Assembly: GCA_027858735.1 (NCBI GenBank)
Contig: JAQICC010000052.1
Coordinates: 1-53,590 of the forward strand
Length of the DNA stretch: 53,590 bases
From: Salinivirgaceae bacterium
GTDB lineage: Bacteria > Bacteroidota > Bacteroidia > Bacteroidales > SZUA-534
Direction of reading: 5' to 3'
In this document: positions 1 to 53,590 of the stretch, piece by piece
How positions within the stretch are numbered: the stretch's first letter is position 1
Layout of the letters: each line of letters opens with the position of its first letter
The notes under the pieces: model-generated
Told to the model about the DNA's origin: nothing
Seen by the model: the letters and a program-made list of their open reading frames with translations, nothing else
Database searches by the model: none
Made by a program: the position numbers and the translations under genes

Positions 1-121
1 TGAGTTGCTCCTCAGCAGAGCTCATGTCCTCTTCAGATAACATGTATAAAAGTATAATAATTTTTAAAAGAAAATTTGGATTATCCATAGAATTCGGTAT
101 TCGCAGCATTGAAAATCAGAG

Positions 122-140
122 TCCCGAACTTGCTTCGGGA
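122..140. repeat. Dispersed hairpin repeat, copy 1
   Basis: Inverted repeat TCCCGAA-CTTGC-TTCGGGA with 7-bp arms and a 5-nt loop. A close relative (TTCCGAA-GCTTG-TTCGGAA) lies at 50415-50433, so this looks like a dispersed intergenic element. It lies upstream of the start chosen for the first gene and argues against using the earlier in-frame ATG at 109, which would place the repeat inside the coding region. Confidence 0.5.
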
Positions 141-198
141 TGACTGGTTGAAATGCAAGAGTAACGAAATTATTGGAGTTTTCTTGCTGAGACTAATT

Positions 199-789
199 AT
201 GAAGCGAACAACATTATTAAGCGTAGTATTCATTTTCACTATCAGATTTTCATCGTTTGCCAACTCTAACCCAAAAGATGACCCAAAATTTACTGCGGAA
301 ACTATAAACGAAGATGAGGCTGTTATTTACTTGTACCGATTAAAAAACATGGTAGGAGGAGCTGTTGCCTGTCCTATCTTTTTGTATGAATTTGACACTA
401 CTAAAAGTGAATTTCTTGAGAAACAAAAAATTGGAAAGCTAAAGCAAAAGCAGTATATGCCAATAAAAATCAAAGCTAATACGATGTATTATATTGAAAT
501 TGGAACCATGCAAAAAATAATTGTTTCAGGAACTGAAAAGTCTAATATCATGGTAGAACTGAATGGCGGAAAAATTAAAGTAACTGCTAAGGATAATTAT
601 GCCACAGTAAAACTGGGCGCCGGGAAAGCTATCGCTACTGGAGGTTTGGTAGACTTACTTGTAAGCACGGCAGTAAATAAGTCGAATGAGAAAAAGTTTA
701 TCGAAAATAAATTTACTTTATTGGAACCTATTGAAAACAATGCTGAATATATTGAAATGCAAAAATATCCGAATTGTTTAGTAAAATAA
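199..789 (+). CDS. Small exported protein, possibly DUF2846-like
   Basis: Exported protein of 196 residues. I chose the ATG at 199 because the product then begins with a signal peptide (MKRTTLLSVVF... ending near FANS); the in-frame ATG at 109 would add 30 residues that run through an intergenic hairpin repeat and would bury the signal. The region after the signal (DEAVIYLYR..., then GKLKQKQYMPIKIKANTMYYIEIG) recalls the short beta-rich DUF2846 family, in which a 'Y-x-Y-R' strand is followed by a 'G-x-L' and a peptide-carried surface property, but this is resemblance by eye only. A glycine-rich segment (KLGAGKAIATGGLVDLL) near residues 137-155 may be membrane-associated. No neighbour on the same strand suggests a pathway; function unknown. 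Confidence 0.7.
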   Translation: MKRTTLLSVVFIFTIRFSSFANSNPKDDPKFTAETINEDEAVIYLYRLKNMVGGAVACPIFLYEFDTTKSEFLEKQKIGKLKQKQYMPIKIKANTMYYIEIGTMQKIIVSGTEKSNIMVELNGGKIKVTAKDNYATVKLGAGKAIATGGLVDLLVSTAVNKSNEKKFIENKFTLLEPIENNAEYIEMQKYPNCLVK

Positions 790-810
790 TCACAAGACTA
801 TTATAAACAG

Positions 811-840
811 AAGCCTGATAATCTATTATCAGGCTTTTTT
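811..840. terminator. Bidirectional terminator between convergent genes
   Basis: Perfect 10-bp stem AGCCTGATAA / TTATCAGGCT (812-821 and 826-835) with a 4-nt loop, followed by TTTTTT on the plus strand and preceded by an A-rich stretch. It sits between the converging exported-protein gene and the LuxR-type gene and can serve both. Confidence 0.85.
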
Positions 841-1426
841 ATATCAAAGTAGCCAAATCAATATTTTCCGTATCAATCAATTTATTCAAAATAGCGTAAA
901 CCGTTAAACCCGATATTGATTTAATACCCAATTTATCAGTTATATGCTTTCTATGAGTAATTACCGTATGTATACTAATAAATAGTTTCTCTGCAATTTC
1001 TTTATTCGTTAAACCCAAGGCTACCTGAACCAAAACATCCTTCTCACGTTCTGAAAGGTCAGCCATTGAATTTGCACCCTCCTCTTTTTTCTCTGCTATT
1101 TGCTTAATTTTTCGAATTATATCTATCGATGGATCATTAATAAAAATCGAATCCATTTCATTTTTGGAATCCAAGGATGTTATAAGGATAAATTCAATAT
1201 GGTTCGAACTATTTAAAAGCTTTCCTATTAATGCCTTTGTAGCTTCTGAATATTTATCATCTTGTAAAAAAATAAATAACTCTGTATTCGAAAATCCAGA
1301 ATAGTCTGCTACTTCGTTAACTTCCTTTAAAAGTATAAACTCGTAATGAAAAGCCTCACGCATAATGGCCCACAATCCCTTTCTAACAATTTCCGATTGA
1401 TGTATAATAACAAAGCGCTTATCCAT
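839..1426 (-). CDS. LuxR-type regulator with a degenerate receiver-like domain
   Basis: DNA-binding regulator of 195 residues. The C-terminal third (about 123-185, LSEREKDVLVQVALGLTNKE...) is a clear NarL/LuxR helix-turn-helix. The N-terminal ~115 residues have receiver-like strand/helix alternation, but the expected phosphoacceptor aspartate after the third strand is missing (ELFIFLQ near 49-55), so control by classical phosphorylation is doubtful. Its start overlaps the end of the upstream hemerythrin-domain gene by 8 nt, which implies translational coupling and a shared function, perhaps response to oxygen, nitric oxide or iron-redox stress sensed through that partner. The pairing is seen; the signal is inferred. 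Confidence 0.85.
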   Translation of the reverse strand: MDKRFVIIHQSEIVRKGLWAIMREAFHYEFILLKEVNEVADYSGFSNTELFIFLQDDKYSEATKALIGKLLNSSNHIEFILITSLDSKNEMDSIFINDPSIDIIRKIKQIAEKKEEGANSMADLSEREKDVLVQVALGLTNKEIAEKLFISIHTVITHRKHITDKLGIKSISGLTVYAILNKLIDTENIDLATLI

Positions 1427-2138
1427 TCTTCAATTGTTTTTCCAGCTCTATAACTTTAACTTCTAATATCTTATCTTCAATTCGAGCATGATCTAATAAA
1501 TCCTTTTCAAATTGAAATATGGAATATAGAAAAGCATTGCAATCATTATCATCATAAGAAGCATTAAGATATTTGATAACGATATTTTTTAAATCGTAAA
1601 TTTTCTGATCAACATTAGTATGTTCCTGCTCAAAACTTTGCATGGAATAACCTTTAAACTTTTCAGGAACAGGAACTTTATTTTCCCATGCATCAATAAT
1701 TGCCAGTATATAAGGAAATACTTTATCTTCCTCTTCCTCAATGTGCTTACTAAGTTCTTCTTTATATTTATTGTAAAATTTCTTTATAAGTTGCAAATCA
1801 TCACACGATCCTTCGCAACCTGCTAAAACTCGTTCCAACCTGCGTTCCACCTCAGGAAACAGATAATTAAAGTAGTAACTATGTGTTTTACGCAAGTAAT
1901 CAATAATTAACCTTGGCGAGAATGACAACAAATCCGATTCTGGAAAGTAGTCCTCATTATTGTAAGTATTTACAATGGTCAAAAAGAAATTCTCATCAAT
2001 TCCAAACTCATCGCAGATTTGGCTAACCGTTCTTTCTTTAAATCCTAAACGTATTCCAAACCTATTTATAACGGGCAACAAAAACTGATTGGCGTGAATA
2101 AGTTTTGCCAGCTTATCGCTTCCTTTAAAGTGAACCAT
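1419..2138 (-). CDS. Hemerythrin-domain (RIC/YtfE-like) protein
   Basis: 239-residue cytoplasmic protein. Residues about 75-230 are a four-helix hemerythrin (HHE) domain with the pattern needed for a di-iron centre: H86, H132-x3-E136, H173 and H217-x3-E221. Residues 10-60 (FGIRLGFKERTVSQICDEFGID) resemble the ScdA/DUF542 N-terminal domain of RIC iron-centre repair proteins, but the usual Cys-Cys pair of that domain is absent. Known relatives bind O2 or NO at the di-iron site or help repair iron-sulfur clusters. It is the first gene of a two-gene unit with the overlapping LuxR-type regulator, so it may be the sensor for that regulator rather than a repair enzyme; this is inference. Confidence 0.85.
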   Translation of the reverse strand: MVHFKGSDKLAKLIHANQFLLPVINRFGIRLGFKERTVSQICDEFGIDENFFLTIVNTYNNEDYFPESDLLSFSPRLIIDYLRKTHSYYFNYLFPEVERRLERVLAGCEGSCDDLQLIKKFYNKYKEELSKHIEEEEDKVFPYILAIIDAWENKVPVPEKFKGYSMQSFEQEHTNVDQKIYDLKNIVIKYLNASYDDNDCNAFLYSIFQFEKDLLDHARIEDKILEVKVIELEKQLKNG

Positions 2139-2198
2139 TGCAACTAAATTTATGATTATAACATTGATTCAAAGAAAATGTTTATGTAAAATATTTAT

Positions 2199-2216
2199 AT
2201 CATAAGATATTATGAT
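2199..2216. promoter_or_regulatory. Palindrome upstream of the hemerythrin/LuxR operon
   Basis: ATCATAA-GATA-TTATGAT, an 18-bp palindrome with perfect 7-bp arms, lies 61-78 bp upstream of the leftward hemerythrin-domain start. It fits an operator for a dimeric regulator, possibly the downstream LuxR-type protein or a Crp/Fnr member. It also overlaps the remnant 3' end of the broken acetyltransferase gene. Confidence 0.35.
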
Positions 2217-2736
2217 TTTTGCAGTTCTTTCTGGTAAGTCACAACATCCAAAAGTCGACCAAACTTCTCTCCAATATTTTTCAGATGCCCAACTTTAGCC
2301 CGGATTATTCACGAATAATCCCTGTCTCCGACAGCCCATTTTTTCAAATAGCTTAACACTAGCAGTATTTTCCAATGTGATTACACCTAAAAAATTCATT
2401 AAATTCGCTTTTATAGCTACTTGCTCCAAAAAAATAAGCGTTTGCTTTCCTACTCCTTTTCCATGAAATTGTGGTTTAATATAAAGGGTTAGCTCAACCA
2501 AGCGATCATAGGCTTGCCGTGGTTTCCAATTATTTAAACAACAATAGCCACAAAACTCATTGTTAAATAAAATGGTAAAAGTTTTATACACATTATGGTT
2601 TAATGGTAAGCTCGACACCATTTGATCGAGCGTAATATTTTCTAAATGAAAAGTAGCCATCGAATGCTGAATATGGTAGTTATACAAATCAAGAATGCGG
2701 CAAATCTTCTTTCACTGTTGATCTAAAACTAATCAT
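2210..2736 (-). pseudogene. Broken GNAT acetyltransferase (pat/ArsN1-like), two lesions
   Basis: A GNAT gene related to phosphinothricin-type acetyltransferases, readable only in pieces. It starts at ATG 2736-2734 (MISFRSTVKEDLP), then loses frame near 2695: restoring two bases (CAT-TCTT read as CATATTCTT) gives the family motif ILDLYNYH...ATF. The middle runs cleanly (FHGKGVGKQTL is the acetyl-CoA loop) to 'FEKMGC', then reads an unusual stretch and stops at 2295. After that stop, in another frame, lies the rest of the family C-terminus (KVGHLKNIGEKFGRLLDVV, stop at 2210-2212). The second lesion coincides with a palindrome-bearing insert. The start overlaps the upstream C_GCAxxG gene by 8 nt, so it was the third gene of that operon. 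A sequencing error is unlikely to explain both lesions. Confidence 0.8.
2299..2337. repeat. Palindromic insert inside the GNAT pseudogene
   Basis: About 35-39 bp with no counterpart in the GNAT family, containing the palindrome GGATTATTC-AC-GAATAATCC-like core (minus strand GGATTATTCGTGAATAATCC, 20 bp). It sits exactly between the conserved 'FEKMG' and 'KVGHLKN' parts of the acetyltransferase and shifts the frame. This looks like a small mobile palindromic element, but no second copy was seen in this window. Boundaries are approximate. Confidence 0.45.
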
Positions 2737-3184
2737 ACAATCTTTTTTCAAGTGTTTCCTCAATTAATTTCACAGCACTCTCAACCAATAATGGGCATTT
2801 CTTAGTAAATAATTCTTGTTGTCTTCCCTCCTCAATTCCTTCATCGGTGCTTAGGTCAATACCCAAAATACCTCTGCACTCTAATGAACCATGTACCAAT
2901 TCAAATTTCTTATTAAAATTTCTTACTAATTGATAGGTGTTTTCTTTAACCATTTCAGACTCCTCATAAGTTTTCCCGCTTATTAATCCTAACGCCATAT
3001 AGCCACCTGTTACAGCTCCACATGTTTTTCCCTGATAGCACATGCCTGCTCCAAATCCTGCTGCAATATGCGTTGATTGATCAAAATCTAATCCCAGTTC
3101 TTTTGAAAAAACAGCTAACGTTGATTGGCTGCAATTGTAATCGTTTAAAAACAGTTCTTTTGCTTTATCACTTTTTTCACTCAT
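2729..3184 (-). CDS. C_GCAxxG_C_C family redox protein
   Basis: 151-residue cytoplasmic protein of the C_GCAxxG_C_C family (possible redox-active or metal-binding proteins). All family cysteines are present: C18 (NCSQ), C49 and C55 in the hallmark MCYQGKTCGAVTGG, C103 (LECR) and C130 (KKCP). The start ATG overlaps the stop of the MarR gene by 4 nt, and its own stop overlaps the start of the broken acetyltransferase by 8 nt, so the three form one tightly coupled operon under a MarR-type regulator. The biochemical role of this family is not settled. A link to toxicant or arsenic handling is possible because such genes often sit beside ArsM/ArsN-like genes, but no such gene is intact here. Confidence 0.9.
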   Translation of the reverse strand: MSEKSDKAKELFLNDYNCSQSTLAVFSKELGLDFDQSTHIAAGFGAGMCYQGKTCGAVTGGYMALGLISGKTYEESEMVKENTYQLVRNFNKKFELVHGSLECRGILGIDLSTDEGIEEGRQQELFTKKCPLLVESAVKLIEETLEKRLYD

Positions 3185-3624
3185 AACTTTTCATGGTTTA
3201 ATTGATTCATATTCATTGTTATAATTTTAAAAACTTCTAAAAATATATTTAATTTTTGGTCAGAAATATTTTTAAATACCTCTTTAAAATAACTATTATT
3301 TTCATTATTTATTTTATTACATAAGGCACCTCCCTCATCGGAAACATTTAACTCTACCATTCTCCTATTGGATTCAGGGATGGTTCTATTTATTAAATTC
3401 TTTTTTGTTAGGTTCTCCACCGTACGGCTAACCGAGCTTTTATCAAGTGCTAATTTCTTAGATAAATCATTTAAACTAATTCCACCTTCCAAATTAACTT
3501 CAATTAGGGCATGACATTGTGCTTGGGTTACAGCATAGCATGAATTACTGGAATTAATTTTTCCAATTTCCCTTTCAAACATTCTTAATAACTGTCTAAA
3601 GTCTTCAATTAATTCATTTTTCAT
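3181..3624 (-). CDS. MarR-family transcriptional regulator
   Basis: 147-residue winged-helix repressor. The MarR core is clear: GGISLNDLSKKLALDKSSVSRTV (recognition helix) followed by the wing NLTKKNLINRTIPESNRRMVELN. I chose ATG 3624 (MKNELIEDF); the longer reading from 3651 would start at TTG. Two cysteines, C29 and C37 (CYAVTQAQC), precede the helix-turn-helix and could sense thiol-reactive or metalloid compounds, which is inference. It heads the operon with the C_GCAxxG protein and the broken acetyltransferase. An imperfect palindrome upstream of the start (3645-3659) is a candidate autoregulatory operator. Confidence 0.88.
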   Translation of the reverse strand: MKNELIEDFRQLLRMFEREIGKINSSNSCYAVTQAQCHALIEVNLEGGISLNDLSKKLALDKSSVSRTVENLTKKNLINRTIPESNRRMVELNVSDEGGALCNKINNENNSYFKEVFKNISDQKLNIFLEVFKIITMNMNQLNHEKL

Positions 3625-3644
3625 ATTAGTTGTATTTAATAACA

Positions 3645-3659
3645 GTTGCAATGTACAAC
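3645..3659. promoter_or_regulatory. Candidate MarR operator
   Basis: GTTGCAATGTACAAC, an imperfect palindrome (GTTG/CAAC arms, 5 of 7 pairs match), 21-35 bp upstream of the MarR start codon, where autorepression would act. MarR proteins commonly recognise TTG-N-CAA-type palindromes of this size. Confidence 0.35.
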
Positions 3660-3737
3660 AATATAATTATAGTCCAATTATTTTTAATCAAAACAAAATA
3701 ACTGTGCCAGTTTATAATGATTCTAAAAAAAAATTTA

Positions 3738-3745
3738 TATGTTTG
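3738..3745 (+). promoter_or_regulatory. Candidate -7 element of the giant protease gene
   Basis: TATGTTTG matches the Bacteroidota -7 consensus TAnnTTTG and lies about 70 bp upstream of the chosen start codon at 3817. No convincing TTTG -33 box is visible at the expected spacing, so this rests on the -7 element only. Confidence 0.3.
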
Positions 3746-3816
3746 ACACAATTAGCCCCGCTTTTAAATTAAACGGCAAAAATCTCATTATCAGAATCTT
3801 AAGCAAAACCAACATC

Positions 3817-6800
3817 ATGACAAAAACCACTATTAGCGTAAAAACTACTCTAACTGCAATATTTATTGCTATTTTTATTTCATTATCAGCGTTTTCACAA
3901 TCACAAAACTTTTCTAGCACAACTAAATTTAAAGTAAAGTTTTCTGAAAATTCTAGTAAGAGTCTTTCTTCTATTCAAAGCAACCCTCAAAAAACAAAAT
4001 CAGGTATTGTTTTAACGGGTATTTCATCAATAGATGCGTTGAATGAACAGTACCAAGTGATGAATTTGAAAAGAGTTTTCCCAAATGCTGGAAAATTTGA
4101 AGAAAAACATGAACAATTTGGTTTACACTTGTGGTATGAATTTGAAATAGCTGAATCTAAGTCTGTTGAAATATCTTCATGTATTGAAACTTTCCAAAAA
4201 GATAAAAATGTACAGATATGCGAACCCTATTATAAAAAACAAATTATTGGTGAAGGTACCTATTCCATTATCTCCGATACGGTAAATGATCCACGATGGA
4301 AAGAACAGTGGCATTATAATAATGATGGTCAAACAGGTGGTACCGTTGGTGCCGATATAAGCTTATATGAAGCCTGGAAAATTGAAGCAGGTTCAGACCA
4401 TGTTATAGTTGCCGTTATAGATGGTGGTGTTGACTACAACCACACTGACCTTTCAGGAGCCATGTGGAACAATACCGCAGAGATTAATGGAACCGCAGGT
4501 GTTGATGATGACAACAATGGTTACATTGATGATATTCATGGTTATGGATTTGGTGATGGTATTGGGAATTATAACCCCGGTGACCATGGTACACATGTTG
4601 GTGGCACTATTGGAGCAACCAATAACAATGGAATTGGTGTTTGTGGTATTGCTGGTGGAAATAATGGTACAGCCGGTGTACGTTTAATGTCATGTGCCGT
4701 TTTTGGCTCTTATGGTCAAAATGGTTTTGATGTTGCTTTTGTATATGCCGCTGATAACGGTGCAATTATTTCTCAAAATAGCTGGGGCTATACTTCAAGT
4801 GGTTTTTACGAACAATCAGTTTTAGATGCCATTGACTATTTTGTTGCCAATGCGGGATATGATGCTAATAATAACCCAATTGGCCCAATGCAAGGGGGAT
4901 TGGTTATATTTGCTGCAGGCAATGACGGCAATGACGGTGCGTATTACCCTGGTTACTACGAACCTGTTTTATCGGTTTCTTCAACCAACCATAATGATCA
5001 AAAATCGGGTTACTCAAATTACGGAAGCTGGGTTGACATTGCCGCTCCCGGAGGTGAAACAAACATAACAAACCAAGGCGTTTTAAGTACATTGCCAAAT
5101 AATTCATATGGGTTTTATCAAGGAACCTCAATGGCCTGCCCTCATGTAAGTGGTGTTGCTGCTTTAGTTGTTTCAAAATATGGTGAAAACGGATTAACAG
5201 CCAATATGCTATGGGACAGACTTACAGAAACTGTTGACAATATTGATGCAATTAACAGCAACTATGTAGGATTATTAGGCAGCGGTAGATTGAATGCATA
5301 CAAGGCCCTGATGGAAGATGATGGAATTCCGCCGAATGCAATAACCGATGTATCGCTTATAAATACTGGAATGACAACTGTTGAATTAGAATGGACAGCA
5401 ACAGGTTTTAGTGCTGATTCAGGTGCTGCTTCAGGATATGATATCAGATATGCCAACTTTGAAATAACCGACGCCAACTTTAATTCTGCCAATAAAGTTA
5501 CCAATGTTCCTGTTCCAAGTATGGTGGGCTCGACTGAAATATTCGAAATATCAGAATTATGTGCCGAAACAACATTTTGGTTTGCTATTAAAGCCTATGA
5601 TTATTTTGGAAACACATCAGCCATTTCAAATATTATATTGGCAACAACCGATAATGCTCCAATTATAGCATATAATCCATCACTTTATATACATTCTATC
5701 GATTCGGGATTTGAAGAAATTATTACAGCTCAAATACAAAATATTGGATCAGTAGATTTAACCTTTACTATTTCTCCTTTTACCCAAGTATCAAACACAT
5801 TAATTAATACAGCTAGTATAATTGATTTTGGTTTTATACCGAAAAGAGGTGAAGAAGATACTCGAGTTGGCCACCCTGTATTAGAAGGTGGTGGTAATGA
5901 TGGGGAAACCGGATTTGGTTATAAATGGCTTGATAATAAAGATGGCAATGGACCGGCTTTTAATTGGGTTGATATTACATCAACGGGGACTTCTCTTTCC
6001 TTTGGATTAGATGATTCTCAAGAAGTTGATCTTCCCTTTAATTTTCCATTTTATGGCGAAAATAAAAACAGATTACACATCTCATCAAATGGTTTTTTAA
6101 CCTTTAATTCTAATAATTCTACAGAATATATAAACCAACAAATTCCTAATACAGCAGGACCAAATGATTTAATAGCTTTTATGTGGGATGATTTTGATGC
6201 CCGCATGGGTGGAACCGTTCATTATTATGGCGACTCTGAAAAATTCATAGTCCAATACACAAACCTTAAACATTACAGCAGTTCCGACAATTATACGGTA
6301 CAAGCTATTCTTTATCCAAACGGTAATATTTTATTTCAATACCTTGAAATTAATGGAAGTACTACATCAAATACCATTGGAATTGAAAATACTGATGGAA
6401 CAGAAGGTCTTCAAGTAGCATTTAACACTGATTATGTTCAAGAGAATTTAGCTATTCTCTTCAGAACTTCTCTAGGTTTTATTACCGATGCAACTCCAAT
6501 GTCAGGCACTATAATACCAAGTGCAAATCAAGCAATTGATATAACTATAAACAGCAATGAATTATCACCGGACAATTACTTCGATTCTATCTCTGTAAAT
6601 AGCAACGATCCATTGAAACCTACAAGTTATTTTCCTATTAAACTTCATGTAAATGGAATTCCAAATGTTTTTGTAAACCAAGATAATCTTAGCTTCGACA
6701 CCATATTTGTTGATGTTTTAGATTCATTACCAATTAACATCACAAATACAGGAACCGACTCATTATTTATTACAAATCTAACAATCCTGGATGACCTATT

Positions 6801-9800
6801 TTATTTAGATGGTAACTTGAATGAGATTAAGCTATATAATAATGAAGTGAAGAAATTTTACATTTATTTTAATCCAAATAACGATATAGAATACTTCGAC
6901 ACACTTGAGTTAACAACTAATACAAGCAACAGTTTAATTAGAATACCATTATACGGGAATGCCGTTTATCCACCTGTAGCTTCAATAAATCCTCATTTAT
7001 TCAATTATAATCTGATATCAGGAGATTCATTAACTGATAATATCACATTAAGCAATACTACAGGACAAAGCAGTCTTTATTCTTCTTTATCAAATATCAT
7101 TTATATTGAAAATGAAAGCTCTTCAATAGCCTACAACTTGCAAGAGAAAATTATTACAACATCAATTATTGATAATGAAAATACAGAAGAAATTAGCATT
7201 GTATCTGAAGGCATGAATAATGCTAAATTATGTGATTTAACAAATGTGAAAATTGGTGTTTTATCATTGGGCAGTTATTCAATAATTCAAACAGATGTTA
7301 GTCAGCGTGGAGGCAGCCTTCAATTACTTTCACTACCATTATCAGCTAATGCCTTATCTGATATTGATGCTGTAATATTGGATGATAATATGAGTTTGTT
7401 ATCAATTATAGATATTGATTTACTTAGACAAAACATGAATAGCGGACTAAGTATTCTTTCAATTGCAGACAACAGCACATCATTATCAAATTTTACCAGC
7501 ATATTTGCCAATACCGGAATTAATCCTATTTCTCAAAGTTTTATTCCTCTTAGCTTAACAAATTTTACTACACATGAAACAACTCAAAATATAAGCGAAA
7601 TTGATTCACCATCATCAGGTTTTTATTTTACAAACAATAATCCGGCTCAAAGCATAATTACAGATAATTCAAATCAATGTCGATTTAGCATATCAAAATA
7701 TGGCAAAGGAAAAGCCGCTGCCTTTTGTAACGAAATTGTATTTGATAATTACATAGGTTCAACCACCGATAATCGCCTGTTTTGCAATCAATTAATTGAT
7801 TGGTTATGTGACAATAGCAATGACTGGCTTACCATTTCAAACGAAACGGATACGATTACAGCTGGCAATAGTAAATTATTACCTTTTGAAATAAAAACAA
7901 AAGAAATGCTTGCTGGTAAATATAAAGCTAAATTGTGCTTTGAAACAAACGCTCCAAACCTACATAACGATACCGTATTGATTGATATGCTTCTCACAGG
8001 CCACCCAGTTCTTGAAGTATCAACAGATACAATTACCTATGATAGCATTTTTGTTGGTGTAAACTATTTCAAGCAAATTACTTTAAGAAATATTGGTACC
8101 GACACCTTAAAAATATCAAATATAGCTTCAACCTCCTTATCAATTATTACCGATACAACCTCATTACAAATACTTCCACAATCATTGTATAATTTATTGA
8201 TTACATACAACCCCAGTGTATCAGGAATAATTAATGAAGAGCTTACTATTACAAGTAATGATACAAATGGAGCTACTTTTACAATACCTATATTAGGTAA
8301 TTCTTTTATGCCTCCTATTTGCAATTTATCAACCGACAGTATTGAGTTTAATCTTTATACGGGAGCCACAACCGAATCAAAAATCACTTTAAAAAATGCA
8401 GGAGGAAGTGATCTAACATACTTGGTAAATTACGAATATTTGAATAAAATAGACACTACATTTCCAAAAGTTAATTCTGAAGGTGACTTCCATTATTTGA
8501 CAAATACTCCTACTTATATTACTTGTATTGTTTCAGATCCTAGTAGTGGTAAACTATATGGGCAAATTAGATATGCTAATACCTTTGTTCGTTATAATGT
8601 AGAAACCAGTATATGGGATACACTTGCTTCATGTCCTATTTATTCAGGTTCATATGCAAGCGGAACATATTTAGACGGTAAAATTTATACCGGATACAGT
8701 TCAAACTCAACCATCGGAATTTATGATATTGCAAACAATTCATGGTCACAACTTAACACAAACTATAGCTTTACATCAAATATTGAAACGGATGGCGAAC
8801 TAATTTATATTGTAAGCTACACTACATTTGCAAGCTATAATCCAAACAATAAACAATGGTCAAATCTTTCTAATCCTAATTTGAACTTTTATTCCGATGG
8901 TGGATTAAGTTATTACGAGGGTTCATTCTATGCTCATAATGGTTCAAATAGTTTTTATAAATACCAAATAGATAGCAACTATTGGTCACCTCTGGCATCC
9001 CCTCCGTCATCGTTAAACTATGGTAGTGCTATTGATACATATACTGGCAAATATTATTCGTATTACAATTCGTACTTGTACATTTATGATATTACGAGCA
9101 GAAATTGGACTTCAAAACAAATACCTGGATTTAGCGGAAGAGAAAGCAGTATAACTTATTTACCAACTTACAATCATTTTGGAATATACTTTTCAGAAGG
9201 CAGCTATGGTAATTCATTTGTTAGATATGAAACAAAACCCACCTATAATTGGCTCTCAATAGATCATTACATCGACACCCTCGAAGCATTGATTAGTAAA
9301 GATATTAACTTAACAGTCGACACCAAAAATCTAACCAAAGGTCAGTATCATGCTTCTATTTTGTTTAATTCAAACGATCCCATTGATACAACCCAAACAG
9401 TTTCAATTATTTTAAATGTTCGCAATGCTGCCAACTTAAGCCTATCTAAAGATTCTATTCATATAAAAAATACATTTTTAGGATATCAAGCTACTGATAC
9501 CTTAACCATCTTCAACAACGGCACCGATACTTTACGAATAAGCTCAATTTCAGTCGGCAATAATTCAGTTTTCTCTGTATCAGAAAACATAATTAAAATA
9601 TTACCGAAAGAAAATAAGGCAATTACCATTACTGCTGCAGTAAAAGACACAGCATTAACTATATCAGAATTAATAATTAGTAGTAATGCCAAACCCAATA
9701 GCTTGACTAAGGTAAAAGTATCGGCAAAAGGAAAAATAGCACCTACTTTGAATTTGATTAACAATGACCTTGTTAGCTATACAATGCCAGGTCAAAAGAG

Positions 9801-12800
9801 TTCTGAAAAATTTAGTTTTGTGAATACCGGTGGAAGTGAACTGGGTTACGCTATTTCAGGCGGCGAACAAACCAACTACGACAGCACCAGTACAAAGTAT
9901 TTCTCAACACATGGCGAAGATACCTACCACACATTCAATTCAAATTATATTGGAGATGATTCTATTAAGCTAGAAATTATCCTAAATGGCTATTACAGCT
10001 ACAGTTGGGCATATGCTGAACTTGAAATAGAAGGAATAAATTATGGTATTATTAATGATGGTAACGTACCCATTGGAACCGATTGTAAAAGTATATATTA
10101 CCTAAATTCTGACTCAGTCGCTAACTGGATGAACGATGGCAAATTGGAAATTTATATTCGTAACAACAGCAGTGTATCAGCCGGATATGGTCAATCTAAA
10201 AATCTGGTCAAACTATCGATGAACGGTACCGAATGGTTTATACTTCCTGATACAACGGGAGTTCTGATGAAACATGACACCTTAACTTTAGAAGCTGAAT
10301 TTGATGCTAAAGATTTTGGAGTGGGTGATTATTACACTTCTTTTAACATTGCAACAAATGATCCTTCAGCTAAAAACACTATCGTTCCTGTAACCCTTAA
10401 AGTACGAAATCAGGAAGCTCCATTTGTACAAAGCCCACTACCCGATATTTTACATTATATAACGAAAGGAGAAGTTAATCTAGATTTTAGTAATGTGTTT
10501 TTCGATGTTAACTACGATAAATTAACCTATACCGTAAATTCAAGCAATATTTATTCGGTTTATGCATCTACAGATAGTACAAATATGAATTTAAAGCTTC
10601 TTTCTACAGGTAGTTCAGTAATTTCATTAAATGCAACTGACAGAAACTTTACTCCGACTACAACCCAATTCAGTATTTTAGTATTAGATAATACTTCAAC
10701 TGAGATATTAGCAAATATTAGCGATACAACAGTATATATTTCAGCTGCACCAGTGCTATTTGATTTAACCAAATACTTTTTCGATAGTGATTTAGACGTG
10801 CTAACATATAATGTGCTTTCTGACAATGAATTAATTGCAAGTACTAAAATTGACACCACAACCCTTTCTGTTAACCCTTTATTGGTCGGAAACAACAATA
10901 TTACGATTACAGCAACCGATAATAAAGGAACTTATACAAATCAGAATTTTAATGTATCTGTTATAGAAAACTTACCGCCTGAAGTTATTGATCCGATTGC
11001 CAATATGCAACTTTACATAACTGAAAGTCTTGATTACATCATATTAAGTTCTGTTTTTATTGATCGCGATGGTGATAGTATTTATTATTCTGTGTCAACA
11101 ACAGATAGCAATGTTGTTATTCCTACTCTATTTACAGACACTTTGTCATTTGAAAAAATAGCTGCCGGAAATTGCAACATAACAATTTGTGCCTGGGATA
11201 AAATTACCGATACAATTCGCACATACTCTAATATTGAATTGATAGACAATGCAAAACCTGAGGTTACTAATTCTATTGCAGATATTTTAGCAAATATTGA
11301 ATCACAAGCTTCAAGCTTTAATCTCGCATCAATATTTACCGATGCCAATGGCGATTCTTTAAGCTATCGAGTTTTAATTAGCGATACCGCTACTGTTGCA
11401 TGGAATATGGCTGATACAATATTTACTATCCAACCTAAAACAGTCGGTGAAACAAAAATAGCAATTTATGCTACTGATCGAAAAAGTGGTGAAATATTTA
11501 CTGAGTTTAATTATACCATTGAAGCTATAAACCAATCGCCAAATTTGAATAATCCGATTGCTAATCAGCAAATTTACACAACTCAAAAACTTGACCTTAT
11601 TAGTATTGCACATGTATTTACTGATCCAGAAGGCGATTCAATTCAGTATTCCGTGAGTTCAAATGATTCATCTTCCGTTATTGCTACTTTAACAGGTAAA
11701 TTCATTCGATTAGAAACATTAATAGCCGATACTGCCTACATTACCTTAACCGCGTGGGATGGCATTTCTACCGCATCAACACATTTATTTTCAGTTGTTG
11801 TTATAGAAAACAGCCCACCTGTAGTTTTAAAACTTTCGGATATTGAGGTTAAACTTGATACTATAGAAGCTGTAATAAATTTAAATTCATATTTTAATGA
11901 TGCAGATAGTGACAAACTAACTTTTAATATCCTTCCAAATACCGATTCTATTTCTATTTGGGAGTTAACCGATTCATTACTTACCATTTTGCCTAGTAAT
12001 TTGGGAAAAACATATTTTATTATATCGGCAAGTGATAGTAAAAGTGAAGCTGTAGTAACATCTTTTTCTTACAATGTTACAGCCAACAATAATGCCCCTT
12101 CAGTTATTAAAACACCTGCAAACAAAGAACTTTATTTAATAGACGTTCTGGAATCTATTAATCTTGAGAATATATTTTATGATATTGATGGAGACCTATT
12201 ATCTTATGCAATCAATTCAAGCAATAGCAATGTTGCTGAAGGTTCAATTAATAGTAACATTGCAAACATTGAACTTCAAGGTGAAGGAGTATCAATAATT
12301 ACTCTATTCGCATGGGATAAATATGATACAGTTTCTGTATTCTTTAATATCACTGTAAAGGTTAATAAATCACCTGAGTTAGTTAAGTATATTGATAATT
12401 TTGTGGTATCTATTGATTCTTCCTCAATTTTATTGAATCTAAACAACTACTTTTATGATGCTGATGGTGATTCAATTAAATATAGAGTTGTTATAGACGA
12501 AAACGAAATTGTTGATTGGTATTTTGTAGATTCAACAATTGCATTCTACCCAAGAAATACTGGCGTTACCAGTTTTATTGTTTTTGCAACCGATAATAAA
12601 AGTAAAGAAATTCAAGATTGGTTTAATTTCACCGTGATAAGCCAAACAGGAATAAACCAGCTATCGAGCAAAAAATCGATGGTAATTTATCCTAACCCAT
12701 TTACAAACAACGTTAAAATTCAATTCCAACTTGATAAAGAAAGTGAAGTTCAAATTGACATTTTCTCTGCGAAGGGTAATCTTATCAAGTCAGAGAATTT

Positions 12801-12927
12801 AGGATTGATGAAAGAAAAAAATTTCCAACATATTATCAATTTAAGTGAAATGCAAAATGCCGTTTACTATATCCAACTAATCGTTAATAATGAAATCAAA
12901 TTCAATCAGAAAATAATTAAACAATAA
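3817..12927 (+). CDS. Giant secreted subtilisin-like (S8) protease with T9SS domain
   Basis: About 3,036 residues from ATG 3817, chosen because a signal peptide follows at once (IFIAIFISLSAFSQS); the ATG at 3739 adds 26 non-signal residues. In order: signal 1-27; propeptide to ~165; S8 domain ~175-490 with D202 (VIDGG), H257 (DHGTH) and S438 (GTSMACPH), and the oxyanion AAGND; fibronectin-III-like ~505-605; a nidogen-like segment ~695-885 (FPFYGENKNRLHISSNGF); choice-of-anchor/ASH-like 'NTGTDSL' domains; a kelch-like propeller ~1555-1808; more ASH-like domains; eight cadherin-like repeats of ~92 residues (5'-part 'F.D.DGDSL.Y.V') ~2200-2940; T9SS sorting domain (VIYPNPFTNN...IIKQ). The protease is exported and probably surface-attached. 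The tail probably binds surfaces or partners. It has no operon partner. Confidence 0.93.
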   Translation: MTKTTISVKTTLTAIFIAIFISLSAFSQSQNFSSTTKFKVKFSENSSKSLSSIQSNPQKTKSGIVLTGISSIDALNEQYQVMNLKRVFPNAGKFEEKHEQFGLHLWYEFEIAESKSVEISSCIETFQKDKNVQICEPYYKKQIIGEGTYSIISDTVNDPRWKEQWHYNNDGQTGGTVGADISLYEAWKIEAGSDHVIVAVIDGGVDYNHTDLSGAMWNNTAEINGTAGVDDDNNGYIDDIHGYGFGDGIGNYNPGDHGTHVGGTIGATNNNGIGVCGIAGGNNGTAGVRLMSCAVFGSYGQNGFDVAFVYAADNGAIISQNSWGYTSSGFYEQSVLDAIDYFVANAGYDANNNPIGPMQGGLVIFAAGNDGNDGAYYPGYYEPVLSVSSTNHNDQKSGYSNYGSWVDIAAPGGETNITNQGVLSTLPNNSYGFYQGTSMACPHVSGVAALVVSKYGENGLTANMLWDRLTETVDNIDAINSNYVGLLGSGRLNAYKALMEDDGIPPNAITDVSLINTGMTTVELEWTATGFSADSGAASGYDIRYANFEITDANFNSANKVTNVPVPSMVGSTEIFEISELCAETTFWFAIKAYDYFGNTSAISNIILATTDNAPIIAYNPSLYIHSIDSGFEEIITAQIQNIGSVDLTFTISPFTQVSNTLINTASIIDFGFIPKRGEEDTRVGHPVLEGGGNDGETGFGYKWLDNKDGNGPAFNWVDITSTGTSLSFGLDDSQEVDLPFNFPFYGENKNRLHISSNGFLTFNSNNSTEYINQQIPNTAGPNDLIAFMWDDFDARMGGTVHYYGDSEKFIVQYTNLKHYSSSDNYTVQAILYPNGNILFQYLEINGSTTSNTIGIENTDGTEGLQVAFNTDYVQENLAILFRTSLGFITDATPMSGTIIPSANQAIDITINSNELSPDNYFDSISVNSNDPLKPTSYFPIKLHVNGIPNVFVNQDNLSFDTIFVDVLDSLPINITNTGTDSLFITNLTILDDLFYLDGNLNEIKLYNNEVKKFYIYFNPNNDIEYFDTLELTTNTSNSLIRIPLYGNAVYPPVASINPHLFNYNLISGDSLTDNITLSNTTGQSSLYSSLSNIIYIENESSSIAYNLQEKIITTSIIDNENTEEISIVSEGMNNAKLCDLTNVKIGVLSLGSYSIIQTDVSQRGGSLQLLSLPLSANALSDIDAVILDDNMSLLSIIDIDLLRQNMNSGLSILSIADNSTSLSNFTSIFANTGINPISQSFIPLSLTNFTTHETTQNISEIDSPSSGFYFTNNNPAQSIITDNSNQCRFSISKYGKGKAAAFCNEIVFDNYIGSTTDNRLFCNQLIDWLCDNSNDWLTISNETDTITAGNSKLLPFEIKTKEMLAGKYKAKLCFETNAPNLHNDTVLIDMLLTGHPVLEVSTDTITYDSIFVGVNYFKQITLRNIGTDTLKISNIASTSLSIITDTTSLQILPQSLYNLLITYNPSVSGIINEELTITSNDTNGATFTIPILGNSFMPPICNLSTDSIEFNLYTGATTESKITLKNAGGSDLTYLVNYEYLNKIDTTFPKVNSEGDFHYLTNTPTYITCIVSDPSSGKLYGQIRYANTFVRYNVETSIWDTLASCPIYSGSYASGTYLDGKIYTGYSSNSTIGIYDIANNSWSQLNTNYSFTSNIETDGELIYIVSYTTFASYNPNNKQWSNLSNPNLNFYSDGGLSYYEGSFYAHNGSNSFYKYQIDSNYWSPLASPPSSLNYGSAIDTYTGKYYSYYNSYLYIYDITSRNWTSKQIPGFSGRESSITYLPTYNHFGIYFSEGSYGNSFVRYETKPTYNWLSIDHYIDTLEALISKDINLTVDTKNLTKGQYHASILFNSNDPIDTTQTVSIILNVRNAANLSLSKDSIHIKNTFLGYQATDTLTIFNNGTDTLRISSISVGNNSVFSVSENIIKILPKENKAITITAAVKDTALTISELIISSNAKPNSLTKVKVSAKGKIAPTLNLINNDLVSYTMPGQKSSEKFSFVNTGGSELGYAISGGEQTNYDSTSTKYFSTHGEDTYHTFNSNYIGDDSIKLEIILNGYYSYSWAYAELEIEGINYGIINDGNVPIGTDCKSIYYLNSDSVANWMNDGKLEIYIRNNSSVSAGYGQSKNLVKLSMNGTEWFILPDTTGVLMKHDTLTLEAEFDAKDFGVGDYYTSFNIATNDPSAKNTIVPVTLKVRNQEAPFVQSPLPDILHYITKGEVNLDFSNVFFDVNYDKLTYTVNSSNIYSVYASTDSTNMNLKLLSTGSSVISLNATDRNFTPTTTQFSILVLDNTSTEILANISDTTVYISAAPVLFDLTKYFFDSDLDVLTYNVLSDNELIASTKIDTTTLSVNPLLVGNNNITITATDNKGTYTNQNFNVSVIENLPPEVIDPIANMQLYITESLDYIILSSVFIDRDGDSIYYSVSTTDSNVVIPTLFTDTLSFEKIAAGNCNITICAWDKITDTIRTYSNIELIDNAKPEVTNSIADILANIESQASSFNLASIFTDANGDSLSYRVLISDTATVAWNMADTIFTIQPKTVGETKIAIYATDRKSGEIFTEFNYTIEAINQSPNLNNPIANQQIYTTQKLDLISIAHVFTDPEGDSIQYSVSSNDSSSVIATLTGKFIRLETLIADTAYITLTAWDGISTASTHLFSVVVIENSPPVVLKLSDIEVKLDTIEAVINLNSYFNDADSDKLTFNILPNTDSISIWELTDSLLTILPSNLGKTYFIISASDSKSEAVVTSFSYNVTANNNAPSVIKTPANKELYLIDVLESINLENIFYDIDGDLLSYAINSSNSNVAEGSINSNIANIELQGEGVSIITLFAWDKYDTVSVFFNITVKVNKSPELVKYIDNFVVSIDSSSILLNLNNYFYDADGDSIKYRVVIDENEIVDWYFVDSTIAFYPRNTGVTSFIVFATDNKSKEIQDWFNFTVISQTGINQLSSKKSMVIYPNPFTNNVKIQFQLDKESEVQIDIFSAKGNLIKSENLGLMKEKNFQHIINLSEMQNAVYYIQLIVNNEIKFNQKIIKQ

Positions 12928-12949
12928 TTTACAAACCAATAAAAATTTC

Positions 12950-12984
12950 AAAGGCTCGATTTTAAATCTGGCCTTTATTTTTTA
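12950..12984 (+). terminator. Terminator after the protease gene
   Basis: Stem AAAGGC (12950-12955) / GCCTTT (12971-12976), extended inward by GATTT/AAATC, followed by ATTTTTT. It lies 22 bp after the protease stop codon. Confidence 0.75.
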
Positions 12985-13016
12985 CATTATACTTCAATAA
13001 ATATTTTGCTTTGGAA

Positions 13017-14453
13017 TTAATTAAAGAATTCATCTTTAAAATTTACCAAATACAATTTCTCAACTGGCCTTGTTAGCGCTGTATAAAGCCAACGTAAATA
13101 TTCTATGTTTACCATATCGTCGTTTAACCAACCCTGATCAACGAAAACTGTTTTCCACTGGCCTCCTTGGGCTTTATGGCAGGTAATAGCATAACTAAAC
13201 TTCACTTGCAAGGCATTAAAAAAGGGGTTTTCTTTTACGGCTTTAATTTTTGCTTTTTTTGTTCTCAAGTTCGCATAGTCTTCCATTACGCTATAAAAAA
13301 ACTGTTTGTTTTGTTCCTGCGAAAGCGATGCTGTTTCAGAAGTAAGCGTATCAAGCAGAATATTTGTATCAATCTCTAAATCAGGATAATCCATAAACCT
13401 AACAGAAACTTCTGCAAAGCGAAAACCATACAATTCTTTATATTTACCAATTCGTGTTACTTCAACTATATCGCCATTGGCTATAAACTCTGTTGTTTCT
13501 TTATCCTCTTCCGTAAGCCAAAAATAATTATTCTTCACTACCATTAATAAATCACCAATCGATAATTCTTCTTCGTACCAAAGAATCGATCGTCGAATTC
13601 CTTCATTATATCTATTGGCTCTTTTATTCGAACGGCAAATAACTAAATTATTCTTTACTCCATATTTATTATAGCAATTATCAAGCTCCTCAATTAAATC
13701 GGCTCCTGAAAGTTTAATTAGGTCATTAAAACCTTCTAGTTCAAACTTAGGGTAGCCTACTTTCAAATCTGAAATCCGTTCTCGTAAAAGGGTTGCATTA
13801 TACAAAACTCCTGATTGCTTATGTTGCCGAACTACTTGAGTAAGTTCATTTTCAAACACCTCAAAGCCCATACTATCAACTACATGCTTATCCAAGGCTG
13901 GACTAACAGTTAAACCCACAGGAGGTAACTGTGCTGTATCACCCACTAAAATCAGTCTGCAATTTGCACCGCTGTATACGTATTGCATTAAGTCGTCGAG
14001 CACTCTGCCGCTTCCAAAAACTGAATTTTCAAACGAAGCATTTGAAATCATTGATGATTCATCAACAATAAAAAGTGTATTTTTGTGCAAATTTTTATCT
14101 AAACTAAATTCACCGACTGCATCTTTTTGAGTTTTTTGCCTATAAATTTTTTTATGTATGGTTGATGCAGGTTTGCCTGAGTAAACCGATAAAACTTTTG
14201 CTGCCCTTCCGGTAGGAGCTAACAATACCGATTTTAAACGCAAAGCAGGTAAACTTTTTACTAAAGCACTTATAACTGTGGTTTTACCTGTTCCGGCATA
14301 GCCTTTTACAATAAAAACTTTATCTTGGTTATCCATCGCATCGGTAATTCCCAATATAAAATCAGAAAGCTGATCAATAAGCAACTTTTGATCATCGGTT
14401 GGCTCATGTTCAAGCTTATTAATTAGTATCTCTTTTATATGATTTTTTACCAT
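13017..14453 (-). CDS. RecD-like superfamily 1 DNA helicase
   Basis: 478-residue ATP-dependent helicase of the RecD/UvrD-like superfamily 1B. Visible motifs in order: Walker A GYAGTGKTTV (51-60), motif Ia LLAPTGRAAKVLS, Walker B LFIVDESSMI, motif III LVGDTAQLPPVG, motif V/VI region YAITCHKAQGGQW and YTALTRPVEKLYLV at the C-terminus. It lacks the long N-terminal extension of RecD2 (usually >700 residues), so it is the short AAA-type exodeoxyribonuclease V-like helicase common in Bacteroidota. Role: cytoplasmic DNA repair or recombination. No RecB/RecC partner is next to it. Divergent from the next gene over a 174-bp promoter region. Confidence 0.9.
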   Translation of the reverse strand: MVKNHIKEILINKLEHEPTDDQKLLIDQLSDFILGITDAMDNQDKVFIVKGYAGTGKTTVISALVKSLPALRLKSVLLAPTGRAAKVLSVYSGKPASTIHKKIYRQKTQKDAVGEFSLDKNLHKNTLFIVDESSMISNASFENSVFGSGRVLDDLMQYVYSGANCRLILVGDTAQLPPVGLTVSPALDKHVVDSMGFEVFENELTQVVRQHKQSGVLYNATLLRERISDLKVGYPKFELEGFNDLIKLSGADLIEELDNCYNKYGVKNNLVICRSNKRANRYNEGIRRSILWYEEELSIGDLLMVVKNNYFWLTEEDKETTEFIANGDIVEVTRIGKYKELYGFRFAEVSVRFMDYPDLEIDTNILLDTLTSETASLSQEQNKQFFYSVMEDYANLRTKKAKIKAVKENPFFNALQVKFSYAITCHKAQGGQWKTVFVDQGWLNDDMVNIEYLRWLYTALTRPVEKLYLVNFKDEFFN

Positions 14454-14479
14454 AATAGCAGAAAAATGGTTTTGTACAA

Positions 14480-14508
14480 TTGATGAACTAAAAATATTTT
14501 TAAATTTG
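14480..14508 (+). promoter_or_regulatory. Bacteroidota-type promoter
   Basis: TTG (14480-14482), an 18-bp spacer, then TAAATTTG (14501-14508), which fits TAnnTTTG exactly. It would drive the membrane protein / DUF3822 / rsmD group starting at 14628, with a 5' untranslated region of about 110 nt. Confidence 0.45.
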
Positions 14509-14627
14509 CATCAAACTTATTAAATACTTTAGTTCTTTTTATGGATTTTTATTTAAAAATACTCCTAAACAAGAATTATTATGAATATTAGTTAAAATTG
14601 AAAATTAAATAAATAAACGTTATACAA

Positions 14628-15242
14628 ATGAAAAAGCTTATTCACGTTGCACTATCAGTACTAATTATTGTTTTAGGATTTCTTTTAGTTAAATCAATTA
14701 TGAATCCTATTAAATTTAAAGATGAACAAACTTATCGCTACGATATAGTTGTTCAGAAACTTAAAGACATTCGTACTGCACAAAACGCCTACAAAGATTC
14801 TTATGGCCAATTTACCGGTAGTTTAGATACCTTGACCAATTTCGTGAAATTCGATTCTCTTAAATTGGTGTTTAAAAAAGGGGAGATACCTGAAGAACTT
14901 TTGGGTCAAATTTCAGAGCGTGAAGCTATTCAAAAAGGCATGATTATTCGTGATACTTTGCGCATTCCTGTACTTGATTCACTATTCGGAAAAAGTTATC
15001 CAATTGATTCACTTCGATTTATCCCATTTTCAAATGGAGTAGAATTTAGAATGACTCAGGGTGAAGTTGTTACTGGTTCAAAACTTAAAGTAAAAGTATT
15101 TGAAGCAAAAGCTCCTAGTAAATATATTCTTCTAGGGCTTAATAAGCAAATGATAATTAACTATAATGATGGATGGGATTATCCTGGATTAATGGTTGGT
15201 TCAATAGAAGAAGCAAACAACTCAGCAGGTAACTGGGAATAG
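14628..15242 (+). CDS. Conserved membrane-anchored protein, pseudopilin-like N-terminus
   Basis: 204 residues. An N-terminal hydrophobic helix (LIHVALSVLIIVLGFLLVKSI, residues 4-24) is followed by a charged helix (RYDIVVQKLKDIRTAQNAYK) and the segment DSYGQFTGSLDTLTNFV, the layout of a type IV pilin or pseudopilin fold, though no prepilin peptidase site is obvious. The rest is a soluble, probably periplasmic, domain of unknown role. It is 23 bp upstream of the DUF3822 gene and probably co-transcribed with it and rsmD. I do not recognise a characterised homologue. Confidence 0.75.
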   Translation: MKKLIHVALSVLIIVLGFLLVKSIMNPIKFKDEQTYRYDIVVQKLKDIRTAQNAYKDSYGQFTGSLDTLTNFVKFDSLKLVFKKGEIPEELLGQISEREAIQKGMIIRDTLRIPVLDSLFGKSYPIDSLRFIPFSNGVEFRMTQGEVVTGSKLKVKVFEAKAPSKYILLGLNKQMIINYNDGWDYPGLMVGSIEEANNSAGNWE

Positions 15243-15265
15243 TATTCCTTAAAAAAGACGAAACC

Positions 15266-16123
15266 TTGATTGAAAAATTTCAATTTACCGACAAATCATT
15301 TGATTTAGAAAATATTAATAATTACCATTTATCCCTTCAGGTTAACCTGAAGGGATTTTCTTTTTGCGTACTTGATCGAGAACGAAACAAATTTATTGCA
15401 TTGGGCAATTATTATTTTAATAAAATTACAAGCTATAGTATTTTATTGGATGAAATCAATACGATTTTTCAGAACGAAGAAATTTTAAAGCACAACTATC
15501 AACATGCAAAATTACTTTTTGTAACTCCTAAATACACATATATACCTTCTCCATTTTTCGATCAAAGCGAAATTGAAAATATTTACGGACTCAATCATAA
15601 GCTATATAAGGATGATAATTTGCACACAAATTATTTATACGGGAACTCTTCGTATACTATTTACAGTATACCAAGTTATATCGAATCATTTTTCTCTGAA
15701 AAATATTCTAGCCTGAAAATATACCATCATTCCTGCCCTTTAATTGAAGAAATACTATTAAAAGATAAATTAAGCACGCATAAAACGAGAGCCTTTCTAA
15801 ATATTCTTCCCGATATTTTTGATTTCATAATAATTGAGGATGGCAAATTGAAACTATTTAACTCTTTTGCATACAAATCAGAAACCGATTTTCAATATTT
15901 TGTTCTTAACACATTTGATCAATTAAAATTATCCACTATTGATATACCTGTTTCAATATTGGGATTTGTAAAACGTGACGATCAAAAAATTGAATATCTT
16001 AAAAAATTCATAAAACAGATTGATTATTTTAGCAAGCCTACGCATTTTGAGTATGCTTATGGTTTCAATGAACTTCCTGAACATTATTTCATTAACCTAA
16101 TAAACTTATACCAATGCGGATAA
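15266..16123 (+). CDS. DUF3822 family protein, TTG start
   Basis: 285-residue cytoplasmic protein of the Bacteroidota family DUF3822, recognised from its N-terminus (FTDKSFDLENINNYHLSLQ), the FSFCVLD strand and its position immediately upstream of rsmD, a conserved arrangement. The fold looks like an actin/FGGY-type ATPase relative but no catalytic residues can be assigned. TTG at 15266 is the only plausible start: there is an in-frame stop at 15230-15232 and no methionine codon in the rest of the protein. The stop overlaps the rsmD start by 10 nt, implying coupled translation. Confidence 0.85.
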   Translation: MIEKFQFTDKSFDLENINNYHLSLQVNLKGFSFCVLDRERNKFIALGNYYFNKITSYSILLDEINTIFQNEEILKHNYQHAKLLFVTPKYTYIPSPFFDQSEIENIYGLNHKLYKDDNLHTNYLYGNSSYTIYSIPSYIESFFSEKYSSLKIYHHSCPLIEEILLKDKLSTHKTRAFLNILPDIFDFIIIEDGKLKLFNSFAYKSETDFQYFVLNTFDQLKLSTIDIPVSILGFVKRDDQKIEYLKKFIKQIDYFSKPTHFEYAYGFNELPEHYFINLINLYQCG

Positions 16124-16650
16124 TTAGTGGTAAATTCAAGAGAAAGACCATACACCCTCCAAAAAACTTTAAGGCAAGGCCTACAACCGATGTTGCAAAG
16201 GAAAGTCTTTTCAATATGCTCGAAAATGAATATGCCATTGAAAACCTAAAAATTTTAGATCTTTTTGGTGGTACAGGTAGCATAAGCTATGAATTTGCCT
16301 CGCGTGGTTGTAAAGACATTACTTGTGTTGAAATAAATTTTAACCACTATAACTTTATTAAAAAAACAATTCATGAATTAGGCATAGAAAATGATGTGCA
16401 TGTAACCAAAGCAAATGTGTTCAACTACCTACCCAAATGCCCACATAAATTTGATCTCATTTTTGCTGATCCACCCTACGATTTAAAAAATATTGAAAGC
16501 ATTCCAGAGTTAGTGTTCAAATATAATTTATTATTACCTGAGAGTACTCTAATCGTAGAACATTCAGATAAAACTCTTTTTTCAAATTCAGAGCATTTCA
16601 CTCGTAAAAAAACTTACGGCAGTGTTAACTTTAGCTTTTTTGAGATTTAA
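16114..16650 (+). CDS. rsmD: 16S rRNA (guanine966-N2)-methyltransferase
   Basis: 178 residues, normal length for RsmD. N-terminal MRIISGKFKRKTIHPP and the conserved RPTTDVAKESLFNML, the S-adenosylmethionine motif I DLFGGTG (49-55), motif II CVEIN, and the catalytic DPPY (119-122) of N2-guanine methyltransferases are all present. It methylates G966 in the 30S head during assembly, in the cytoplasm. Its start codon lies within the last codons of the DUF3822 gene (10-nt overlap). Confidence 0.95.
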   Translation: MRIISGKFKRKTIHPPKNFKARPTTDVAKESLFNMLENEYAIENLKILDLFGGTGSISYEFASRGCKDITCVEINFNHYNFIKKTIHELGIENDVHVTKANVFNYLPKCPHKFDLIFADPPYDLKNIESIPELVFKYNLLLPESTLIVEHSDKTLFSNSEHFTRKKTYGSVNFSFFEI

Positions 16651-16731
16651 CTAAGCAATTAAACATCTTTTTTAAAATATATTATGTTATTATAATTTCT
16701 TATATTGCAGTATAACTACAAACTACTTGCA

Positions 16732-18399
16732 ATGAAAATCTCCACTTTTAAAACATTCTCAAGAATCATTTCTGCTTTTATTCTTTTAACTATTAGCTGC
16801 CAGTCTCCTACTCCTGTAAATAATGATTTAACCTTTCTTAAAACCAAAGGTCAATATATGGTAAATGAAATGGGTGATACTGTTTTATTACAAAGTATTG
16901 GGCTTGGCAATTGGCTTTTGCCCGAAGGTTATATGTGGAAATTTGGCAACAATGGCGATAGGCCTCGTAAAATTGAAAAAGTAGTAAGCGATTTAATTGG
17001 AGAAGAACAAGCCAAGGAGTTTTGGACAGCATTTAGGTTGAATTATATTACTGAAGCGGATATTATCAGAATAAAAGAATTGGGATTTAACGCTGTTCGT
17101 CCTGCTCTAAATGCAAGATTGTTTTTAAGCGAAGAAGAAAAACCTCAATTTATTGAGGAAGGTTTTATGCTTTTAGCAAACTTAATAAACTGGTGTAAAA
17201 AACATCAACTCTATGTTATAATTGACATGCATGGAGCGCCAGGCGGACAAACCGGACAAAATATTGACGACAGCCTAAATGATTTGCCAGAATTGTTTAT
17301 GGAAGAAAAGTATCAGGATGCCTTGGTTAAACTTTGGCTTGAAATAGTAAGAATTTATAAAGACGAACCAACAGTGGCAGCTTATGACCTATTAAATGAA
17401 CCTCTACCCGAAAGAACAGGAGCGGCTCAACAATATGGACATTTATTAGAACCCCTCTATAAACGTTTAACAACTGAAATAAGAAAAATTGATGCGAAAC
17501 ACATGATTACTCTTGAAGGAATGAATTGGTCGAACAATTGGAGTATGTTTCATGAACCTTTCGATAACAATACTTTTTACCAATTTCATTACTACTGCTG
17601 GAATAACCCCGACAACTTAAATGATATTAGCTATTTCTTAAAAAAGCGCGACACATTAAACACACCTATTTGGGTAGGTGAAACTGGTGAAAAGGCAAAT
17701 ACTATTTATTGGGGTACAACACAATATTTTGAAAAGAACAATATTGGATGGAGTTTTTGGCCCTGGAAAAAAATGGCCACAAAAAATACTCCATATTCAA
17801 TTAATAAACCTTCAAATTGGGATTCTATTGCAAATTATACCCGAGAGGGAGCCAAACCAAGCAAAGCGTTGGCTGAACAAGCATTTACTGAGCTTCTTGA
17901 AAATATTAAAATTGAAAATTGTGAGTACTATGAAGATGTAACTAACGCTATATTCCGCAGAGTTCCTATAAAAATTGAAGCTGAAAACTATTTGCATGGA
18001 ACATATAATGAAACCTATTTTATAAAAGACACCAGTAAAAAATCAAGTTTGTATCGGACCAATGAATTTGTACCAATTAATTTGCTTTCAGTTGATTCTA
18101 CAAGCCATGGTTGGAAATGGTTTACAGAACAGTACATTACACTTGCTGAAGAAGAATGGGTTAAATATCAAGTTAACAGTGATAAAATTATAAAATGCAT
18201 CGCTACATTAAAAGCCAAAAGCCCCATGGGCTCCTCAGTAAAAATTCAATTAAACGGTTCCGATTATATGCTAGAGATTAATTCTGAAGATTGGCAAGAA
18301 TACAAAATTGAAGACGTCAATTTATCAAAAGGAGTAAATACAATGACGATAAATATTACTAAAAACAGTGCTTATATTGATTGGATAAATATTGAATAA
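16732..18399 (+). CDS. GH5-family beta-glucanase lipoprotein with C-terminal CBM-like module
   Basis: About 555 residues from ATG 16732; the earlier ATG at 16705 would hide the lipoprotein signal. Lipobox LLTIS-C with Cys23, so probably outer-membrane anchored. The (beta/alpha)8 GH5 domain spans ~35-395: WLLPEG, VIIDMHGAPG, acid/base E223 in LLNEPLPE and nucleophile E317 in WVGETGEK. Residues ~410-555 begin IEAENYLHG, the start of a CBM6-like beta-sandwich. Unlike its downstream neighbours it has no T9SS domain, so it belongs to the cell envelope. Relatives include fungal-type exo-beta-1,3-glucanases, and the locus favours action on beta-1,3-glucan oligosaccharides, but GH5 specificity cannot be fixed from sequence alone. 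Confidence 0.87.
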   Translation: MKISTFKTFSRIISAFILLTISCQSPTPVNNDLTFLKTKGQYMVNEMGDTVLLQSIGLGNWLLPEGYMWKFGNNGDRPRKIEKVVSDLIGEEQAKEFWTAFRLNYITEADIIRIKELGFNAVRPALNARLFLSEEEKPQFIEEGFMLLANLINWCKKHQLYVIIDMHGAPGGQTGQNIDDSLNDLPELFMEEKYQDALVKLWLEIVRIYKDEPTVAAYDLLNEPLPERTGAAQQYGHLLEPLYKRLTTEIRKIDAKHMITLEGMNWSNNWSMFHEPFDNNTFYQFHYYCWNNPDNLNDISYFLKKRDTLNTPIWVGETGEKANTIYWGTTQYFEKNNIGWSFWPWKKMATKNTPYSINKPSNWDSIANYTREGAKPSKALAEQAFTELLENIKIENCEYYEDVTNAIFRRVPIKIEAENYLHGTYNETYFIKDTSKKSSLYRTNEFVPINLLSVDSTSHGWKWFTEQYITLAEEEWVKYQVNSDKIIKCIATLKAKSPMGSSVKIQLNGSDYMLEINSEDWQEYKIEDVNLSKGVNTMTINITKNSAYIDWINIE

Positions 18400-18408
18400 A
18401 ATTAGTTA

Positions 18409-18426
18409 TTTCACGTAGGTGTGAAA
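18409..18426. promoter_or_regulatory. Palindrome upstream of the CotH gene
   Basis: TTTCAC-GTAGGT-GTGAAA, a perfect 6-bp inverted repeat with a 6-nt centre, about 40 bp upstream of the -7 element of the CotH gene. The central GTAGGT also occurs twice in the phased repeat at 23784-23814, upstream of the glucanase genes, suggesting one regulator may read both. Confidence 0.4.
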
Positions 18427-18463
18427 CGTACACTTATTGTTATGCATTGATTAAAAATTGTTA

Positions 18464-18471
18464 TATTTTTG
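18464..18471 (+). promoter_or_regulatory. -7 element of the CotH gene
   Basis: TATTTTTG matches TAnnTTTG, 27 bp upstream of the CotH start codon. No -33 box of good spacing is seen, which fits a promoter needing an activator at the adjacent palindrome. Confidence 0.38.
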
Positions 18472-18497
18472 AGGTTTAACCATATAACCTTAAAACT

Positions 18498-20696
18498 ATG
18501 ACACATTTAAAAACTTTCGCAATTGCGTTTTTATTGTTAATCGCAATTTTAGGTAATTCGCAGGTAGTGTTGAATGACACTATACTAAAGTATTTGCCGG
18601 CTACCTCTGAACCACACTCTGAATGGAGAAATCTTGATTTTGACGATTCAAATTGGCAAAATACTTCATTAGGAGATTTTTCAATGAACTGGCATAGTAT
18701 TACAGTAGCAGATTTTCCTATAATTGGTTATGGTGACAGTAATAATGTTAAAATACCAAAAGTTCAAACCTTTTACACAAGGTCTATTGTTCGCTTGAAT
18801 AATCCGAGCGATTATGAGGAGCTCATGATGGTTATTGATTTCGATGATTCATTCGTTGCTTATATAAACGGTGTAGAATTTGCAAGAGCAAACCTTGGGA
18901 AAAATGGTTCCACCACAACTTATGATCAGTTAGCAGACCGATCACATGATTTGCGTGCAATTCAAGGCAGTAATCAAATAGATGTACTTAATGGCTATTA
19001 CATTGACAAGGATTTTATCGATAACCATTTAATTGAAGGAGAAAATGTTCTTTCAATTGAATATCACAACGATAGCATAAATGGCACCGATTTAGGTTTT
19101 TGGGGAGGCGTTGTAATTGACATTACAAATGCTGATTTTAATGTATTTAACCTTCCGTCCAGATATAAAAGATGCATGGAACTTGATTCTACACACTTAC
19201 CCATTATTGTTATTGAATCTGATGAATTTGGAATACCTAAAAAAAGAATTGAAGTATTCGCCACCATTGGTATAATTAACAATGGCAAAGGAAACTACAA
19301 CAAACCATCTAATAGTTATAATGCTCATTTTGGAGATGTAAAAATTGAACTAAGAGGTCAATCATCTGCAGATTACCCAAAAAAATCATACGATTTTGAA
19401 CTAAAAGACCCGGACGGTAAAGACACTAGTATATCACTGTTAGGTTTGCCACGCGAAGCCGATTGGATATTACAAGGGCCCTGGGCCGATAGAAGTCAAT
19501 TTAGAAATGCACTAATTTACGAACTTGGAAGAAAAACAGGTAATTGGTCGCCAAAAGTAAAATTTTGCGAAGTAATTATTAATGGCGAGTATGTTGGTCT
19601 ATATAATTTAATAGAAAAAATCAAAAGAGACTCCAATAGAGTTAACGTTGCCAAATTAAGAGATGAAGAAATTTCAGGAACCGATGTTTCAGGAGGGTAT
19701 ATTTTAAAATATGATAAACCCAATAATAGTACATTTCAAATTGTTTATCCAAAAGATAAAAATATTCAAGATGAACAAGAAACCTACATTCGCGATTTTA
19801 TTGCTGAATATGAGGAAGTTTTGTATTCAAACGAAGGACTTGATGAAGTTGAAGGATATAATAAATATATTGACACTGAATCGCTTATTGATTATATGAT
19901 TATTTCAGAATTGGGAAAGAATTGCGATGCTTATCGCTTTAGTACCTTTTTCCATAAGGATAAGGACGATCGAGACCCACGCTTAAAATATGGACCACTT
20001 TGGGATTTTGATTTATGTTTTGGTAATTCAATTTGGCAAGACGGTTTTAAAACAGACGGCTGGCAATTCGCATACCCCGGTAGTAATGTATTTCATATTT
20101 TACGATTATTTCAAGATCCACTGTTAGTAGATTCCTTTAAATACCGATGGTTTGAGTTAAGAGAAAGTTTTTTGAGTACCGATTCTCTTTTTGCACAAAT
20201 TGATGAACTGGCTCAGGAATTGGAACAGCCGCTCAAAAGAAATTATGAAGTTTGGCCTGTGGTCGATAAGGGTTTGTTCTTTCCCTACTATACTGTTCCA
20301 AATTACGATGAAGAAATAGTGTATATTAAAAACTGGATTTCTGACCGAGTTGTCTGGATTGATGATAATATTGATGATATTTATTATGACGTAACTGACA
20401 TTGAAGATATTCAAGAATTTAATTCATTTCAATTCAAAGCAAACCTTTACCCTAACCCAATGGTTAATGAATTTATTATTGACTTAAACATGCCAAAATC
20501 AGGTATGCTTGGAATTGAAATTATTGATATTACCGGAAAAGTCGTTAGTATTATTGAAAGCTCCTACGTTGATAAAGGCAATTATAAAGTTTACTATAAC
20601 AAAGGAAACGAAGATTTAAAAAGAGGGTTGCACATTGTGAACTTAAAACTAGATGGGAAATCTTATTATCAAATGAAGGTTATGGTTGATAATTAA
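18498..20696 (+). CDS. Secreted CotH-family (kinase-like) protein with T9SS domain
   Basis: 732 residues. Signal peptide 1-21 (FLLLIAILGNSQ). Residues ~22-210 form a galactose-binding-like jelly roll of two halves (WRNLDFDDSNWQNTSLGDF; FDDSFVAYINGVEFARAN). Residues ~235-590 are the CotH domain: KIELRGQSSADYPKKSYDFEL, WILQGPWADRSQFRNAL, GLYNLIEKI, GGYILKYDK and the metal-binding LWDFDLCFGN (D503, D505). The T9SS domain (LYPNPMVNEF...) fills the last ~85 residues. CotH of Bacillus is an atypical protein kinase acting on spore-coat proteins. Here the target outside the cell is unknown; surface proteins of this locus are candidates by proximity only. A long terminator hairpin follows. Confidence 0.88.
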   Translation: MTHLKTFAIAFLLLIAILGNSQVVLNDTILKYLPATSEPHSEWRNLDFDDSNWQNTSLGDFSMNWHSITVADFPIIGYGDSNNVKIPKVQTFYTRSIVRLNNPSDYEELMMVIDFDDSFVAYINGVEFARANLGKNGSTTTYDQLADRSHDLRAIQGSNQIDVLNGYYIDKDFIDNHLIEGENVLSIEYHNDSINGTDLGFWGGVVIDITNADFNVFNLPSRYKRCMELDSTHLPIIVIESDEFGIPKKRIEVFATIGIINNGKGNYNKPSNSYNAHFGDVKIELRGQSSADYPKKSYDFELKDPDGKDTSISLLGLPREADWILQGPWADRSQFRNALIYELGRKTGNWSPKVKFCEVIINGEYVGLYNLIEKIKRDSNRVNVAKLRDEEISGTDVSGGYILKYDKPNNSTFQIVYPKDKNIQDEQETYIRDFIAEYEEVLYSNEGLDEVEGYNKYIDTESLIDYMIISELGKNCDAYRFSTFFHKDKDDRDPRLKYGPLWDFDLCFGNSIWQDGFKTDGWQFAYPGSNVFHILRLFQDPLLVDSFKYRWFELRESFLSTDSLFAQIDELAQELEQPLKRNYEVWPVVDKGLFFPYYTVPNYDEEIVYIKNWISDRVVWIDDNIDDIYYDVTDIEDIQEFNSFQFKANLYPNPMVNEFIIDLNMPKSGMLGIEIIDITGKVVSIIESSYVDKGNYKVYYNKGNEDLKRGLHIVNLKLDGKSYYQMKVMVDN

Positions 20697-20742
20697 ATAT
20701 TGTTTGTGATATTTATAAGATAAATCGTGTAAATTAATAATT

Positions 20743-20796
20743 AAGGTTTCATGAAAAATATAGGCTAGTCTATATTTTTCATGAAACCTTTTTTGT
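20743..20796 (+). terminator. 21-bp perfect hairpin terminator after the CotH gene
   Basis: Two perfectly complementary 21-nt arms (20743-20763 and 20770-20790) around a 6-nt loop, followed by a run of T. The arms begin AAGGTTTCATG and end CATGAAACCTT. Unusually long and perfect for a simple terminator; it separates the CotH gene from the regulator gene. Confidence 0.85.
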
Positions 20797-20798
20797 TG

Positions 20799-20829
20799 TT
20801 TGCATAATTAAAAATACATGTTACTTTTA
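20799..20829 (+). promoter_or_regulatory. Promoter of the propeller/LuxR regulator
   Basis: TTTG (20799-20802), a 19-bp spacer, then TACTTTTA (20822-20829), 7 of 8 to TAnnTTTG. It ends only 8 bp before the ATG at 20838, so the transcript would be nearly leaderless, or translation starts further in. Confidence 0.4.
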
Positions 20830-20837
20830 TTGATAAT

Positions 20838-23738
20838 ATGGGGAAAGGGCAAGTTTTAAAATTATACTACAATAAATCAGCTAAGAGCAAAAAAATCGTG
20901 CTGCTTATTTACCTATGGTGTTTATTTTTCAATCTAGGCGCCCAAAATACCATGTTTGGTATTCCATTTATTACCAATTATACAAAAAACGAAATTGGAA
21001 TATCAAGTCAAAACCATTCCATAGTGCAAGATAGTCGCGGCATAATATACCTGGCAAATGACTACGGTATACTTGAATTTGACGGTTCAAATTGGACCAT
21101 AATACAAAATGCTACCAATGGATCCAATGTTAAATCTTTAGCTATTGATAACAATGATAGATTATATGCTGGGGCTCAAGGCGATTTTGGATATTTAGAC
21201 TATCATGATGAATATAAATTAATTTTTAAATCGCTAATAGATAAAATTCCTGAAAAGTATCGGAATTTTGGTGATGTTTGGCAAACCCATGTTACCTCTC
21301 AAGGAATTGTCTTTCATTCATGGGATGCAACCTATATATACAGTAACGATACCATTCAGGTAATTGATTTTAAAGAGTTAAGCAAGGAATCGTTTTTGGT
21401 TAGAGACACTGTTTATATTCAAGCTCACAATGGATTGTACAAGCTAGATGATGGCAATCTATCAAAGGTTCCTTTCTTAGACTATTTTTCCGATAAAGAA
21501 GTTTCATTTATGTTGCCCCATGGAAATTCCGACTTTTTAATTGGTACCAAATTCAATGGACTTTTTATTGCCAATAAGTTTTCAATAAATCCATTTTCCA
21601 TTAAAGGGATAATACCCCTTAAAAATTTTCAACTGAATAAAGGATTATTGCTTAAAAATGGCAATTTCATTTTAACTACAATTCAAAATGGCATTTTATT
21701 TATTGATTCAAATGGCAAATTGCTTAACTTTTTACATAAATATAATGGTTTGCAAAGCAATGCAGCCAGTAGCCTATTTAGTGATAAATCGGGAAATTTA
21801 TGGTTAGGCTCAAATGGTGTTGATTTTATTGAAACATCTTCCCCTTTTAGTGTAATACATATTAATAAAGATGAAGAACATGCTACCTATGCATCATTGC
21901 GCTTTAATAATAAATTATATGTGGCTACCCATCATGGACTCTATTATTCGGAATGGAGTGAATTGACCAAAAGTCTTGATAAATCTGCAACTTTCAAGAG
22001 ACAGGAAGGGCTTCCTGATATAATCTGGAACTTACAAATTATTGATGACGAATTAATAATTTCAACTGAGATTGGATTTTACCAACTATTAAATAATAAA
22101 ACTAAGCTTATTGCAAAGACAGAAGGAGCTTGGCTACTTCAGAAATTTTCTAACCATAAAAACTTATATTTAGGAGGCACTTATACAGGTTTAGTTCTAC
22201 TAAAAAAAATTAACAATAACTGGTTTTTCCATTCTAACTTAAAAGGTTTTAACGAATCAACTCGAGTTATGGAACAAGACAACCTTGGAAATATTTGGAC
22301 AAGCCATGGCTACAAAGGAACCTTTAAATTAAAAATAAATAACAAATTAGATAGTATCGAGAAAATTTCATTTTACGATATACAAAAGGGATTTCCTTCA
22401 AGTATTTACACAGGTGTTTACAAAATTAATAACGAGCTTGTCTTCACTTCTCAATATGGGTTTTATAAATATGATGACATTGCCGACTCTATGATTATTC
22501 ATCCTTTTTACGGTTCAAAAGTTGGTACAAGTGAACATGTAAGATACTTAAAACAGAACAAGCAGAAAACATGGTACATATATGGTGATGAAACTGGTTA
22601 TATAGAAAAATATGCAGATGGTTCTTATTCGGTTGCATCATCACACTTCAATAAACTTGCAGAATATTATATTCCCGGATTTGAGAATTTTTGGTTCTTG
22701 CCCAATAGCGATGGTATAATTGGAACAAAGCAAGACTTAATTTATTATAATGCAAGTATTAAAAACGACTACAATAAGGCATTCAATTCCTTATTGCGCA
22801 GGGTAGAATGCCCAATTAACAATTCCATTATTTACGACGACCGTTACGAATTCTTATGCGATACAGTTATAAACCAAAATCCAAAAATTGAATATATTTA
22901 TAACAATATTATTTTTAGATTTTCGGCTAGTTTTTATGAAAACATTAAAAATCTTACATTTAGCTATTACCTTGAAGGTTTTGATAAAAATTGGTCGGAA
23001 TGGGGAGCGGAGAACCATAAAGAATACACAAATTTACCTGAGGGGGAGTACACCTTTCGATTAAAAGCAAAGAACATATATAATATAGAAAGTAATGAAA
23101 CTACTTTTACATTAACCATACTTCCTCCATGGTACAGAGAAACCTGGGCGTATATTATATACGCACTGTTATTTATTGGTTTTATTATACTCATATTTAA
23201 ATTACGTGGTATACAGTTACAAAAAGAGAAAACCGTTTTTATTGAAGAACAATTGAAGAAAAGAGAACTACAAGAAGCTAAGCACAGTGAAGAAAAATTA
23301 AAAAATGAGCTTCTAACAAAAAGTACCGAATTAGCTTCATTAGCATCAAATGTTATTTACAAAAACGAGCGTATTTCAGAGATTAAACAAAAACTATCGG
23401 AGCTTACTCCAATTGCAGCCGATAAAGTAAGCAAAAAACTTACAAAAGTACTTGCTTTTATTGAAAACGAATTGGAAGACGATAACTGGGAGAATTTTGA
23501 ATACCGATTTAATCAAGCCCATAATAACTTTATAAAACGCTTTAAAGCAACCTATCCTGAACTTACTCCAAAAGATTTAAAGTTTTGTGCTTATCTAAGA
23601 ATGAATCTTAGCACTAAAGAAATAGCTCAATTATTAAATATGACTATTCGTGGTGTAGAAAATGCCAAATACAGAATTAGGAAAAGAGTTGAATTAGATT
23701 CCAATGATAATTTAACAAATTTTGTAATATCCTTTTAA
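20838..23738 (+). CDS. One-protein membrane regulator: beta-propeller sensor, Y_Y_Y, LuxR HTH
   Basis: 966 residues. Signal/anchor segment (KKIVLLIYLWCLFFNLGAQ, ~18-36); periplasmic two-component-type beta-propeller ~40-670 with repeats such as HSIVQDSRGIIYLANDYGILEFDG and SGNLWLGSNGV; Y_Y_Y domain ~690-765 (YYLEGFDKNWSEWG...YTNLPEGEYTFRLKAKN); one transmembrane helix ~770-790 (WAYIIYALLFIGFIILIFKL); coiled-coil linker; C-terminal LuxR-type HTH ~908-966 (LTPKDLKFCAYLRMNLSTKEIAQLL). It lacks the histidine kinase and receiver of the related hybrid two-component regulators, so ligand binding outside must be passed directly to the DNA-binding domain. Sitting in the middle of the glucanase locus, it is the likely regulator of that locus, sensing beta-glucan oligosaccharides. 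Confidence 0.92.
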   Translation: MGKGQVLKLYYNKSAKSKKIVLLIYLWCLFFNLGAQNTMFGIPFITNYTKNEIGISSQNHSIVQDSRGIIYLANDYGILEFDGSNWTIIQNATNGSNVKSLAIDNNDRLYAGAQGDFGYLDYHDEYKLIFKSLIDKIPEKYRNFGDVWQTHVTSQGIVFHSWDATYIYSNDTIQVIDFKELSKESFLVRDTVYIQAHNGLYKLDDGNLSKVPFLDYFSDKEVSFMLPHGNSDFLIGTKFNGLFIANKFSINPFSIKGIIPLKNFQLNKGLLLKNGNFILTTIQNGILFIDSNGKLLNFLHKYNGLQSNAASSLFSDKSGNLWLGSNGVDFIETSSPFSVIHINKDEEHATYASLRFNNKLYVATHHGLYYSEWSELTKSLDKSATFKRQEGLPDIIWNLQIIDDELIISTEIGFYQLLNNKTKLIAKTEGAWLLQKFSNHKNLYLGGTYTGLVLLKKINNNWFFHSNLKGFNESTRVMEQDNLGNIWTSHGYKGTFKLKINNKLDSIEKISFYDIQKGFPSSIYTGVYKINNELVFTSQYGFYKYDDIADSMIIHPFYGSKVGTSEHVRYLKQNKQKTWYIYGDETGYIEKYADGSYSVASSHFNKLAEYYIPGFENFWFLPNSDGIIGTKQDLIYYNASIKNDYNKAFNSLLRRVECPINNSIIYDDRYEFLCDTVINQNPKIEYIYNNIIFRFSASFYENIKNLTFSYYLEGFDKNWSEWGAENHKEYTNLPEGEYTFRLKAKNIYNIESNETTFTLTILPPWYRETWAYIIYALLFIGFIILIFKLRGIQLQKEKTVFIEEQLKKRELQEAKHSEEKLKNELLTKSTELASLASNVIYKNERISEIKQKLSELTPIAADKVSKKLTKVLAFIENELEDDNWENFEYRFNQAHNNFIKRFKATYPELTPKDLKFCAYLRMNLSTKEIAQLLNMTIRGVENAKYRIRKRVELDSNDNLTNFVISF

Positions 23739-23783
23739 TACACTACACAACAATCTTTAAATCAATTTTACTTTTAACAAAAC

Positions 23784-23814
23784 GTAGTTTTAACGTAGGT
23801 TAAAGTAGGTTTAA
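23784..23814. promoter_or_regulatory. Three helically phased GTAG-type repeats
   Basis: Three copies of GTAG(T/G)TTwAA-like sequence start at 23784, 23795 and 23805 (units AACGTAGTTTT, AACGTAGGTTA, AAGTAGGTTTAAG), 10-11 bp apart, one DNA turn. They lie in the 247-bp gap between the regulator and the glucanase genes, suiting binding of a multimeric activator. GTAGGT is shared with the palindrome at 18409-18426. Confidence 0.4.
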
Positions 23815-23985
23815 GAGTACCCCTTAATTAGCTTTCCTTATCCAATCCTCTCACATTTGTATTCAAGTGATTATAAAAAGAGATTCATGTTTTTTTACAT
23901 GATTCTTAAATGACTTTATGCATAAAGCAATCGCTGAAAATTTATAACCGGGAATATAATCGAATATCAAAAAATGGAGGTGTAA

Positions 23986-24252
23986 ATGGAAAGAATTACT
24001 AAAAAAAATAGGGTTAGCTTGAAAATGCTAAATTTTAAGTACGGCGGATTTATTTTAAATAATATTGCATTATTTAATCTATCAGGTAAAGCTGTTTTCG
24101 AAAAAGACATTTTCATTTACTTATCAAAAAACTCCTTTTCTATTGAGTTACCTAAGCATATGAGCAACGACGATTTACTATTAACAGTATCGACAAGCTA
24201 TGGGCAATACAGCAAACTCATTAATCATTCAACCAAAACAATACAATTATGA
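23986..24252 (+). CDS. Orphan 88-residue T9SS-sorting-domain-like protein
   Basis: Small gene preceded by a strong GGAGG ribosome site (GGAGGTGTAAATG), rare in this window. The product has no signal peptide. From ~residue 22 it reads like the second half of a type A T9SS sorting domain: NNIALFNLSGKAVFEKD, NSFSIELPKHMS, LLLTVSTSYGQYSKLIN, matching the usual 'v.iydlsGk.v' and 'G.Y.v.v...g....k..' strands. The 'YPNP' motif is missing. Its stop overlaps an ATG in frame with the following GH81 gene (ATGA at 24249-24252). It may be a relic of a deleted secreted protein, or a true small coupled gene; without a signal peptide it cannot be an ordinary T9SS cargo. Confidence 0.55.
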   Translation: MERITKKNRVSLKMLNFKYGGFILNNIALFNLSGKAVFEKDIFIYLSKNSFSIELPKHMSNDDLLLTVSTSYGQYSKLINHSTKTIQL

Positions 24253-24338
24253 AACAGCACATGACTGAGATAAATGCTGTGACGAACGATTTGAAGAAGA
24301 ACGAACGCAATCTCAATATGCGCACAAATCTTAAAAGA

Positions 24339-27300
24339 ATGAAAAATTTATTAAACTATAATCTTTTGAAAAACCTTGTTTTTCTTTTTTTGGCGACATC
24401 AATTCAAACGTATGCACAAACTCCTATTACTGTGGGCTCAGGTAGTTACGCATCTTTTCCTCCGGCCGAGGAGCTTGAGTTTGAATGGGAAGGTGTTACT
24501 TATTATAACGATTACGACTTTGTTTATAACAATACAATTTATGTTGCCGATGGTGAATCACGCCCCATTCCTACCAACGATTGGTGGACCAATATTTTGG
24601 TAGAACAATATGGAGGCCTTTTATTTGCCTACCCCTTAGTAATGCAACCTACTGCTGAAGGATTAAACATTCAATATCCGAACGGTTTTAATGCATCGGG
24701 TTCTAATTTAGACCGTGGGGAAGGCATTAAAATAAAGGCTGAAGGCTATACTCCAGATAAAGCCATTGCTTCCGATTGGTCCGACTGGTTGGTAGAAATG
24801 CAATTGCCAGATGCAAGTTCGGAATCTAACATGACCGTTACTATGGCTCATGGTATTCCCTTCACTTATATTGAAACAGAGGGTATAAATCCAATTATTA
24901 CAGCCAGCGCAGGTGCAAGTTATTTTACCAGCAATGGCGATGCTGTAACTTTTCCTGTAACCTCAGGGGAATCATTTATTTTATCCTCGGAAGGAAGACT
25001 ATTTGGAATTCATTTAGGCGATGAAGCAACTGCCAATGTAACAGGGCTGCAATATTTAACAGTTGACTTAGGTGCAAATTATGCTTTATCATCAATTAAT
25101 TTATTGTGGGAAACAGCATTTGCTTCCGGTTATCAAATACAAGTATCGAATGACAACACAAATTGGACAACAATTCAAACGGTAACTAATGGTAATGGCG
25201 GCACAGACAACCTTGCTTTATCGGGAAATGGCCGTTATGTTCGCATATTATTAACCGAACAGGGAACTATTTACGCTTATTCGCTATTTGAAGTTGAAAT
25301 TTACAGTGGGCTTACCAATGTTTCTATAAATAAAACCGCATTAGCTTCGTCAACACAAACAGGCTTCACCCCTGCATTAGCAATTGATGGCAATACTGGA
25401 ACCCGCTGGGCTTCGGAAACAAGTGCAGAAGAAAAGTTGGTGATAAGCATGAATGGTAACAACCATTTTGTGGTATCGGCACTTAAAAGCATGAGCGATT
25501 TAAATGTGTATGAAAACTATGCGCATAACAAACCTGTTGATACTAAAGTGGATTACAGTTATGATGTTACTGGTGGTAAAATGAATACTACGTGGAACAT
25601 TACCACACAAAACCTGAATGGTCAGGCAAACGGAAACACCGTTCAAGGATTTATACCTCATCAATACAAAAACACCACATCATCGAATGTAAGCTATAGC
25701 GGACGTGATTATGTTTCGGCTCGGGGTACACTAAAAACAGCTTTTGGCACATCATTCTCTTTCAGCTATAAATTTGGAGGTATCTTACCAAGTTTTACTG
25801 CTCCTTACTTAAATGCCGCTGATGCAAATGGCTATGATGCCAATGTTTTATACAAGTTTGTATCTGATTTTGCATCAGCAAAAAACAGTTATGGTGGCGA
25901 TACCTATTGGGGTGGAAAAGATTTGGTTAATTTGGCCAAATATACCTTACTAGCCAAAGAGCTAAACCATCAATCGTACGAAAAACTATTGGCCAAAACT
26001 CGCGAAGCCTTGGTAGATTGGCTTACTTATACAAGTGGAGAAACGGCTCATTACTTTGCACACTACGACCGTTGGAAAGCACTTATTGGTTTTGATCAAA
26101 GTTATGGTTCTGCCCAGTTTACGGATAATCATTTTCATTATGGCTATTTAATTCATGCAGCAGGCTTATACGGAATGCTCGATGATAATTTCTTAGCTGA
26201 ATATGGCGATATGCTTCGTTTAGTTACCCAACAATATGCAAATTGGGAACGCGACGACAGCTTCCTTCCCTACTTTAGAACTTTCGATCCATGGATTGGT
26301 CATTCTTATGCTGGTGGTACCTCTTCAGGTGGTGGTAATAATCAGGAATCGACATCTGAAGCTATGCAATCGTGGGTTGGTATGTTTTTATTGGGCGAAG
26401 TTATGGGCGATGATGCTATGCGTGATGCCGGTGCCTTTGGTTATGTGAGCGAGGCTGCTGCCACTATGGAATATTGGTTTGATTGGGATCAGGAAAACTT
26501 GCCTGAAGCCTACCCTCACGATATTGTGGGAATTTTATGGAACGGTGGATACTCTTACGGTACTTACTTTAGTGCTAGTCCTGTTCATATTCACGGAATT
26601 CAGTATTTACCTATTTGCCCGGGCTTTAAATATATGGCCGAAAACAAAACATGGGCAAACAAGGAATACAACGACATGATGAGTGAAGCCTTAGAAACCG
26701 ATGGCCATGCTAATGAAATTGATTTTGGCGATGATTGGGCTCATGTTGCTTTAGGTTTTAAATTACTATCCGATCCTGAATATGTAGCTGATTTTATGAG
26801 TACAAACCTTGCTTTGTCTGAAACAGATACTTCGTACATTATGGATTATGAAGTATCGGGGTTAACCTACTTTTATACCCATGCTATTCAAAACTTAGGC
26901 GCCTTTTCATTCAATTATTATAGCAATTTTCCTGCAAGTAGCGTTTTTGAAAACAATGGAGCTTTTAGCCATGCAGTGGTTTACAACTCATCAACAAGTA
27001 CACAAACATGTAATATTTATAATTTATCAGGCGGAGTTGTTGCTTCTTTCTCTGTACCGGCTAAAAGCATGTATACTTATCCTGAATTACCTACAAACGG
27101 TCAAAAGCCTGCAGGTTGTTACAATTTAACTAGCGATGTATTTGCTACATCGGGCAATGCATCAGCTTCTGCTGCTGTTGATGGCAGCATGGGTACACGT
27201 TGGAGCGCAGAATCTACCGATCCATGTTATTTTATTCTCGATTTAGGAACAAAATGCGCCATAAGTGAAATAAGCATTAGCTGGGAAACTGCAAGTGCTT

Positions 27301-28574
27301 CAGCTTATAGCATTGAAGGATCAAATGACAGTATAAATTGGACTGTAATTTCTGATTTAAGCGGTTTAGCTTATGGTGAAAGAACTGATATTGTAAATGA
27401 TTTTACTGAAGCTTATCGTTATGTTCGTCTATATATTACAGAACCTTCATCTCCATGGGCATACACAATTTATGAGCTTACAGTTTGTGGCGAGGTGGCT
27501 TCTGATAATTCAAATCCGGTAACAAATCTAGCATTGAACAAATCCGTTTTTGTTTCTTCCATAGAAAATGCAGGTTTATCAGGAAACAATGCCGTTGATG
27601 GTAGTGCTATAACCCGTTGGTCGAGTCAATATACCGATGATGAATGGATTTATGTTGACCTCAGTGCAGATGCCAATATTGAATCGGTTAAAATTACCTG
27701 GGAAACTGCCATGGCAAGCAATTACCTTGTTCAAGTATCGAACAACGCAAGTACATGGAACACCATTGCATCGCAAACAGGAAATACAAACAATATTAAT
27801 GAGTTTACTAGTCTAAATGCAGTTGGCCGTTATGTAAGAATTCTAGGACAGCAAAGAGCAACTCCTTGGGGATATTCTATTTATGAACTTGAAATTTATG
27901 GTTCATTAGATGATAACCCAATTGATGCCATTCACATAGAGGCAGAAGATTATACCTTAATGAATGGTATTCAGCTTGAAGCTACATCTGATGCCGGAGG
28001 TGGTGATAATGTAGGATGGATTGACGCAGGTGATTGGATGAATTATACCGTAAATGTTCCATCAAGTGGATTATACAACGTAAGTTATCGCATTGCAAGT
28101 GCTCCGGGTACTGGAGTTTTAAATTTTGAAGTAAGCAACCAAACTCTTGCCTCTACTGCTATTGATGCAACCGGTAGCTGGCAAACATGGCAAACACTTT
28201 CAACTAGCGTTATGCTAACAGAAGGTTCACAAACCATTCAATTGTATGCTCAAAGCGGAGGATTTAATATAAACTGGTTTGAGTTGGAAGCCAATTCTGC
28301 AAAAGCAGGCGAGCTTGCCCAGATAAATAATAAATTGAGCGATCAGTTTTCCATTTATCCTAATCCTTTTGTCAATCTTTTAAATATTGAAACCGAATCT
28401 CCAATTACTAATGTTAACATTTTTAATATTGATGGTAGCTTGGTTTACACAGCAAAACAAAATCAACATAAAAACAAAATCAGTCTGGATTTAAGCACTT
28501 TATCACAAGGCGTTTACTTTTTACAAGTAGAATGTGATTCAAACATTCACACACAAAAAATAATAAATAAATAA
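24339..28574 (+). CDS. Secreted GH81 endo-beta-1,3-glucanase with discoidin and CBM6 modules
   Basis: About 1,411 residues. I chose ATG 24339, which gives a standard signal peptide (MKNLLNYNLLKNLVFLF...TYAQ); in-frame ATGs at 24318 and 24249 are alternatives. GH81 domain ~30-870: RPIPTNDWWTNIL, YGGDTYWGGKDL, and conserved acidic residues D596 (TDNHFHYGY), E670 and E674 (NNQESTSEAMQSW). A 126-residue discoidin-like segment (25047-25424, residues 237-362) is inserted in the N-terminal beta-sandwich in rearranged order. After the catalytic part come two discoidin (F5/8 C) domains (TRWSAESTDP, TRWSSQYTDD), a CBM6 (IHIEAEDYTLMNG) and a T9SS domain (IYPNPFVNLL...). It cleaves internal beta-1,3 linkages outside the cell. 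Confidence 0.93.
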   Translation: MKNLLNYNLLKNLVFLFLATSIQTYAQTPITVGSGSYASFPPAEELEFEWEGVTYYNDYDFVYNNTIYVADGESRPIPTNDWWTNILVEQYGGLLFAYPLVMQPTAEGLNIQYPNGFNASGSNLDRGEGIKIKAEGYTPDKAIASDWSDWLVEMQLPDASSESNMTVTMAHGIPFTYIETEGINPIITASAGASYFTSNGDAVTFPVTSGESFILSSEGRLFGIHLGDEATANVTGLQYLTVDLGANYALSSINLLWETAFASGYQIQVSNDNTNWTTIQTVTNGNGGTDNLALSGNGRYVRILLTEQGTIYAYSLFEVEIYSGLTNVSINKTALASSTQTGFTPALAIDGNTGTRWASETSAEEKLVISMNGNNHFVVSALKSMSDLNVYENYAHNKPVDTKVDYSYDVTGGKMNTTWNITTQNLNGQANGNTVQGFIPHQYKNTTSSNVSYSGRDYVSARGTLKTAFGTSFSFSYKFGGILPSFTAPYLNAADANGYDANVLYKFVSDFASAKNSYGGDTYWGGKDLVNLAKYTLLAKELNHQSYEKLLAKTREALVDWLTYTSGETAHYFAHYDRWKALIGFDQSYGSAQFTDNHFHYGYLIHAAGLYGMLDDNFLAEYGDMLRLVTQQYANWERDDSFLPYFRTFDPWIGHSYAGGTSSGGGNNQESTSEAMQSWVGMFLLGEVMGDDAMRDAGAFGYVSEAAATMEYWFDWDQENLPEAYPHDIVGILWNGGYSYGTYFSASPVHIHGIQYLPICPGFKYMAENKTWANKEYNDMMSEALETDGHANEIDFGDDWAHVALGFKLLSDPEYVADFMSTNLALSETDTSYIMDYEVSGLTYFYTHAIQNLGAFSFNYYSNFPASSVFENNGAFSHAVVYNSSTSTQTCNIYNLSGGVVASFSVPAKSMYTYPELPTNGQKPAGCYNLTSDVFATSGNASASAAVDGSMGTRWSAESTDPCYFILDLGTKCAISEISISWETASASAYSIEGSNDSINWTVISDLSGLAYGERTDIVNDFTEAYRYVRLYITEPSSPWAYTIYELTVCGEVASDNSNPVTNLALNKSVFVSSIENAGLSGNNAVDGSAITRWSSQYTDDEWIYVDLSADANIESVKITWETAMASNYLVQVSNNASTWNTIASQTGNTNNINEFTSLNAVGRYVRILGQQRATPWGYSIYELEIYGSLDDNPIDAIHIEAEDYTLMNGIQLEATSDAGGGDNVGWIDAGDWMNYTVNVPSSGLYNVSYRIASAPGTGVLNFEVSNQTLASTAIDATGSWQTWQTLSTSVMLTEGSQTIQLYAQSGGFNINWFELEANSAKAGELAQINNKLSDQFSIYPNPFVNLLNIETESPITNVNIFNIDGSLVYTAKQNQHKNKISLDLSTLSQGVYFLQVECDSNIHTQKIINK

Positions 28575-28582
28575 ATCGCTAA

Positions 28583-28635
28583 GAATTGAAGCATGATAGA
28601 CCAATGGATATCCATTGGTTCTATCACTTCAATTT
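28583..28635 (+). terminator. Intercistronic hairpin between the two GH81 genes
   Basis: Long near-perfect hairpin: AATTGAAG (28584-28591) pairs with CTTCAATT (28627-28634), and inside it TGATAGACCAATGGA pairs with TCCATTGGTTCTATCA with a single bulge. No T-run follows, so it may act as an mRNA stabiliser, processing site or partial terminator rather than a full stop. Confidence 0.6.
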
Positions 28636-28659
28636 AAGCTTACACTTTTATAATAAATT

Positions 28660-31600
28660 ATGCAGAAAATTTACTTTAGTTTATTCATTTCATTAAGCTT
28701 ATTGCTTGTCAACAATTTGGCTTTTCCCCAAAGTACCATTCAAATGGGCAAAGCCAGTTATGCTGAATATGTACCCTTGTACGAAGCGGCAAATCCTTTT
28801 CTTGAAGGCCCGGAAAGCTGGGGCGACAAATCACAAGTAATGAAAACCAGACCTGTTTATGTTGTTGATACCAACACCCGTGCCATACCAACCAACGATT
28901 GGTGGACCGATTTAATATTTCATCAGTATGCAGGGAATATGTTTGCGCATCCATTAATGGTAAAGGCACAAAGCAATGGCATTTATGTAGAATTCCCTAC
29001 AAAATGGAACTACGATGGTACTTCGGTAGAATCGAACAGCTCTGTTAACATAAATGCAAGCAAGTTTACCGCAGTAGATGCTAAAGCACGCCGTTGGGGT
29101 GATTGGACCGTGGATTTTGTTCTGGAAAATGAACAACAAGATGCTAACATGGCCGTTACAATGGCCCATGGCATACCATTTGTTTGGGTGGAATATACCA
29201 ATCTTGAGGCCGAATTAAAATTTTCTGAAACCCCTACTTTTTTTAATAAAAATGGTACTGAAGTAAACCTTCCATACGCAAATAGTTATGTAGGCATTGA
29301 AGTTAATGGTGATACCTACGGTTTATTTCTACCTGAATTATCAATTATTGAAAAAGAAGGCGCCACATTTAAAGTAAGATTTAACAACCTCAACGCAGCT
29401 TTTATAGTTTTAGGTGCCCTTCCTAACAATGATCAACTCGAAAGTTTTTCGATGTATGCTTATGCTATACCTCGCGACAGCAAGGTAAGTTGGAATTACA
29501 ACGAAAACAAATCAGAACTAAAAACAACCTGGAATCTTACAACAGAAAACTTAAAAGGAGAAAGTTCTTTGCAAACCATTCAGGGCTGGATTCCTCATCA
29601 TTATAGGACAAGCAAAGTAAATTTCGATTTTACCGATGCTGAATACTTAACAGCACGCGGTAATATGAAATGTGCTATTGGAAATACTTTTGAAATCATC
29701 TTTCCATTTAATGGGCTTTTGCCGTATATGCCAGCGCCCGAACTAGAAAACGATGCCCTATATAGCAAAGACAAGTTAAAGCTAATGGTTAAGAACTATG
29801 CGGGCAAATCGGGCTATGGTGGCGATACTTATTGGGGTGGAAAAGACTTACTTTATTACAGCCAATACATGACCTTTGCTGAGCAATTGCAAGACACTCA
29901 ATCATTTAACATATTCAAAAACAAATTACACGAGAGCCTTAGTGACTGGTACACTTTTACACCGGGCGAACAAGAACATTATTTTGCCTACCATGAACGA
30001 TGGAAAACCTTGCTTGGTTTAAATGCATCCTACGGATCGGACGAGTTTAACGACCTGCATTTCCACTATGGTTACTTTGCCTATGCTTCGGGTATTTTAG
30101 CCATGTTTGATGATGAATTTAAACAAGATTTTGGCCCAATGGCCAAGCATGTGGTAAAGCAATATGCAAACTGGAACAGAGATAACACAGCTCCTTTCTT
30201 TCGCACCTTCGATATTTGGGAAGGTCACTCATGGGCAGGTGGTGTTGGTGATGCATGGAATGGTAACGGACAAGAATCAACTTCAGAAGCCATGCAAGGT
30301 TGGGGAGGTATGTACACTCTTGCATTATCATTAGATGACAAAGAAATGCGCGACGCTGCTATATTTGGTTATACCTTGGAATCGCTTGGAACTCAAGAAT
30401 ACTGGTTCGATCTTTCAAAAGAAAATATTGATTACACTAAGTATACGCGCCCATACAACAGCAACATTACCGGTCGTGGTATTGGTTGGTGGACTTGGTT
30501 TTCGGGTGATCCTGTTTGGATGCACTCCATCCAATGGTTACCTATTTCAACATCGTTAAAATACCTGTATCAGGATACTGAATTTGCTCGTTGGGATTAC
30601 ACCCAAATGTGGGAAAGCAAAGAAATAGGCGGCTGGGATACTGATTTAGGCAACGAAAGTGGATTAGGCAATGTTTTATTGAGTTACCTTCAAATATTCG
30701 ACGCCGATTCTGCTGCTCGTCTATTTAACACGCTTTGGGATAATAATAGTCCTACAGCTCGCGATAATTACACTGGTGGAATTTCATATTATTATACACA
30801 TGCACACCGTTATTTAGGCGAAATTCAATGGAATTTACATACAAATATTCCTTCTTCAACAGTTTATGTAAATCCAACAACAAACGATACTGCAGTTGTG
30901 GTTTACAATGCAAAAAATGAAGAACAACTATGTTCCGTTTTTGAAGGTTCCAATAAATTATATGAGATCAAAATTCCGTCTAAAAAGCTTACCGTACATA
31001 AGCTTAACGCGAAACTAACACAAATATCACTATCGGCAAGCAGCAAAACCATTGAACCCGGCAGTTCTATGCAAATTACAGCTACTGCTCTTGATCAATA
31101 CGGTGCTTCTATTAATACTTCTATAGCATTTACTGCAAGCGGGTCGGCTACTATTTCAAGCAGTGGTATGTTTAGTGCCTCACAAAAAGGTGACTATACC
31201 ATTACTGCAACATCAGGTTCAGTTTCATCATTGTTAAAAATGAGGGTAAATGATAAGCCTGTTTTGAGCAGTCTAAAGATCAACAATAGCGAATCATTCA
31301 TTCATATTGGTCAAACCCTTGTTTTATCCTACTCTGCATTCGATCAATACAACGACCCAATTGAAGGGAACATAGCATGGAGTATAGACAATGGTGGCAG
31401 TATTAACGAAAAAGGTGAATTTACAGCTGAAACCATTGGTGGCCCTTATACTATTACAGTAAGATCGGGTAAGGTATCAACCAGTATGCAAATTGAGGTG
31501 CGCTTGCCTCTCACCAATGTGGCATTCTTAAAAGAAGCGGCTTCATCATCAGAAGAAAATGTAGGCACACCTACTGAATACATTAACGATGGCGATTTAA

Positions 31601-33612
31601 CAACACGTTGGGCAAGTGGTTTTTCCGATCCTCAATGGCTTAGCATTGATTTAGGAAAAACTTACAATATTTCGTTAGTTAACCTTTATTGGGAAGCGTC
31701 ATTTGGTAAAAAATATGAAGTTTACATTACCAATGATATTTCAACATGGGAGAACCAAGAACCGTACCACACCAACAATAATAGCGATGGTGGCTTAGAT
31801 GCTATAAAAGCAAACACTTCAGGCAGGTATGTAATTCTAAAAGGTTTGGCTCGTGCCATGGAATATGGTTATTCATTATTCGAAATTGAAGTTTACGGCA
31901 CTCCATTGTCCGAAGGCGAATCGGTTTTAAGTGCTTTAAGTATTACACCTGAATGGGCTAGCATTATAGATAATGAAACTCTACAATACACAGCTGTTGG
32001 AATGGATCAATATGGTAAAGAAATGGCTACAAAACCAGAGTGGAGTGTTTTGGGTGCTGGTACTTTCGATGCTAAAGGTTTATTTACTCCTAGTGATGGC
32101 GGAATAATGAAGATTGTAGCATCGAAAGGTACGGTTTCTGCCAATGCCGATATTTATGTTGAAGAAAGCCCGAAGGTTGCTGCTATTAGCTTTACCGTTG
32201 ATTCAGATACCGCCAAACGCTTTCCTGTAATTATGGGAGTTGCCCATTCTTTTGAAGCAGATTGCTACGATCAATTTGGAGCTAATATTTTTGGCGAAAT
32301 TACCTGGACAGTATCAGGCGGTGGAACCATTGATAATAAGGGCTGGTTTATTGCTGAAACTACAGGTGATTATATGGTTTTTGCAAATTCTAACAAATTA
32401 ACCGATACTGCTTTCATTTCCATTAAAAACATTGCCGAAGTTGATGTTGCGCAAGGGAAACAGACGAAGGCCTCGTCAGCCGAAAACGATGGAACAGGTG
32501 CTGAGAATGCCGTTGATGGTAAATCGGATACCCGATGGAGTAGTAAATGGGAAGACCCTCAGTGGTTTGTTGTGGATTTAGAAAACACCTATGAAATATA
32601 TAAAATACGAATAAATTGGGAAGGTGCCTTTGGTAAAGCTTACAAGATACAATTCTCTAAAAATGAAGTTGATTGGTCTACCGTTTATTCCAAAGGCAAC
32701 AGCGATGGTGGCGAAGACCTAATTGAAGTAACTGGAGAAGCCAAATTTGTTAAATTTTTGGGGACAGAACGTGCTACTGACTATGGATATTCTTTCTTTG
32801 ATTTTGAGGTGTATGCTTCGGGTATAGTGATTGAAAATCCGATATTGAGCAATATTTCTATTAGTCCAAACAATGCATTATTAGTACCAGGTGACAGCTT
32901 GCTGTTTACGGCCAAATGTACCGACCAATTCGGAACAAAATTTGATGCAACACCTGTTTGGAATGTAGAGGGCAATAATACCATTAACCAAACAGGTTTG
33001 TTTGTTGCCGGTTCCGAAGAAGGCAGCTATTTGCTTACAGCTTCGTTTGACACAATTGTAAGCAGCGTAATAGTAAATATAAGTGCCGATGCAAGTATTG
33101 CCAGCATTAGTCTAAGCCCTGAAGATTTACTTATTAAATCCGGAGAATCCATCCAGTATAGTGCTGAAGCCTTTGATGAAAATCAAAACTTTATTGAAAC
33201 CGATTTCGATTGGAGTGCAAATGGCGGAGGAACAATAAGTGAGGATGGTTTATTCTTATCGGATTCAACACCAGGCAGTTTCACTATTTTTGCAAGTATT
33301 GGCGCTAAGGTTCAATCAACAACTGTAACAGTTGAAGGTTCAAACTCAGGAACCATTATTGAAGCAAAATCAAAAACAACAATTCAATTGTATCCAAATC
33401 CGGCACGCGACTATGTACATATTGAAATCACGAGCAGTGAATTGTTTTATGAGCTTCAAATAATAGACTTGTTTGGTACAGTTCACTTCAAAAAACATGA
33501 CCAATCAAAGCATTTACAAATAGCCACCAATAATTTACCTAAAGGCCTGTACATCATTGAAATTAAGCAAACTAATATAACATCGTACTCTAAATTCATT
33601 ATTAACAAATAA
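28660..33612 (+). CDS. Secreted GH81 endo-beta-1,3-glucanase with Ig-like and discoidin modules
   Basis: 1,650 residues. Signal peptide 1-24 (SLSLLLVNNLAFPQS). GH81 domain ~25-785: RAIPTNDWWTDLI, YGGDTYWGGKDL, D465 (FNDLHFHYGY), E539 and E543 (GNGQESTSEAMQGW). The tail alternates Ig-like BIG2-type domains (ITATALDQYGASI, LSYSAFDQYNDPI, etc.) with two discoidin domains (TRWASGFSDPQWLSIDLG and TRWSSKWEDPQWFVVDL), then a T9SS domain (LYPNPARDY). A clear paralogue of the preceding GH81, but without the insertion in its beta-sandwich and with different tail modules. Only 12 bp separate it from the next, giant gene, so they share a transcript. Confidence 0.94.
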   Translation: MQKIYFSLFISLSLLLVNNLAFPQSTIQMGKASYAEYVPLYEAANPFLEGPESWGDKSQVMKTRPVYVVDTNTRAIPTNDWWTDLIFHQYAGNMFAHPLMVKAQSNGIYVEFPTKWNYDGTSVESNSSVNINASKFTAVDAKARRWGDWTVDFVLENEQQDANMAVTMAHGIPFVWVEYTNLEAELKFSETPTFFNKNGTEVNLPYANSYVGIEVNGDTYGLFLPELSIIEKEGATFKVRFNNLNAAFIVLGALPNNDQLESFSMYAYAIPRDSKVSWNYNENKSELKTTWNLTTENLKGESSLQTIQGWIPHHYRTSKVNFDFTDAEYLTARGNMKCAIGNTFEIIFPFNGLLPYMPAPELENDALYSKDKLKLMVKNYAGKSGYGGDTYWGGKDLLYYSQYMTFAEQLQDTQSFNIFKNKLHESLSDWYTFTPGEQEHYFAYHERWKTLLGLNASYGSDEFNDLHFHYGYFAYASGILAMFDDEFKQDFGPMAKHVVKQYANWNRDNTAPFFRTFDIWEGHSWAGGVGDAWNGNGQESTSEAMQGWGGMYTLALSLDDKEMRDAAIFGYTLESLGTQEYWFDLSKENIDYTKYTRPYNSNITGRGIGWWTWFSGDPVWMHSIQWLPISTSLKYLYQDTEFARWDYTQMWESKEIGGWDTDLGNESGLGNVLLSYLQIFDADSAARLFNTLWDNNSPTARDNYTGGISYYYTHAHRYLGEIQWNLHTNIPSSTVYVNPTTNDTAVVVYNAKNEEQLCSVFEGSNKLYEIKIPSKKLTVHKLNAKLTQISLSASSKTIEPGSSMQITATALDQYGASINTSIAFTASGSATISSSGMFSASQKGDYTITATSGSVSSLLKMRVNDKPVLSSLKINNSESFIHIGQTLVLSYSAFDQYNDPIEGNIAWSIDNGGSINEKGEFTAETIGGPYTITVRSGKVSTSMQIEVRLPLTNVAFLKEAASSSEENVGTPTEYINDGDLTTRWASGFSDPQWLSIDLGKTYNISLVNLYWEASFGKKYEVYITNDISTWENQEPYHTNNNSDGGLDAIKANTSGRYVILKGLARAMEYGYSLFEIEVYGTPLSEGESVLSALSITPEWASIIDNETLQYTAVGMDQYGKEMATKPEWSVLGAGTFDAKGLFTPSDGGIMKIVASKGTVSANADIYVEESPKVAAISFTVDSDTAKRFPVIMGVAHSFEADCYDQFGANIFGEITWTVSGGGTIDNKGWFIAETTGDYMVFANSNKLTDTAFISIKNIAEVDVAQGKQTKASSAENDGTGAENAVDGKSDTRWSSKWEDPQWFVVDLENTYEIYKIRINWEGAFGKAYKIQFSKNEVDWSTVYSKGNSDGGEDLIEVTGEAKFVKFLGTERATDYGYSFFDFEVYASGIVIENPILSNISISPNNALLVPGDSLLFTAKCTDQFGTKFDATPVWNVEGNNTINQTGLFVAGSEEGSYLLTASFDTIVSSVIVNISADASIASISLSPEDLLIKSGESIQYSAEAFDENQNFIETDFDWSANGGGTISEDGLFLSDSTPGSFTIFASIGAKVQSTTVTVEGSNSGTIIEAKSKTTIQLYPNPARDYVHIEITSSELFYELQIIDLFGTVHFKKHDQSKHLQIATNNLPKGLYIIEIKQTNITSYSKFIINK

Positions 33613-33624
33613 CTATTAGAAATT

Positions 33625-36600
33625 ATGAAAAAACAACTACAAAAAGTTTTTATGCTTCTTGTTTTTCTTTCCCTTTGTTGGGGAAATTCAGCAATTGGGC
33701 AAACACTTGTATCGGCCACTGCATCTTCGGGAACTGCAAGCTTGGCCATTGATGGAAATAACGCAACCCGCTGGGAAAGTGCTTCTTCCGACCCTCAATG
33801 GATTGTGATTGAACTCGACAAAGAGTATACACTTTCACGCATTGTTATTGACTGGGAAGGAGCAAATGCCAAAGATTATACCATCGATATTTCAAATGAT
33901 GGTACAAGCTGGACAACAATATCAACCCAAACCAACATGCCGAACATGGCTAGAACCGATGATTTAACAATCAGTGGAGATGCTTCGTATGTAAGAGTGT
34001 ACGGAACAGCGCGAAACTTAACTTATGGATATTCAATTTGGGAACTTGAATTATACGGTAGTCCGGTTGGACAGGTAAGTACCCTTACATCTATTGGACT
34101 TACAGCTGATAAAACCAGATTACCAATTAATAGCGATGCCACTATTACAGCCATTGGTTACGACCAAGATGGTTATGCTATGGCAACAAGCCCAACATGG
34201 TCTACTTCAGGAGGCACCGTTGCTTCAGGAGTATTTGCTGCAACTACGGCGGGCGTTTATACCATTACAGCTACCGATGGGGCTATATCAAACACCATTG
34301 ATATAACAGTAACCGAACCAGAATTAACATTCACATCAGCTTCAGCATCAGATGGAGCTGCTGCTGGTGCTATTGATAAGAACTACGGCAGCATGTGGGT
34401 TGGAGATGGAAATTCACATCAGTGGATATATGGAGATTTAGGTTCTTTAACTTACGTAACTGATCTCAGTGTTTACTGGGAAGGTGCATGTGCAACCAAA
34501 TATGGGGTTGATATTTCAGCTGATGGAAGTATTTGGCAAAATATTGATTCTTTGTTAAATGGGGCTCCAGAAGGCCGTACCGATAACTTTATTACGAATG
34601 CAAGTGCTCGTTATATAAGAATACACTCTATTGTTCCACGCGATTCTGCTTGGGGCTATAAAATATGGGAGATGGTTGCCTACGGCGCTGTAAATGGAGC
34701 AATTACTGTAAATTCCATTAATATAAGCTCTGATGCAACAAGCGTTCCTGCCAATGCTGATCTACAACTCTCACTTGAAGGATTCGATGGTAGCTCAAAT
34801 CCATATGCAGTAGACCCCACATGGAATGTAAGTCCTACAACAGGTTCAGTTGATGCCGATGGAAATTTTTCAGCAACAGCTGCAGGAACATATACGGTCT
34901 CAGTATCTGAAGGCGGTGTAACAAGTAATTCATTAAGCATTACTGCAACTTCTGCTCAAGTTTTAGGAAGTGTGGTGGTTTCACCATCAACAGCTAATGT
35001 AATAATTGGCAACGATTACCAATTTAGCGCTCAGGCTTACGATGAAGACGGTTTAACCATGCCAACATCAGTTACTTGGAGTGTAAATGGCGGGGGTACC
35101 ATTGATACCGATGGCTTGTTTAGCGCAACTACCTTAGGCGATTACACTGTTACTGCATCACAAAGTGGAATAGACGGTACAGCAACAGCTACCGTAAAAC
35201 CAGAAAATGTGGCAGTTGGAAAAACAGCCCTAGCTTCATCTGCTATTCAAACTGCTGCCTGGGCTATTGATGGTTTGGCAGGAACGCGTTGGGAAAGTGC
35301 TATTGGTGATCCTCAATGGATTTATATTGATTTAGGAGCCACCTATACACTATCGGATTTTATTTTGAATTGGGAAGGTGCAAATGCTGAAGATTATACA
35401 CTTTCTATTTCGGGTGACGCTTCAAATTGGCAAACTATTTATACTGCTACCGGAATGGCGGCAGGAGCAAGAATTGATTATATTACTGAAGCAGCATCAG
35501 CTCGCTATGTAAGAATGCATGGTACAGCACGTACTATCCCTTATGGATATTCTTTATATGAATTTGAAACTTTAGGTGTTGCAAACACATCTTCATTAGC
35601 TTCATTAACTGTTGGTGCTGATGCTACAACCATTAATATAACCGAATCTGTTCCATTATATTCAAATGGTTTTGATGCAAGCGCCGATCCCTATGCTACA
35701 GCTCCAACATGGACTGTAAATAGCACCGATGCTATAGTTTCAACGGATGGTATTTTTACCAGCGATATTGAAGGTACATACACGGTAACTGCAACAGATG
35801 GTGCGGTTTCAAATACTATTGATATTCAAGTAAAAGGACCCGAATTAACGACTATTACAATTTCGCCCGATCCTGCTAATGTTGATGCGGGTACTACACA
35901 GCAATTTACTGCAACCGGCTACGATCAGTTTAGCAATGAAATTGCAGCTACATTTTCTTATGCAGTTGATGGTGGAGGAACTGTAAACTCAAGTGGTTTA
36001 TTTAGTGCTACAACTATTGGCGATTATATTTTAACCGTGAACGAAGGGGCAATTTCCGTTACAGCCAATATTACGGTACTTCCAGGTAATATTGCTGTAG
36101 GCAATACTGTTACAGCCTCACCTGCAGCAGTTCAAAGCGCTGCTAATGCAGTTGATGGGGATGCAAATACTGCCTGGGAATGTGCTGCTGCCGATTCGCA
36201 ATATATTTATGTTGATTTAGCAGCTGTTAAATTACTTTCTAAAGTTAAACTTAACTGGGGTGCAGAATCAGCAAAATCATACACCTTGGCAATTTCTGCC
36301 GATGGTACAAGCTGGCATACATTACACCAAGAGGCTAACAATGCTGTAGGTGCAAGTATTAGCATTATTCCTTTTGAAGCTTGCGCTCAATATGTACGCT
36401 TATTGGTACGTGCTAAAAATGGTACAATTGGTATTCTTTTGAATGAATTTGAAATATACGGACAAGACTTACCTGCCGGTAAAGTACTTACAACACTTAA
36501 TGTTGTTTCGCCTAAAACAGTTGTTCAGGTGGCTAAAGACCTTCAAATTGAAGCTCATGGTTTTGATCAGGATGATGTACCATTTGCTACTGCACCAACA

Positions 36601-39600
36601 TGGTCAGTTGATCCGGTAGAGGCTACCATTTCAGTCAGTGGTATATTTAATGCATCAGCAGTTAATGTGTATACGGTTACTGCTAACGATGGTGGTATTC
36701 AAAATACCATTAACATAACCTCTGAAACTAATGCACGTTTAAACAGAGTTGATGTAACCCCAAAAAACAACTCTGTAAACATTGGGCAAACAATTGATTA
36801 TTCGGTACAAGGTTATGATCAATTTGAAGAAGAATATGTAGCAGGCTATGATTGGTCAACAAGTGGTGGTGGAAGCATTGATGCTAATGGATTATTTTCT
36901 GCGAGCTCCCTTGGAACACATTTTATTACGGCTACTTCTACAAGCGTTTCTCCAACTACTGGCAATTTATCAGGATTAACTGAGATATATGTAATTCAGG
37001 AAAACCTTGCTTTAAGCGGAACTGCATCAGCTAGTAGTGAAATTACAGCCGCATCAAATGCCATAGATAATGATATTATAAGCTACTGGGAAAGTAATGC
37101 TACTGATGATGAAAACATTACTGTTAATTTAGGCACTATGCTTTATTTGTCTCAGGCTAATTTAAATTGGCTATCAGGTGCATTAGACTATGATATTGAA
37201 ATATCAGCCGATGGTTTAAACTGGGTTACCATTTCGGAACAAATAGGCAAGGTTGATGAACTGCGTCTAGACGAAATTAACTTGGTTGCAACAGCAAAAC
37301 ACGTTCGTGTTACAGGTATTTCAAGAAATGGAACCGCCGGTTATAAATTGAATGAATTCCAGGTATTGGGTGAAACCATTCCGGCCGGAAAAGCTTTAGC
37401 AACTATAGTTTTACAAGCAGAAGCCACTACCCTATTTGTTGGCGACGAAACTCAAATTACCGTTTCAGGTACTGATGGTGATGCGGAAGCATTTGCCGTT
37501 GCTCCTACTTATACAAGTACGGGTGGAACAGTATCAACCAATGGAGTATTTACATCGACAACAGCCGGCACATTTACCATTACAGCTACCGATGGTACTA
37601 TTAGCAACACCATTGAAATAACTGTTCAGGCTTTACCTGCTTTAACAACTATTAACTTAACACCTACAGTAGCAAGTATTCAAGTTACTGATACCATTAA
37701 CTTTGTAGCCAAAGGTTTAGACCAATATAGCGATTCAATTGGCATTACTCCTGCTTATAGCACAACTGGTGGCGGTACTATAAACAATGATGGACAATTT
37801 GTAGCAACAAGTGAAGGGGTATTTACCATCACCGTTGAATCAAATGGTATATCAACACAAAGTACAGTTACCATTGTACCTGAAAACCTTGTGTTAAATA
37901 AAGCAATTACGGCTTCATCAGAAGTTCAGCCTGCAAGCAATGCAGTTGATGGTAATTCAGCTTCCCGTTGGGAAAGTGCCCAAACCGATCCTCAATGGAT
38001 TGTGATGGATATGGGTGCTATGCATAAAGTTACTGATGTTATTATCAACTGGGAAGCTGCAAATGCTGAAAACTATACCCTTGATATTTCGGCTGATAAT
38101 AGCAATTGGCAAACAATCGTTAAGCAACAAAATATGACTGAGGGTGCAAGAATCGATTCTATTGATCAAGTAGCATCGGCTCAATATTTGAGAGTTCTTG
38201 GTACAGAACGTACTATTCCTTACGGATACTCTATATTTGAGGTTACCGTTCGTGGTGAAGATTTACCGGGAACTGTAGCACTTAATTCTATGGAGGTTTT
38301 ATTCAACAATGAAATTGCAAAAGTAAATGCACCAATACAATTTATAGCAAATGGTTTTGATGCAGATGACAATCCTTTTGCATTTGCTCCAATCTGGACA
38401 GTAAATAATTCTGATGCTTCTATTAGCACTACAGGTATGTTTACTGCTACAGCAGAAGGTACATTTACAGTTACTGCAACTCAAGGGGCTATTAACAAAA
38501 CGGTTGATATTGAAGTTAGAGCCGCATCGGTTATTTCAACCATAACAATCGATCCTCAAGATCAAGCCATTCGCGTTGGCGATTCAATTCAGTATTCAGC
38601 AATTGCTGTTGACCAATACGATGATACCGTTTCTGTTGATTTAACATGGACATCTAACGGTGGAGGTATTATTGATACTCTTGGAATGTTCAGAGCGAAT
38701 GAAATTGGAAACTTTACAATTTCTGCAAGCACAAGTGATGTAGCAGGTAGCTCAAATGTGAAAGTGTCAAGAGCAAGTCTTGCTAAAAACAAATCTATAA
38801 CAGCTTCATCTGAAGTAACTGAAGCAAGTCTGGCAGTTGATGGTAATTTAACTACACGCTGGGAAAGTGAAGCTAGCGAGCTACAGTGGATTGTGATTGA
38901 CCTTGGTGCAATAAGTTACATTGATAGTGTAAGTATTAATTGGGAAGGAGCATCGGCTAAGAACTATTCGGTACAAATTTCAAATGATAATTTATACTGG
39001 CAATCGGCTTACGAAGCTATTGATAAAGAGGTTGGACCACGTGTTGATAACATCGTTAAAAACATGACAACCCAGTACCTGAAAATTTCTTGTACTGAAC
39101 GTAATACTAATTTTGGTTACTCCATTTACGAAACCGATGTTTATGGTGGTAATGCTCTTGATAGCTTACATGTGGCTTCTATAGCAGTATCAGCAGCAAG
39201 AGACACCGTTCCGGTTACTTATGAACTTCAATTAAACATTGCAGGTTTCGATCAAAATAGTAATCCATTTGCTGTAACTCCTGTTTGGTCTGTTGATAAA
39301 ACAACAGGTTCTGTTTCATCTGAAGGTTTATTCTCAGGCACTGAAATTGGTGACTATGTAATAACTGCAACAGTAGGTACCACAACCAATACATTTAATG
39401 TATATGTAGCGGAACCATCGGTATTGCAAACCCTTGAAATAACGTCTGCAATTGCTTCGCTAAGAGTTGCAAGAACGGCACAATTTGAAGTAGTGGGAAT
39501 TGACCAATACGATCTTGAAATGAAAACAAATGTGGCTTGGGCAACAACTGGTGGTGGAACTATTGATTCTACCGGATTATTTTTAGCTACAACAGAAGGA

Positions 39601-42327
39601 AGCTATATTATTTCTGCAACACAAGACACCATTTCAGCAACTGCGGCGGTGAATGTGTTACCTGAAAACTTGGCTTACGGTAAAACTACAATAGCATCAA
39701 GTGCGGTACAAAGTGCAATATTTGCAAATGATGACGATGTAACAACTCGTTGGGAAAGTTCTGTAGGTGAAGCACAGTGGTTAACCATTGACTTTAATGA
39801 CACTTCACTTATTAAGAGCCTGATTCTTAATTGGGAAACTGCAAATGCTAAAGTGTACAGCATCGACATTTCTGCGGATAATCTTAACTGGCAAACAATT
39901 GCAACTCAAGTAAACATGGCAGCCGGTGTTCGTATCGACACGATACCAATGTACTCTTCAGCACGTTACTTTAGAGTAAATGGATTAGAACGCAATACCG
40001 AATTTGGTTATTCATTATTCGAGGTTGAAGCTTATGGCGATAAACACAGTTCAGCTGTGCTTAACTCAGTGCTTATATCATCTCCTAAAATGGAAATTGT
40101 AGCAAAGTCTTCATTGCAACTTTCTGCAAACGGATTTGATGTTAACTCAAACCCAATTGCCTTCGCTCCTATTTGGGGTGTGATTGGTGCTGATTCACTA
40201 ATTAATACAAGTGGTTTATTTACACCCGTTAAAGAAGGTGACTATTTAATTACTGCATTCAATGGTACTTTAGCTGATACACTTACAATTTCCGTAGTTG
40301 CAGCTCCGGTACTAAAATCAATTACAGTTACTCCAGTTGAACAAACAGTAAACATTGGCAGCGCAATTCAGTTCGCTGCTCAAGGTTTTGATACCAATGG
40401 TGACACTTTAAATGTTGATTATGCATGGACAGTGACAGGTGGTGGAGAAATAACTCAAACCGGATTATTTGCTGCCGATTCAATTGGTGAGTTTACCGTT
40501 CAAGCAAAAGCTGACACCATAGTGGGTACAACAGTGTTTACTGTTATTCCTGAAAATGTAGCATTAAATAGACCTATTGGAGCAACATCAGAAGTTCAGC
40601 CAGCATCAAATGCGAATGATGGTGATGCTGCAACATTTTGGGAATCAGAAGACACAAGTCCGCAATCAATTGTTGTTGACTTTGAAGAAATGTTTAACTT
40701 CTCAGCAGTCAATCTATTATGGACTGGTATTCCAAGTGCATATGAGATTGCCATTTCAGCTGATTCAATTTACTGGCAAACTATTTCATCCATTATTACA
40801 AAAGGCACTAAATCAGGTTATAATTCAAGTGCCCGTTTTGTTAAAGTAACCATGTTAGACAAATCGTTTGAAGGCGGTTACAAGCTTAACACTTTTGATA
40901 TACTTGGTGAAAAAGTTAGCTCGGCAGCAGTGCTTGATTCAATTGCTATTTTGGCTGATACCAATGTTATTTCAACAGCTGAAACCTTACAATTCGTTGT
41001 TGAAGGATTTGATGCCTTTAAAATGCCCTTCGCATTTACTCCTGCATGGAGTGTTACCAACGGAGGTTCAATTACAGAAACCGGAGCTTTCTCAGCATCG
41101 TTACCGGGTACTTATTTAGTAAAAGCCAGCAGTGGAAGTATTGAAGATAGCATCTCAATTATTGTAAACGGAAGTGTATTAACTTCAATAAAAGTTAGTC
41201 CTGCCGATACAAGTATTACTTTAGGCAGTAACATTCAATATAATGCACAAGCTTACGATCAGTCTAATGTGGCAATTGAGGCCGATATTTTATGGAGTAT
41301 TGACGGCGGAGGAACCATAGATACTACTGGCCTATTTATTCCAACAGAGTTAGGCACCTTTATCATTACTGCTGCCTCAAGCAGTGTATCGCCAACTACA
41401 GTTGATATATTTGGTACTGCAAGTGTTACCGTATTTAAAGAAAATCTTGCACTGAATAAAACAATTGAGGCATCAAGCGAAGAATGGCCTGCAATGAATG
41501 CCAACGATGGCGACACTACAACATACTGGGAAAGTACTAGCGATGCTAACCAATGGATAAGCATTGATTTTGCAAAAACTTATACATTCAACAACTTCAT
41601 GTTGTACTGGGAGGCAAATTCAGCTTCATCGTATGCCATAGCTATTTCAGCAGATGAGCAAAACTGGCAAACCATTCTTAGCAATTCAGACATGACTGAA
41701 GGCAAACGTATTGACACTCTTAATACAATTGTTTCAGCTCAGTTTATTAGAGTTAAAGGCTTAGATAAAGTTGCTAATGCCGGTTACCAAATAGCTGAAA
41801 TTGAAGCTTATGGACAAGATGTTTCGGATGATAAAGTTTTATCAACCCTAACTGTTGTTGCTGATGAAACTACAATTAATTCAGGAAGCTCATTACAGCT
41901 TGAAGCACACGGTTTTGATCAAGATGAAATGCCATTTGCAGCTATTCCTGTATGGAATGTTGATAATGATGGACTGATTTCAGGTGATGGAAAATTCACG
42001 GCAACAACTGCCGGAACTTATACTGTTACAGCTAGCAGCAATGGTATTACAGGAACCTTTAGCATAGTAGTTGAAGGCACAGATGTTAACCAATTGTTAG
42101 ACGGAGCGGTATATGTATACGCTTCGAAAAGTGCAATTTATATTAAGAATATAGACTTGAACGAGTTTAGTAATGTTAAAGTTTACAATTCAAACGGTAG
42201 CCTAATTAAGGTTATCGATACCAATTCTGAAACTCTGGAGATTTCAACAGCCGAAATGCAACCTGGAATTTATATTGTTTCGTTATGTGGAAATAGTATA
42301 GTTAATAATAGTGTAGTAGTTGAGTAG
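33625..42327 (+). CDS. Giant non-catalytic repeat protein: ten discoidin and about eighteen Ig-like modules
   Basis: 2,900 residues with no recognisable enzyme domain. Signal peptide 1-25 (FLSLCWGNSAIGQ). The body holds ten discoidin (F5/8 C, CBM32-like) domains, marked by 'RWES...DPQWI.IDLG...NWE.ANA..Y...IS', starting near residues 26, 233, 528, 822, 1125, 1419, 1717, 2013, 2310 and 2606. Each middle one is followed by two Ig-like domains ('GFD....PFA..PTWSV...G..S..G.FTA...GTYTVTA'), giving a ~890-bp repeat; the first and last have one. Some copies are decayed at the consensus tryptophan or arginine (MWVG, FWES). The end (~2820-2900) resembles a T9SS domain but lacks YPNP. Likely a surface multivalent glucan binder, adhesin or scaffold; this role is inference. 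Confidence 0.9.
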   Translation: MKKQLQKVFMLLVFLSLCWGNSAIGQTLVSATASSGTASLAIDGNNATRWESASSDPQWIVIELDKEYTLSRIVIDWEGANAKDYTIDISNDGTSWTTISTQTNMPNMARTDDLTISGDASYVRVYGTARNLTYGYSIWELELYGSPVGQVSTLTSIGLTADKTRLPINSDATITAIGYDQDGYAMATSPTWSTSGGTVASGVFAATTAGVYTITATDGAISNTIDITVTEPELTFTSASASDGAAAGAIDKNYGSMWVGDGNSHQWIYGDLGSLTYVTDLSVYWEGACATKYGVDISADGSIWQNIDSLLNGAPEGRTDNFITNASARYIRIHSIVPRDSAWGYKIWEMVAYGAVNGAITVNSINISSDATSVPANADLQLSLEGFDGSSNPYAVDPTWNVSPTTGSVDADGNFSATAAGTYTVSVSEGGVTSNSLSITATSAQVLGSVVVSPSTANVIIGNDYQFSAQAYDEDGLTMPTSVTWSVNGGGTIDTDGLFSATTLGDYTVTASQSGIDGTATATVKPENVAVGKTALASSAIQTAAWAIDGLAGTRWESAIGDPQWIYIDLGATYTLSDFILNWEGANAEDYTLSISGDASNWQTIYTATGMAAGARIDYITEAASARYVRMHGTARTIPYGYSLYEFETLGVANTSSLASLTVGADATTINITESVPLYSNGFDASADPYATAPTWTVNSTDAIVSTDGIFTSDIEGTYTVTATDGAVSNTIDIQVKGPELTTITISPDPANVDAGTTQQFTATGYDQFSNEIAATFSYAVDGGGTVNSSGLFSATTIGDYILTVNEGAISVTANITVLPGNIAVGNTVTASPAAVQSAANAVDGDANTAWECAAADSQYIYVDLAAVKLLSKVKLNWGAESAKSYTLAISADGTSWHTLHQEANNAVGASISIIPFEACAQYVRLLVRAKNGTIGILLNEFEIYGQDLPAGKVLTTLNVVSPKTVVQVAKDLQIEAHGFDQDDVPFATAPTWSVDPVEATISVSGIFNASAVNVYTVTANDGGIQNTINITSETNARLNRVDVTPKNNSVNIGQTIDYSVQGYDQFEEEYVAGYDWSTSGGGSIDANGLFSASSLGTHFITATSTSVSPTTGNLSGLTEIYVIQENLALSGTASASSEITAASNAIDNDIISYWESNATDDENITVNLGTMLYLSQANLNWLSGALDYDIEISADGLNWVTISEQIGKVDELRLDEINLVATAKHVRVTGISRNGTAGYKLNEFQVLGETIPAGKALATIVLQAEATTLFVGDETQITVSGTDGDAEAFAVAPTYTSTGGTVSTNGVFTSTTAGTFTITATDGTISNTIEITVQALPALTTINLTPTVASIQVTDTINFVAKGLDQYSDSIGITPAYSTTGGGTINNDGQFVATSEGVFTITVESNGISTQSTVTIVPENLVLNKAITASSEVQPASNAVDGNSASRWESAQTDPQWIVMDMGAMHKVTDVIINWEAANAENYTLDISADNSNWQTIVKQQNMTEGARIDSIDQVASAQYLRVLGTERTIPYGYSIFEVTVRGEDLPGTVALNSMEVLFNNEIAKVNAPIQFIANGFDADDNPFAFAPIWTVNNSDASISTTGMFTATAEGTFTVTATQGAINKTVDIEVRAASVISTITIDPQDQAIRVGDSIQYSAIAVDQYDDTVSVDLTWTSNGGGIIDTLGMFRANEIGNFTISASTSDVAGSSNVKVSRASLAKNKSITASSEVTEASLAVDGNLTTRWESEASELQWIVIDLGAISYIDSVSINWEGASAKNYSVQISNDNLYWQSAYEAIDKEVGPRVDNIVKNMTTQYLKISCTERNTNFGYSIYETDVYGGNALDSLHVASIAVSAARDTVPVTYELQLNIAGFDQNSNPFAVTPVWSVDKTTGSVSSEGLFSGTEIGDYVITATVGTTTNTFNVYVAEPSVLQTLEITSAIASLRVARTAQFEVVGIDQYDLEMKTNVAWATTGGGTIDSTGLFLATTEGSYIISATQDTISATAAVNVLPENLAYGKTTIASSAVQSAIFANDDDVTTRWESSVGEAQWLTIDFNDTSLIKSLILNWETANAKVYSIDISADNLNWQTIATQVNMAAGVRIDTIPMYSSARYFRVNGLERNTEFGYSLFEVEAYGDKHSSAVLNSVLISSPKMEIVAKSSLQLSANGFDVNSNPIAFAPIWGVIGADSLINTSGLFTPVKEGDYLITAFNGTLADTLTISVVAAPVLKSITVTPVEQTVNIGSAIQFAAQGFDTNGDTLNVDYAWTVTGGGEITQTGLFAADSIGEFTVQAKADTIVGTTVFTVIPENVALNRPIGATSEVQPASNANDGDAATFWESEDTSPQSIVVDFEEMFNFSAVNLLWTGIPSAYEIAISADSIYWQTISSIITKGTKSGYNSSARFVKVTMLDKSFEGGYKLNTFDILGEKVSSAAVLDSIAILADTNVISTAETLQFVVEGFDAFKMPFAFTPAWSVTNGGSITETGAFSASLPGTYLVKASSGSIEDSISIIVNGSVLTSIKVSPADTSITLGSNIQYNAQAYDQSNVAIEADILWSIDGGGTIDTTGLFIPTELGTFIITAASSSVSPTTVDIFGTASVTVFKENLALNKTIEASSEEWPAMNANDGDTTTYWESTSDANQWISIDFAKTYTFNNFMLYWEANSASSYAIAISADEQNWQTILSNSDMTEGKRIDTLNTIVSAQFIRVKGLDKVANAGYQIAEIEAYGQDVSDDKVLSTLTVVADETTINSGSSLQLEAHGFDQDEMPFAAIPVWNVDNDGLISGDGKFTATTAGTYTVTASSNGITGTFSIVVEGTDVNQLLDGAVYVYASKSAIYIKNIDLNEFSNVKVYNSNGSLIKVIDTNSETLEISTAEMQPGIYIVSLCGNSIVNNSVVVE

Positions 42328-42335
42328 TAATTTTT

Positions 42336-42368
42336 AGGGGAGACAGCAGCAGCTGTCTCCCCTTTACT
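42336..42368 (+). terminator. Terminator after the giant repeat protein
   Basis: Perfect 12-bp GC-rich stem AGGGGAGACAGC (42336-42347) / GCTGTCTCCCCT (42352-42363), loop AGCA, then TTTACT. Begins 8 bp after the stop codon. Two smaller inverted repeats follow before the next gene: AGACC/GGTCT (42388-42402) and the palindrome AACCCTATAGGGTT (42429-42442). Confidence 0.8.
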
Positions 42369-42467
42369 ATTTCGAAATTATAAGTATAGACCAGACAGGT
42401 CTTTACAACAAATCGGATGAAAAAGCAAAACCCTATAGGGTTCCAATAACTAATTAAATATATCATA

Positions 42468-44867
42468 ATGAAAATTAAAATCACACTAATTGCCTTTTTT
42501 GCGACATTAATGCTTCAATCATCTGCTCAAGACTATAAGTTGGTTTGGGAAGATAACTTTGATGGAGAAAAGCTTGATACCAAGACATGGTCTGTTGAAT
42601 CTGAAGTAGGCATATGGAATACCGGATCGAACAGTGAACTTCAGCATTACAAGCATGAGAATGTAGAGGTTGGCGATGATGGAGATGGCAATAACTGTCT
42701 TATTATAACAGCAAAAAAAGAAGAATATAACGGTTACGGTTTTACCTCAGGAAAAATTGAATCGAAAGGAAAATTCACTTTTAAATTTGGTAAAATGGAA
42801 GCTCGAATAAAAATACCCGATTTAAAAAATGGCTTATGGCCAGCTTTCTGGACCATTGGGCATAAAGATATGGGTTGGCCTCAGTGCGGCGAAATTGATA
42901 TTCTTGAGATGGGACATGCCGATGGCATTGCTGCAAGTACACAAAACAAACATCACAGTGGTGCTTTGCATTGGGAACATGCCGACAACTATGCTGGTTA
43001 TGGTCGTGCTGAAGAATCTGAAGTTGATTTAAATAATGATTTTCACTTATTCACTTTAATATGGACTGAAACTACTGTTCAAATGTTTTTAGATGACAAT
43101 ACTGAACCGTATTATATAATGGGCATTTCAGGCGACGATTTAGAAGAGTTCAAAGAATACCAAATGTTTTTGATTTTCAATTTGGCTGTTGGTGGCCAAT
43201 TTCCTGGCATTTATGATGCGGCTGACCTTACAGCACCTTTGCCTGCTAAAATGTATGTTGACTATGTTAAGCTATACCAGCTAGAGGGAAAAGAAGATTT
43301 CACAACGACAGCTCCTGTTATTGGGAACTTTGGAGCTTATGCAGAAACGAGTTCGAATTACCAAAAGCTTGATTTTAACTTCGATGGTGAAATTGAAACA
43401 TCAAATTTAACTAAAAATAATAATGAAACTCCCAAAGAAGGAACTCAGGTACTTGCATACAATACAATTGCGAATGAAGAATTTACGCTAAAAGTTAGAT
43501 CTATCTCTTCATTAAATATGACCAACCAATCTGAAGGTGGAATCAGTCTTTATATAAAAACAAATATTTCAGAAGATATTCAAATAGGAATTGCTGATAC
43601 AGATGGCAATAGCAGTTTTGTATTACTAAGTGAAAGTGGCAGTTTCAATCCTTCAAGAGACGATGTATGGAGCAGAATTACACTACCCATGGAACATTTT
43701 GCAGGTTCTGTTGATTTAACAAAAATTAAAGACTTTTTAATCGTTAAAGGTAGCTCTGCAAATTCTAGCAAGCTATCTATTGACAATGTTATATGGATGG
43801 AAAGTATATTAAGTGCTGATTACTTAGGCATTTTTACAGAAAATACTAACATTACCGAAAATGTAATTATAGGTGAAAACTCTGTATCGCTATATATTTG
43901 GGAAAACTCGCTTGCTACGCTCGATAATGTAACCCCTTTCGAAGGTGCCGGCACACTAGCTTTTAGCGACAATGGTATGGGATGGTACGGATTTGGAATT
44001 TTTTCGGAAAATGGTATTGATGCAACAGCTTTTCAAAACGGATATTTAATTTTCACCTTAAAAACTAAATCGAACTCTAATTTTTGGATAGGTATTGGAG
44101 GGACCAATCAAACAGAAGGTAAAATAGTATTTAACAAGGGTACCGATCCTTATAACTTTGAACGAAATGGTGAATACCAAACTCTGGTTATTCCAATTTC
44201 GGATTTTAACGATAACTGCATTGCAACCATAGAAAAAGATTTAGATTTATCGGCCTGTGGAAATATATTAATGTTTGGAGGTGATAGTGGTTTAACAGAA
44301 ATTTCAATTGATGATGTTTATTTATCAAAAACAGAAACACCCTTAGAGAATCCCTTAATTCTTGAATTAACTACCCTACAGATAAGTCCGAAAAATAAAA
44401 CCATAGCTATTGGCGAGAGTATACAGCTATATGCTAAGGGTTTAGATCAATTTGATGGAACCATCGACATTGAACCGGAATGGTCATCAGATAATGATGG
44501 TTTTATAACTGAGGCGGGTGAATTTGTTGGAGTAACAGTCGGAACCTTTTCAATAACAGCCAAATACGAAGACATAATGGGTACAACTTCGGTTGAAGTA
44601 ATTGAGGCAACTTCGGCAAAACAAAACAGTAATACTACTTTTATGGTCTATCCAAACCCAGCTCACAACCAAATTACCTTTGAAAGTAAAGAACCTATTG
44701 CATCTATTCAAATATTTGATGTTACAGGCAAACTAGTTCATTCTCAAAATTGCTTATTTGAATTAAAAACTACGATGCAAGTAGGTGATTTAACAAAAGG
44801 TATTTACATTGCTAATATTCTATTAAAAGGAGGCAATACAATGCTTAACAAATTTATATTAAACTAA
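42468..44867 (+). CDS. Secreted GH16 laminarinase-type endo-beta-1,3-glucanase
   Basis: 799 residues. Signal peptide 1-20 (ITLIAFFATLMLQSSAQ). GH16 domain ~22-270 with the catalytic signature GEIDILEMG (nucleophile E142, D144, acid/base E147; the beta-bulge form typical of laminarinases), W-rich subsites LWPAFWTIG, HHSGALHWEH, and DDNTEPYY. Next are two beta-sandwich regions, ~290-445 and ~450-625 (FNFDGEIETSN; ISIDDVYLSK), that resemble carbohydrate-binding modules of the CBM4/9/11 type but are not assignable, then an Ig-like BIG2 domain ~630-710 and a T9SS domain (VYPNPAHNQI). Hydrolyses beta-1,3 (or mixed-linkage) glucan outside the cell. 44 bp upstream of the GH128 gene. Confidence 0.94.
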   Translation: MKIKITLIAFFATLMLQSSAQDYKLVWEDNFDGEKLDTKTWSVESEVGIWNTGSNSELQHYKHENVEVGDDGDGNNCLIITAKKEEYNGYGFTSGKIESKGKFTFKFGKMEARIKIPDLKNGLWPAFWTIGHKDMGWPQCGEIDILEMGHADGIAASTQNKHHSGALHWEHADNYAGYGRAEESEVDLNNDFHLFTLIWTETTVQMFLDDNTEPYYIMGISGDDLEEFKEYQMFLIFNLAVGGQFPGIYDAADLTAPLPAKMYVDYVKLYQLEGKEDFTTTAPVIGNFGAYAETSSNYQKLDFNFDGEIETSNLTKNNNETPKEGTQVLAYNTIANEEFTLKVRSISSLNMTNQSEGGISLYIKTNISEDIQIGIADTDGNSSFVLLSESGSFNPSRDDVWSRITLPMEHFAGSVDLTKIKDFLIVKGSSANSSKLSIDNVIWMESILSADYLGIFTENTNITENVIIGENSVSLYIWENSLATLDNVTPFEGAGTLAFSDNGMGWYGFGIFSENGIDATAFQNGYLIFTLKTKSNSNFWIGIGGTNQTEGKIVFNKGTDPYNFERNGEYQTLVIPISDFNDNCIATIEKDLDLSACGNILMFGGDSGLTEISIDDVYLSKTETPLENPLILELTTLQISPKNKTIAIGESIQLYAKGLDQFDGTIDIEPEWSSDNDGFITEAGEFVGVTVGTFSITAKYEDIMGTTSVEVIEATSAKQNSNTTFMVYPNPAHNQITFESKEPIASIQIFDVTGKLVHSQNCLFELKTTMQVGDLTKGIYIANILLKGGNTMLNKFILN

Positions 44868-44911
44868 AATTGTTTACACTTTTAATAAATAATTAAAAAA
44901 CACTTTATATA

Positions 44912-46669
44912 ATGAAAACCACGCTACTATTATTACTTATTACCTTAACAACAATTGTAGGCTCATCTCAAACAAAAAGTTTTAAAAGAGGCATTTGTGG
45001 GGATACTTCACCAGAAGATTTGGCAATATTATCACCCTATATAAGCTGGTACTACGATTGGGGAGTTGAACCACCTGCAATATCACAAGGAGAATTATCG
45101 GGCATTGAATGGGTGCCCATGCAATGGGGAGGGATTGGTGCCGACCAAGTTGAAAATATTAAATCAAGAATTATTGAAGGTAGTTTATATTTGCTTGGTT
45201 TTAATGAACCAAACTTTAGAAGTCAAGCCAATATTACACCACAACAAGCTGCCGAAATGTGGCCATATATTGAAGAAATTGCTGCCGACAAAGGATTAAA
45301 ATTAGTAAGTCCGGCAGTAAACTGGTGCGGCGATTGCGTTGATGGTGTTACTTATGATCCTACTGATTGGCTCGATAAATTTATTGCAGCTTATCCCGAT
45401 GCCCATTTCGACTATATAGCCATTCATAGTTATGCCCCCTATTCTGCAGCTTTAAAAAGCTATATTGATATGTTTCGGAAATACAACAAACCTCTTTGGA
45501 TAACTGAATTTGCACCATGGGATGCTCCAAAACCTGATTATGCAGGCGTTGTTCAATATATGAAAGAAACTATTCCTCTTGTAGAGGCCGACACCAGTGT
45601 TTTTCGCTATTCGTGGTTTGCAACGCGTGTAAGTTCAAATCCCGATATTGATTTATTGGGTGCCAATGGGGAATTAACAAAACTGGGTAAACTTTATGCC
45701 ACAATGCCTTTTGAAGGTTCATCTATTGATAATATTGATCCTATTGCCTTTCTTCCAAGTGAGAAAAATATTAATTTACCTACAACTAAAGTCGTAATTC
45801 CCGGCAATACTTATTATCCAAACGAAGATGAATTAAGCATCGAATGGTCTCAAATTTCAGGCCCTAGTCAAGCTACTTTTAATGATTTAAGCATTGCAAA
45901 GCCAACTATTTCAGATTTAGAACTTGGAACTTATGTATTTCAAATGACTGTAAATGCCAATGCCAAATCTGACAATGCTCAAATAACCGTAGTAGTAAAT
46001 GGGGAAAATATTGCAAAACACAAACCTGCTAAATCTTCAAGCAATCAGGATGGTAATCCCCCCTCAAATGTAAATGATGGAAATCTAAGCACACGATGGT
46101 CTTCTCTGGATTCAGACCCTCAGTGGATTGAAATTGATTTGGAAGGCACTTACCATTTAACAGGTACCAAAATAGAATGGGAAACTGCCTATGCAAAAGT
46201 TTACTCTATTGATATATCAAAAGACGGTGATAATTGGACTTCTGTTTATGAGACCTCAAGTGGCGAGGGTGGATCTGCCGGTTTCTCTTTTAATGATACT
46301 GCAAACTATATTAGAATGTACTCAACCCAGCGAAATACTCAAGAACAATGGTGGGGTAATTCAATTTGGGAGTTTGAAGTTTATGGAAGTGAGATTGAGA
46401 CTAGTTTAATTGAAAGCTTATCTCAGAATCAACATTTCAATATCTTTCCTAATCCTGCAACTAATTTAATAACTATTAAAACATCTGAACTCCATGGGCA
46501 AGCAAAACTTAATATTTTTGACAGTTGCGGCAGAATGATTTTTGTGCAACAAAACAATCTGGACAAAAGCATTAATACTATTGACATAAGTTTTTTACAA
46601 ACAGGAATTTACCTAATTACAATTAGCAATAAAGCAGGTATTTACAAGCAACATTTTATTAAAAAATAA
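44912..46669 (+). CDS. Secreted GH128 endo-beta-1,3-glucanase
   Basis: 585 residues. Signal peptide 1-20 (LLLLLITLTTIVGSSQ). Residues ~22-270 are a GH128 (Glyco_hydro_cc) TIM barrel: KRGICGDTSPED start, acid/base E99 in LLGFNEPNFRSQANITPQQ, nucleophile E199 in LWITEFAPWD, and FRYSWFATR. This family cleaves beta-1,3-glucans. Then a K319/PKD-like Ig domain ~275-370 (IEWSQISGPSQATFNDL), one discoidin domain ~371-495 (TRWSSLDSDPQWIEIDL), closely similar to those in the GH81 and giant proteins, and a T9SS domain (IFPNPATNLI...). Last gene of the glucanase cluster, followed by a terminator. Confidence 0.93.
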   Translation: MKTTLLLLLITLTTIVGSSQTKSFKRGICGDTSPEDLAILSPYISWYYDWGVEPPAISQGELSGIEWVPMQWGGIGADQVENIKSRIIEGSLYLLGFNEPNFRSQANITPQQAAEMWPYIEEIAADKGLKLVSPAVNWCGDCVDGVTYDPTDWLDKFIAAYPDAHFDYIAIHSYAPYSAALKSYIDMFRKYNKPLWITEFAPWDAPKPDYAGVVQYMKETIPLVEADTSVFRYSWFATRVSSNPDIDLLGANGELTKLGKLYATMPFEGSSIDNIDPIAFLPSEKNINLPTTKVVIPGNTYYPNEDELSIEWSQISGPSQATFNDLSIAKPTISDLELGTYVFQMTVNANAKSDNAQITVVVNGENIAKHKPAKSSSNQDGNPPSNVNDGNLSTRWSSLDSDPQWIEIDLEGTYHLTGTKIEWETAYAKVYSIDISKDGDNWTSVYETSSGEGGSAGFSFNDTANYIRMYSTQRNTQEQWWGNSIWEFEVYGSEIETSLIESLSQNQHFNIFPNPATNLITIKTSELHGQAKLNIFDSCGRMIFVQQNNLDKSINTIDISFLQTGIYLITISNKAGIYKQHFIKK

Positions 46670-46689
46670 ATTCCAGAATATAAATTTAA

Positions 46690-46733
46690 TAAAGCGTAAG
46701 TTGACTGTTCTCTACAGATCATCTTACGCTTTA
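46690..46733 (+). terminator. Terminator of the glucanase cluster
   Basis: AAAGCGTAAG (46691-46700) pairs with CTTACGCTTT (46723-46732); an inner TGACTGT / ACAGATCA pairing with one bulge extends it. It lies about 20 bp after the GH128 stop codon. Confidence 0.8.
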
Positions 46734-46867
46734 TATAAACCTCGCCGTCTAACAACCCTAATAATCACCTGAATATCAATATGTAATAGAAAACTTGCAT
46801 CGACATTATTCGTAAATTTGCTGTGCAATTAGCAAAACCAATTTGATTTATATAATAATGTGAAAAT

Positions 46868-46898
46868 GGATTACAGATACCGGATAATCCTAATTTTT
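46868..46898. terminator. Hairpin at the 3' end of the DUF3810 gene
   Basis: GGATTA (46868-46873) pairs with TAATCC (46885-46890), followed on the plus strand by TAATTTTTT. It abuts the stop codon of the leftward DUF3810 gene but its T-run lies on the plus strand, so it may end a rightward transcript. Confidence 0.45.
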
Positions 46899-47954
46899 TG
46901 ATATTTCATATTCACAAACCAGCTTAACCACTCCCCCATAATTTTTCACACCATCCGAAATGTTGTTCCCTTTTAAATACATATCGTATAGTTTCGATTG
47001 AGCTTCATCAATCAGCGGATTTCTCAAATCTTTCCAATAGTTTTTTATTGTAATTAAATCATTAGCTACTTCCATTGGAAGTAATGCAATAAAACGTTCC
47101 ATTTGCTCTTCATTATCAACCTGACGTAAAAAATACCTTAATACAAAAAGGTTTGCAGAGTACTGAATTGCATGTGACTGTGTTTGACTACAAACCAACC
47201 ATGCATAAAAACTAGCCTCAGCCTCGCTGGTAATGCCAAACTGATGAGCTTTCTCATGAGCAAGAACTGCCGGATATTGCATAGGCATTAGCAAACCGTT
47301 CATATGAATTTCATTTGAAAAAGGTCCAAAATAACCTGAAATACCCGCTCCGGCATTGAACCTACTAAAAACCATCTTTTTAGGCTTTCTCTTGCCATTT
47401 GGGTAATTAACAACTAAAGTTTCTGCTAATTTTTTATAGGAGTTTTCTATTTCCAAATCAATAAGCTTTTTGTCAAATAAGCTATCCACACAATATGTTT
47501 CAGCAGCTTTTTTTACAACAAAATTATAGGCAACCTCCAAAATGGAGTCATTCACAACTTTATTTTCTATTTGCATTCTTTCATAAACTGGTGCTCTAAA
47601 ATAATTGAAGCCCCATAACCAATAAAAAAATATGTAAAAAACACCAATCGTTTTTAAAACCAAAAACATAGCTTTTTTTAGTTTAATTTTTTTTATCAGT
47701 AACAATACGATGATACTAATAAATAGAACTACTAAAAGGGTGTACCCCAAATCGTTCAGTGAAAAAGGAAATAAATTGGACAAATTACTGAGAATAATAG
47801 AAATTATAGGGTATGCTAACTGGCTATATAGCAACTCTGTAACATGAGGGTTGTTTTTAAACAGGATGGTTAACAACCAAGTACCTATTACCAATAGAAC
47901 AATCCAATTTTTTATTAGTCTTATGCCTAAATGTTTAATACTTTTCCACAACAT
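46890..47954 (-). CDS. DUF3810 membrane metallopeptidase-like protein
   Basis: 354 residues. Two or three N-terminal transmembrane helices (~16-32, 70-88, 97-116), then a soluble domain with HEKAH at 233-237 followed by GITSEAEASFYAWL, the zinc-metallopeptidase HExxH motif with a downstream glutamate, as in the Bacteroidota family DUF3810. The substrate is unknown. Its ATG lies inside the end of the upstream M90-type peptidase gene (28-nt overlap), with no alternative methionine nearby, so the two putative metallopeptidases are translationally linked. Confidence 0.88.
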   Translation of the reverse strand: MLWKSIKHLGIRLIKNWIVLLVIGTWLLTILFKNNPHVTELLYSQLAYPIISIILSNLSNLFPFSLNDLGYTLLVVLFISIIVLLLIKKIKLKKAMFLVLKTIGVFYIFFYWLWGFNYFRAPVYERMQIENKVVNDSILEVAYNFVVKKAAETYCVDSLFDKKLIDLEIENSYKKLAETLVVNYPNGKRKPKKMVFSRFNAGAGISGYFGPFSNEIHMNGLLMPMQYPAVLAHEKAHQFGITSEAEASFYAWLVCSQTQSHAIQYSANLFVLRYFLRQVDNEEQMERFIALLPMEVANDLITIKNYWKDLRNPLIDEAQSKLYDMYLKGNNISDGVKNYGGVVKLVCEYEISKN

Positions 47955-48817
47955 TTTTTATACTTTTTACCGCTACCACAAGGGCAAGGATCGTTTCTAT
48001 TAATCTCAATTGAACTTTTGTTTTTATGGCTTTCTGCCAAATTCTGTTTAAAAATCAGTTCCAAATTCTTATATAATTCAGGGTGCTTATGTTTTAACTG
48101 TTTGGGCCGTTCAAAAAAGTACTCACTAACTACCGCAAAAAACTCAACCTTATTGGTTGCACCATAAGGGTTTATATCTGATTTATTCTGATAAATATCG
48201 CTTATCTTTTTATGCACTAAATCAAGCCAAGGTAAAGTGTAGGGTTGTTCTAAAAGCAACGATGGTATTCCATCAATTGTGCCGTCGGTTTTATCAATTA
48301 AATGAATAAACTCATGAATGGCTGTATTCTTTTTATCGCTTTCATTATCAAAACCATTATGCAAGGCCTGTTTTGAAAGTATCATTTTACCTTCCATGGG
48401 TCCATTACCAACCATGCCAAGAATATTATTCCACTCTCCTGCTGTTTCGTAGCGTTCGTTAAATGATGTTGGGTAAACCAGCACTTCATCAATATTGGTA
48501 TATTGCCAATCAGGAAAATTAAAAATAGGAATAATAGCACTGCTGGCAACCAGAATTCTCTCCAAATCAAAAACATCAGTATCAACACCAGTCACTCGGC
48601 AATTTTCTAAAAACTCCTGAATTTTAAATTCAAAGCGCTTTTTCTTTTCTGAGTTTAAATTAGTGTAATAAAGTACATGCTTTAAAAGAATTGCTTTATG
48701 TTCTTGGGGAAAAGGAATTACAGGAGCATTCCATTGGAGGTTTGATTTTTTACGTCGAAATACTAAATATACCAGAAGTATTAAAGATGTAATTAAAACA
48801 AAAACTGTTGCATCCAT
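47927..48817 (-). CDS. MtfA-type (M90) zinc peptidase with SEC-C tail
   Basis: 296 residues. N-terminal hydrophobic anchor (~5-20), then an MtfA/DUF980-type domain with HEFIH at 168-172 (AIHEFIHLIDKTDGTIDGIP) and the downstream conserved KVEFFAVVSEYFFERP, matching M90 metallopeptidases. The C-terminus (~275-291, NDPCPCGSGKKYKKCC) is a complete SEC-C zinc-binding motif like that of SecA. E. coli MtfA, a cytosolic aminopeptidase that titrates the Mlc repressor, has neither an anchor nor SEC-C. The SEC-C tail suggests recruitment to ribosomes, SecB or similar partners; that is inference. First gene of a pair with DUF3810. Confidence 0.88.
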   Translation of the reverse strand: MDATVFVLITSLILLVYLVFRRKKSNLQWNAPVIPFPQEHKAILLKHVLYYTNLNSEKKKRFEFKIQEFLENCRVTGVDTDVFDLERILVASSAIIPIFNFPDWQYTNIDEVLVYPTSFNERYETAGEWNNILGMVGNGPMEGKMILSKQALHNGFDNESDKKNTAIHEFIHLIDKTDGTIDGIPSLLLEQPYTLPWLDLVHKKISDIYQNKSDINPYGATNKVEFFAVVSEYFFERPKQLKHKHPELYKNLELIFKQNLAESHKNKSSIEINRNDPCPCGSGKKYKKCCGKVLNI

Positions 48818-48876
48818 AAATTAAATGTTTTACAGATGCTAAAATAAGAATGATTATGAATAGTCTGCAATTTTAC

Positions 48877-49275
48877 TTATAATTCTTCAATTAACCAATC
48901 GGGTTTATACTGATCCTTATCATCACCAAACGATTGTGTAACCTGCTTACCTTCAATTTTAAAGGTGCATTTTTCACCATAAATTTGCGAAAAGAATATG
49001 GTAGCCTCATTATCCTCTTGATCTATCATTTTTAAATGAGCAATATTTTTCTGCTTACGCGTAGATAAGCTGGCACGACACAAAGGACATGAAAGACTAA
49101 GCTTGTTCCCTTCGAAAATTGGAAAGTCATCGCTAAATAATGTTGTATAATTACCTAACTCACTTTTTAACACCACAACCCCTTTTAAACCATTCTTGGT
49201 TTTTCCAATAAGTACAATTTGGTCGCCTACATTAACACTTATTCTGCATTTCGGACATAAATATTTAGCGCTCAT
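48877..49275 (-). CDS. Zinc-ribbon protein, paralogue A
   Basis: 132-residue cytoplasmic protein with two Cys pairs that would make one zinc ribbon: CPKC near residues 7-10 and CPLC near 64-67, separated by a strand-rich segment (GNYTTLFSDDFPIFEGNKLSLS). The C-terminal half is about 65 residues containing IYGEKCTFKIEG. It is ~45% identical by eye to the neighbouring gene at 49380-49778; both end in a PDW motif (KPDWLIEEL / NPDWFLLF). I do not recognise a named family. Upstream of the M90/DUF3810 pair on the same strand. Confidence 0.75.
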   Translation of the reverse strand: MSAKYLCPKCRISVNVGDQIVLIGKTKNGLKGVVVLKSELGNYTTLFSDDFPIFEGNKLSLSCPLCRASLSTRKQKNIAHLKMIDQEDNEATIFFSQIYGEKCTFKIEGKQVTQSFGDDKDQYKPDWLIEEL

Positions 49276-49379
49276 TTCACAACAGATTTTAGTTTAAAAA
49301 TCAGAACCCAAAATTTACAAAATCTTCAAATACGTGTCAATAGGTTAAATTTAAATAATAAAACCAAGCCATTACACTA

Positions 49380-49778
49380 TCAAAACAGCAAAAACCAATC
49401 GGGGTTCTGATACCGTGCCCAGTGGTCTCCGAATGTTTCAATTACTTCGTGTTCTTCAATTTTATAGGTGCATTTTTCACCATAAATTGCCGAAATAACA
49501 ATATCAAACTTCTTTTCATTTTCGTCAATATGGATAAAATTCGCTAATTTTTCATTCTTTCTATTTGTTAATTTGTGTTTACAAATAGGACACGAAAAGT
49601 TTATTAAATCTCCTTCAATAAGAGAAAAACCAGGACTAAATTTACTTGTGTAATTTCCTAACTCGGCATGAAGCATAATCAGCCCTTTTTCCCCCACATC
49701 ATTTTTTGCAACCAAAACAATATCTTTACCTACATTAAGGGTTTGGTCGCAATACGAACATACATATTTTGCTTCCAT
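49380..49778 (-). CDS. Zinc-ribbon protein, paralogue B
   Basis: 132 residues, a tandem duplicate of the 48877-49275 product with the same length and layout: CSYC and CPIC pairs, GNYTSKFSPGFSLIEGD, then AIYGEKCTYKIEEHEV and FGDH...PDW. The shared block IYGEKCT(F/Y)KIE carries an extra conserved cysteine. Such an arrangement suggests a small metal-binding or RNA/protein-binding regulator, but no function can be stated. 104 bp separate the two genes. Confidence 0.75.
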   Translation of the reverse strand: MEAKYVCSYCDQTLNVGKDIVLVAKNDVGEKGLIMLHAELGNYTSKFSPGFSLIEGDLINFSCPICKHKLTNRKNEKLANFIHIDENEKKFDIVISAIYGEKCTYKIEEHEVIETFGDHWARYQNPDWFLLF

Positions 49779-49881
49779 GATTATATGTTTTAAACGTTAC
49801 TGAATCACCACTGGTATAAGTTACGAAATTTCACAGCAAAAGTCAAGAACACAAAAGTGATATATATAAATATTTAAGTAG

Positions 49882-50256
49882 TTACCGAAATATAATATCC
49901 CTACCAAAAGGAGTTAAAGCCAAACTCGCTAATTTAAAATGCTGTTTGGCAAAAGGAATTCCAACAATGGTTATTCCGAATAAAATTCCAAACAATATAT
50001 GGGTTAAACAAATCCAAATGCCCCCTATTAAAAACCAGAAAATATTCATTATGGTTGATATGCAACCCGGATTTCCCTTTTTTATTTTTATTTCGGTTCC
50101 AAATGGCCATAAAGATAACATGCCAAGTTTTAAAGCCTGTACCCCAAATGGTATACCAATAATGGTAATAAAAAGTGGTATACTAGCAACAAAGTACTCA
50201 ATAGCAACAAACAAGCCTCCAAACAATAGCCAAATTATATTCCCAATGGTTTTCAT
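49882..50256 (-). CDS. YccF-domain inner membrane protein
   Basis: 124 residues built from two YccF repeats, each with hydrophobic segments and the hallmark 'GIPF...K.....PFG': NIIWLLFGGLFVAIEY...ITIIGIPFGVQALKLGMLSLWPFG and MNIFWFLIGGIWICL...GITIVGIPFAKQHFKLASLALTPFG. The length fits the family. Function in bacteria is unknown. The opposite-strand open frame over the same bases is a shadow. Confidence 0.92.
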   Translation of the reverse strand: MKTIGNIIWLLFGGLFVAIEYFVASIPLFITIIGIPFGVQALKLGMLSLWPFGTEIKIKKGNPGCISTIMNIFWFLIGGIWICLTHILFGILFGITIVGIPFAKQHFKLASLALTPFGRDIIFR

Positions 50257-50414
50257 ATAGTAAATATTTAGTTATAATAGTTTTTTTCAATTCGTTAAAT
50301 AAGTCTCTAAAGTTATGAATAATTAGATTTCCAATTTTATTAAAAATGTGAATCAAGAATTTAATTTTGACTAAATAGACATGATTTTGAGTATGGTATT
50401 CACTCCTAAAGTCC

Positions 50415-50433
50415 TTCCGAAGCTTGTTCGGAA
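50415..50433. repeat. Dispersed hairpin repeat, copy 2
   Basis: TTCCGAA-GCTTG-TTCGGAA, a 7-bp-arm inverted repeat, the counterpart of 122-140, followed by CGACCTGTTCCGAATTC. This is the start of a ~130-bp structured non-coding stretch. Confidence 0.5.
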
Positions 50434-50479
50434 CGACCTGTTCCGAATTCATTTTCAGAAGGCTCACAAGGGGACACCT

Positions 50480-50530
50480 CCTCCGATTTATCAGCAGAAT
50501 AATCGGAGAAAATCCACCCTTCCAGGGTGG
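50480..50530. repeat. Two further hairpins in the YccF-adenylate kinase gap
   Basis: CTCCGATT...AATCGGAG (about 50481-50508) and CCACCCT-TCC-AGGGTGG (50514-50530), one after the other. Together with the copy-2 hairpin they fill a 576-bp gap (50257-50832) that holds no supported gene; the short open frame at 50612-50836 runs through another inverted repeat and is not credible. Confidence 0.5.
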
Positions 50531-50716
50531 TGGCCGAAGGGTTAATTATCACAAAAAACTATTTCAACCCTTTATTCACATAAATAAACAGTAAGTATTC
50601 AAAAAATAATTATGTTTATTGGAAAATATTTCAGACCTTTTTATTTGAAAAATGAACTGTTATTCTCTGATTTCATTAGGCAATTTATTTTTCAGTTTCT
50701 TAACATATTGCTGAAA

Positions 50717-50758
50717 AGTCTTCAGTCAACATTAGCTATATACTGCGAACTGAGGACT
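50717..50758. repeat. AGTCTTCAGT-type inverted repeat, copy 1
   Basis: AGTCTTCAGT (50717-50726) and ACTGAGGACT (50749-50758), near-complementary arms (9 of 10). A related element with arms GTCTTCAGTC and GAACTGAAGAC lies at 52114-52151, on the other side of the adenylate kinase gene. Confidence 0.45.
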
Positions 50759-50832
50759 AAGGAATATTATTTATTAAGATTACACATGACATTGTATAAG
50801 AATTTAAATATTAAACATAAACCATTTGTCCT

Positions 50833-51999
50833 ATGATGAATATTGCACTTTTTGGACCTCCCGGAGCCGGTAAAGGAACTCAATCGGAAAGAATTATTAA
50901 TAAGTATAAACTTTTTTACATATCAACAGGTGACATATTAAGAAAAGAAATTGCTGATGAATCAAAATTGGGGCTTGAGGCCAAAAACATTATAGCATCA
51001 GGGGGACTGGTGTCGGATGAAATTATAGTTCAAATTATTGAAAAAACAATTAAAGAAAATCAAGAATCAAAAGGATTTCTTTTTGATGGTTTTCCCAGAA
51101 CCTATATACAGGCATATATTCTAGAAGGTTTAATGATAAAGCTGAATACATCGCTAAATTGTTTAATTAGCCTTGAAGTGGAAGAAGAAGAATCGGTGAC
51201 TCGACTGTTAGAACGTGGTAAAACATCGGGAAGAAGCGATGATAATGAAGAAGTAATTAGAAACAGATTAAAAGAATATTACGACAAAACCTTACCCGTA
51301 TTGCAATTTTATAAAGATCGGGGAATATACCAAGCTATAAATGGTTCAAATAGCATAGCTGAGGTAAATAGTGATATCTCGGTAATCTTGCAAGAAGAAC
51401 TAAACAAGAGTTTATTGAATTTTGTGATGTTTGGTTATCCAGGTTCAGGAAGAGGCTCGCAAGGTTTAGCACTTGCTAAAAAATATGGACTGGAATACGT
51501 TGCAACCGGAAAAATGCTTGACGAAGAAATTAAAAACAATACAGAGATCGGTATGCAAATTCAGGAGCTTTACAATAATGGACAATTGGTACCTGATGAA
51601 ATTGTAGTTAGACTCATTGAACAAAAGCTCGAAAACTCTAAAGGCGTAAAAGGATTTATTTTTAAAGGATTTCCTCGAACATTAGTGCAGTCATATATTC
51701 TCGATGGTTTGCTTAAGAAACATGGCTCATCAATTGCCGAAATTATTGAAATTGAGGTTCCAACTTTAGAGCTTATAAAACGACTTGATGCTCGTAGTAA
51801 AACTGATCGCTGCATGCCGTACGATAATAGCACGACTAAAATTGTTCAAAGATTACATGAACATGAAATCAAAACAGCTCCGGTAATTGAAAAATACAAT
51901 CAATTGCATGGTGTAAAAAAGATAGACGGAATGGGTACTTTTGAAGAGGTTTTTGAACGACTTTCAAATGAAGTTGAAATTGGATTCAAAAAGATTTAA
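50833..51999 (+). CDS. Tandem adenylate kinase, second copy degenerate
   Basis: 388 residues made of two adenylate kinase domains in one chain. Domain 1 (1-190) has an intact P-loop GPPGAGKGTQ (K14), FDGFPRT and the arginine-bearing LID region ERGKTSGRSDD...RNRLKEYY. Domain 2 (~198-385) keeps the fold (LLNFVMFGYPGSGRGSQ, FKGFPRT) but has R207 in place of the P-loop lysine, K for D before GFPRT, and an altered LID (ARSKTDRCMPYDNS, HEHEIKTAPVIEKY), so it is probably catalytically inactive and may be regulatory or structural. Domain 1 should convert ATP + AMP to 2 ADP. This could be the cell's main adenylate kinase or an extra copy; the window cannot tell. ATG 50833 or the adjacent 50836. Confidence 0.9.
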   Translation: MMNIALFGPPGAGKGTQSERIINKYKLFYISTGDILRKEIADESKLGLEAKNIIASGGLVSDEIIVQIIEKTIKENQESKGFLFDGFPRTYIQAYILEGLMIKLNTSLNCLISLEVEEEESVTRLLERGKTSGRSDDNEEVIRNRLKEYYDKTLPVLQFYKDRGIYQAINGSNSIAEVNSDISVILQEELNKSLLNFVMFGYPGSGRGSQGLALAKKYGLEYVATGKMLDEEIKNNTEIGMQIQELYNNGQLVPDEIVVRLIEQKLENSKGVKGFIFKGFPRTLVQSYILDGLLKKHGSSIAEIIEIEVPTLELIKRLDARSKTDRCMPYDNSTTKIVQRLHEHEIKTAPVIEKYNQLHGVKKIDGMGTFEEVFERLSNEVEIGFKKI

Positions 52000-52003
52000 A
52001 GAG

Positions 52004-52046
52004 CTACTAAATTTTTGACCCTAACACCAATTTAGTAGTTGTTTTT
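52004..52046 (+). terminator. Terminator of the adenylate kinase gene
   Basis: CTACTAAATT (52004-52013) pairs perfectly with AATTTAGTAG (52029-52038), followed by TTGTTTTT. Begins 5 bp after the stop codon. Confidence 0.85.
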
Positions 52047-52080
52047 ATAAAATGTACATATTTATATTTTCAGGTCAACA

Positions 52081-52157
52081 GCCCGCCTGAACGATTAGTC
52101 GGGCAGGTTCTCCGTCTTCAGTCCTTGGTCAATTTACCGAGAACTGAAGACTGTCGA
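52081..52157. repeat. Structured repeat remnants after adenylate kinase
   Basis: GCCCGCCTGA...TCGGGCAGG (52081-52107) forms a hairpin, followed by GTCTTCAGTC (52114-52123) with partly complementary GAACTGAAGAC (52141-52151). The second part is related to the element at 50717-50758. No gene is seen here. Confidence 0.45.
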
Positions 52158-52234
52158 CTATACGCATTGATAAACATGCACTATTTATAAGTTTTTTCAC
52201 TAAATTCGTAGCAATACTAAATTTTTTGTAATAG

Positions 52235-52261
52235 AAAAGCCCTGTCATCTTATGGGCTTTT
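52235..52261. terminator. Terminator of the transporter gene, probably bidirectional
   Basis: AAAAGCCC (52235-52242) pairs with GGGCTTTT (52254-52261), overlapping the stop codon of the leftward transporter; the A/T tails on both sides let it act in both directions. Confidence 0.7.
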
Positions 52262-53138
52262 ATTTTTTAACAAATTTCTTGACCAAATAGCCAAATAACA
52301 ATGCGCTAAAAAAAGTAAACATTCCATAAACCGTAGCAGGTACTGAAATTAATGGATTATTTAAAAATGAAGCACCAATTGCTAGTGTAATTGCTAGTGT
52401 ACTATTCTGAATTCCTACTTCAATAGGAAGGGTTATTAAAGTAGCCTTACTAAACATGAAGAATTTACCGACAAATAATCCAATAAGCATACCTACCAAA
52501 TTAAGCAACAAAGCAAGAGGTAGTATTTCGGCATAGTATTCTAAAAGACTCCTTTCTCCATTTTTATTTAATAAAATGGCCAAAGTAAATACTAAAGCCA
52601 ACAATCCGATTGAAACGTATTTTAATATTTTCTCGATTGCAACAGCCGTTTTTTTACGGTAGTCTTTTATTAGCATTCCAATTAATACAGGTAAAATAAT
52701 CATTAAGAATACTTTTCCAACGGTGTTTAAAAAAGGTAGCGTAATTAGATCTCCGTCATTAGCAAATGCATGTACACCTAAATACAAAAAAAAAGGAATC
52801 GTTATTAAAATTAGTATACTGTTTACCGAGGTTAAAGAAACAGATAAGGCTACATTTCCCTTAAGCAAATACGTAATTAGGTTTGATGTAGCACCTCCAG
52901 GACAAATCGCAATTAAAAGTAAGCCAATTTTAAATTCAGGAGAAATATTCGATAATCCAGCCAAGGCAAATGCAATAAGTGGGAGTAAAATCATTTGGCA
53001 GAATAAACCTACCAGCAAGGCTTTAGGTTCATTAAAAACATTCTTAAAATTCTTAAATGATAATGATAAGCCTAAATTAAACATGATTAAAGCTAATACT
53101 ATGGGTAGTATATAGGTTGATATTATTATTCCGTCCAC
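52260..53138 (-). CDS. Bile acid:sodium symporter (BASS) family transporter
   Basis: 292 residues, nearly all hydrophobic with about nine to ten transmembrane helices, as in the BASS/ASBT family. Recognisable features are the crossover region LIAICPGGATSNLITYLLKGN (helix 4 region, sodium site) and the second inverted-repeat crossover LPIEVGIQNSTLAITLAIG (helix 9 region). Family members import bile acids, pantoate, pyruvate or other organic anions with sodium; the substrate here is unknown and no neighbouring gene hints at it. Alone on its strand between the adenylate kinase region and the end of the window. Confidence 0.93.
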   Translation of the reverse strand: MDGIIISTYILPIVLALIMFNLGLSLSFKNFKNVFNEPKALLVGLFCQMILLPLIAFALAGLSNISPEFKIGLLLIAICPGGATSNLITYLLKGNVALSVSLTSVNSILILITIPFFLYLGVHAFANDGDLITLPFLNTVGKVFLMIILPVLIGMLIKDYRKKTAVAIEKILKYVSIGLLALVFTLAILLNKNGERSLLEYYAEILPLALLLNLVGMLIGLFVGKFFMFSKATLITLPIEVGIQNSTLAITLAIGASFLNNPLISVPATVYGMFTFFSALLFGYLVKKFVKK

Positions 53139-53419
53139 AAATAAATTTTTAATATGAGCATCGTATCATTATCCTATAAAATGTTGAGTGTGAAAATGAA
53201 AAAATCATTGCGTTACTTTAGGGTAAAAATCAAAGACTCATTATTTTTAAATAAACCCAAAAGTAATTATCCCTTTCAATAACGTAAAATGAATTGGAAA
53301 AATTAATAAAACTTTCATTTATCTAATAATTATTTTATAACTAAAACACAGATAAACAGACTATTGTAAAAAAGTAAAATTTCATTTAAATTATTTTTTG
53401 TAAAAAAGTGATATTGGGG

Positions 53420-53450
53420 TTTGGAGGTATCGAAATTTAAACTATTTTTG
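53420..53450 (+). promoter_or_regulatory. Strong consensus promoter near the window end
   Basis: TTTG (53420-53423), exactly 19 bp, then TATTTTTG (53443-53450), a full match to the Bacteroidota TTTG-N19-TAnnTTTG promoter. A/T-rich DNA upstream with the direct repeat TTGTAAAAAAGT (53364-53375 and 53398-53409) could serve as an UP-like element. The region 53139-53419 holds no gene I can support. Confidence 0.65.
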
Positions 53451-53456
53451 CAACGC

Positions 53457-53590
53457 AATTTTGAAAAACAAAGGTCTTAAAGCCTTTATCGTTCTTATTT
53501 TGTTGATAATTTTTTGAGAAGCAAAACTTAATTGGAGTTTTATTTCAGTTTGTATAGAATATAGGCCTGTCAAGCCGATTGTCGCTCTTT
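53457..53590 (+). other. Probable rRNA-operon leader, cut by the window end
   Basis: The transcript from the strong promoter has no open reading frame in its first ~135 nt. It contains a small hairpin (AAAGG/CCTTT, 53480-53498 region) and ends in GTCGCTCTTT, which resembles the boxA antitermination motif (TGCTCTTTrACA) that precedes bacterial 16S rRNA genes. No rRNA sequence lies inside the window, so the identity is inferred. Confidence 0.45.

Follow-up and report, generated by a model that had tools for sequence, protein, structure and literature searches.

The closest described systems are two gene clusters that also rely on the type IX secretion system (T9SS). The cellulase cluster of Candidatus Paraporphyromonas polyenzymogenes, as presented in PMC5831590, consists of adjoining multimodular hydrolases with T9SS tails and one lipoprotein enzyme, and has no SusC/SusD. 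The chitin utilization locus of Flavobacterium johnsoniae, in the account of PMC5127042, combines a key multimodular enzyme, fully T9SS-secreted, with a sensor/regulator. The locus analysed here likewise shows these arrangements. A further point of comparison is provided by the CotH proteins of cellulosomes, which also accompany extracellular polysaccharide-degrading enzymes and whose role is described as unclear (PMC12484212, PMC8665504).

The window, that is, the whole stretch of DNA that was analysed, has 53,590 nucleotides. Pfam searches confirmed the core of the preliminary description, namely that a GH5, two GH81, a GH16 and a GH128 enzyme lie together with a membrane sensor/regulator at positions 16,732-46,669; co-located CAZymes and a regulator, as in a Sus-like PUL, were thus found. 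The two GH81 proteins scored 147.8 and 127.8 bits against a curated cut-off of 25.6, and the true start of GH81a is probably near 24339. Two proteins that were absent from the earlier finding are also encoded in this region: one with a CotH-kinase domain, and one of 2,900 residues that is non-catalytic and has ten F5/8 (CBM32-like) domains. The features are listed in Table 1. Promoter-like sites in the locus were no more numerous than in shuffled sequences, and no dockerin or cohesin modules were found among the locus proteins (Pfam, E 0.001), so that the locus does not qualify as a cellulosome.

Table 1 Features of the locus, with positions in the window.
Feature	Position	Strand	Domain match
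GH5 enzyme	ORF 16705-18399, ATG at 16732	+	PF00150, 98 bits
CotH-kinase domain protein, T9SS type A tail	18498..20696	+	PF08757, 201 bits
Terminator-like hairpin (stem of 20 bp) in the CotH-regulator intergenic region	20744..20789	+	
One-component membrane regulator: Reg_prop propeller, Y_Y_Y, TM helix, weak LuxR/sigma-4-like HTH	20838..23738	+	
Three direct repeats upstream of GH81a	23784..23814	+	
GH81a: GH81, two C-terminal F5/8, CBM6, T9SS tail	24249..28574	+	PF17652
Circularly permuted F5/8, residues ~263-404, within the GH81 N-terminal domain of GH81a	25035..25460	+	
GH81b: GH81, Big_2, two F5/8, T9SS tail; without insert	28660..33612	+	PF17652
Giant non-catalytic protein: ten F5/8 alternating with Big_2-like; weak T9SS-like tail	33625..42327	+	
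Terminator-like hairpin 3' of the giant gene	42336..42363	+	
GH16 enzyme, T9SS tail	42468..44867	+	PF00722
GH128 enzyme, PKD-like, F5/8, T9SS tail	44912..46669	+	PF11790

Four of the five GH proteins (GH81a, GH81b, GH16 and GH128) carry T9SS tails above the Pfam cut-off, and with the stacks of F5/8, CBM6 and Big_2 modules this bears out the earlier view that most of the enzymes are T9SS cargo with stacked binding modules. The exception is GH5, a likely lipoprotein by its signal, which lacks a T9SS tail and has a weak CBM6-like region at its C-terminus. GH5 is a polyspecific family; the best solved relative of this enzyme was the putative beta-xylosidase 9ku5 (107 bits), with exo-1,3-glucanases at about 39 bits. 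Therefore, the claim that all the families act on beta-1,3-glucans is not established for GH5; the other four enzymes are predicted glucanases. The nearest solved relative of the GH16 enzyme was the laminarinase PtLam (8xph).

The tail of the CotH protein scored 26.1 against a Pfam cut-off of 27 and 23.8 against an NCBIfam cut-off of 23, and the protein keeps the family-conserved residues D477 and D503; a search against the PDB gave no match at 0.001. The tail of the giant protein fell below both the Pfam and the NCBIfam cut-offs (scores of 21.2 and 18.2), and its export is therefore uncertain. Its repeat unit is about 297 residues long and the units are 29-48% identical at the protein level; at the DNA level, TRF detected no tandem repeats in the gene. 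An 88-codon ORF at 23986-24252 is a doubtful candidate for a stand-alone T9SS tail, with an E value of 0.011 among 95 ORFs and without a Pfam or NCBIfam match. The T9SS core protein SprA, the only T9SS component searched, is encoded in the genome (SprA_N, 531.9 bits, contig C1). A count of T9SS tails in Flavobacteriaceae (1 of 29 loci) was dropped as evidence because these loci end about 1.5 kb past the match.

None of the 55 TIGR04056 (SusC) matches or the 23 PF07980 (SusD) matches of the genome lies on the contig of the window (C315), and models trained on 21 SusC and 21 SusD of the same genome found neither protein in the window. Elsewhere in the genome there are 25 SusC above the cut-off and 23 SusD. 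The adjacent SusC/SusD pair of a Sus-like PUL is thus missing, and what had been noted across some 30 kb holds for the entire contig. We rejected this absence as a distinctive trait of the locus, since 18 of 20 GH81 regions of the same order likewise had no SusD within the stretch compared and a T9SS precedent is described in PMC5831590; the other two had SusD, and among the regions of at least 19 kb the count was two of 15. This shows that the attack on beta-1,3-glucan in the order is usually organised apart from a SusCD importer. Therefore, most GH81 loci of the order would escape any PUL finder for which a SusCD pair is obligatory, as it is under the criterion quoted in PMC11573768.

A genome search for a laminarin SusCD, proposed in the preliminary description, was positive. 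Contig C205 carries a regulator-SusC-SusD-GH16 set with a regulator of the same type as in the window, and its SusD is nearest to beta-1,3-glucan-binding SusDs: the best match was 6gcz, the laminarin-binding GMSusD (209.9 bits over nearly the full length), followed by 7kv2/7kv3 (122.3 bits), of which 7kv3 is given as a laminarihexaose complex in PMC11351036. Two of the three GMSusD tryptophans described there, W287 and W323, are kept in the C205 protein and the third is replaced. This relative of GMSusD sits on a contig other than that of the window, and together with the T9SS tails the C205 set supports the earlier reading of a secreted attack with uptake handled elsewhere. The regulator on C205 shares only 30% identity with that in the window, and regulators of other genomes are just as close; co-regulation is therefore weakly supported. 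Upstream of GH81a, the direct repeats GTAGtTTtA, GTAGGTTaA and GTAGGTTTA, spaced by 11 and 10 bp, form what we infer to be a candidate regulator site. The motif GTAGGTTTAA is common to the upstream regions of GH81a and of the C205 SusC; it occurs five times in the 304,838 genome bases scanned, so that one match in 338 bases is suggestive only. Two further T9SS beta-1,3-glucanase clusters were found on C212 and C311, with the contents CotH/GH81/GH81 and GH81/GH64/GH16.

GH81, GH128, the GH64 of the sister locus and the stacked binding modules would fit an insoluble glucan as the substrate, and soluble laminarin is likewise possible. Soluble laminarin would be the substrate if this were an ordinary laminarin locus that lost its SusCD, or had it moved by rearrangement, with the secretion of large enzymes being incidental. 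Such a history is suggested by Polaribacter sp. IC066, in which a GH81a orthologue is accompanied by SusD, GH16, GH128, GH30 and the same kind of regulator, and by the two GH81 regions of the order that kept SusD; however, the other 18 give no sign of ancestral adjacency in the order, and none of the three GH81 loci of the genome, one of which has GH64, has SusCD on its contig. We consider this history unlikely. Fungal cell walls, containing glucan together with chitosan or chitin, are a possible target that deserves serious attention, although we would stop short of calling it probable; there the F5/8 modules would bind chitosan or chitin while the enzymes cut glucan. The closest PDB structures to the F5/8 domains of the locus are Paenibacillus chitosanase/glucanase modules titled chitosan-binding, so the locus modules may not bind glucan, and according to the title of one paper, binding to fungal walls depends on the discoidin domain of a chitosanase; the presence of GH81 plus GH64 in the genome points the same way. 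On the other hand, no chitinase or chitosanase was found among the window proteins scanned, and CBM32 specificity is not fixed by family likeness, the F5/8 domain of the Paenibacillus glucanase LamA binding laminarin, chitin, lichenan and cellulose (PMC2789033).

Judged from sequence, the unusual feature of the locus is a predicted permuted F5/8 domain built into the catalytic part of GH81a. A complete F5/8 domain lies within the GH81 N-terminal domain with its halves circularly permuted: with an F5/8 model trained without GH81a, the C-half scored 89.5 bits (model positions 31-120) and was followed by the N-half with 21.6 bits (model positions 4-40), the best of 200 shuffles being 7.4. The halves are thus reversed and jointly cover the family model, as a permuted domain requires. 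It could be argued that the permutation is only apparent, the insert being a pair of half domains unrelated to each other, or a remnant without function, and forming no single folded F5/8. The halves overlap by about 10 model positions, and when they were swapped in silico, neither GH81a nor Tamlana gave a single joined match. In the structure model of the insert (mean pLDDT 56.5; 38.5 for the entire GH81a) much of the C-half is in the 80s and the N-half has low confidence, below 50; Foldseek aligned this model, of which only the C-half is confident, to 4zxe over 97 columns with a TMt of 0.62. We regard a merely apparent permutation as very improbable, since the halves cover nearly the whole model, the insert is kept in three species (3 of 93 distinct GH81 genes: GH81a, Tamlana and Polaribacter), and the swapped Polaribacter halves gave one match over positions 10-119. 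The insert is missing from two relatives (L131 and L132), which are 51% and 50% identical to GH81a over the C-terminal part. It is collinear, without rearrangement, with the place where two tandem F5/8 domains of GH81a itself meet, which suggests a route of origin: a piece that starts midway through one tandem repeat and ends midway through its neighbour would be circularly permuted. Among the titles returned by our literature search, none pointed to a natural permuted or inserted discoidin or CBM domain. The insert and its insert-free relatives offer a concrete case of tandem binding-module repeats seeding a permuted domain inside an enzyme.

Taken as a whole, the locus is probably the outer, secreted arm of beta-1,3-glucan degradation, a reading that we hold with fair confidence from the gene content. 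The tailed proteins would be exported by the T9SS and would keep the enzymes and the cells attached to insoluble beta-1,3-glucan, be it from fungal walls, curdlan-like or algal, with the giant protein as a putative multivalent glucan-binding anchor and the junction-derived insert in GH81a. Endo-cleavage would then release laminari-oligosaccharides, which may be imported via the C205 SusCD pair. A more elaborate version, which we think rather doubtful, would be a surface assembly based on the T9SS and not on dockerins, in which the ten-fold F5/8 protein is the anchor, an exported CotH kinase modifies its partners and the GH81a insert grips glucan beside the active site.

Compared with the known systems, the Ca. 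P. polyenzymogenes cluster targets cellulose, whereas the present locus is predicted from sequence to target beta-1,3-glucan; that genome is reported in PMC5831590 to be without any SusCD-based PULs, in contrast to the 25 SusC here. The giant F5/8 protein, the CotH protein and the permuted domain also set the locus apart from that cluster as described. The F. johnsoniae chitin locus has two SusC/D pairs in the account of PMC5127042, and the present locus has zero. Finally, the CotH protein is tied here to the T9SS, whereas those described for cellulosomes are tied to dockerins (PMC12484212, PMC8665504), and a CotH protein beside secreted glucanases thus provides a second setting in which to ask what role CotH plays with polysaccharide-degrading enzymes.

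The source genome comprises 5.99 Mb in 452 contigs and is 98.9% complete, and its contig C315 in full is the window. Pfam profiles assigned to positions 16,732-46,669 a GH5, a CotH kinase, a Reg_prop/Y_Y_Y regulator, two GH81 enzymes (GH81a and GH81b), a giant F5/8 protein with Big_2 domains, a GH16 and a GH128, which confirms the glycoside hydrolases and the regulator listed in the preliminary description. Most of these had been described as T9SS cargo, which holds for GH81a, GH81b, GH16 and GH128, whose T9SS tails score above the Pfam cut-off, and fails for GH5, in which the profile search of the locus proteins found no tail and whose N-terminus, read for a lipobox, we take to be lipoprotein-like. 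The tail of the CotH protein is borderline and that of the giant protein weak; SprA is encoded in the genome. Outside the locus, the window encodes a subtilase (S8) of 3,062 residues that combines HYDIN/ASH-type Ig domains with a T9SS tail, and an adenylate kinase that is 388 residues long and contains two ADK-family stretches.

The N-terminal domain of GH81a contains an F5/8 domain in circularly permuted order: residues 263-353 match F5/8 model positions 24-116 and residues 367-407 match positions 1-41, so that the C-terminal half precedes the N-terminal half. With a model built from F5/8 domains of other proteins, the halves score 89.5 and 21.6 bits, against at most 7.4 in 200 shuffles, and swapping a normal F5/8 domain in silico reproduces the split pattern. 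The GH81 enzymes of Tamlana sp. I1 and Polaribacter sp. IC066 share the arrangement (about 70% identity over the aligned part) and form a single clade with GH81a (support 1.0). It is absent from all others of the 93 distinct GH81 ORFs, 90 of which are long enough to include 250 residues or more before the GH81 C-domain, and within the family of the Polaribacter genome, sampled with 397 genomes, it occurs in that genome alone. The closest insert-free relatives, L131 and L132 (51% and 50% identity over the C-terminal part), align straight through the insert site. In the Tamlana region, integrase-like and phage-tail-like genes, named by eye, follow the permuted GH81, a hint of mobility.

Counting against permutation, the halves after swapping gave a single joined match in Polaribacter and none in GH81a or Tamlana, because they overlap by about 10 model positions. 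AlphaFold2 modelled the GH81a enzyme poorly (mean pLDDT 38.5) and the insert moderately (56.5), with much of the C-half in the 80s and the N-half below 50; Foldseek aligned the confidently modelled region with 4zxe, a chitosan-binding module, over 97 columns at 43% identity (TM by target 0.62). As to how the permuted domain arose, the C-terminal tandem F5/8 pair of GH81a, from mid-first to mid-second domain, aligns to the insert without rearrangement; the simplest origin would therefore be out-of-phase excision of one repeat length from a tandem F5/8 array.

Features of the window and of related regions in the source genome and Tamlana
Feature	Location	Coordinates	Content
Subtilase	window	3739-12927	
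Hairpin after CotH gene	window	20744-20789	
Three direct repeats upstream of GH81a	window	23784-23814	GTAGNTTNA, spacing 11 and 10 bp
88-codon ORF	window	23986-24252	
Hairpin after giant gene	window	42336-42363	
Adenylate kinase	window	50833-51999	
Ten F5/8 domains	giant protein	start residues 30, 238, 537, 832, 1135, 1430, 1727, 2024, 2320, 2616	
Single repeat core	C205	L003:3520	GTAGGTTTAA, upstream of SusC
GH81 cluster	C212 (L014)	309-11120	CotH, GH81, GH2/GH72-like enzyme, GH81
GH81 cluster	C311 (L015)	327-14871	GH81, GH64, GH16, each with T9SS tail; CBM6/CBM35 modules
GH16 row	C226 (L004)	6292-13993	4 adjacent GH16 genes
SusC-SusD pair	C118 (L177)	847-11290	CotH gene two genes downstream
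Phage/integrase-like genes	Tamlana (L001)	14001-23132	

In the giant protein, Big_2-like domains alternate between the F5/8 domains, the units are 29-48% identical, and Pfam found no catalytic family. The F5/8 domains of this protein (searched over its first 292 residues), GH81a and GH128 are nearest to modules of a Paenibacillus chitosanase/glucanase, titled chitosan-binding in the PDB; the F5/8 domain of a Paenibacillus beta-1,3-glucanase binds laminarin, chitin, lichenan and cellulose (excerpt of PMC2789033). We infer that the giant protein is an anchor.

CotH gave 14 matches in the source genome, corresponding to 13 genes (two on C123 counted as one), and adjoins GH81 on C315, on C212 and in L071, a region from another family of the order. 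In an alignment of 13 rows, some partial, after two duplicate rows were dropped, D503 is conserved in 10/10 covering rows and D477 in 9/10; such aspartates presumably serve kinase activity. CotH proteins are known in cellulosomes, with their role described as unclear in the portions consulted of PMC12484212 and PMC8665504.

The reported lack of SusC/SusD at the locus is borne out: none of the 55 SusC matches (25 above the cut-off) and 23 SusD matches genome-wide lies on C315, and searching the window with models built from 21 SusC and 21 SusD sequences of the same genome was likewise negative. The first check suggested in the preliminary description, a search for a laminarin SusCD elsewhere in the genome, gave a positive result: a laminarin-type candidate occurs on C205 (10,115 bases), where a regulator of the window's type, SusC, SusD and GH16 are consecutive. 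Its SusD scores 209.9 bits against 6gcz, a laminarin-binding SusD from Gramella, and 122.3 bits against 7kv2/7kv3, the latter a laminarihexaose complex (excerpt of PMC11351036); of the three tryptophans key to GMSusD, the alignment retains W287 and W323 but lacks the third. Judged from these matches, beta-1,3-glucan import by machinery elsewhere in the genome is likely, and the proposal that this locus serves export while uptake is encoded at another site is plausible. The repeats upstream of GH81a and the single core copy upstream of C205 SusC, together with the two regulators (30% identity), are a lead only to possible shared control of C315 and C205. The two hairpins suggest at least three transcription units. 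The 88-codon ORF, which overlaps the first possible GH81a start and whose resemblance to T9SS tails is faint (E 0.011 among 95 ORFs), is probably not a gene.

GH81 occurs in 19 of 393 sampled genomes of the order, source genome included, and in its family in 1 of 20, the source genome itself (0/19 others). Of the five matches in this genome, C315 and C212 carry two each and C311 one; C311, a 16 kb contig, holds a second T9SS beta-1,3-glucanase cluster and no SusCD, and C212 a third cluster, partly parallel to L071. Among 20 regions of 4.6 to 20 kb around GH81 genes from 18 other genomes of the order, SusD occurs in two (L073, L084), SusC in one and CotH in one (L071), and 18 of the 20 distinct GH81 ORFs bear a T9SS tail, the other two ending at a contig edge. 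The absence of SusCD is thus ordinary for GH81 loci of the order and, contrary to what the earlier interpretation had implied, does not single out this one. In a GH81 subgroup (L071, L086, L087) the catalytic C-domain starts near residue 500-520, versus about 320-350; the extra N-terminal part gave no F5/8 match. The closest GH81 relative, in Polaribacter sp. IC066, has GH16, GH128, GH30 (named by eye, the others from matches), a regulator and a SusD truncated at the contig end as neighbours; this enzyme is thus seen in either setting. A T9SS cluster lacking SusCD has already been published, and, as far as the excerpt of PMC5831590 goes, it resembles the present locus in that absence and differs in encoding cellulases. 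This kind of locus is already known, and the present variant stands out for the permuted domain in GH81a, its giant F5/8 protein and the CotH gene.

Follow-up and report, generated by a model that had tools for sequence, protein, structure and literature searches.

Secreted proteins made up of carbohydrate-binding modules have been described in Saccharophagus degradans, in which Cbm32A (Sde 0478) is a "CBM only" protein with tandem CBM32 modules; its locus number is close to that of the CBM32-GH3 enzyme Gly3D (Sde 0475), and both were found in the culture supernatant (PMC2386152). In Paenibacillus, the discoidin (DS) module of the beta-1,3-glucanase LamA binds laminarin, lichenan, Avicel cellulose and chitin, and helps the enzyme against fungi (PMC2789033). 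Two further CBM32 modules, DD1 and DD2, are carried by the chitosanase/glucanase of Paenibacillus sp. IK-5 (4zxe, 4zz5, 2rv9), and it is DD2, which has Tyr36, to which polysaccharides generally bind (PMC12154041). Among the type A substrates of the type IX secretion system (T9SS) is the RemA-type lectin adhesin of Flavobacterium johnsoniae, which displays a sugar-binding domain on the cell surface (PMC12618676).

The protein analyzed here, P (2900 aa), is encoded by an intact open reading frame at 33625-42327 on the forward strand of a 53,590-nt window, the whole stretch of DNA that was analyzed, from a Salinivirgaceae bacterium. Like Cbm32A, P has tandem CBM32 modules and no catalytic domain, and lies beside glucan enzymes. 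However, Cbm32A has two CBM32 modules, has no DS-Ig-Ig array and is not reported as a T9SS substrate, whereas P has ten CBM32-type DS modules. The sequence-only reading of this DNA had not known the arrangement as a described system. That novelty is weakened, because secreted CBM-only proteins with tandem CBM32 were already described in S. degradans (PMC2386152). What is unusual in P with respect to those proteins is its size, the regular array, the probable T9SS route and the altered sites. P shares family and fold with DD1/DD2, but it carries ten modules on an enzyme-free chain where DD1/DD2 are two modules on an enzyme. With LamA it shares a discoidin module tied to beta-1,3-glucan breakdown, as well as the W-R-W stability triad of that module (PMC2789033), intact in most, not all, of the P copies; LamA has a single module on a GH16 enzyme and its binding was measured, whereas P is known here from its sequence. 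Finally, the tail of RemA was among the fold matches of the P tail, but RemA has a different lectin domain and is tied to gliding, not to glucanases (PMC12618676).

Organization of the Locus

P is preceded by two GH81 genes on the same strand. GH81a (24249-28574) encodes a GH81 domain with three DS, a CBM6 and a T9SS tail, and GH81b (28660-33612) has the order GH81-Ig-Ig-DS-Ig-Ig-DS-Ig-Ig-T9SS tail, Ig being an immunoglobulin-like domain. GH81a, GH81b and P lie head to tail with gaps of 85 and 12 bp. The 12-bp distance between P and a GH81 gene had been noticed before, and it agrees with the GH81b stop at 33612 and the P start at 33625. Downstream on the forward strand, a hairpin whose 12-bp stem is perfectly paired (42336-42363), present as a single copy in the window, begins eight bases past the P stop; the folding energy of positions 42325-42390 is -27.5 kcal/mol (z -6.5). 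The GH81-GH81-P unit probably ends, or is attenuated, at this hairpin; since the stem is followed by a weak T tract, the hairpin may attenuate transcription rather than stop it. The 12-bp gap upstream of P and the strong hairpin directly after its stop point to P as probably the last gene of a GH81-GH81-DS/Ig transcription unit, and co-transcription of P with the two GH81 genes is very probable. Next on the same strand come a GH16 enzyme (42468-44867) with one Ig of the P type and a T9SS tail, and a GH128-type (Glyco_hydro_cc) enzyme (44912-46669) with one DS and a T9SS tail. Thus, DS of the family found in P are also present on GH81a, GH81b and the GH128 enzyme, and P-type Ig on GH81b and the GH16 enzyme.

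A Reg_prop/Y_Y_Y/helix-turn-helix regulator is encoded upstream of the operon (20838-23738, forward strand), and its putative link to P is one of position. Bacteroidota-type promoter patterns were matched three times in the window, with 4.6 expected by chance, and none of the matches lay upstream of the operon. No adjacent SusC/SusD pair was found among the window proteins scanned.

Domain Plan and Age of the Array

In the Pfam scan, P matched PF00754 (F5/8-C) in ten stretches with 532 bits (cut-off 28.2) and also Big_2-type Ig domains, the two families anticipated from the sequence, and no catalytic family was detected over the whole 2900 aa, as had been proposed. A profile trained on P itself gave exactly 10 DS and 18 Ig (domain E < 1e-24 each), which turned the earlier count of ten discoidin and about eighteen Ig domains into an exact one. 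The module order is DS-Ig, eight times DS-Ig-Ig, DS-Ig, and then a putative, divergent T9SS sorting domain. The strict DS-Ig-Ig plan claimed previously is therefore real for units 2-9, but it begins with unit 2, not with the third unit, and units 1 and 10 are DS-Ig.

Each unit opens with its DS. Unit 1 (33712-34335) contains DS1 (33712-34059) and one Ig, and it is followed by the DS-Ig-Ig units 2 (34336-35229), 3 (35230-36114), 4 (36115-37026), 5 (37027-37908), 6 (37909-38799), 7 (38800-39690), 8 (39691-40578) and 9 (40579-41466); unit 10 (41467-42072) again combines a DS (DS10, 41467-41814) with one Ig. The DS starts are spaced by 624, 894, 885, 912, 882, 891, 891, 888 and 888 bp. Additionally, the second Igs of units 4 and 9, which sit just before DS5 and DS10, have a 7-residue insertion in common (SPTTGNLSG and SPTTVDIFG, respectively) that is absent from the other units.

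The mean identity within P was 38% among DS, 37% among first Igs and 36% among second Igs; a first and a second Ig shared 29% on average. Hence, there are two Ig subtypes, strictly alternating within the units, and the best BLAST matches of the first Igs were mostly other first Igs. No preferred offset was observed between best-matching copies. Because the units are uniformly about 37% identical in protein and lack such an offset, a recent tandem DNA duplication was ruled out. The internal repeat of ~890 bp that had been reported exists at the protein level but does not reflect recent copying of DNA; judged from these identities, the array is old and long maintained, and the DNA periodicity is an echo of the protein repeat. 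A tree of 93 DS placed P DS2-DS10 in one clade (97/83) with DS1 outside it, and many other forks were unresolved. A direct descent of the P modules from the GH81b tail was also considered; it is unsupported in this tree, where the GH81b DS fall elsewhere.

Fold of the Modules and Putative Sugar Site

The fragment DS6-Ig-Ig-DS7, that is, unit 6 together with DS7, was modeled with AlphaFold with a mean pLDDT of 93, the relative orientation of the domains being unreliable (pTM 0.60). The modeled DS superimposed on the CBM32 modules 4zxe and 4zz5 with a TM score of 0.88, an rmsd of 1.3-1.5 Å and 38-40% identity, and these Paenibacillus chitosanase/glucanase chains were also the best sequence matches of the P DS. 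The Ig pair of the model matched Leptospira LigA in structure comparison. By profile and predicted fold, the DS of P are CBM32-type F5/8-C modules with the discoidin beta-sandwich.

The DS of P and 44 enzyme-borne DS were aligned to DD1/DD2 in order to compare the site at which sugar would bind. Arg31, Glu61 and position 36 are presumably the sugar contacts in the DD1/DD2 structures. The pair formed by the Arg of the TRW motif and the Glu of NWE was complete in 42 of the 44 enzyme-borne modules and in half of those of P (5/10; Fisher p 0.0014), and an aromatic residue (W/F/Y) occupied loop position 36 in 25 of the 44 and in none of the ten (p 0.001), although the modules are mutually related and both p-values thus overstate the evidence. 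In P, the full pair is present in DS1, DS3, DS6, DS7 and DS8; the Arg is lost in DS2 and DS10, and both residues are lost in DS4, DS5 and DS9. Compared with DD1/DD2, then, half of the P modules lack the Arg31/Glu61 equivalents and all of them lack the aromatic at position 36. Two other enzyme-free DS/Ig proteins, one from the same genome (L047) and one from another genome (L088, G048), had the complete pair in 0 of 5 DS, so that the ligand may differ.

The sequence-only reading had taken the modules of P to be of the same kind as those of the neighboring enzymes. This is correct for the DS family and the Ig type, and it is weakened at the presumed sugar site. Since the P modules differ there, it is unsafe to conclude from the same modules to the same glucan: a family shared with the modules of neighboring enzymes does not assign the same ligand. 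About half of the DS of P probably bind little and serve as spacers, or bind something else.

Export

P starts with a predicted Sec-type signal peptide of about 26 aa (33625-33702), recognized by eye in the translation, and a lipobox was not seen, also by eye, so that a lipoprotein signal like that of SusE/F is missing. P is not a SusE/F-type protein. At the other end, a putative, divergent T9SS C-terminal sorting domain was located at 42097-42324. It scored below the curated cut-offs of Pfam (21.2 bits, cut-off 27) and NCBIfam (18.2 bits, cut-off 23). A held-out profile, made from six further T9SS tails encoded in the window with the P tail excluded, gave 23.9 bits, and the best of 2000 shuffles gave 10.6. 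The tail was modeled with seven strands, and its PDB matches, individually weak (best E 2e-3), included the T9SS C-terminal domains of RgpB, mirolase, RemA, RemZ and NucA. The T9SS machinery is represented in the genome by SprA (SprA_N, 531.9 bits). The earlier description of P as a secreted protein is thereby supported, as a prediction. Because type A tails in Flavobacterium lead either to static surface anchoring or to release (PMC12618676), P could be surface-bound or shed.

Relatives in Other Genomes

No other repeated DS-Ig-Ig array was found with a profile of the unit in samples of 393 genomes of the order, 395 of the class and 395 of the phylum, which partly overlap and in which few candidates per genome were scored; no orthologue of P was found in these samples either. 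GH81 was present in 19 of the 393 genomes of the order sample. The best outside match of a P unit was the tail of a GH81 enzyme from the same order (L087, genome G166), with 196 bits compared with 437 for the self match. This protein of 2051 aa, GH81-Ig-Ig-DS-Ig-Ig-DS-Ig-DS-DS-tail, resembles P in DS/Ig order and carries a T9SS tail, but its modules are fused to the enzyme. In Cerasicoccus, DS modules were also detected on GH81 and GH3 enzymes, and in Paenibacillus and Cohnella on GH81 enzymes.

Smaller DS/Ig proteins with a T9SS tail and no recognized enzyme were found at three places. One of 603 aa (L088) is encoded about 660 bp upstream of a GH81 gene in genome G048, and one of 903 aa (L134) lies beside a Reg_prop regulator in genome G166. 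The third, of 1543 aa, is encoded on contig C188 of the same genome as P (L047:7251-11879); it also contains a long stretch of CFAP65-like Ig, and whereas the copies of P have diverged, its DS1 and DS2 are nearly the same in sequence. Reg_prop/Y_Y_Y/helix-turn-helix regulators thus occur near enzyme-free DS/Ig genes in two genomes, in the window (20838-23738) and at L134:2828-5800. Additionally, proteins of one locus (L076, genome G114) have one N-terminal DS and no recognized enzyme.

Several other candidates were discarded as enzyme-free proteins. The Cerasicoccus neighbor in L001 and L002, considered as a second enzyme-free partner of GH81, holds a GH3 domain; at both loci a GH81-DS enzyme is directly followed by a DS-rich GH3 enzyme, a layout reminiscent of S. 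degradans Gly3D. The neighbor in Paenibacillus kobensis (L008) is a GH16 enzyme, another candidate (L004) is a GH18 enzyme, and the 4-DS proteins of G498 carry a GSDH domain. Two minor observations concern the records themselves. Two records, L017 and L028, carry nearly identical DS under the names Rhodococcus rhodnii and Kibdelosporangium philippinense, by recent transfer or through a mislabeled record, and one GH81 frame of G048 (L083, contig C56) is interrupted by a single TAG.

Proposed Function of P

With a little more confidence than doubt, we propose that P is a T9SS-exported, multivalent polysaccharide-binding strand of the cell surface that brings together the cell, glucan and the co-expressed glucanases. 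After export by type IX secretion, P would be held at the cell surface or slowly shed from it, as a long beads-on-a-string strand in which Ig pairs space the CBM32-type DS. Each DS would bind polysaccharide weakly, and, as several weak sites in a row can give avidity, the sites in series would hold long or insoluble beta-glucan. The strand would keep cell, substrate and the co-expressed GH81 glucanases near each other, the enzymes themselves not being bound by P. Surface attachment, glucan as the ligand and avidity are what we infer from the features described above. The linkage to GH81, together with a GH81 enzyme tail as the nearest relative, makes beta-glucan the likeliest ligand of the five canonical DS.

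The binding partner could also lie elsewhere. CBM32 is a family with broad ligands, and P might be an adhesin whose DS bind a glycan that is not the target of the enzymes (for example exopolysaccharide of the cell itself, a surface glycan of a host or alga, or several different glycans), the linkage to GH81 then meaning shared regulation only. The altered presumed site in half of the modules, the missing loop aromatic in all ten and the absence of complete sites from the two other enzyme-free DS/Ig proteins speak for this explanation. Nevertheless, the 12-bp linkage and shared end hairpin with GH81, the GH81 enzyme tail as nearest outside relative and the enzyme-type Arg+Glu pair in five copies speak against it, and we regard it as rather unlikely. 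A further view, which we hold to be improbable, is that enzyme-free DS/Ig arrays form a functional class of their own with a re-tooled CBM32 site and that P is possibly a two-ended bridge and not simply a multivalent binder of glucan; for example, glucan could be bound by DS1, 3, 6, 7 and 8, and a polymer of the cell surface by DS2, 4, 5, 9 and 10.

How P would be placed with respect to cell and enzymes can also be read differently. It might be released into the medium or a biofilm matrix and coat or cross-link glucan there. Type A tails permit release as well as anchoring (PMC12618676), S. degradans Cbm32A is found in the supernatant (PMC2386152), and cross-linking of glucans has been proposed for multivalent CBMs (PMC11039641); nonetheless, we consider an unanchored P unlikely. 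Less probable still is a cohesin-free scaffold that binds the GH81, GH16 and GH128 enzymes at the surface through Ig-Ig or DS-DS contacts. P resembles cellulosomal scaffoldins in being large, enzyme-free and adjacent to glycoside hydrolases, the Ig and DS types are common to P and the neighboring enzymes, and one Paenibacillus DS formed some dimer in vitro (PMC2789033). However, that dimer amounted to ~15% of one isolated domain, which is weak support. In contrast to scaffoldins and their partners, P has no cohesin and the enzymes have no dockerins; neither domain was found in the whole genome, P has no protein-docking domain, and there is no known docking pair. Moreover, each of the two GH81, the GH16 and the GH128 enzymes carries a T9SS tail itself and thus does not require a scaffold to reach the surface. 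The idea of P as a scaffold holding enzymes, put forward from the sequence, accordingly lacks support.

Should the surface strand that we favor bind glucan with avidity, P would represent a large, naturally occurring multivalent binder of beta-glucan, exported by type IX secretion and co-expressed with GH81, and a cell-attached alternative to Sus-type binding lipoproteins. Its ten diverged CBM32 modules would also be a ready series for mapping specificity.

Glucanases and Related Proteins of the Genome

The genome encodes five GH81 domains and one GH64, and no GH18 was found in it. Neither GH81 nor a comparable DS/Ig array was present in the 19 family relatives examined, and the GH81/GH64 set without GH18 is a lineage-specific beta-1,3-glucan specialization. 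Since GH18 is absent from the genome, a dedicated role against fungal walls (chitin plus glucan) is less likely than the use of storage or algal-type glucan.

Additionally, contig C314 of this genome encodes a T9SS protein of 1829 aa (L048:2507-7993) with eight tandem Ig of the P type and Big_7 domains, in which no recognized enzyme or binding module was found. The window itself contains, at 3739-12927, a 3062-aa protease of the subtilisin family (S8) whose Ig domains are HYDIN/CFA65-like and which also has a T9SS tail.
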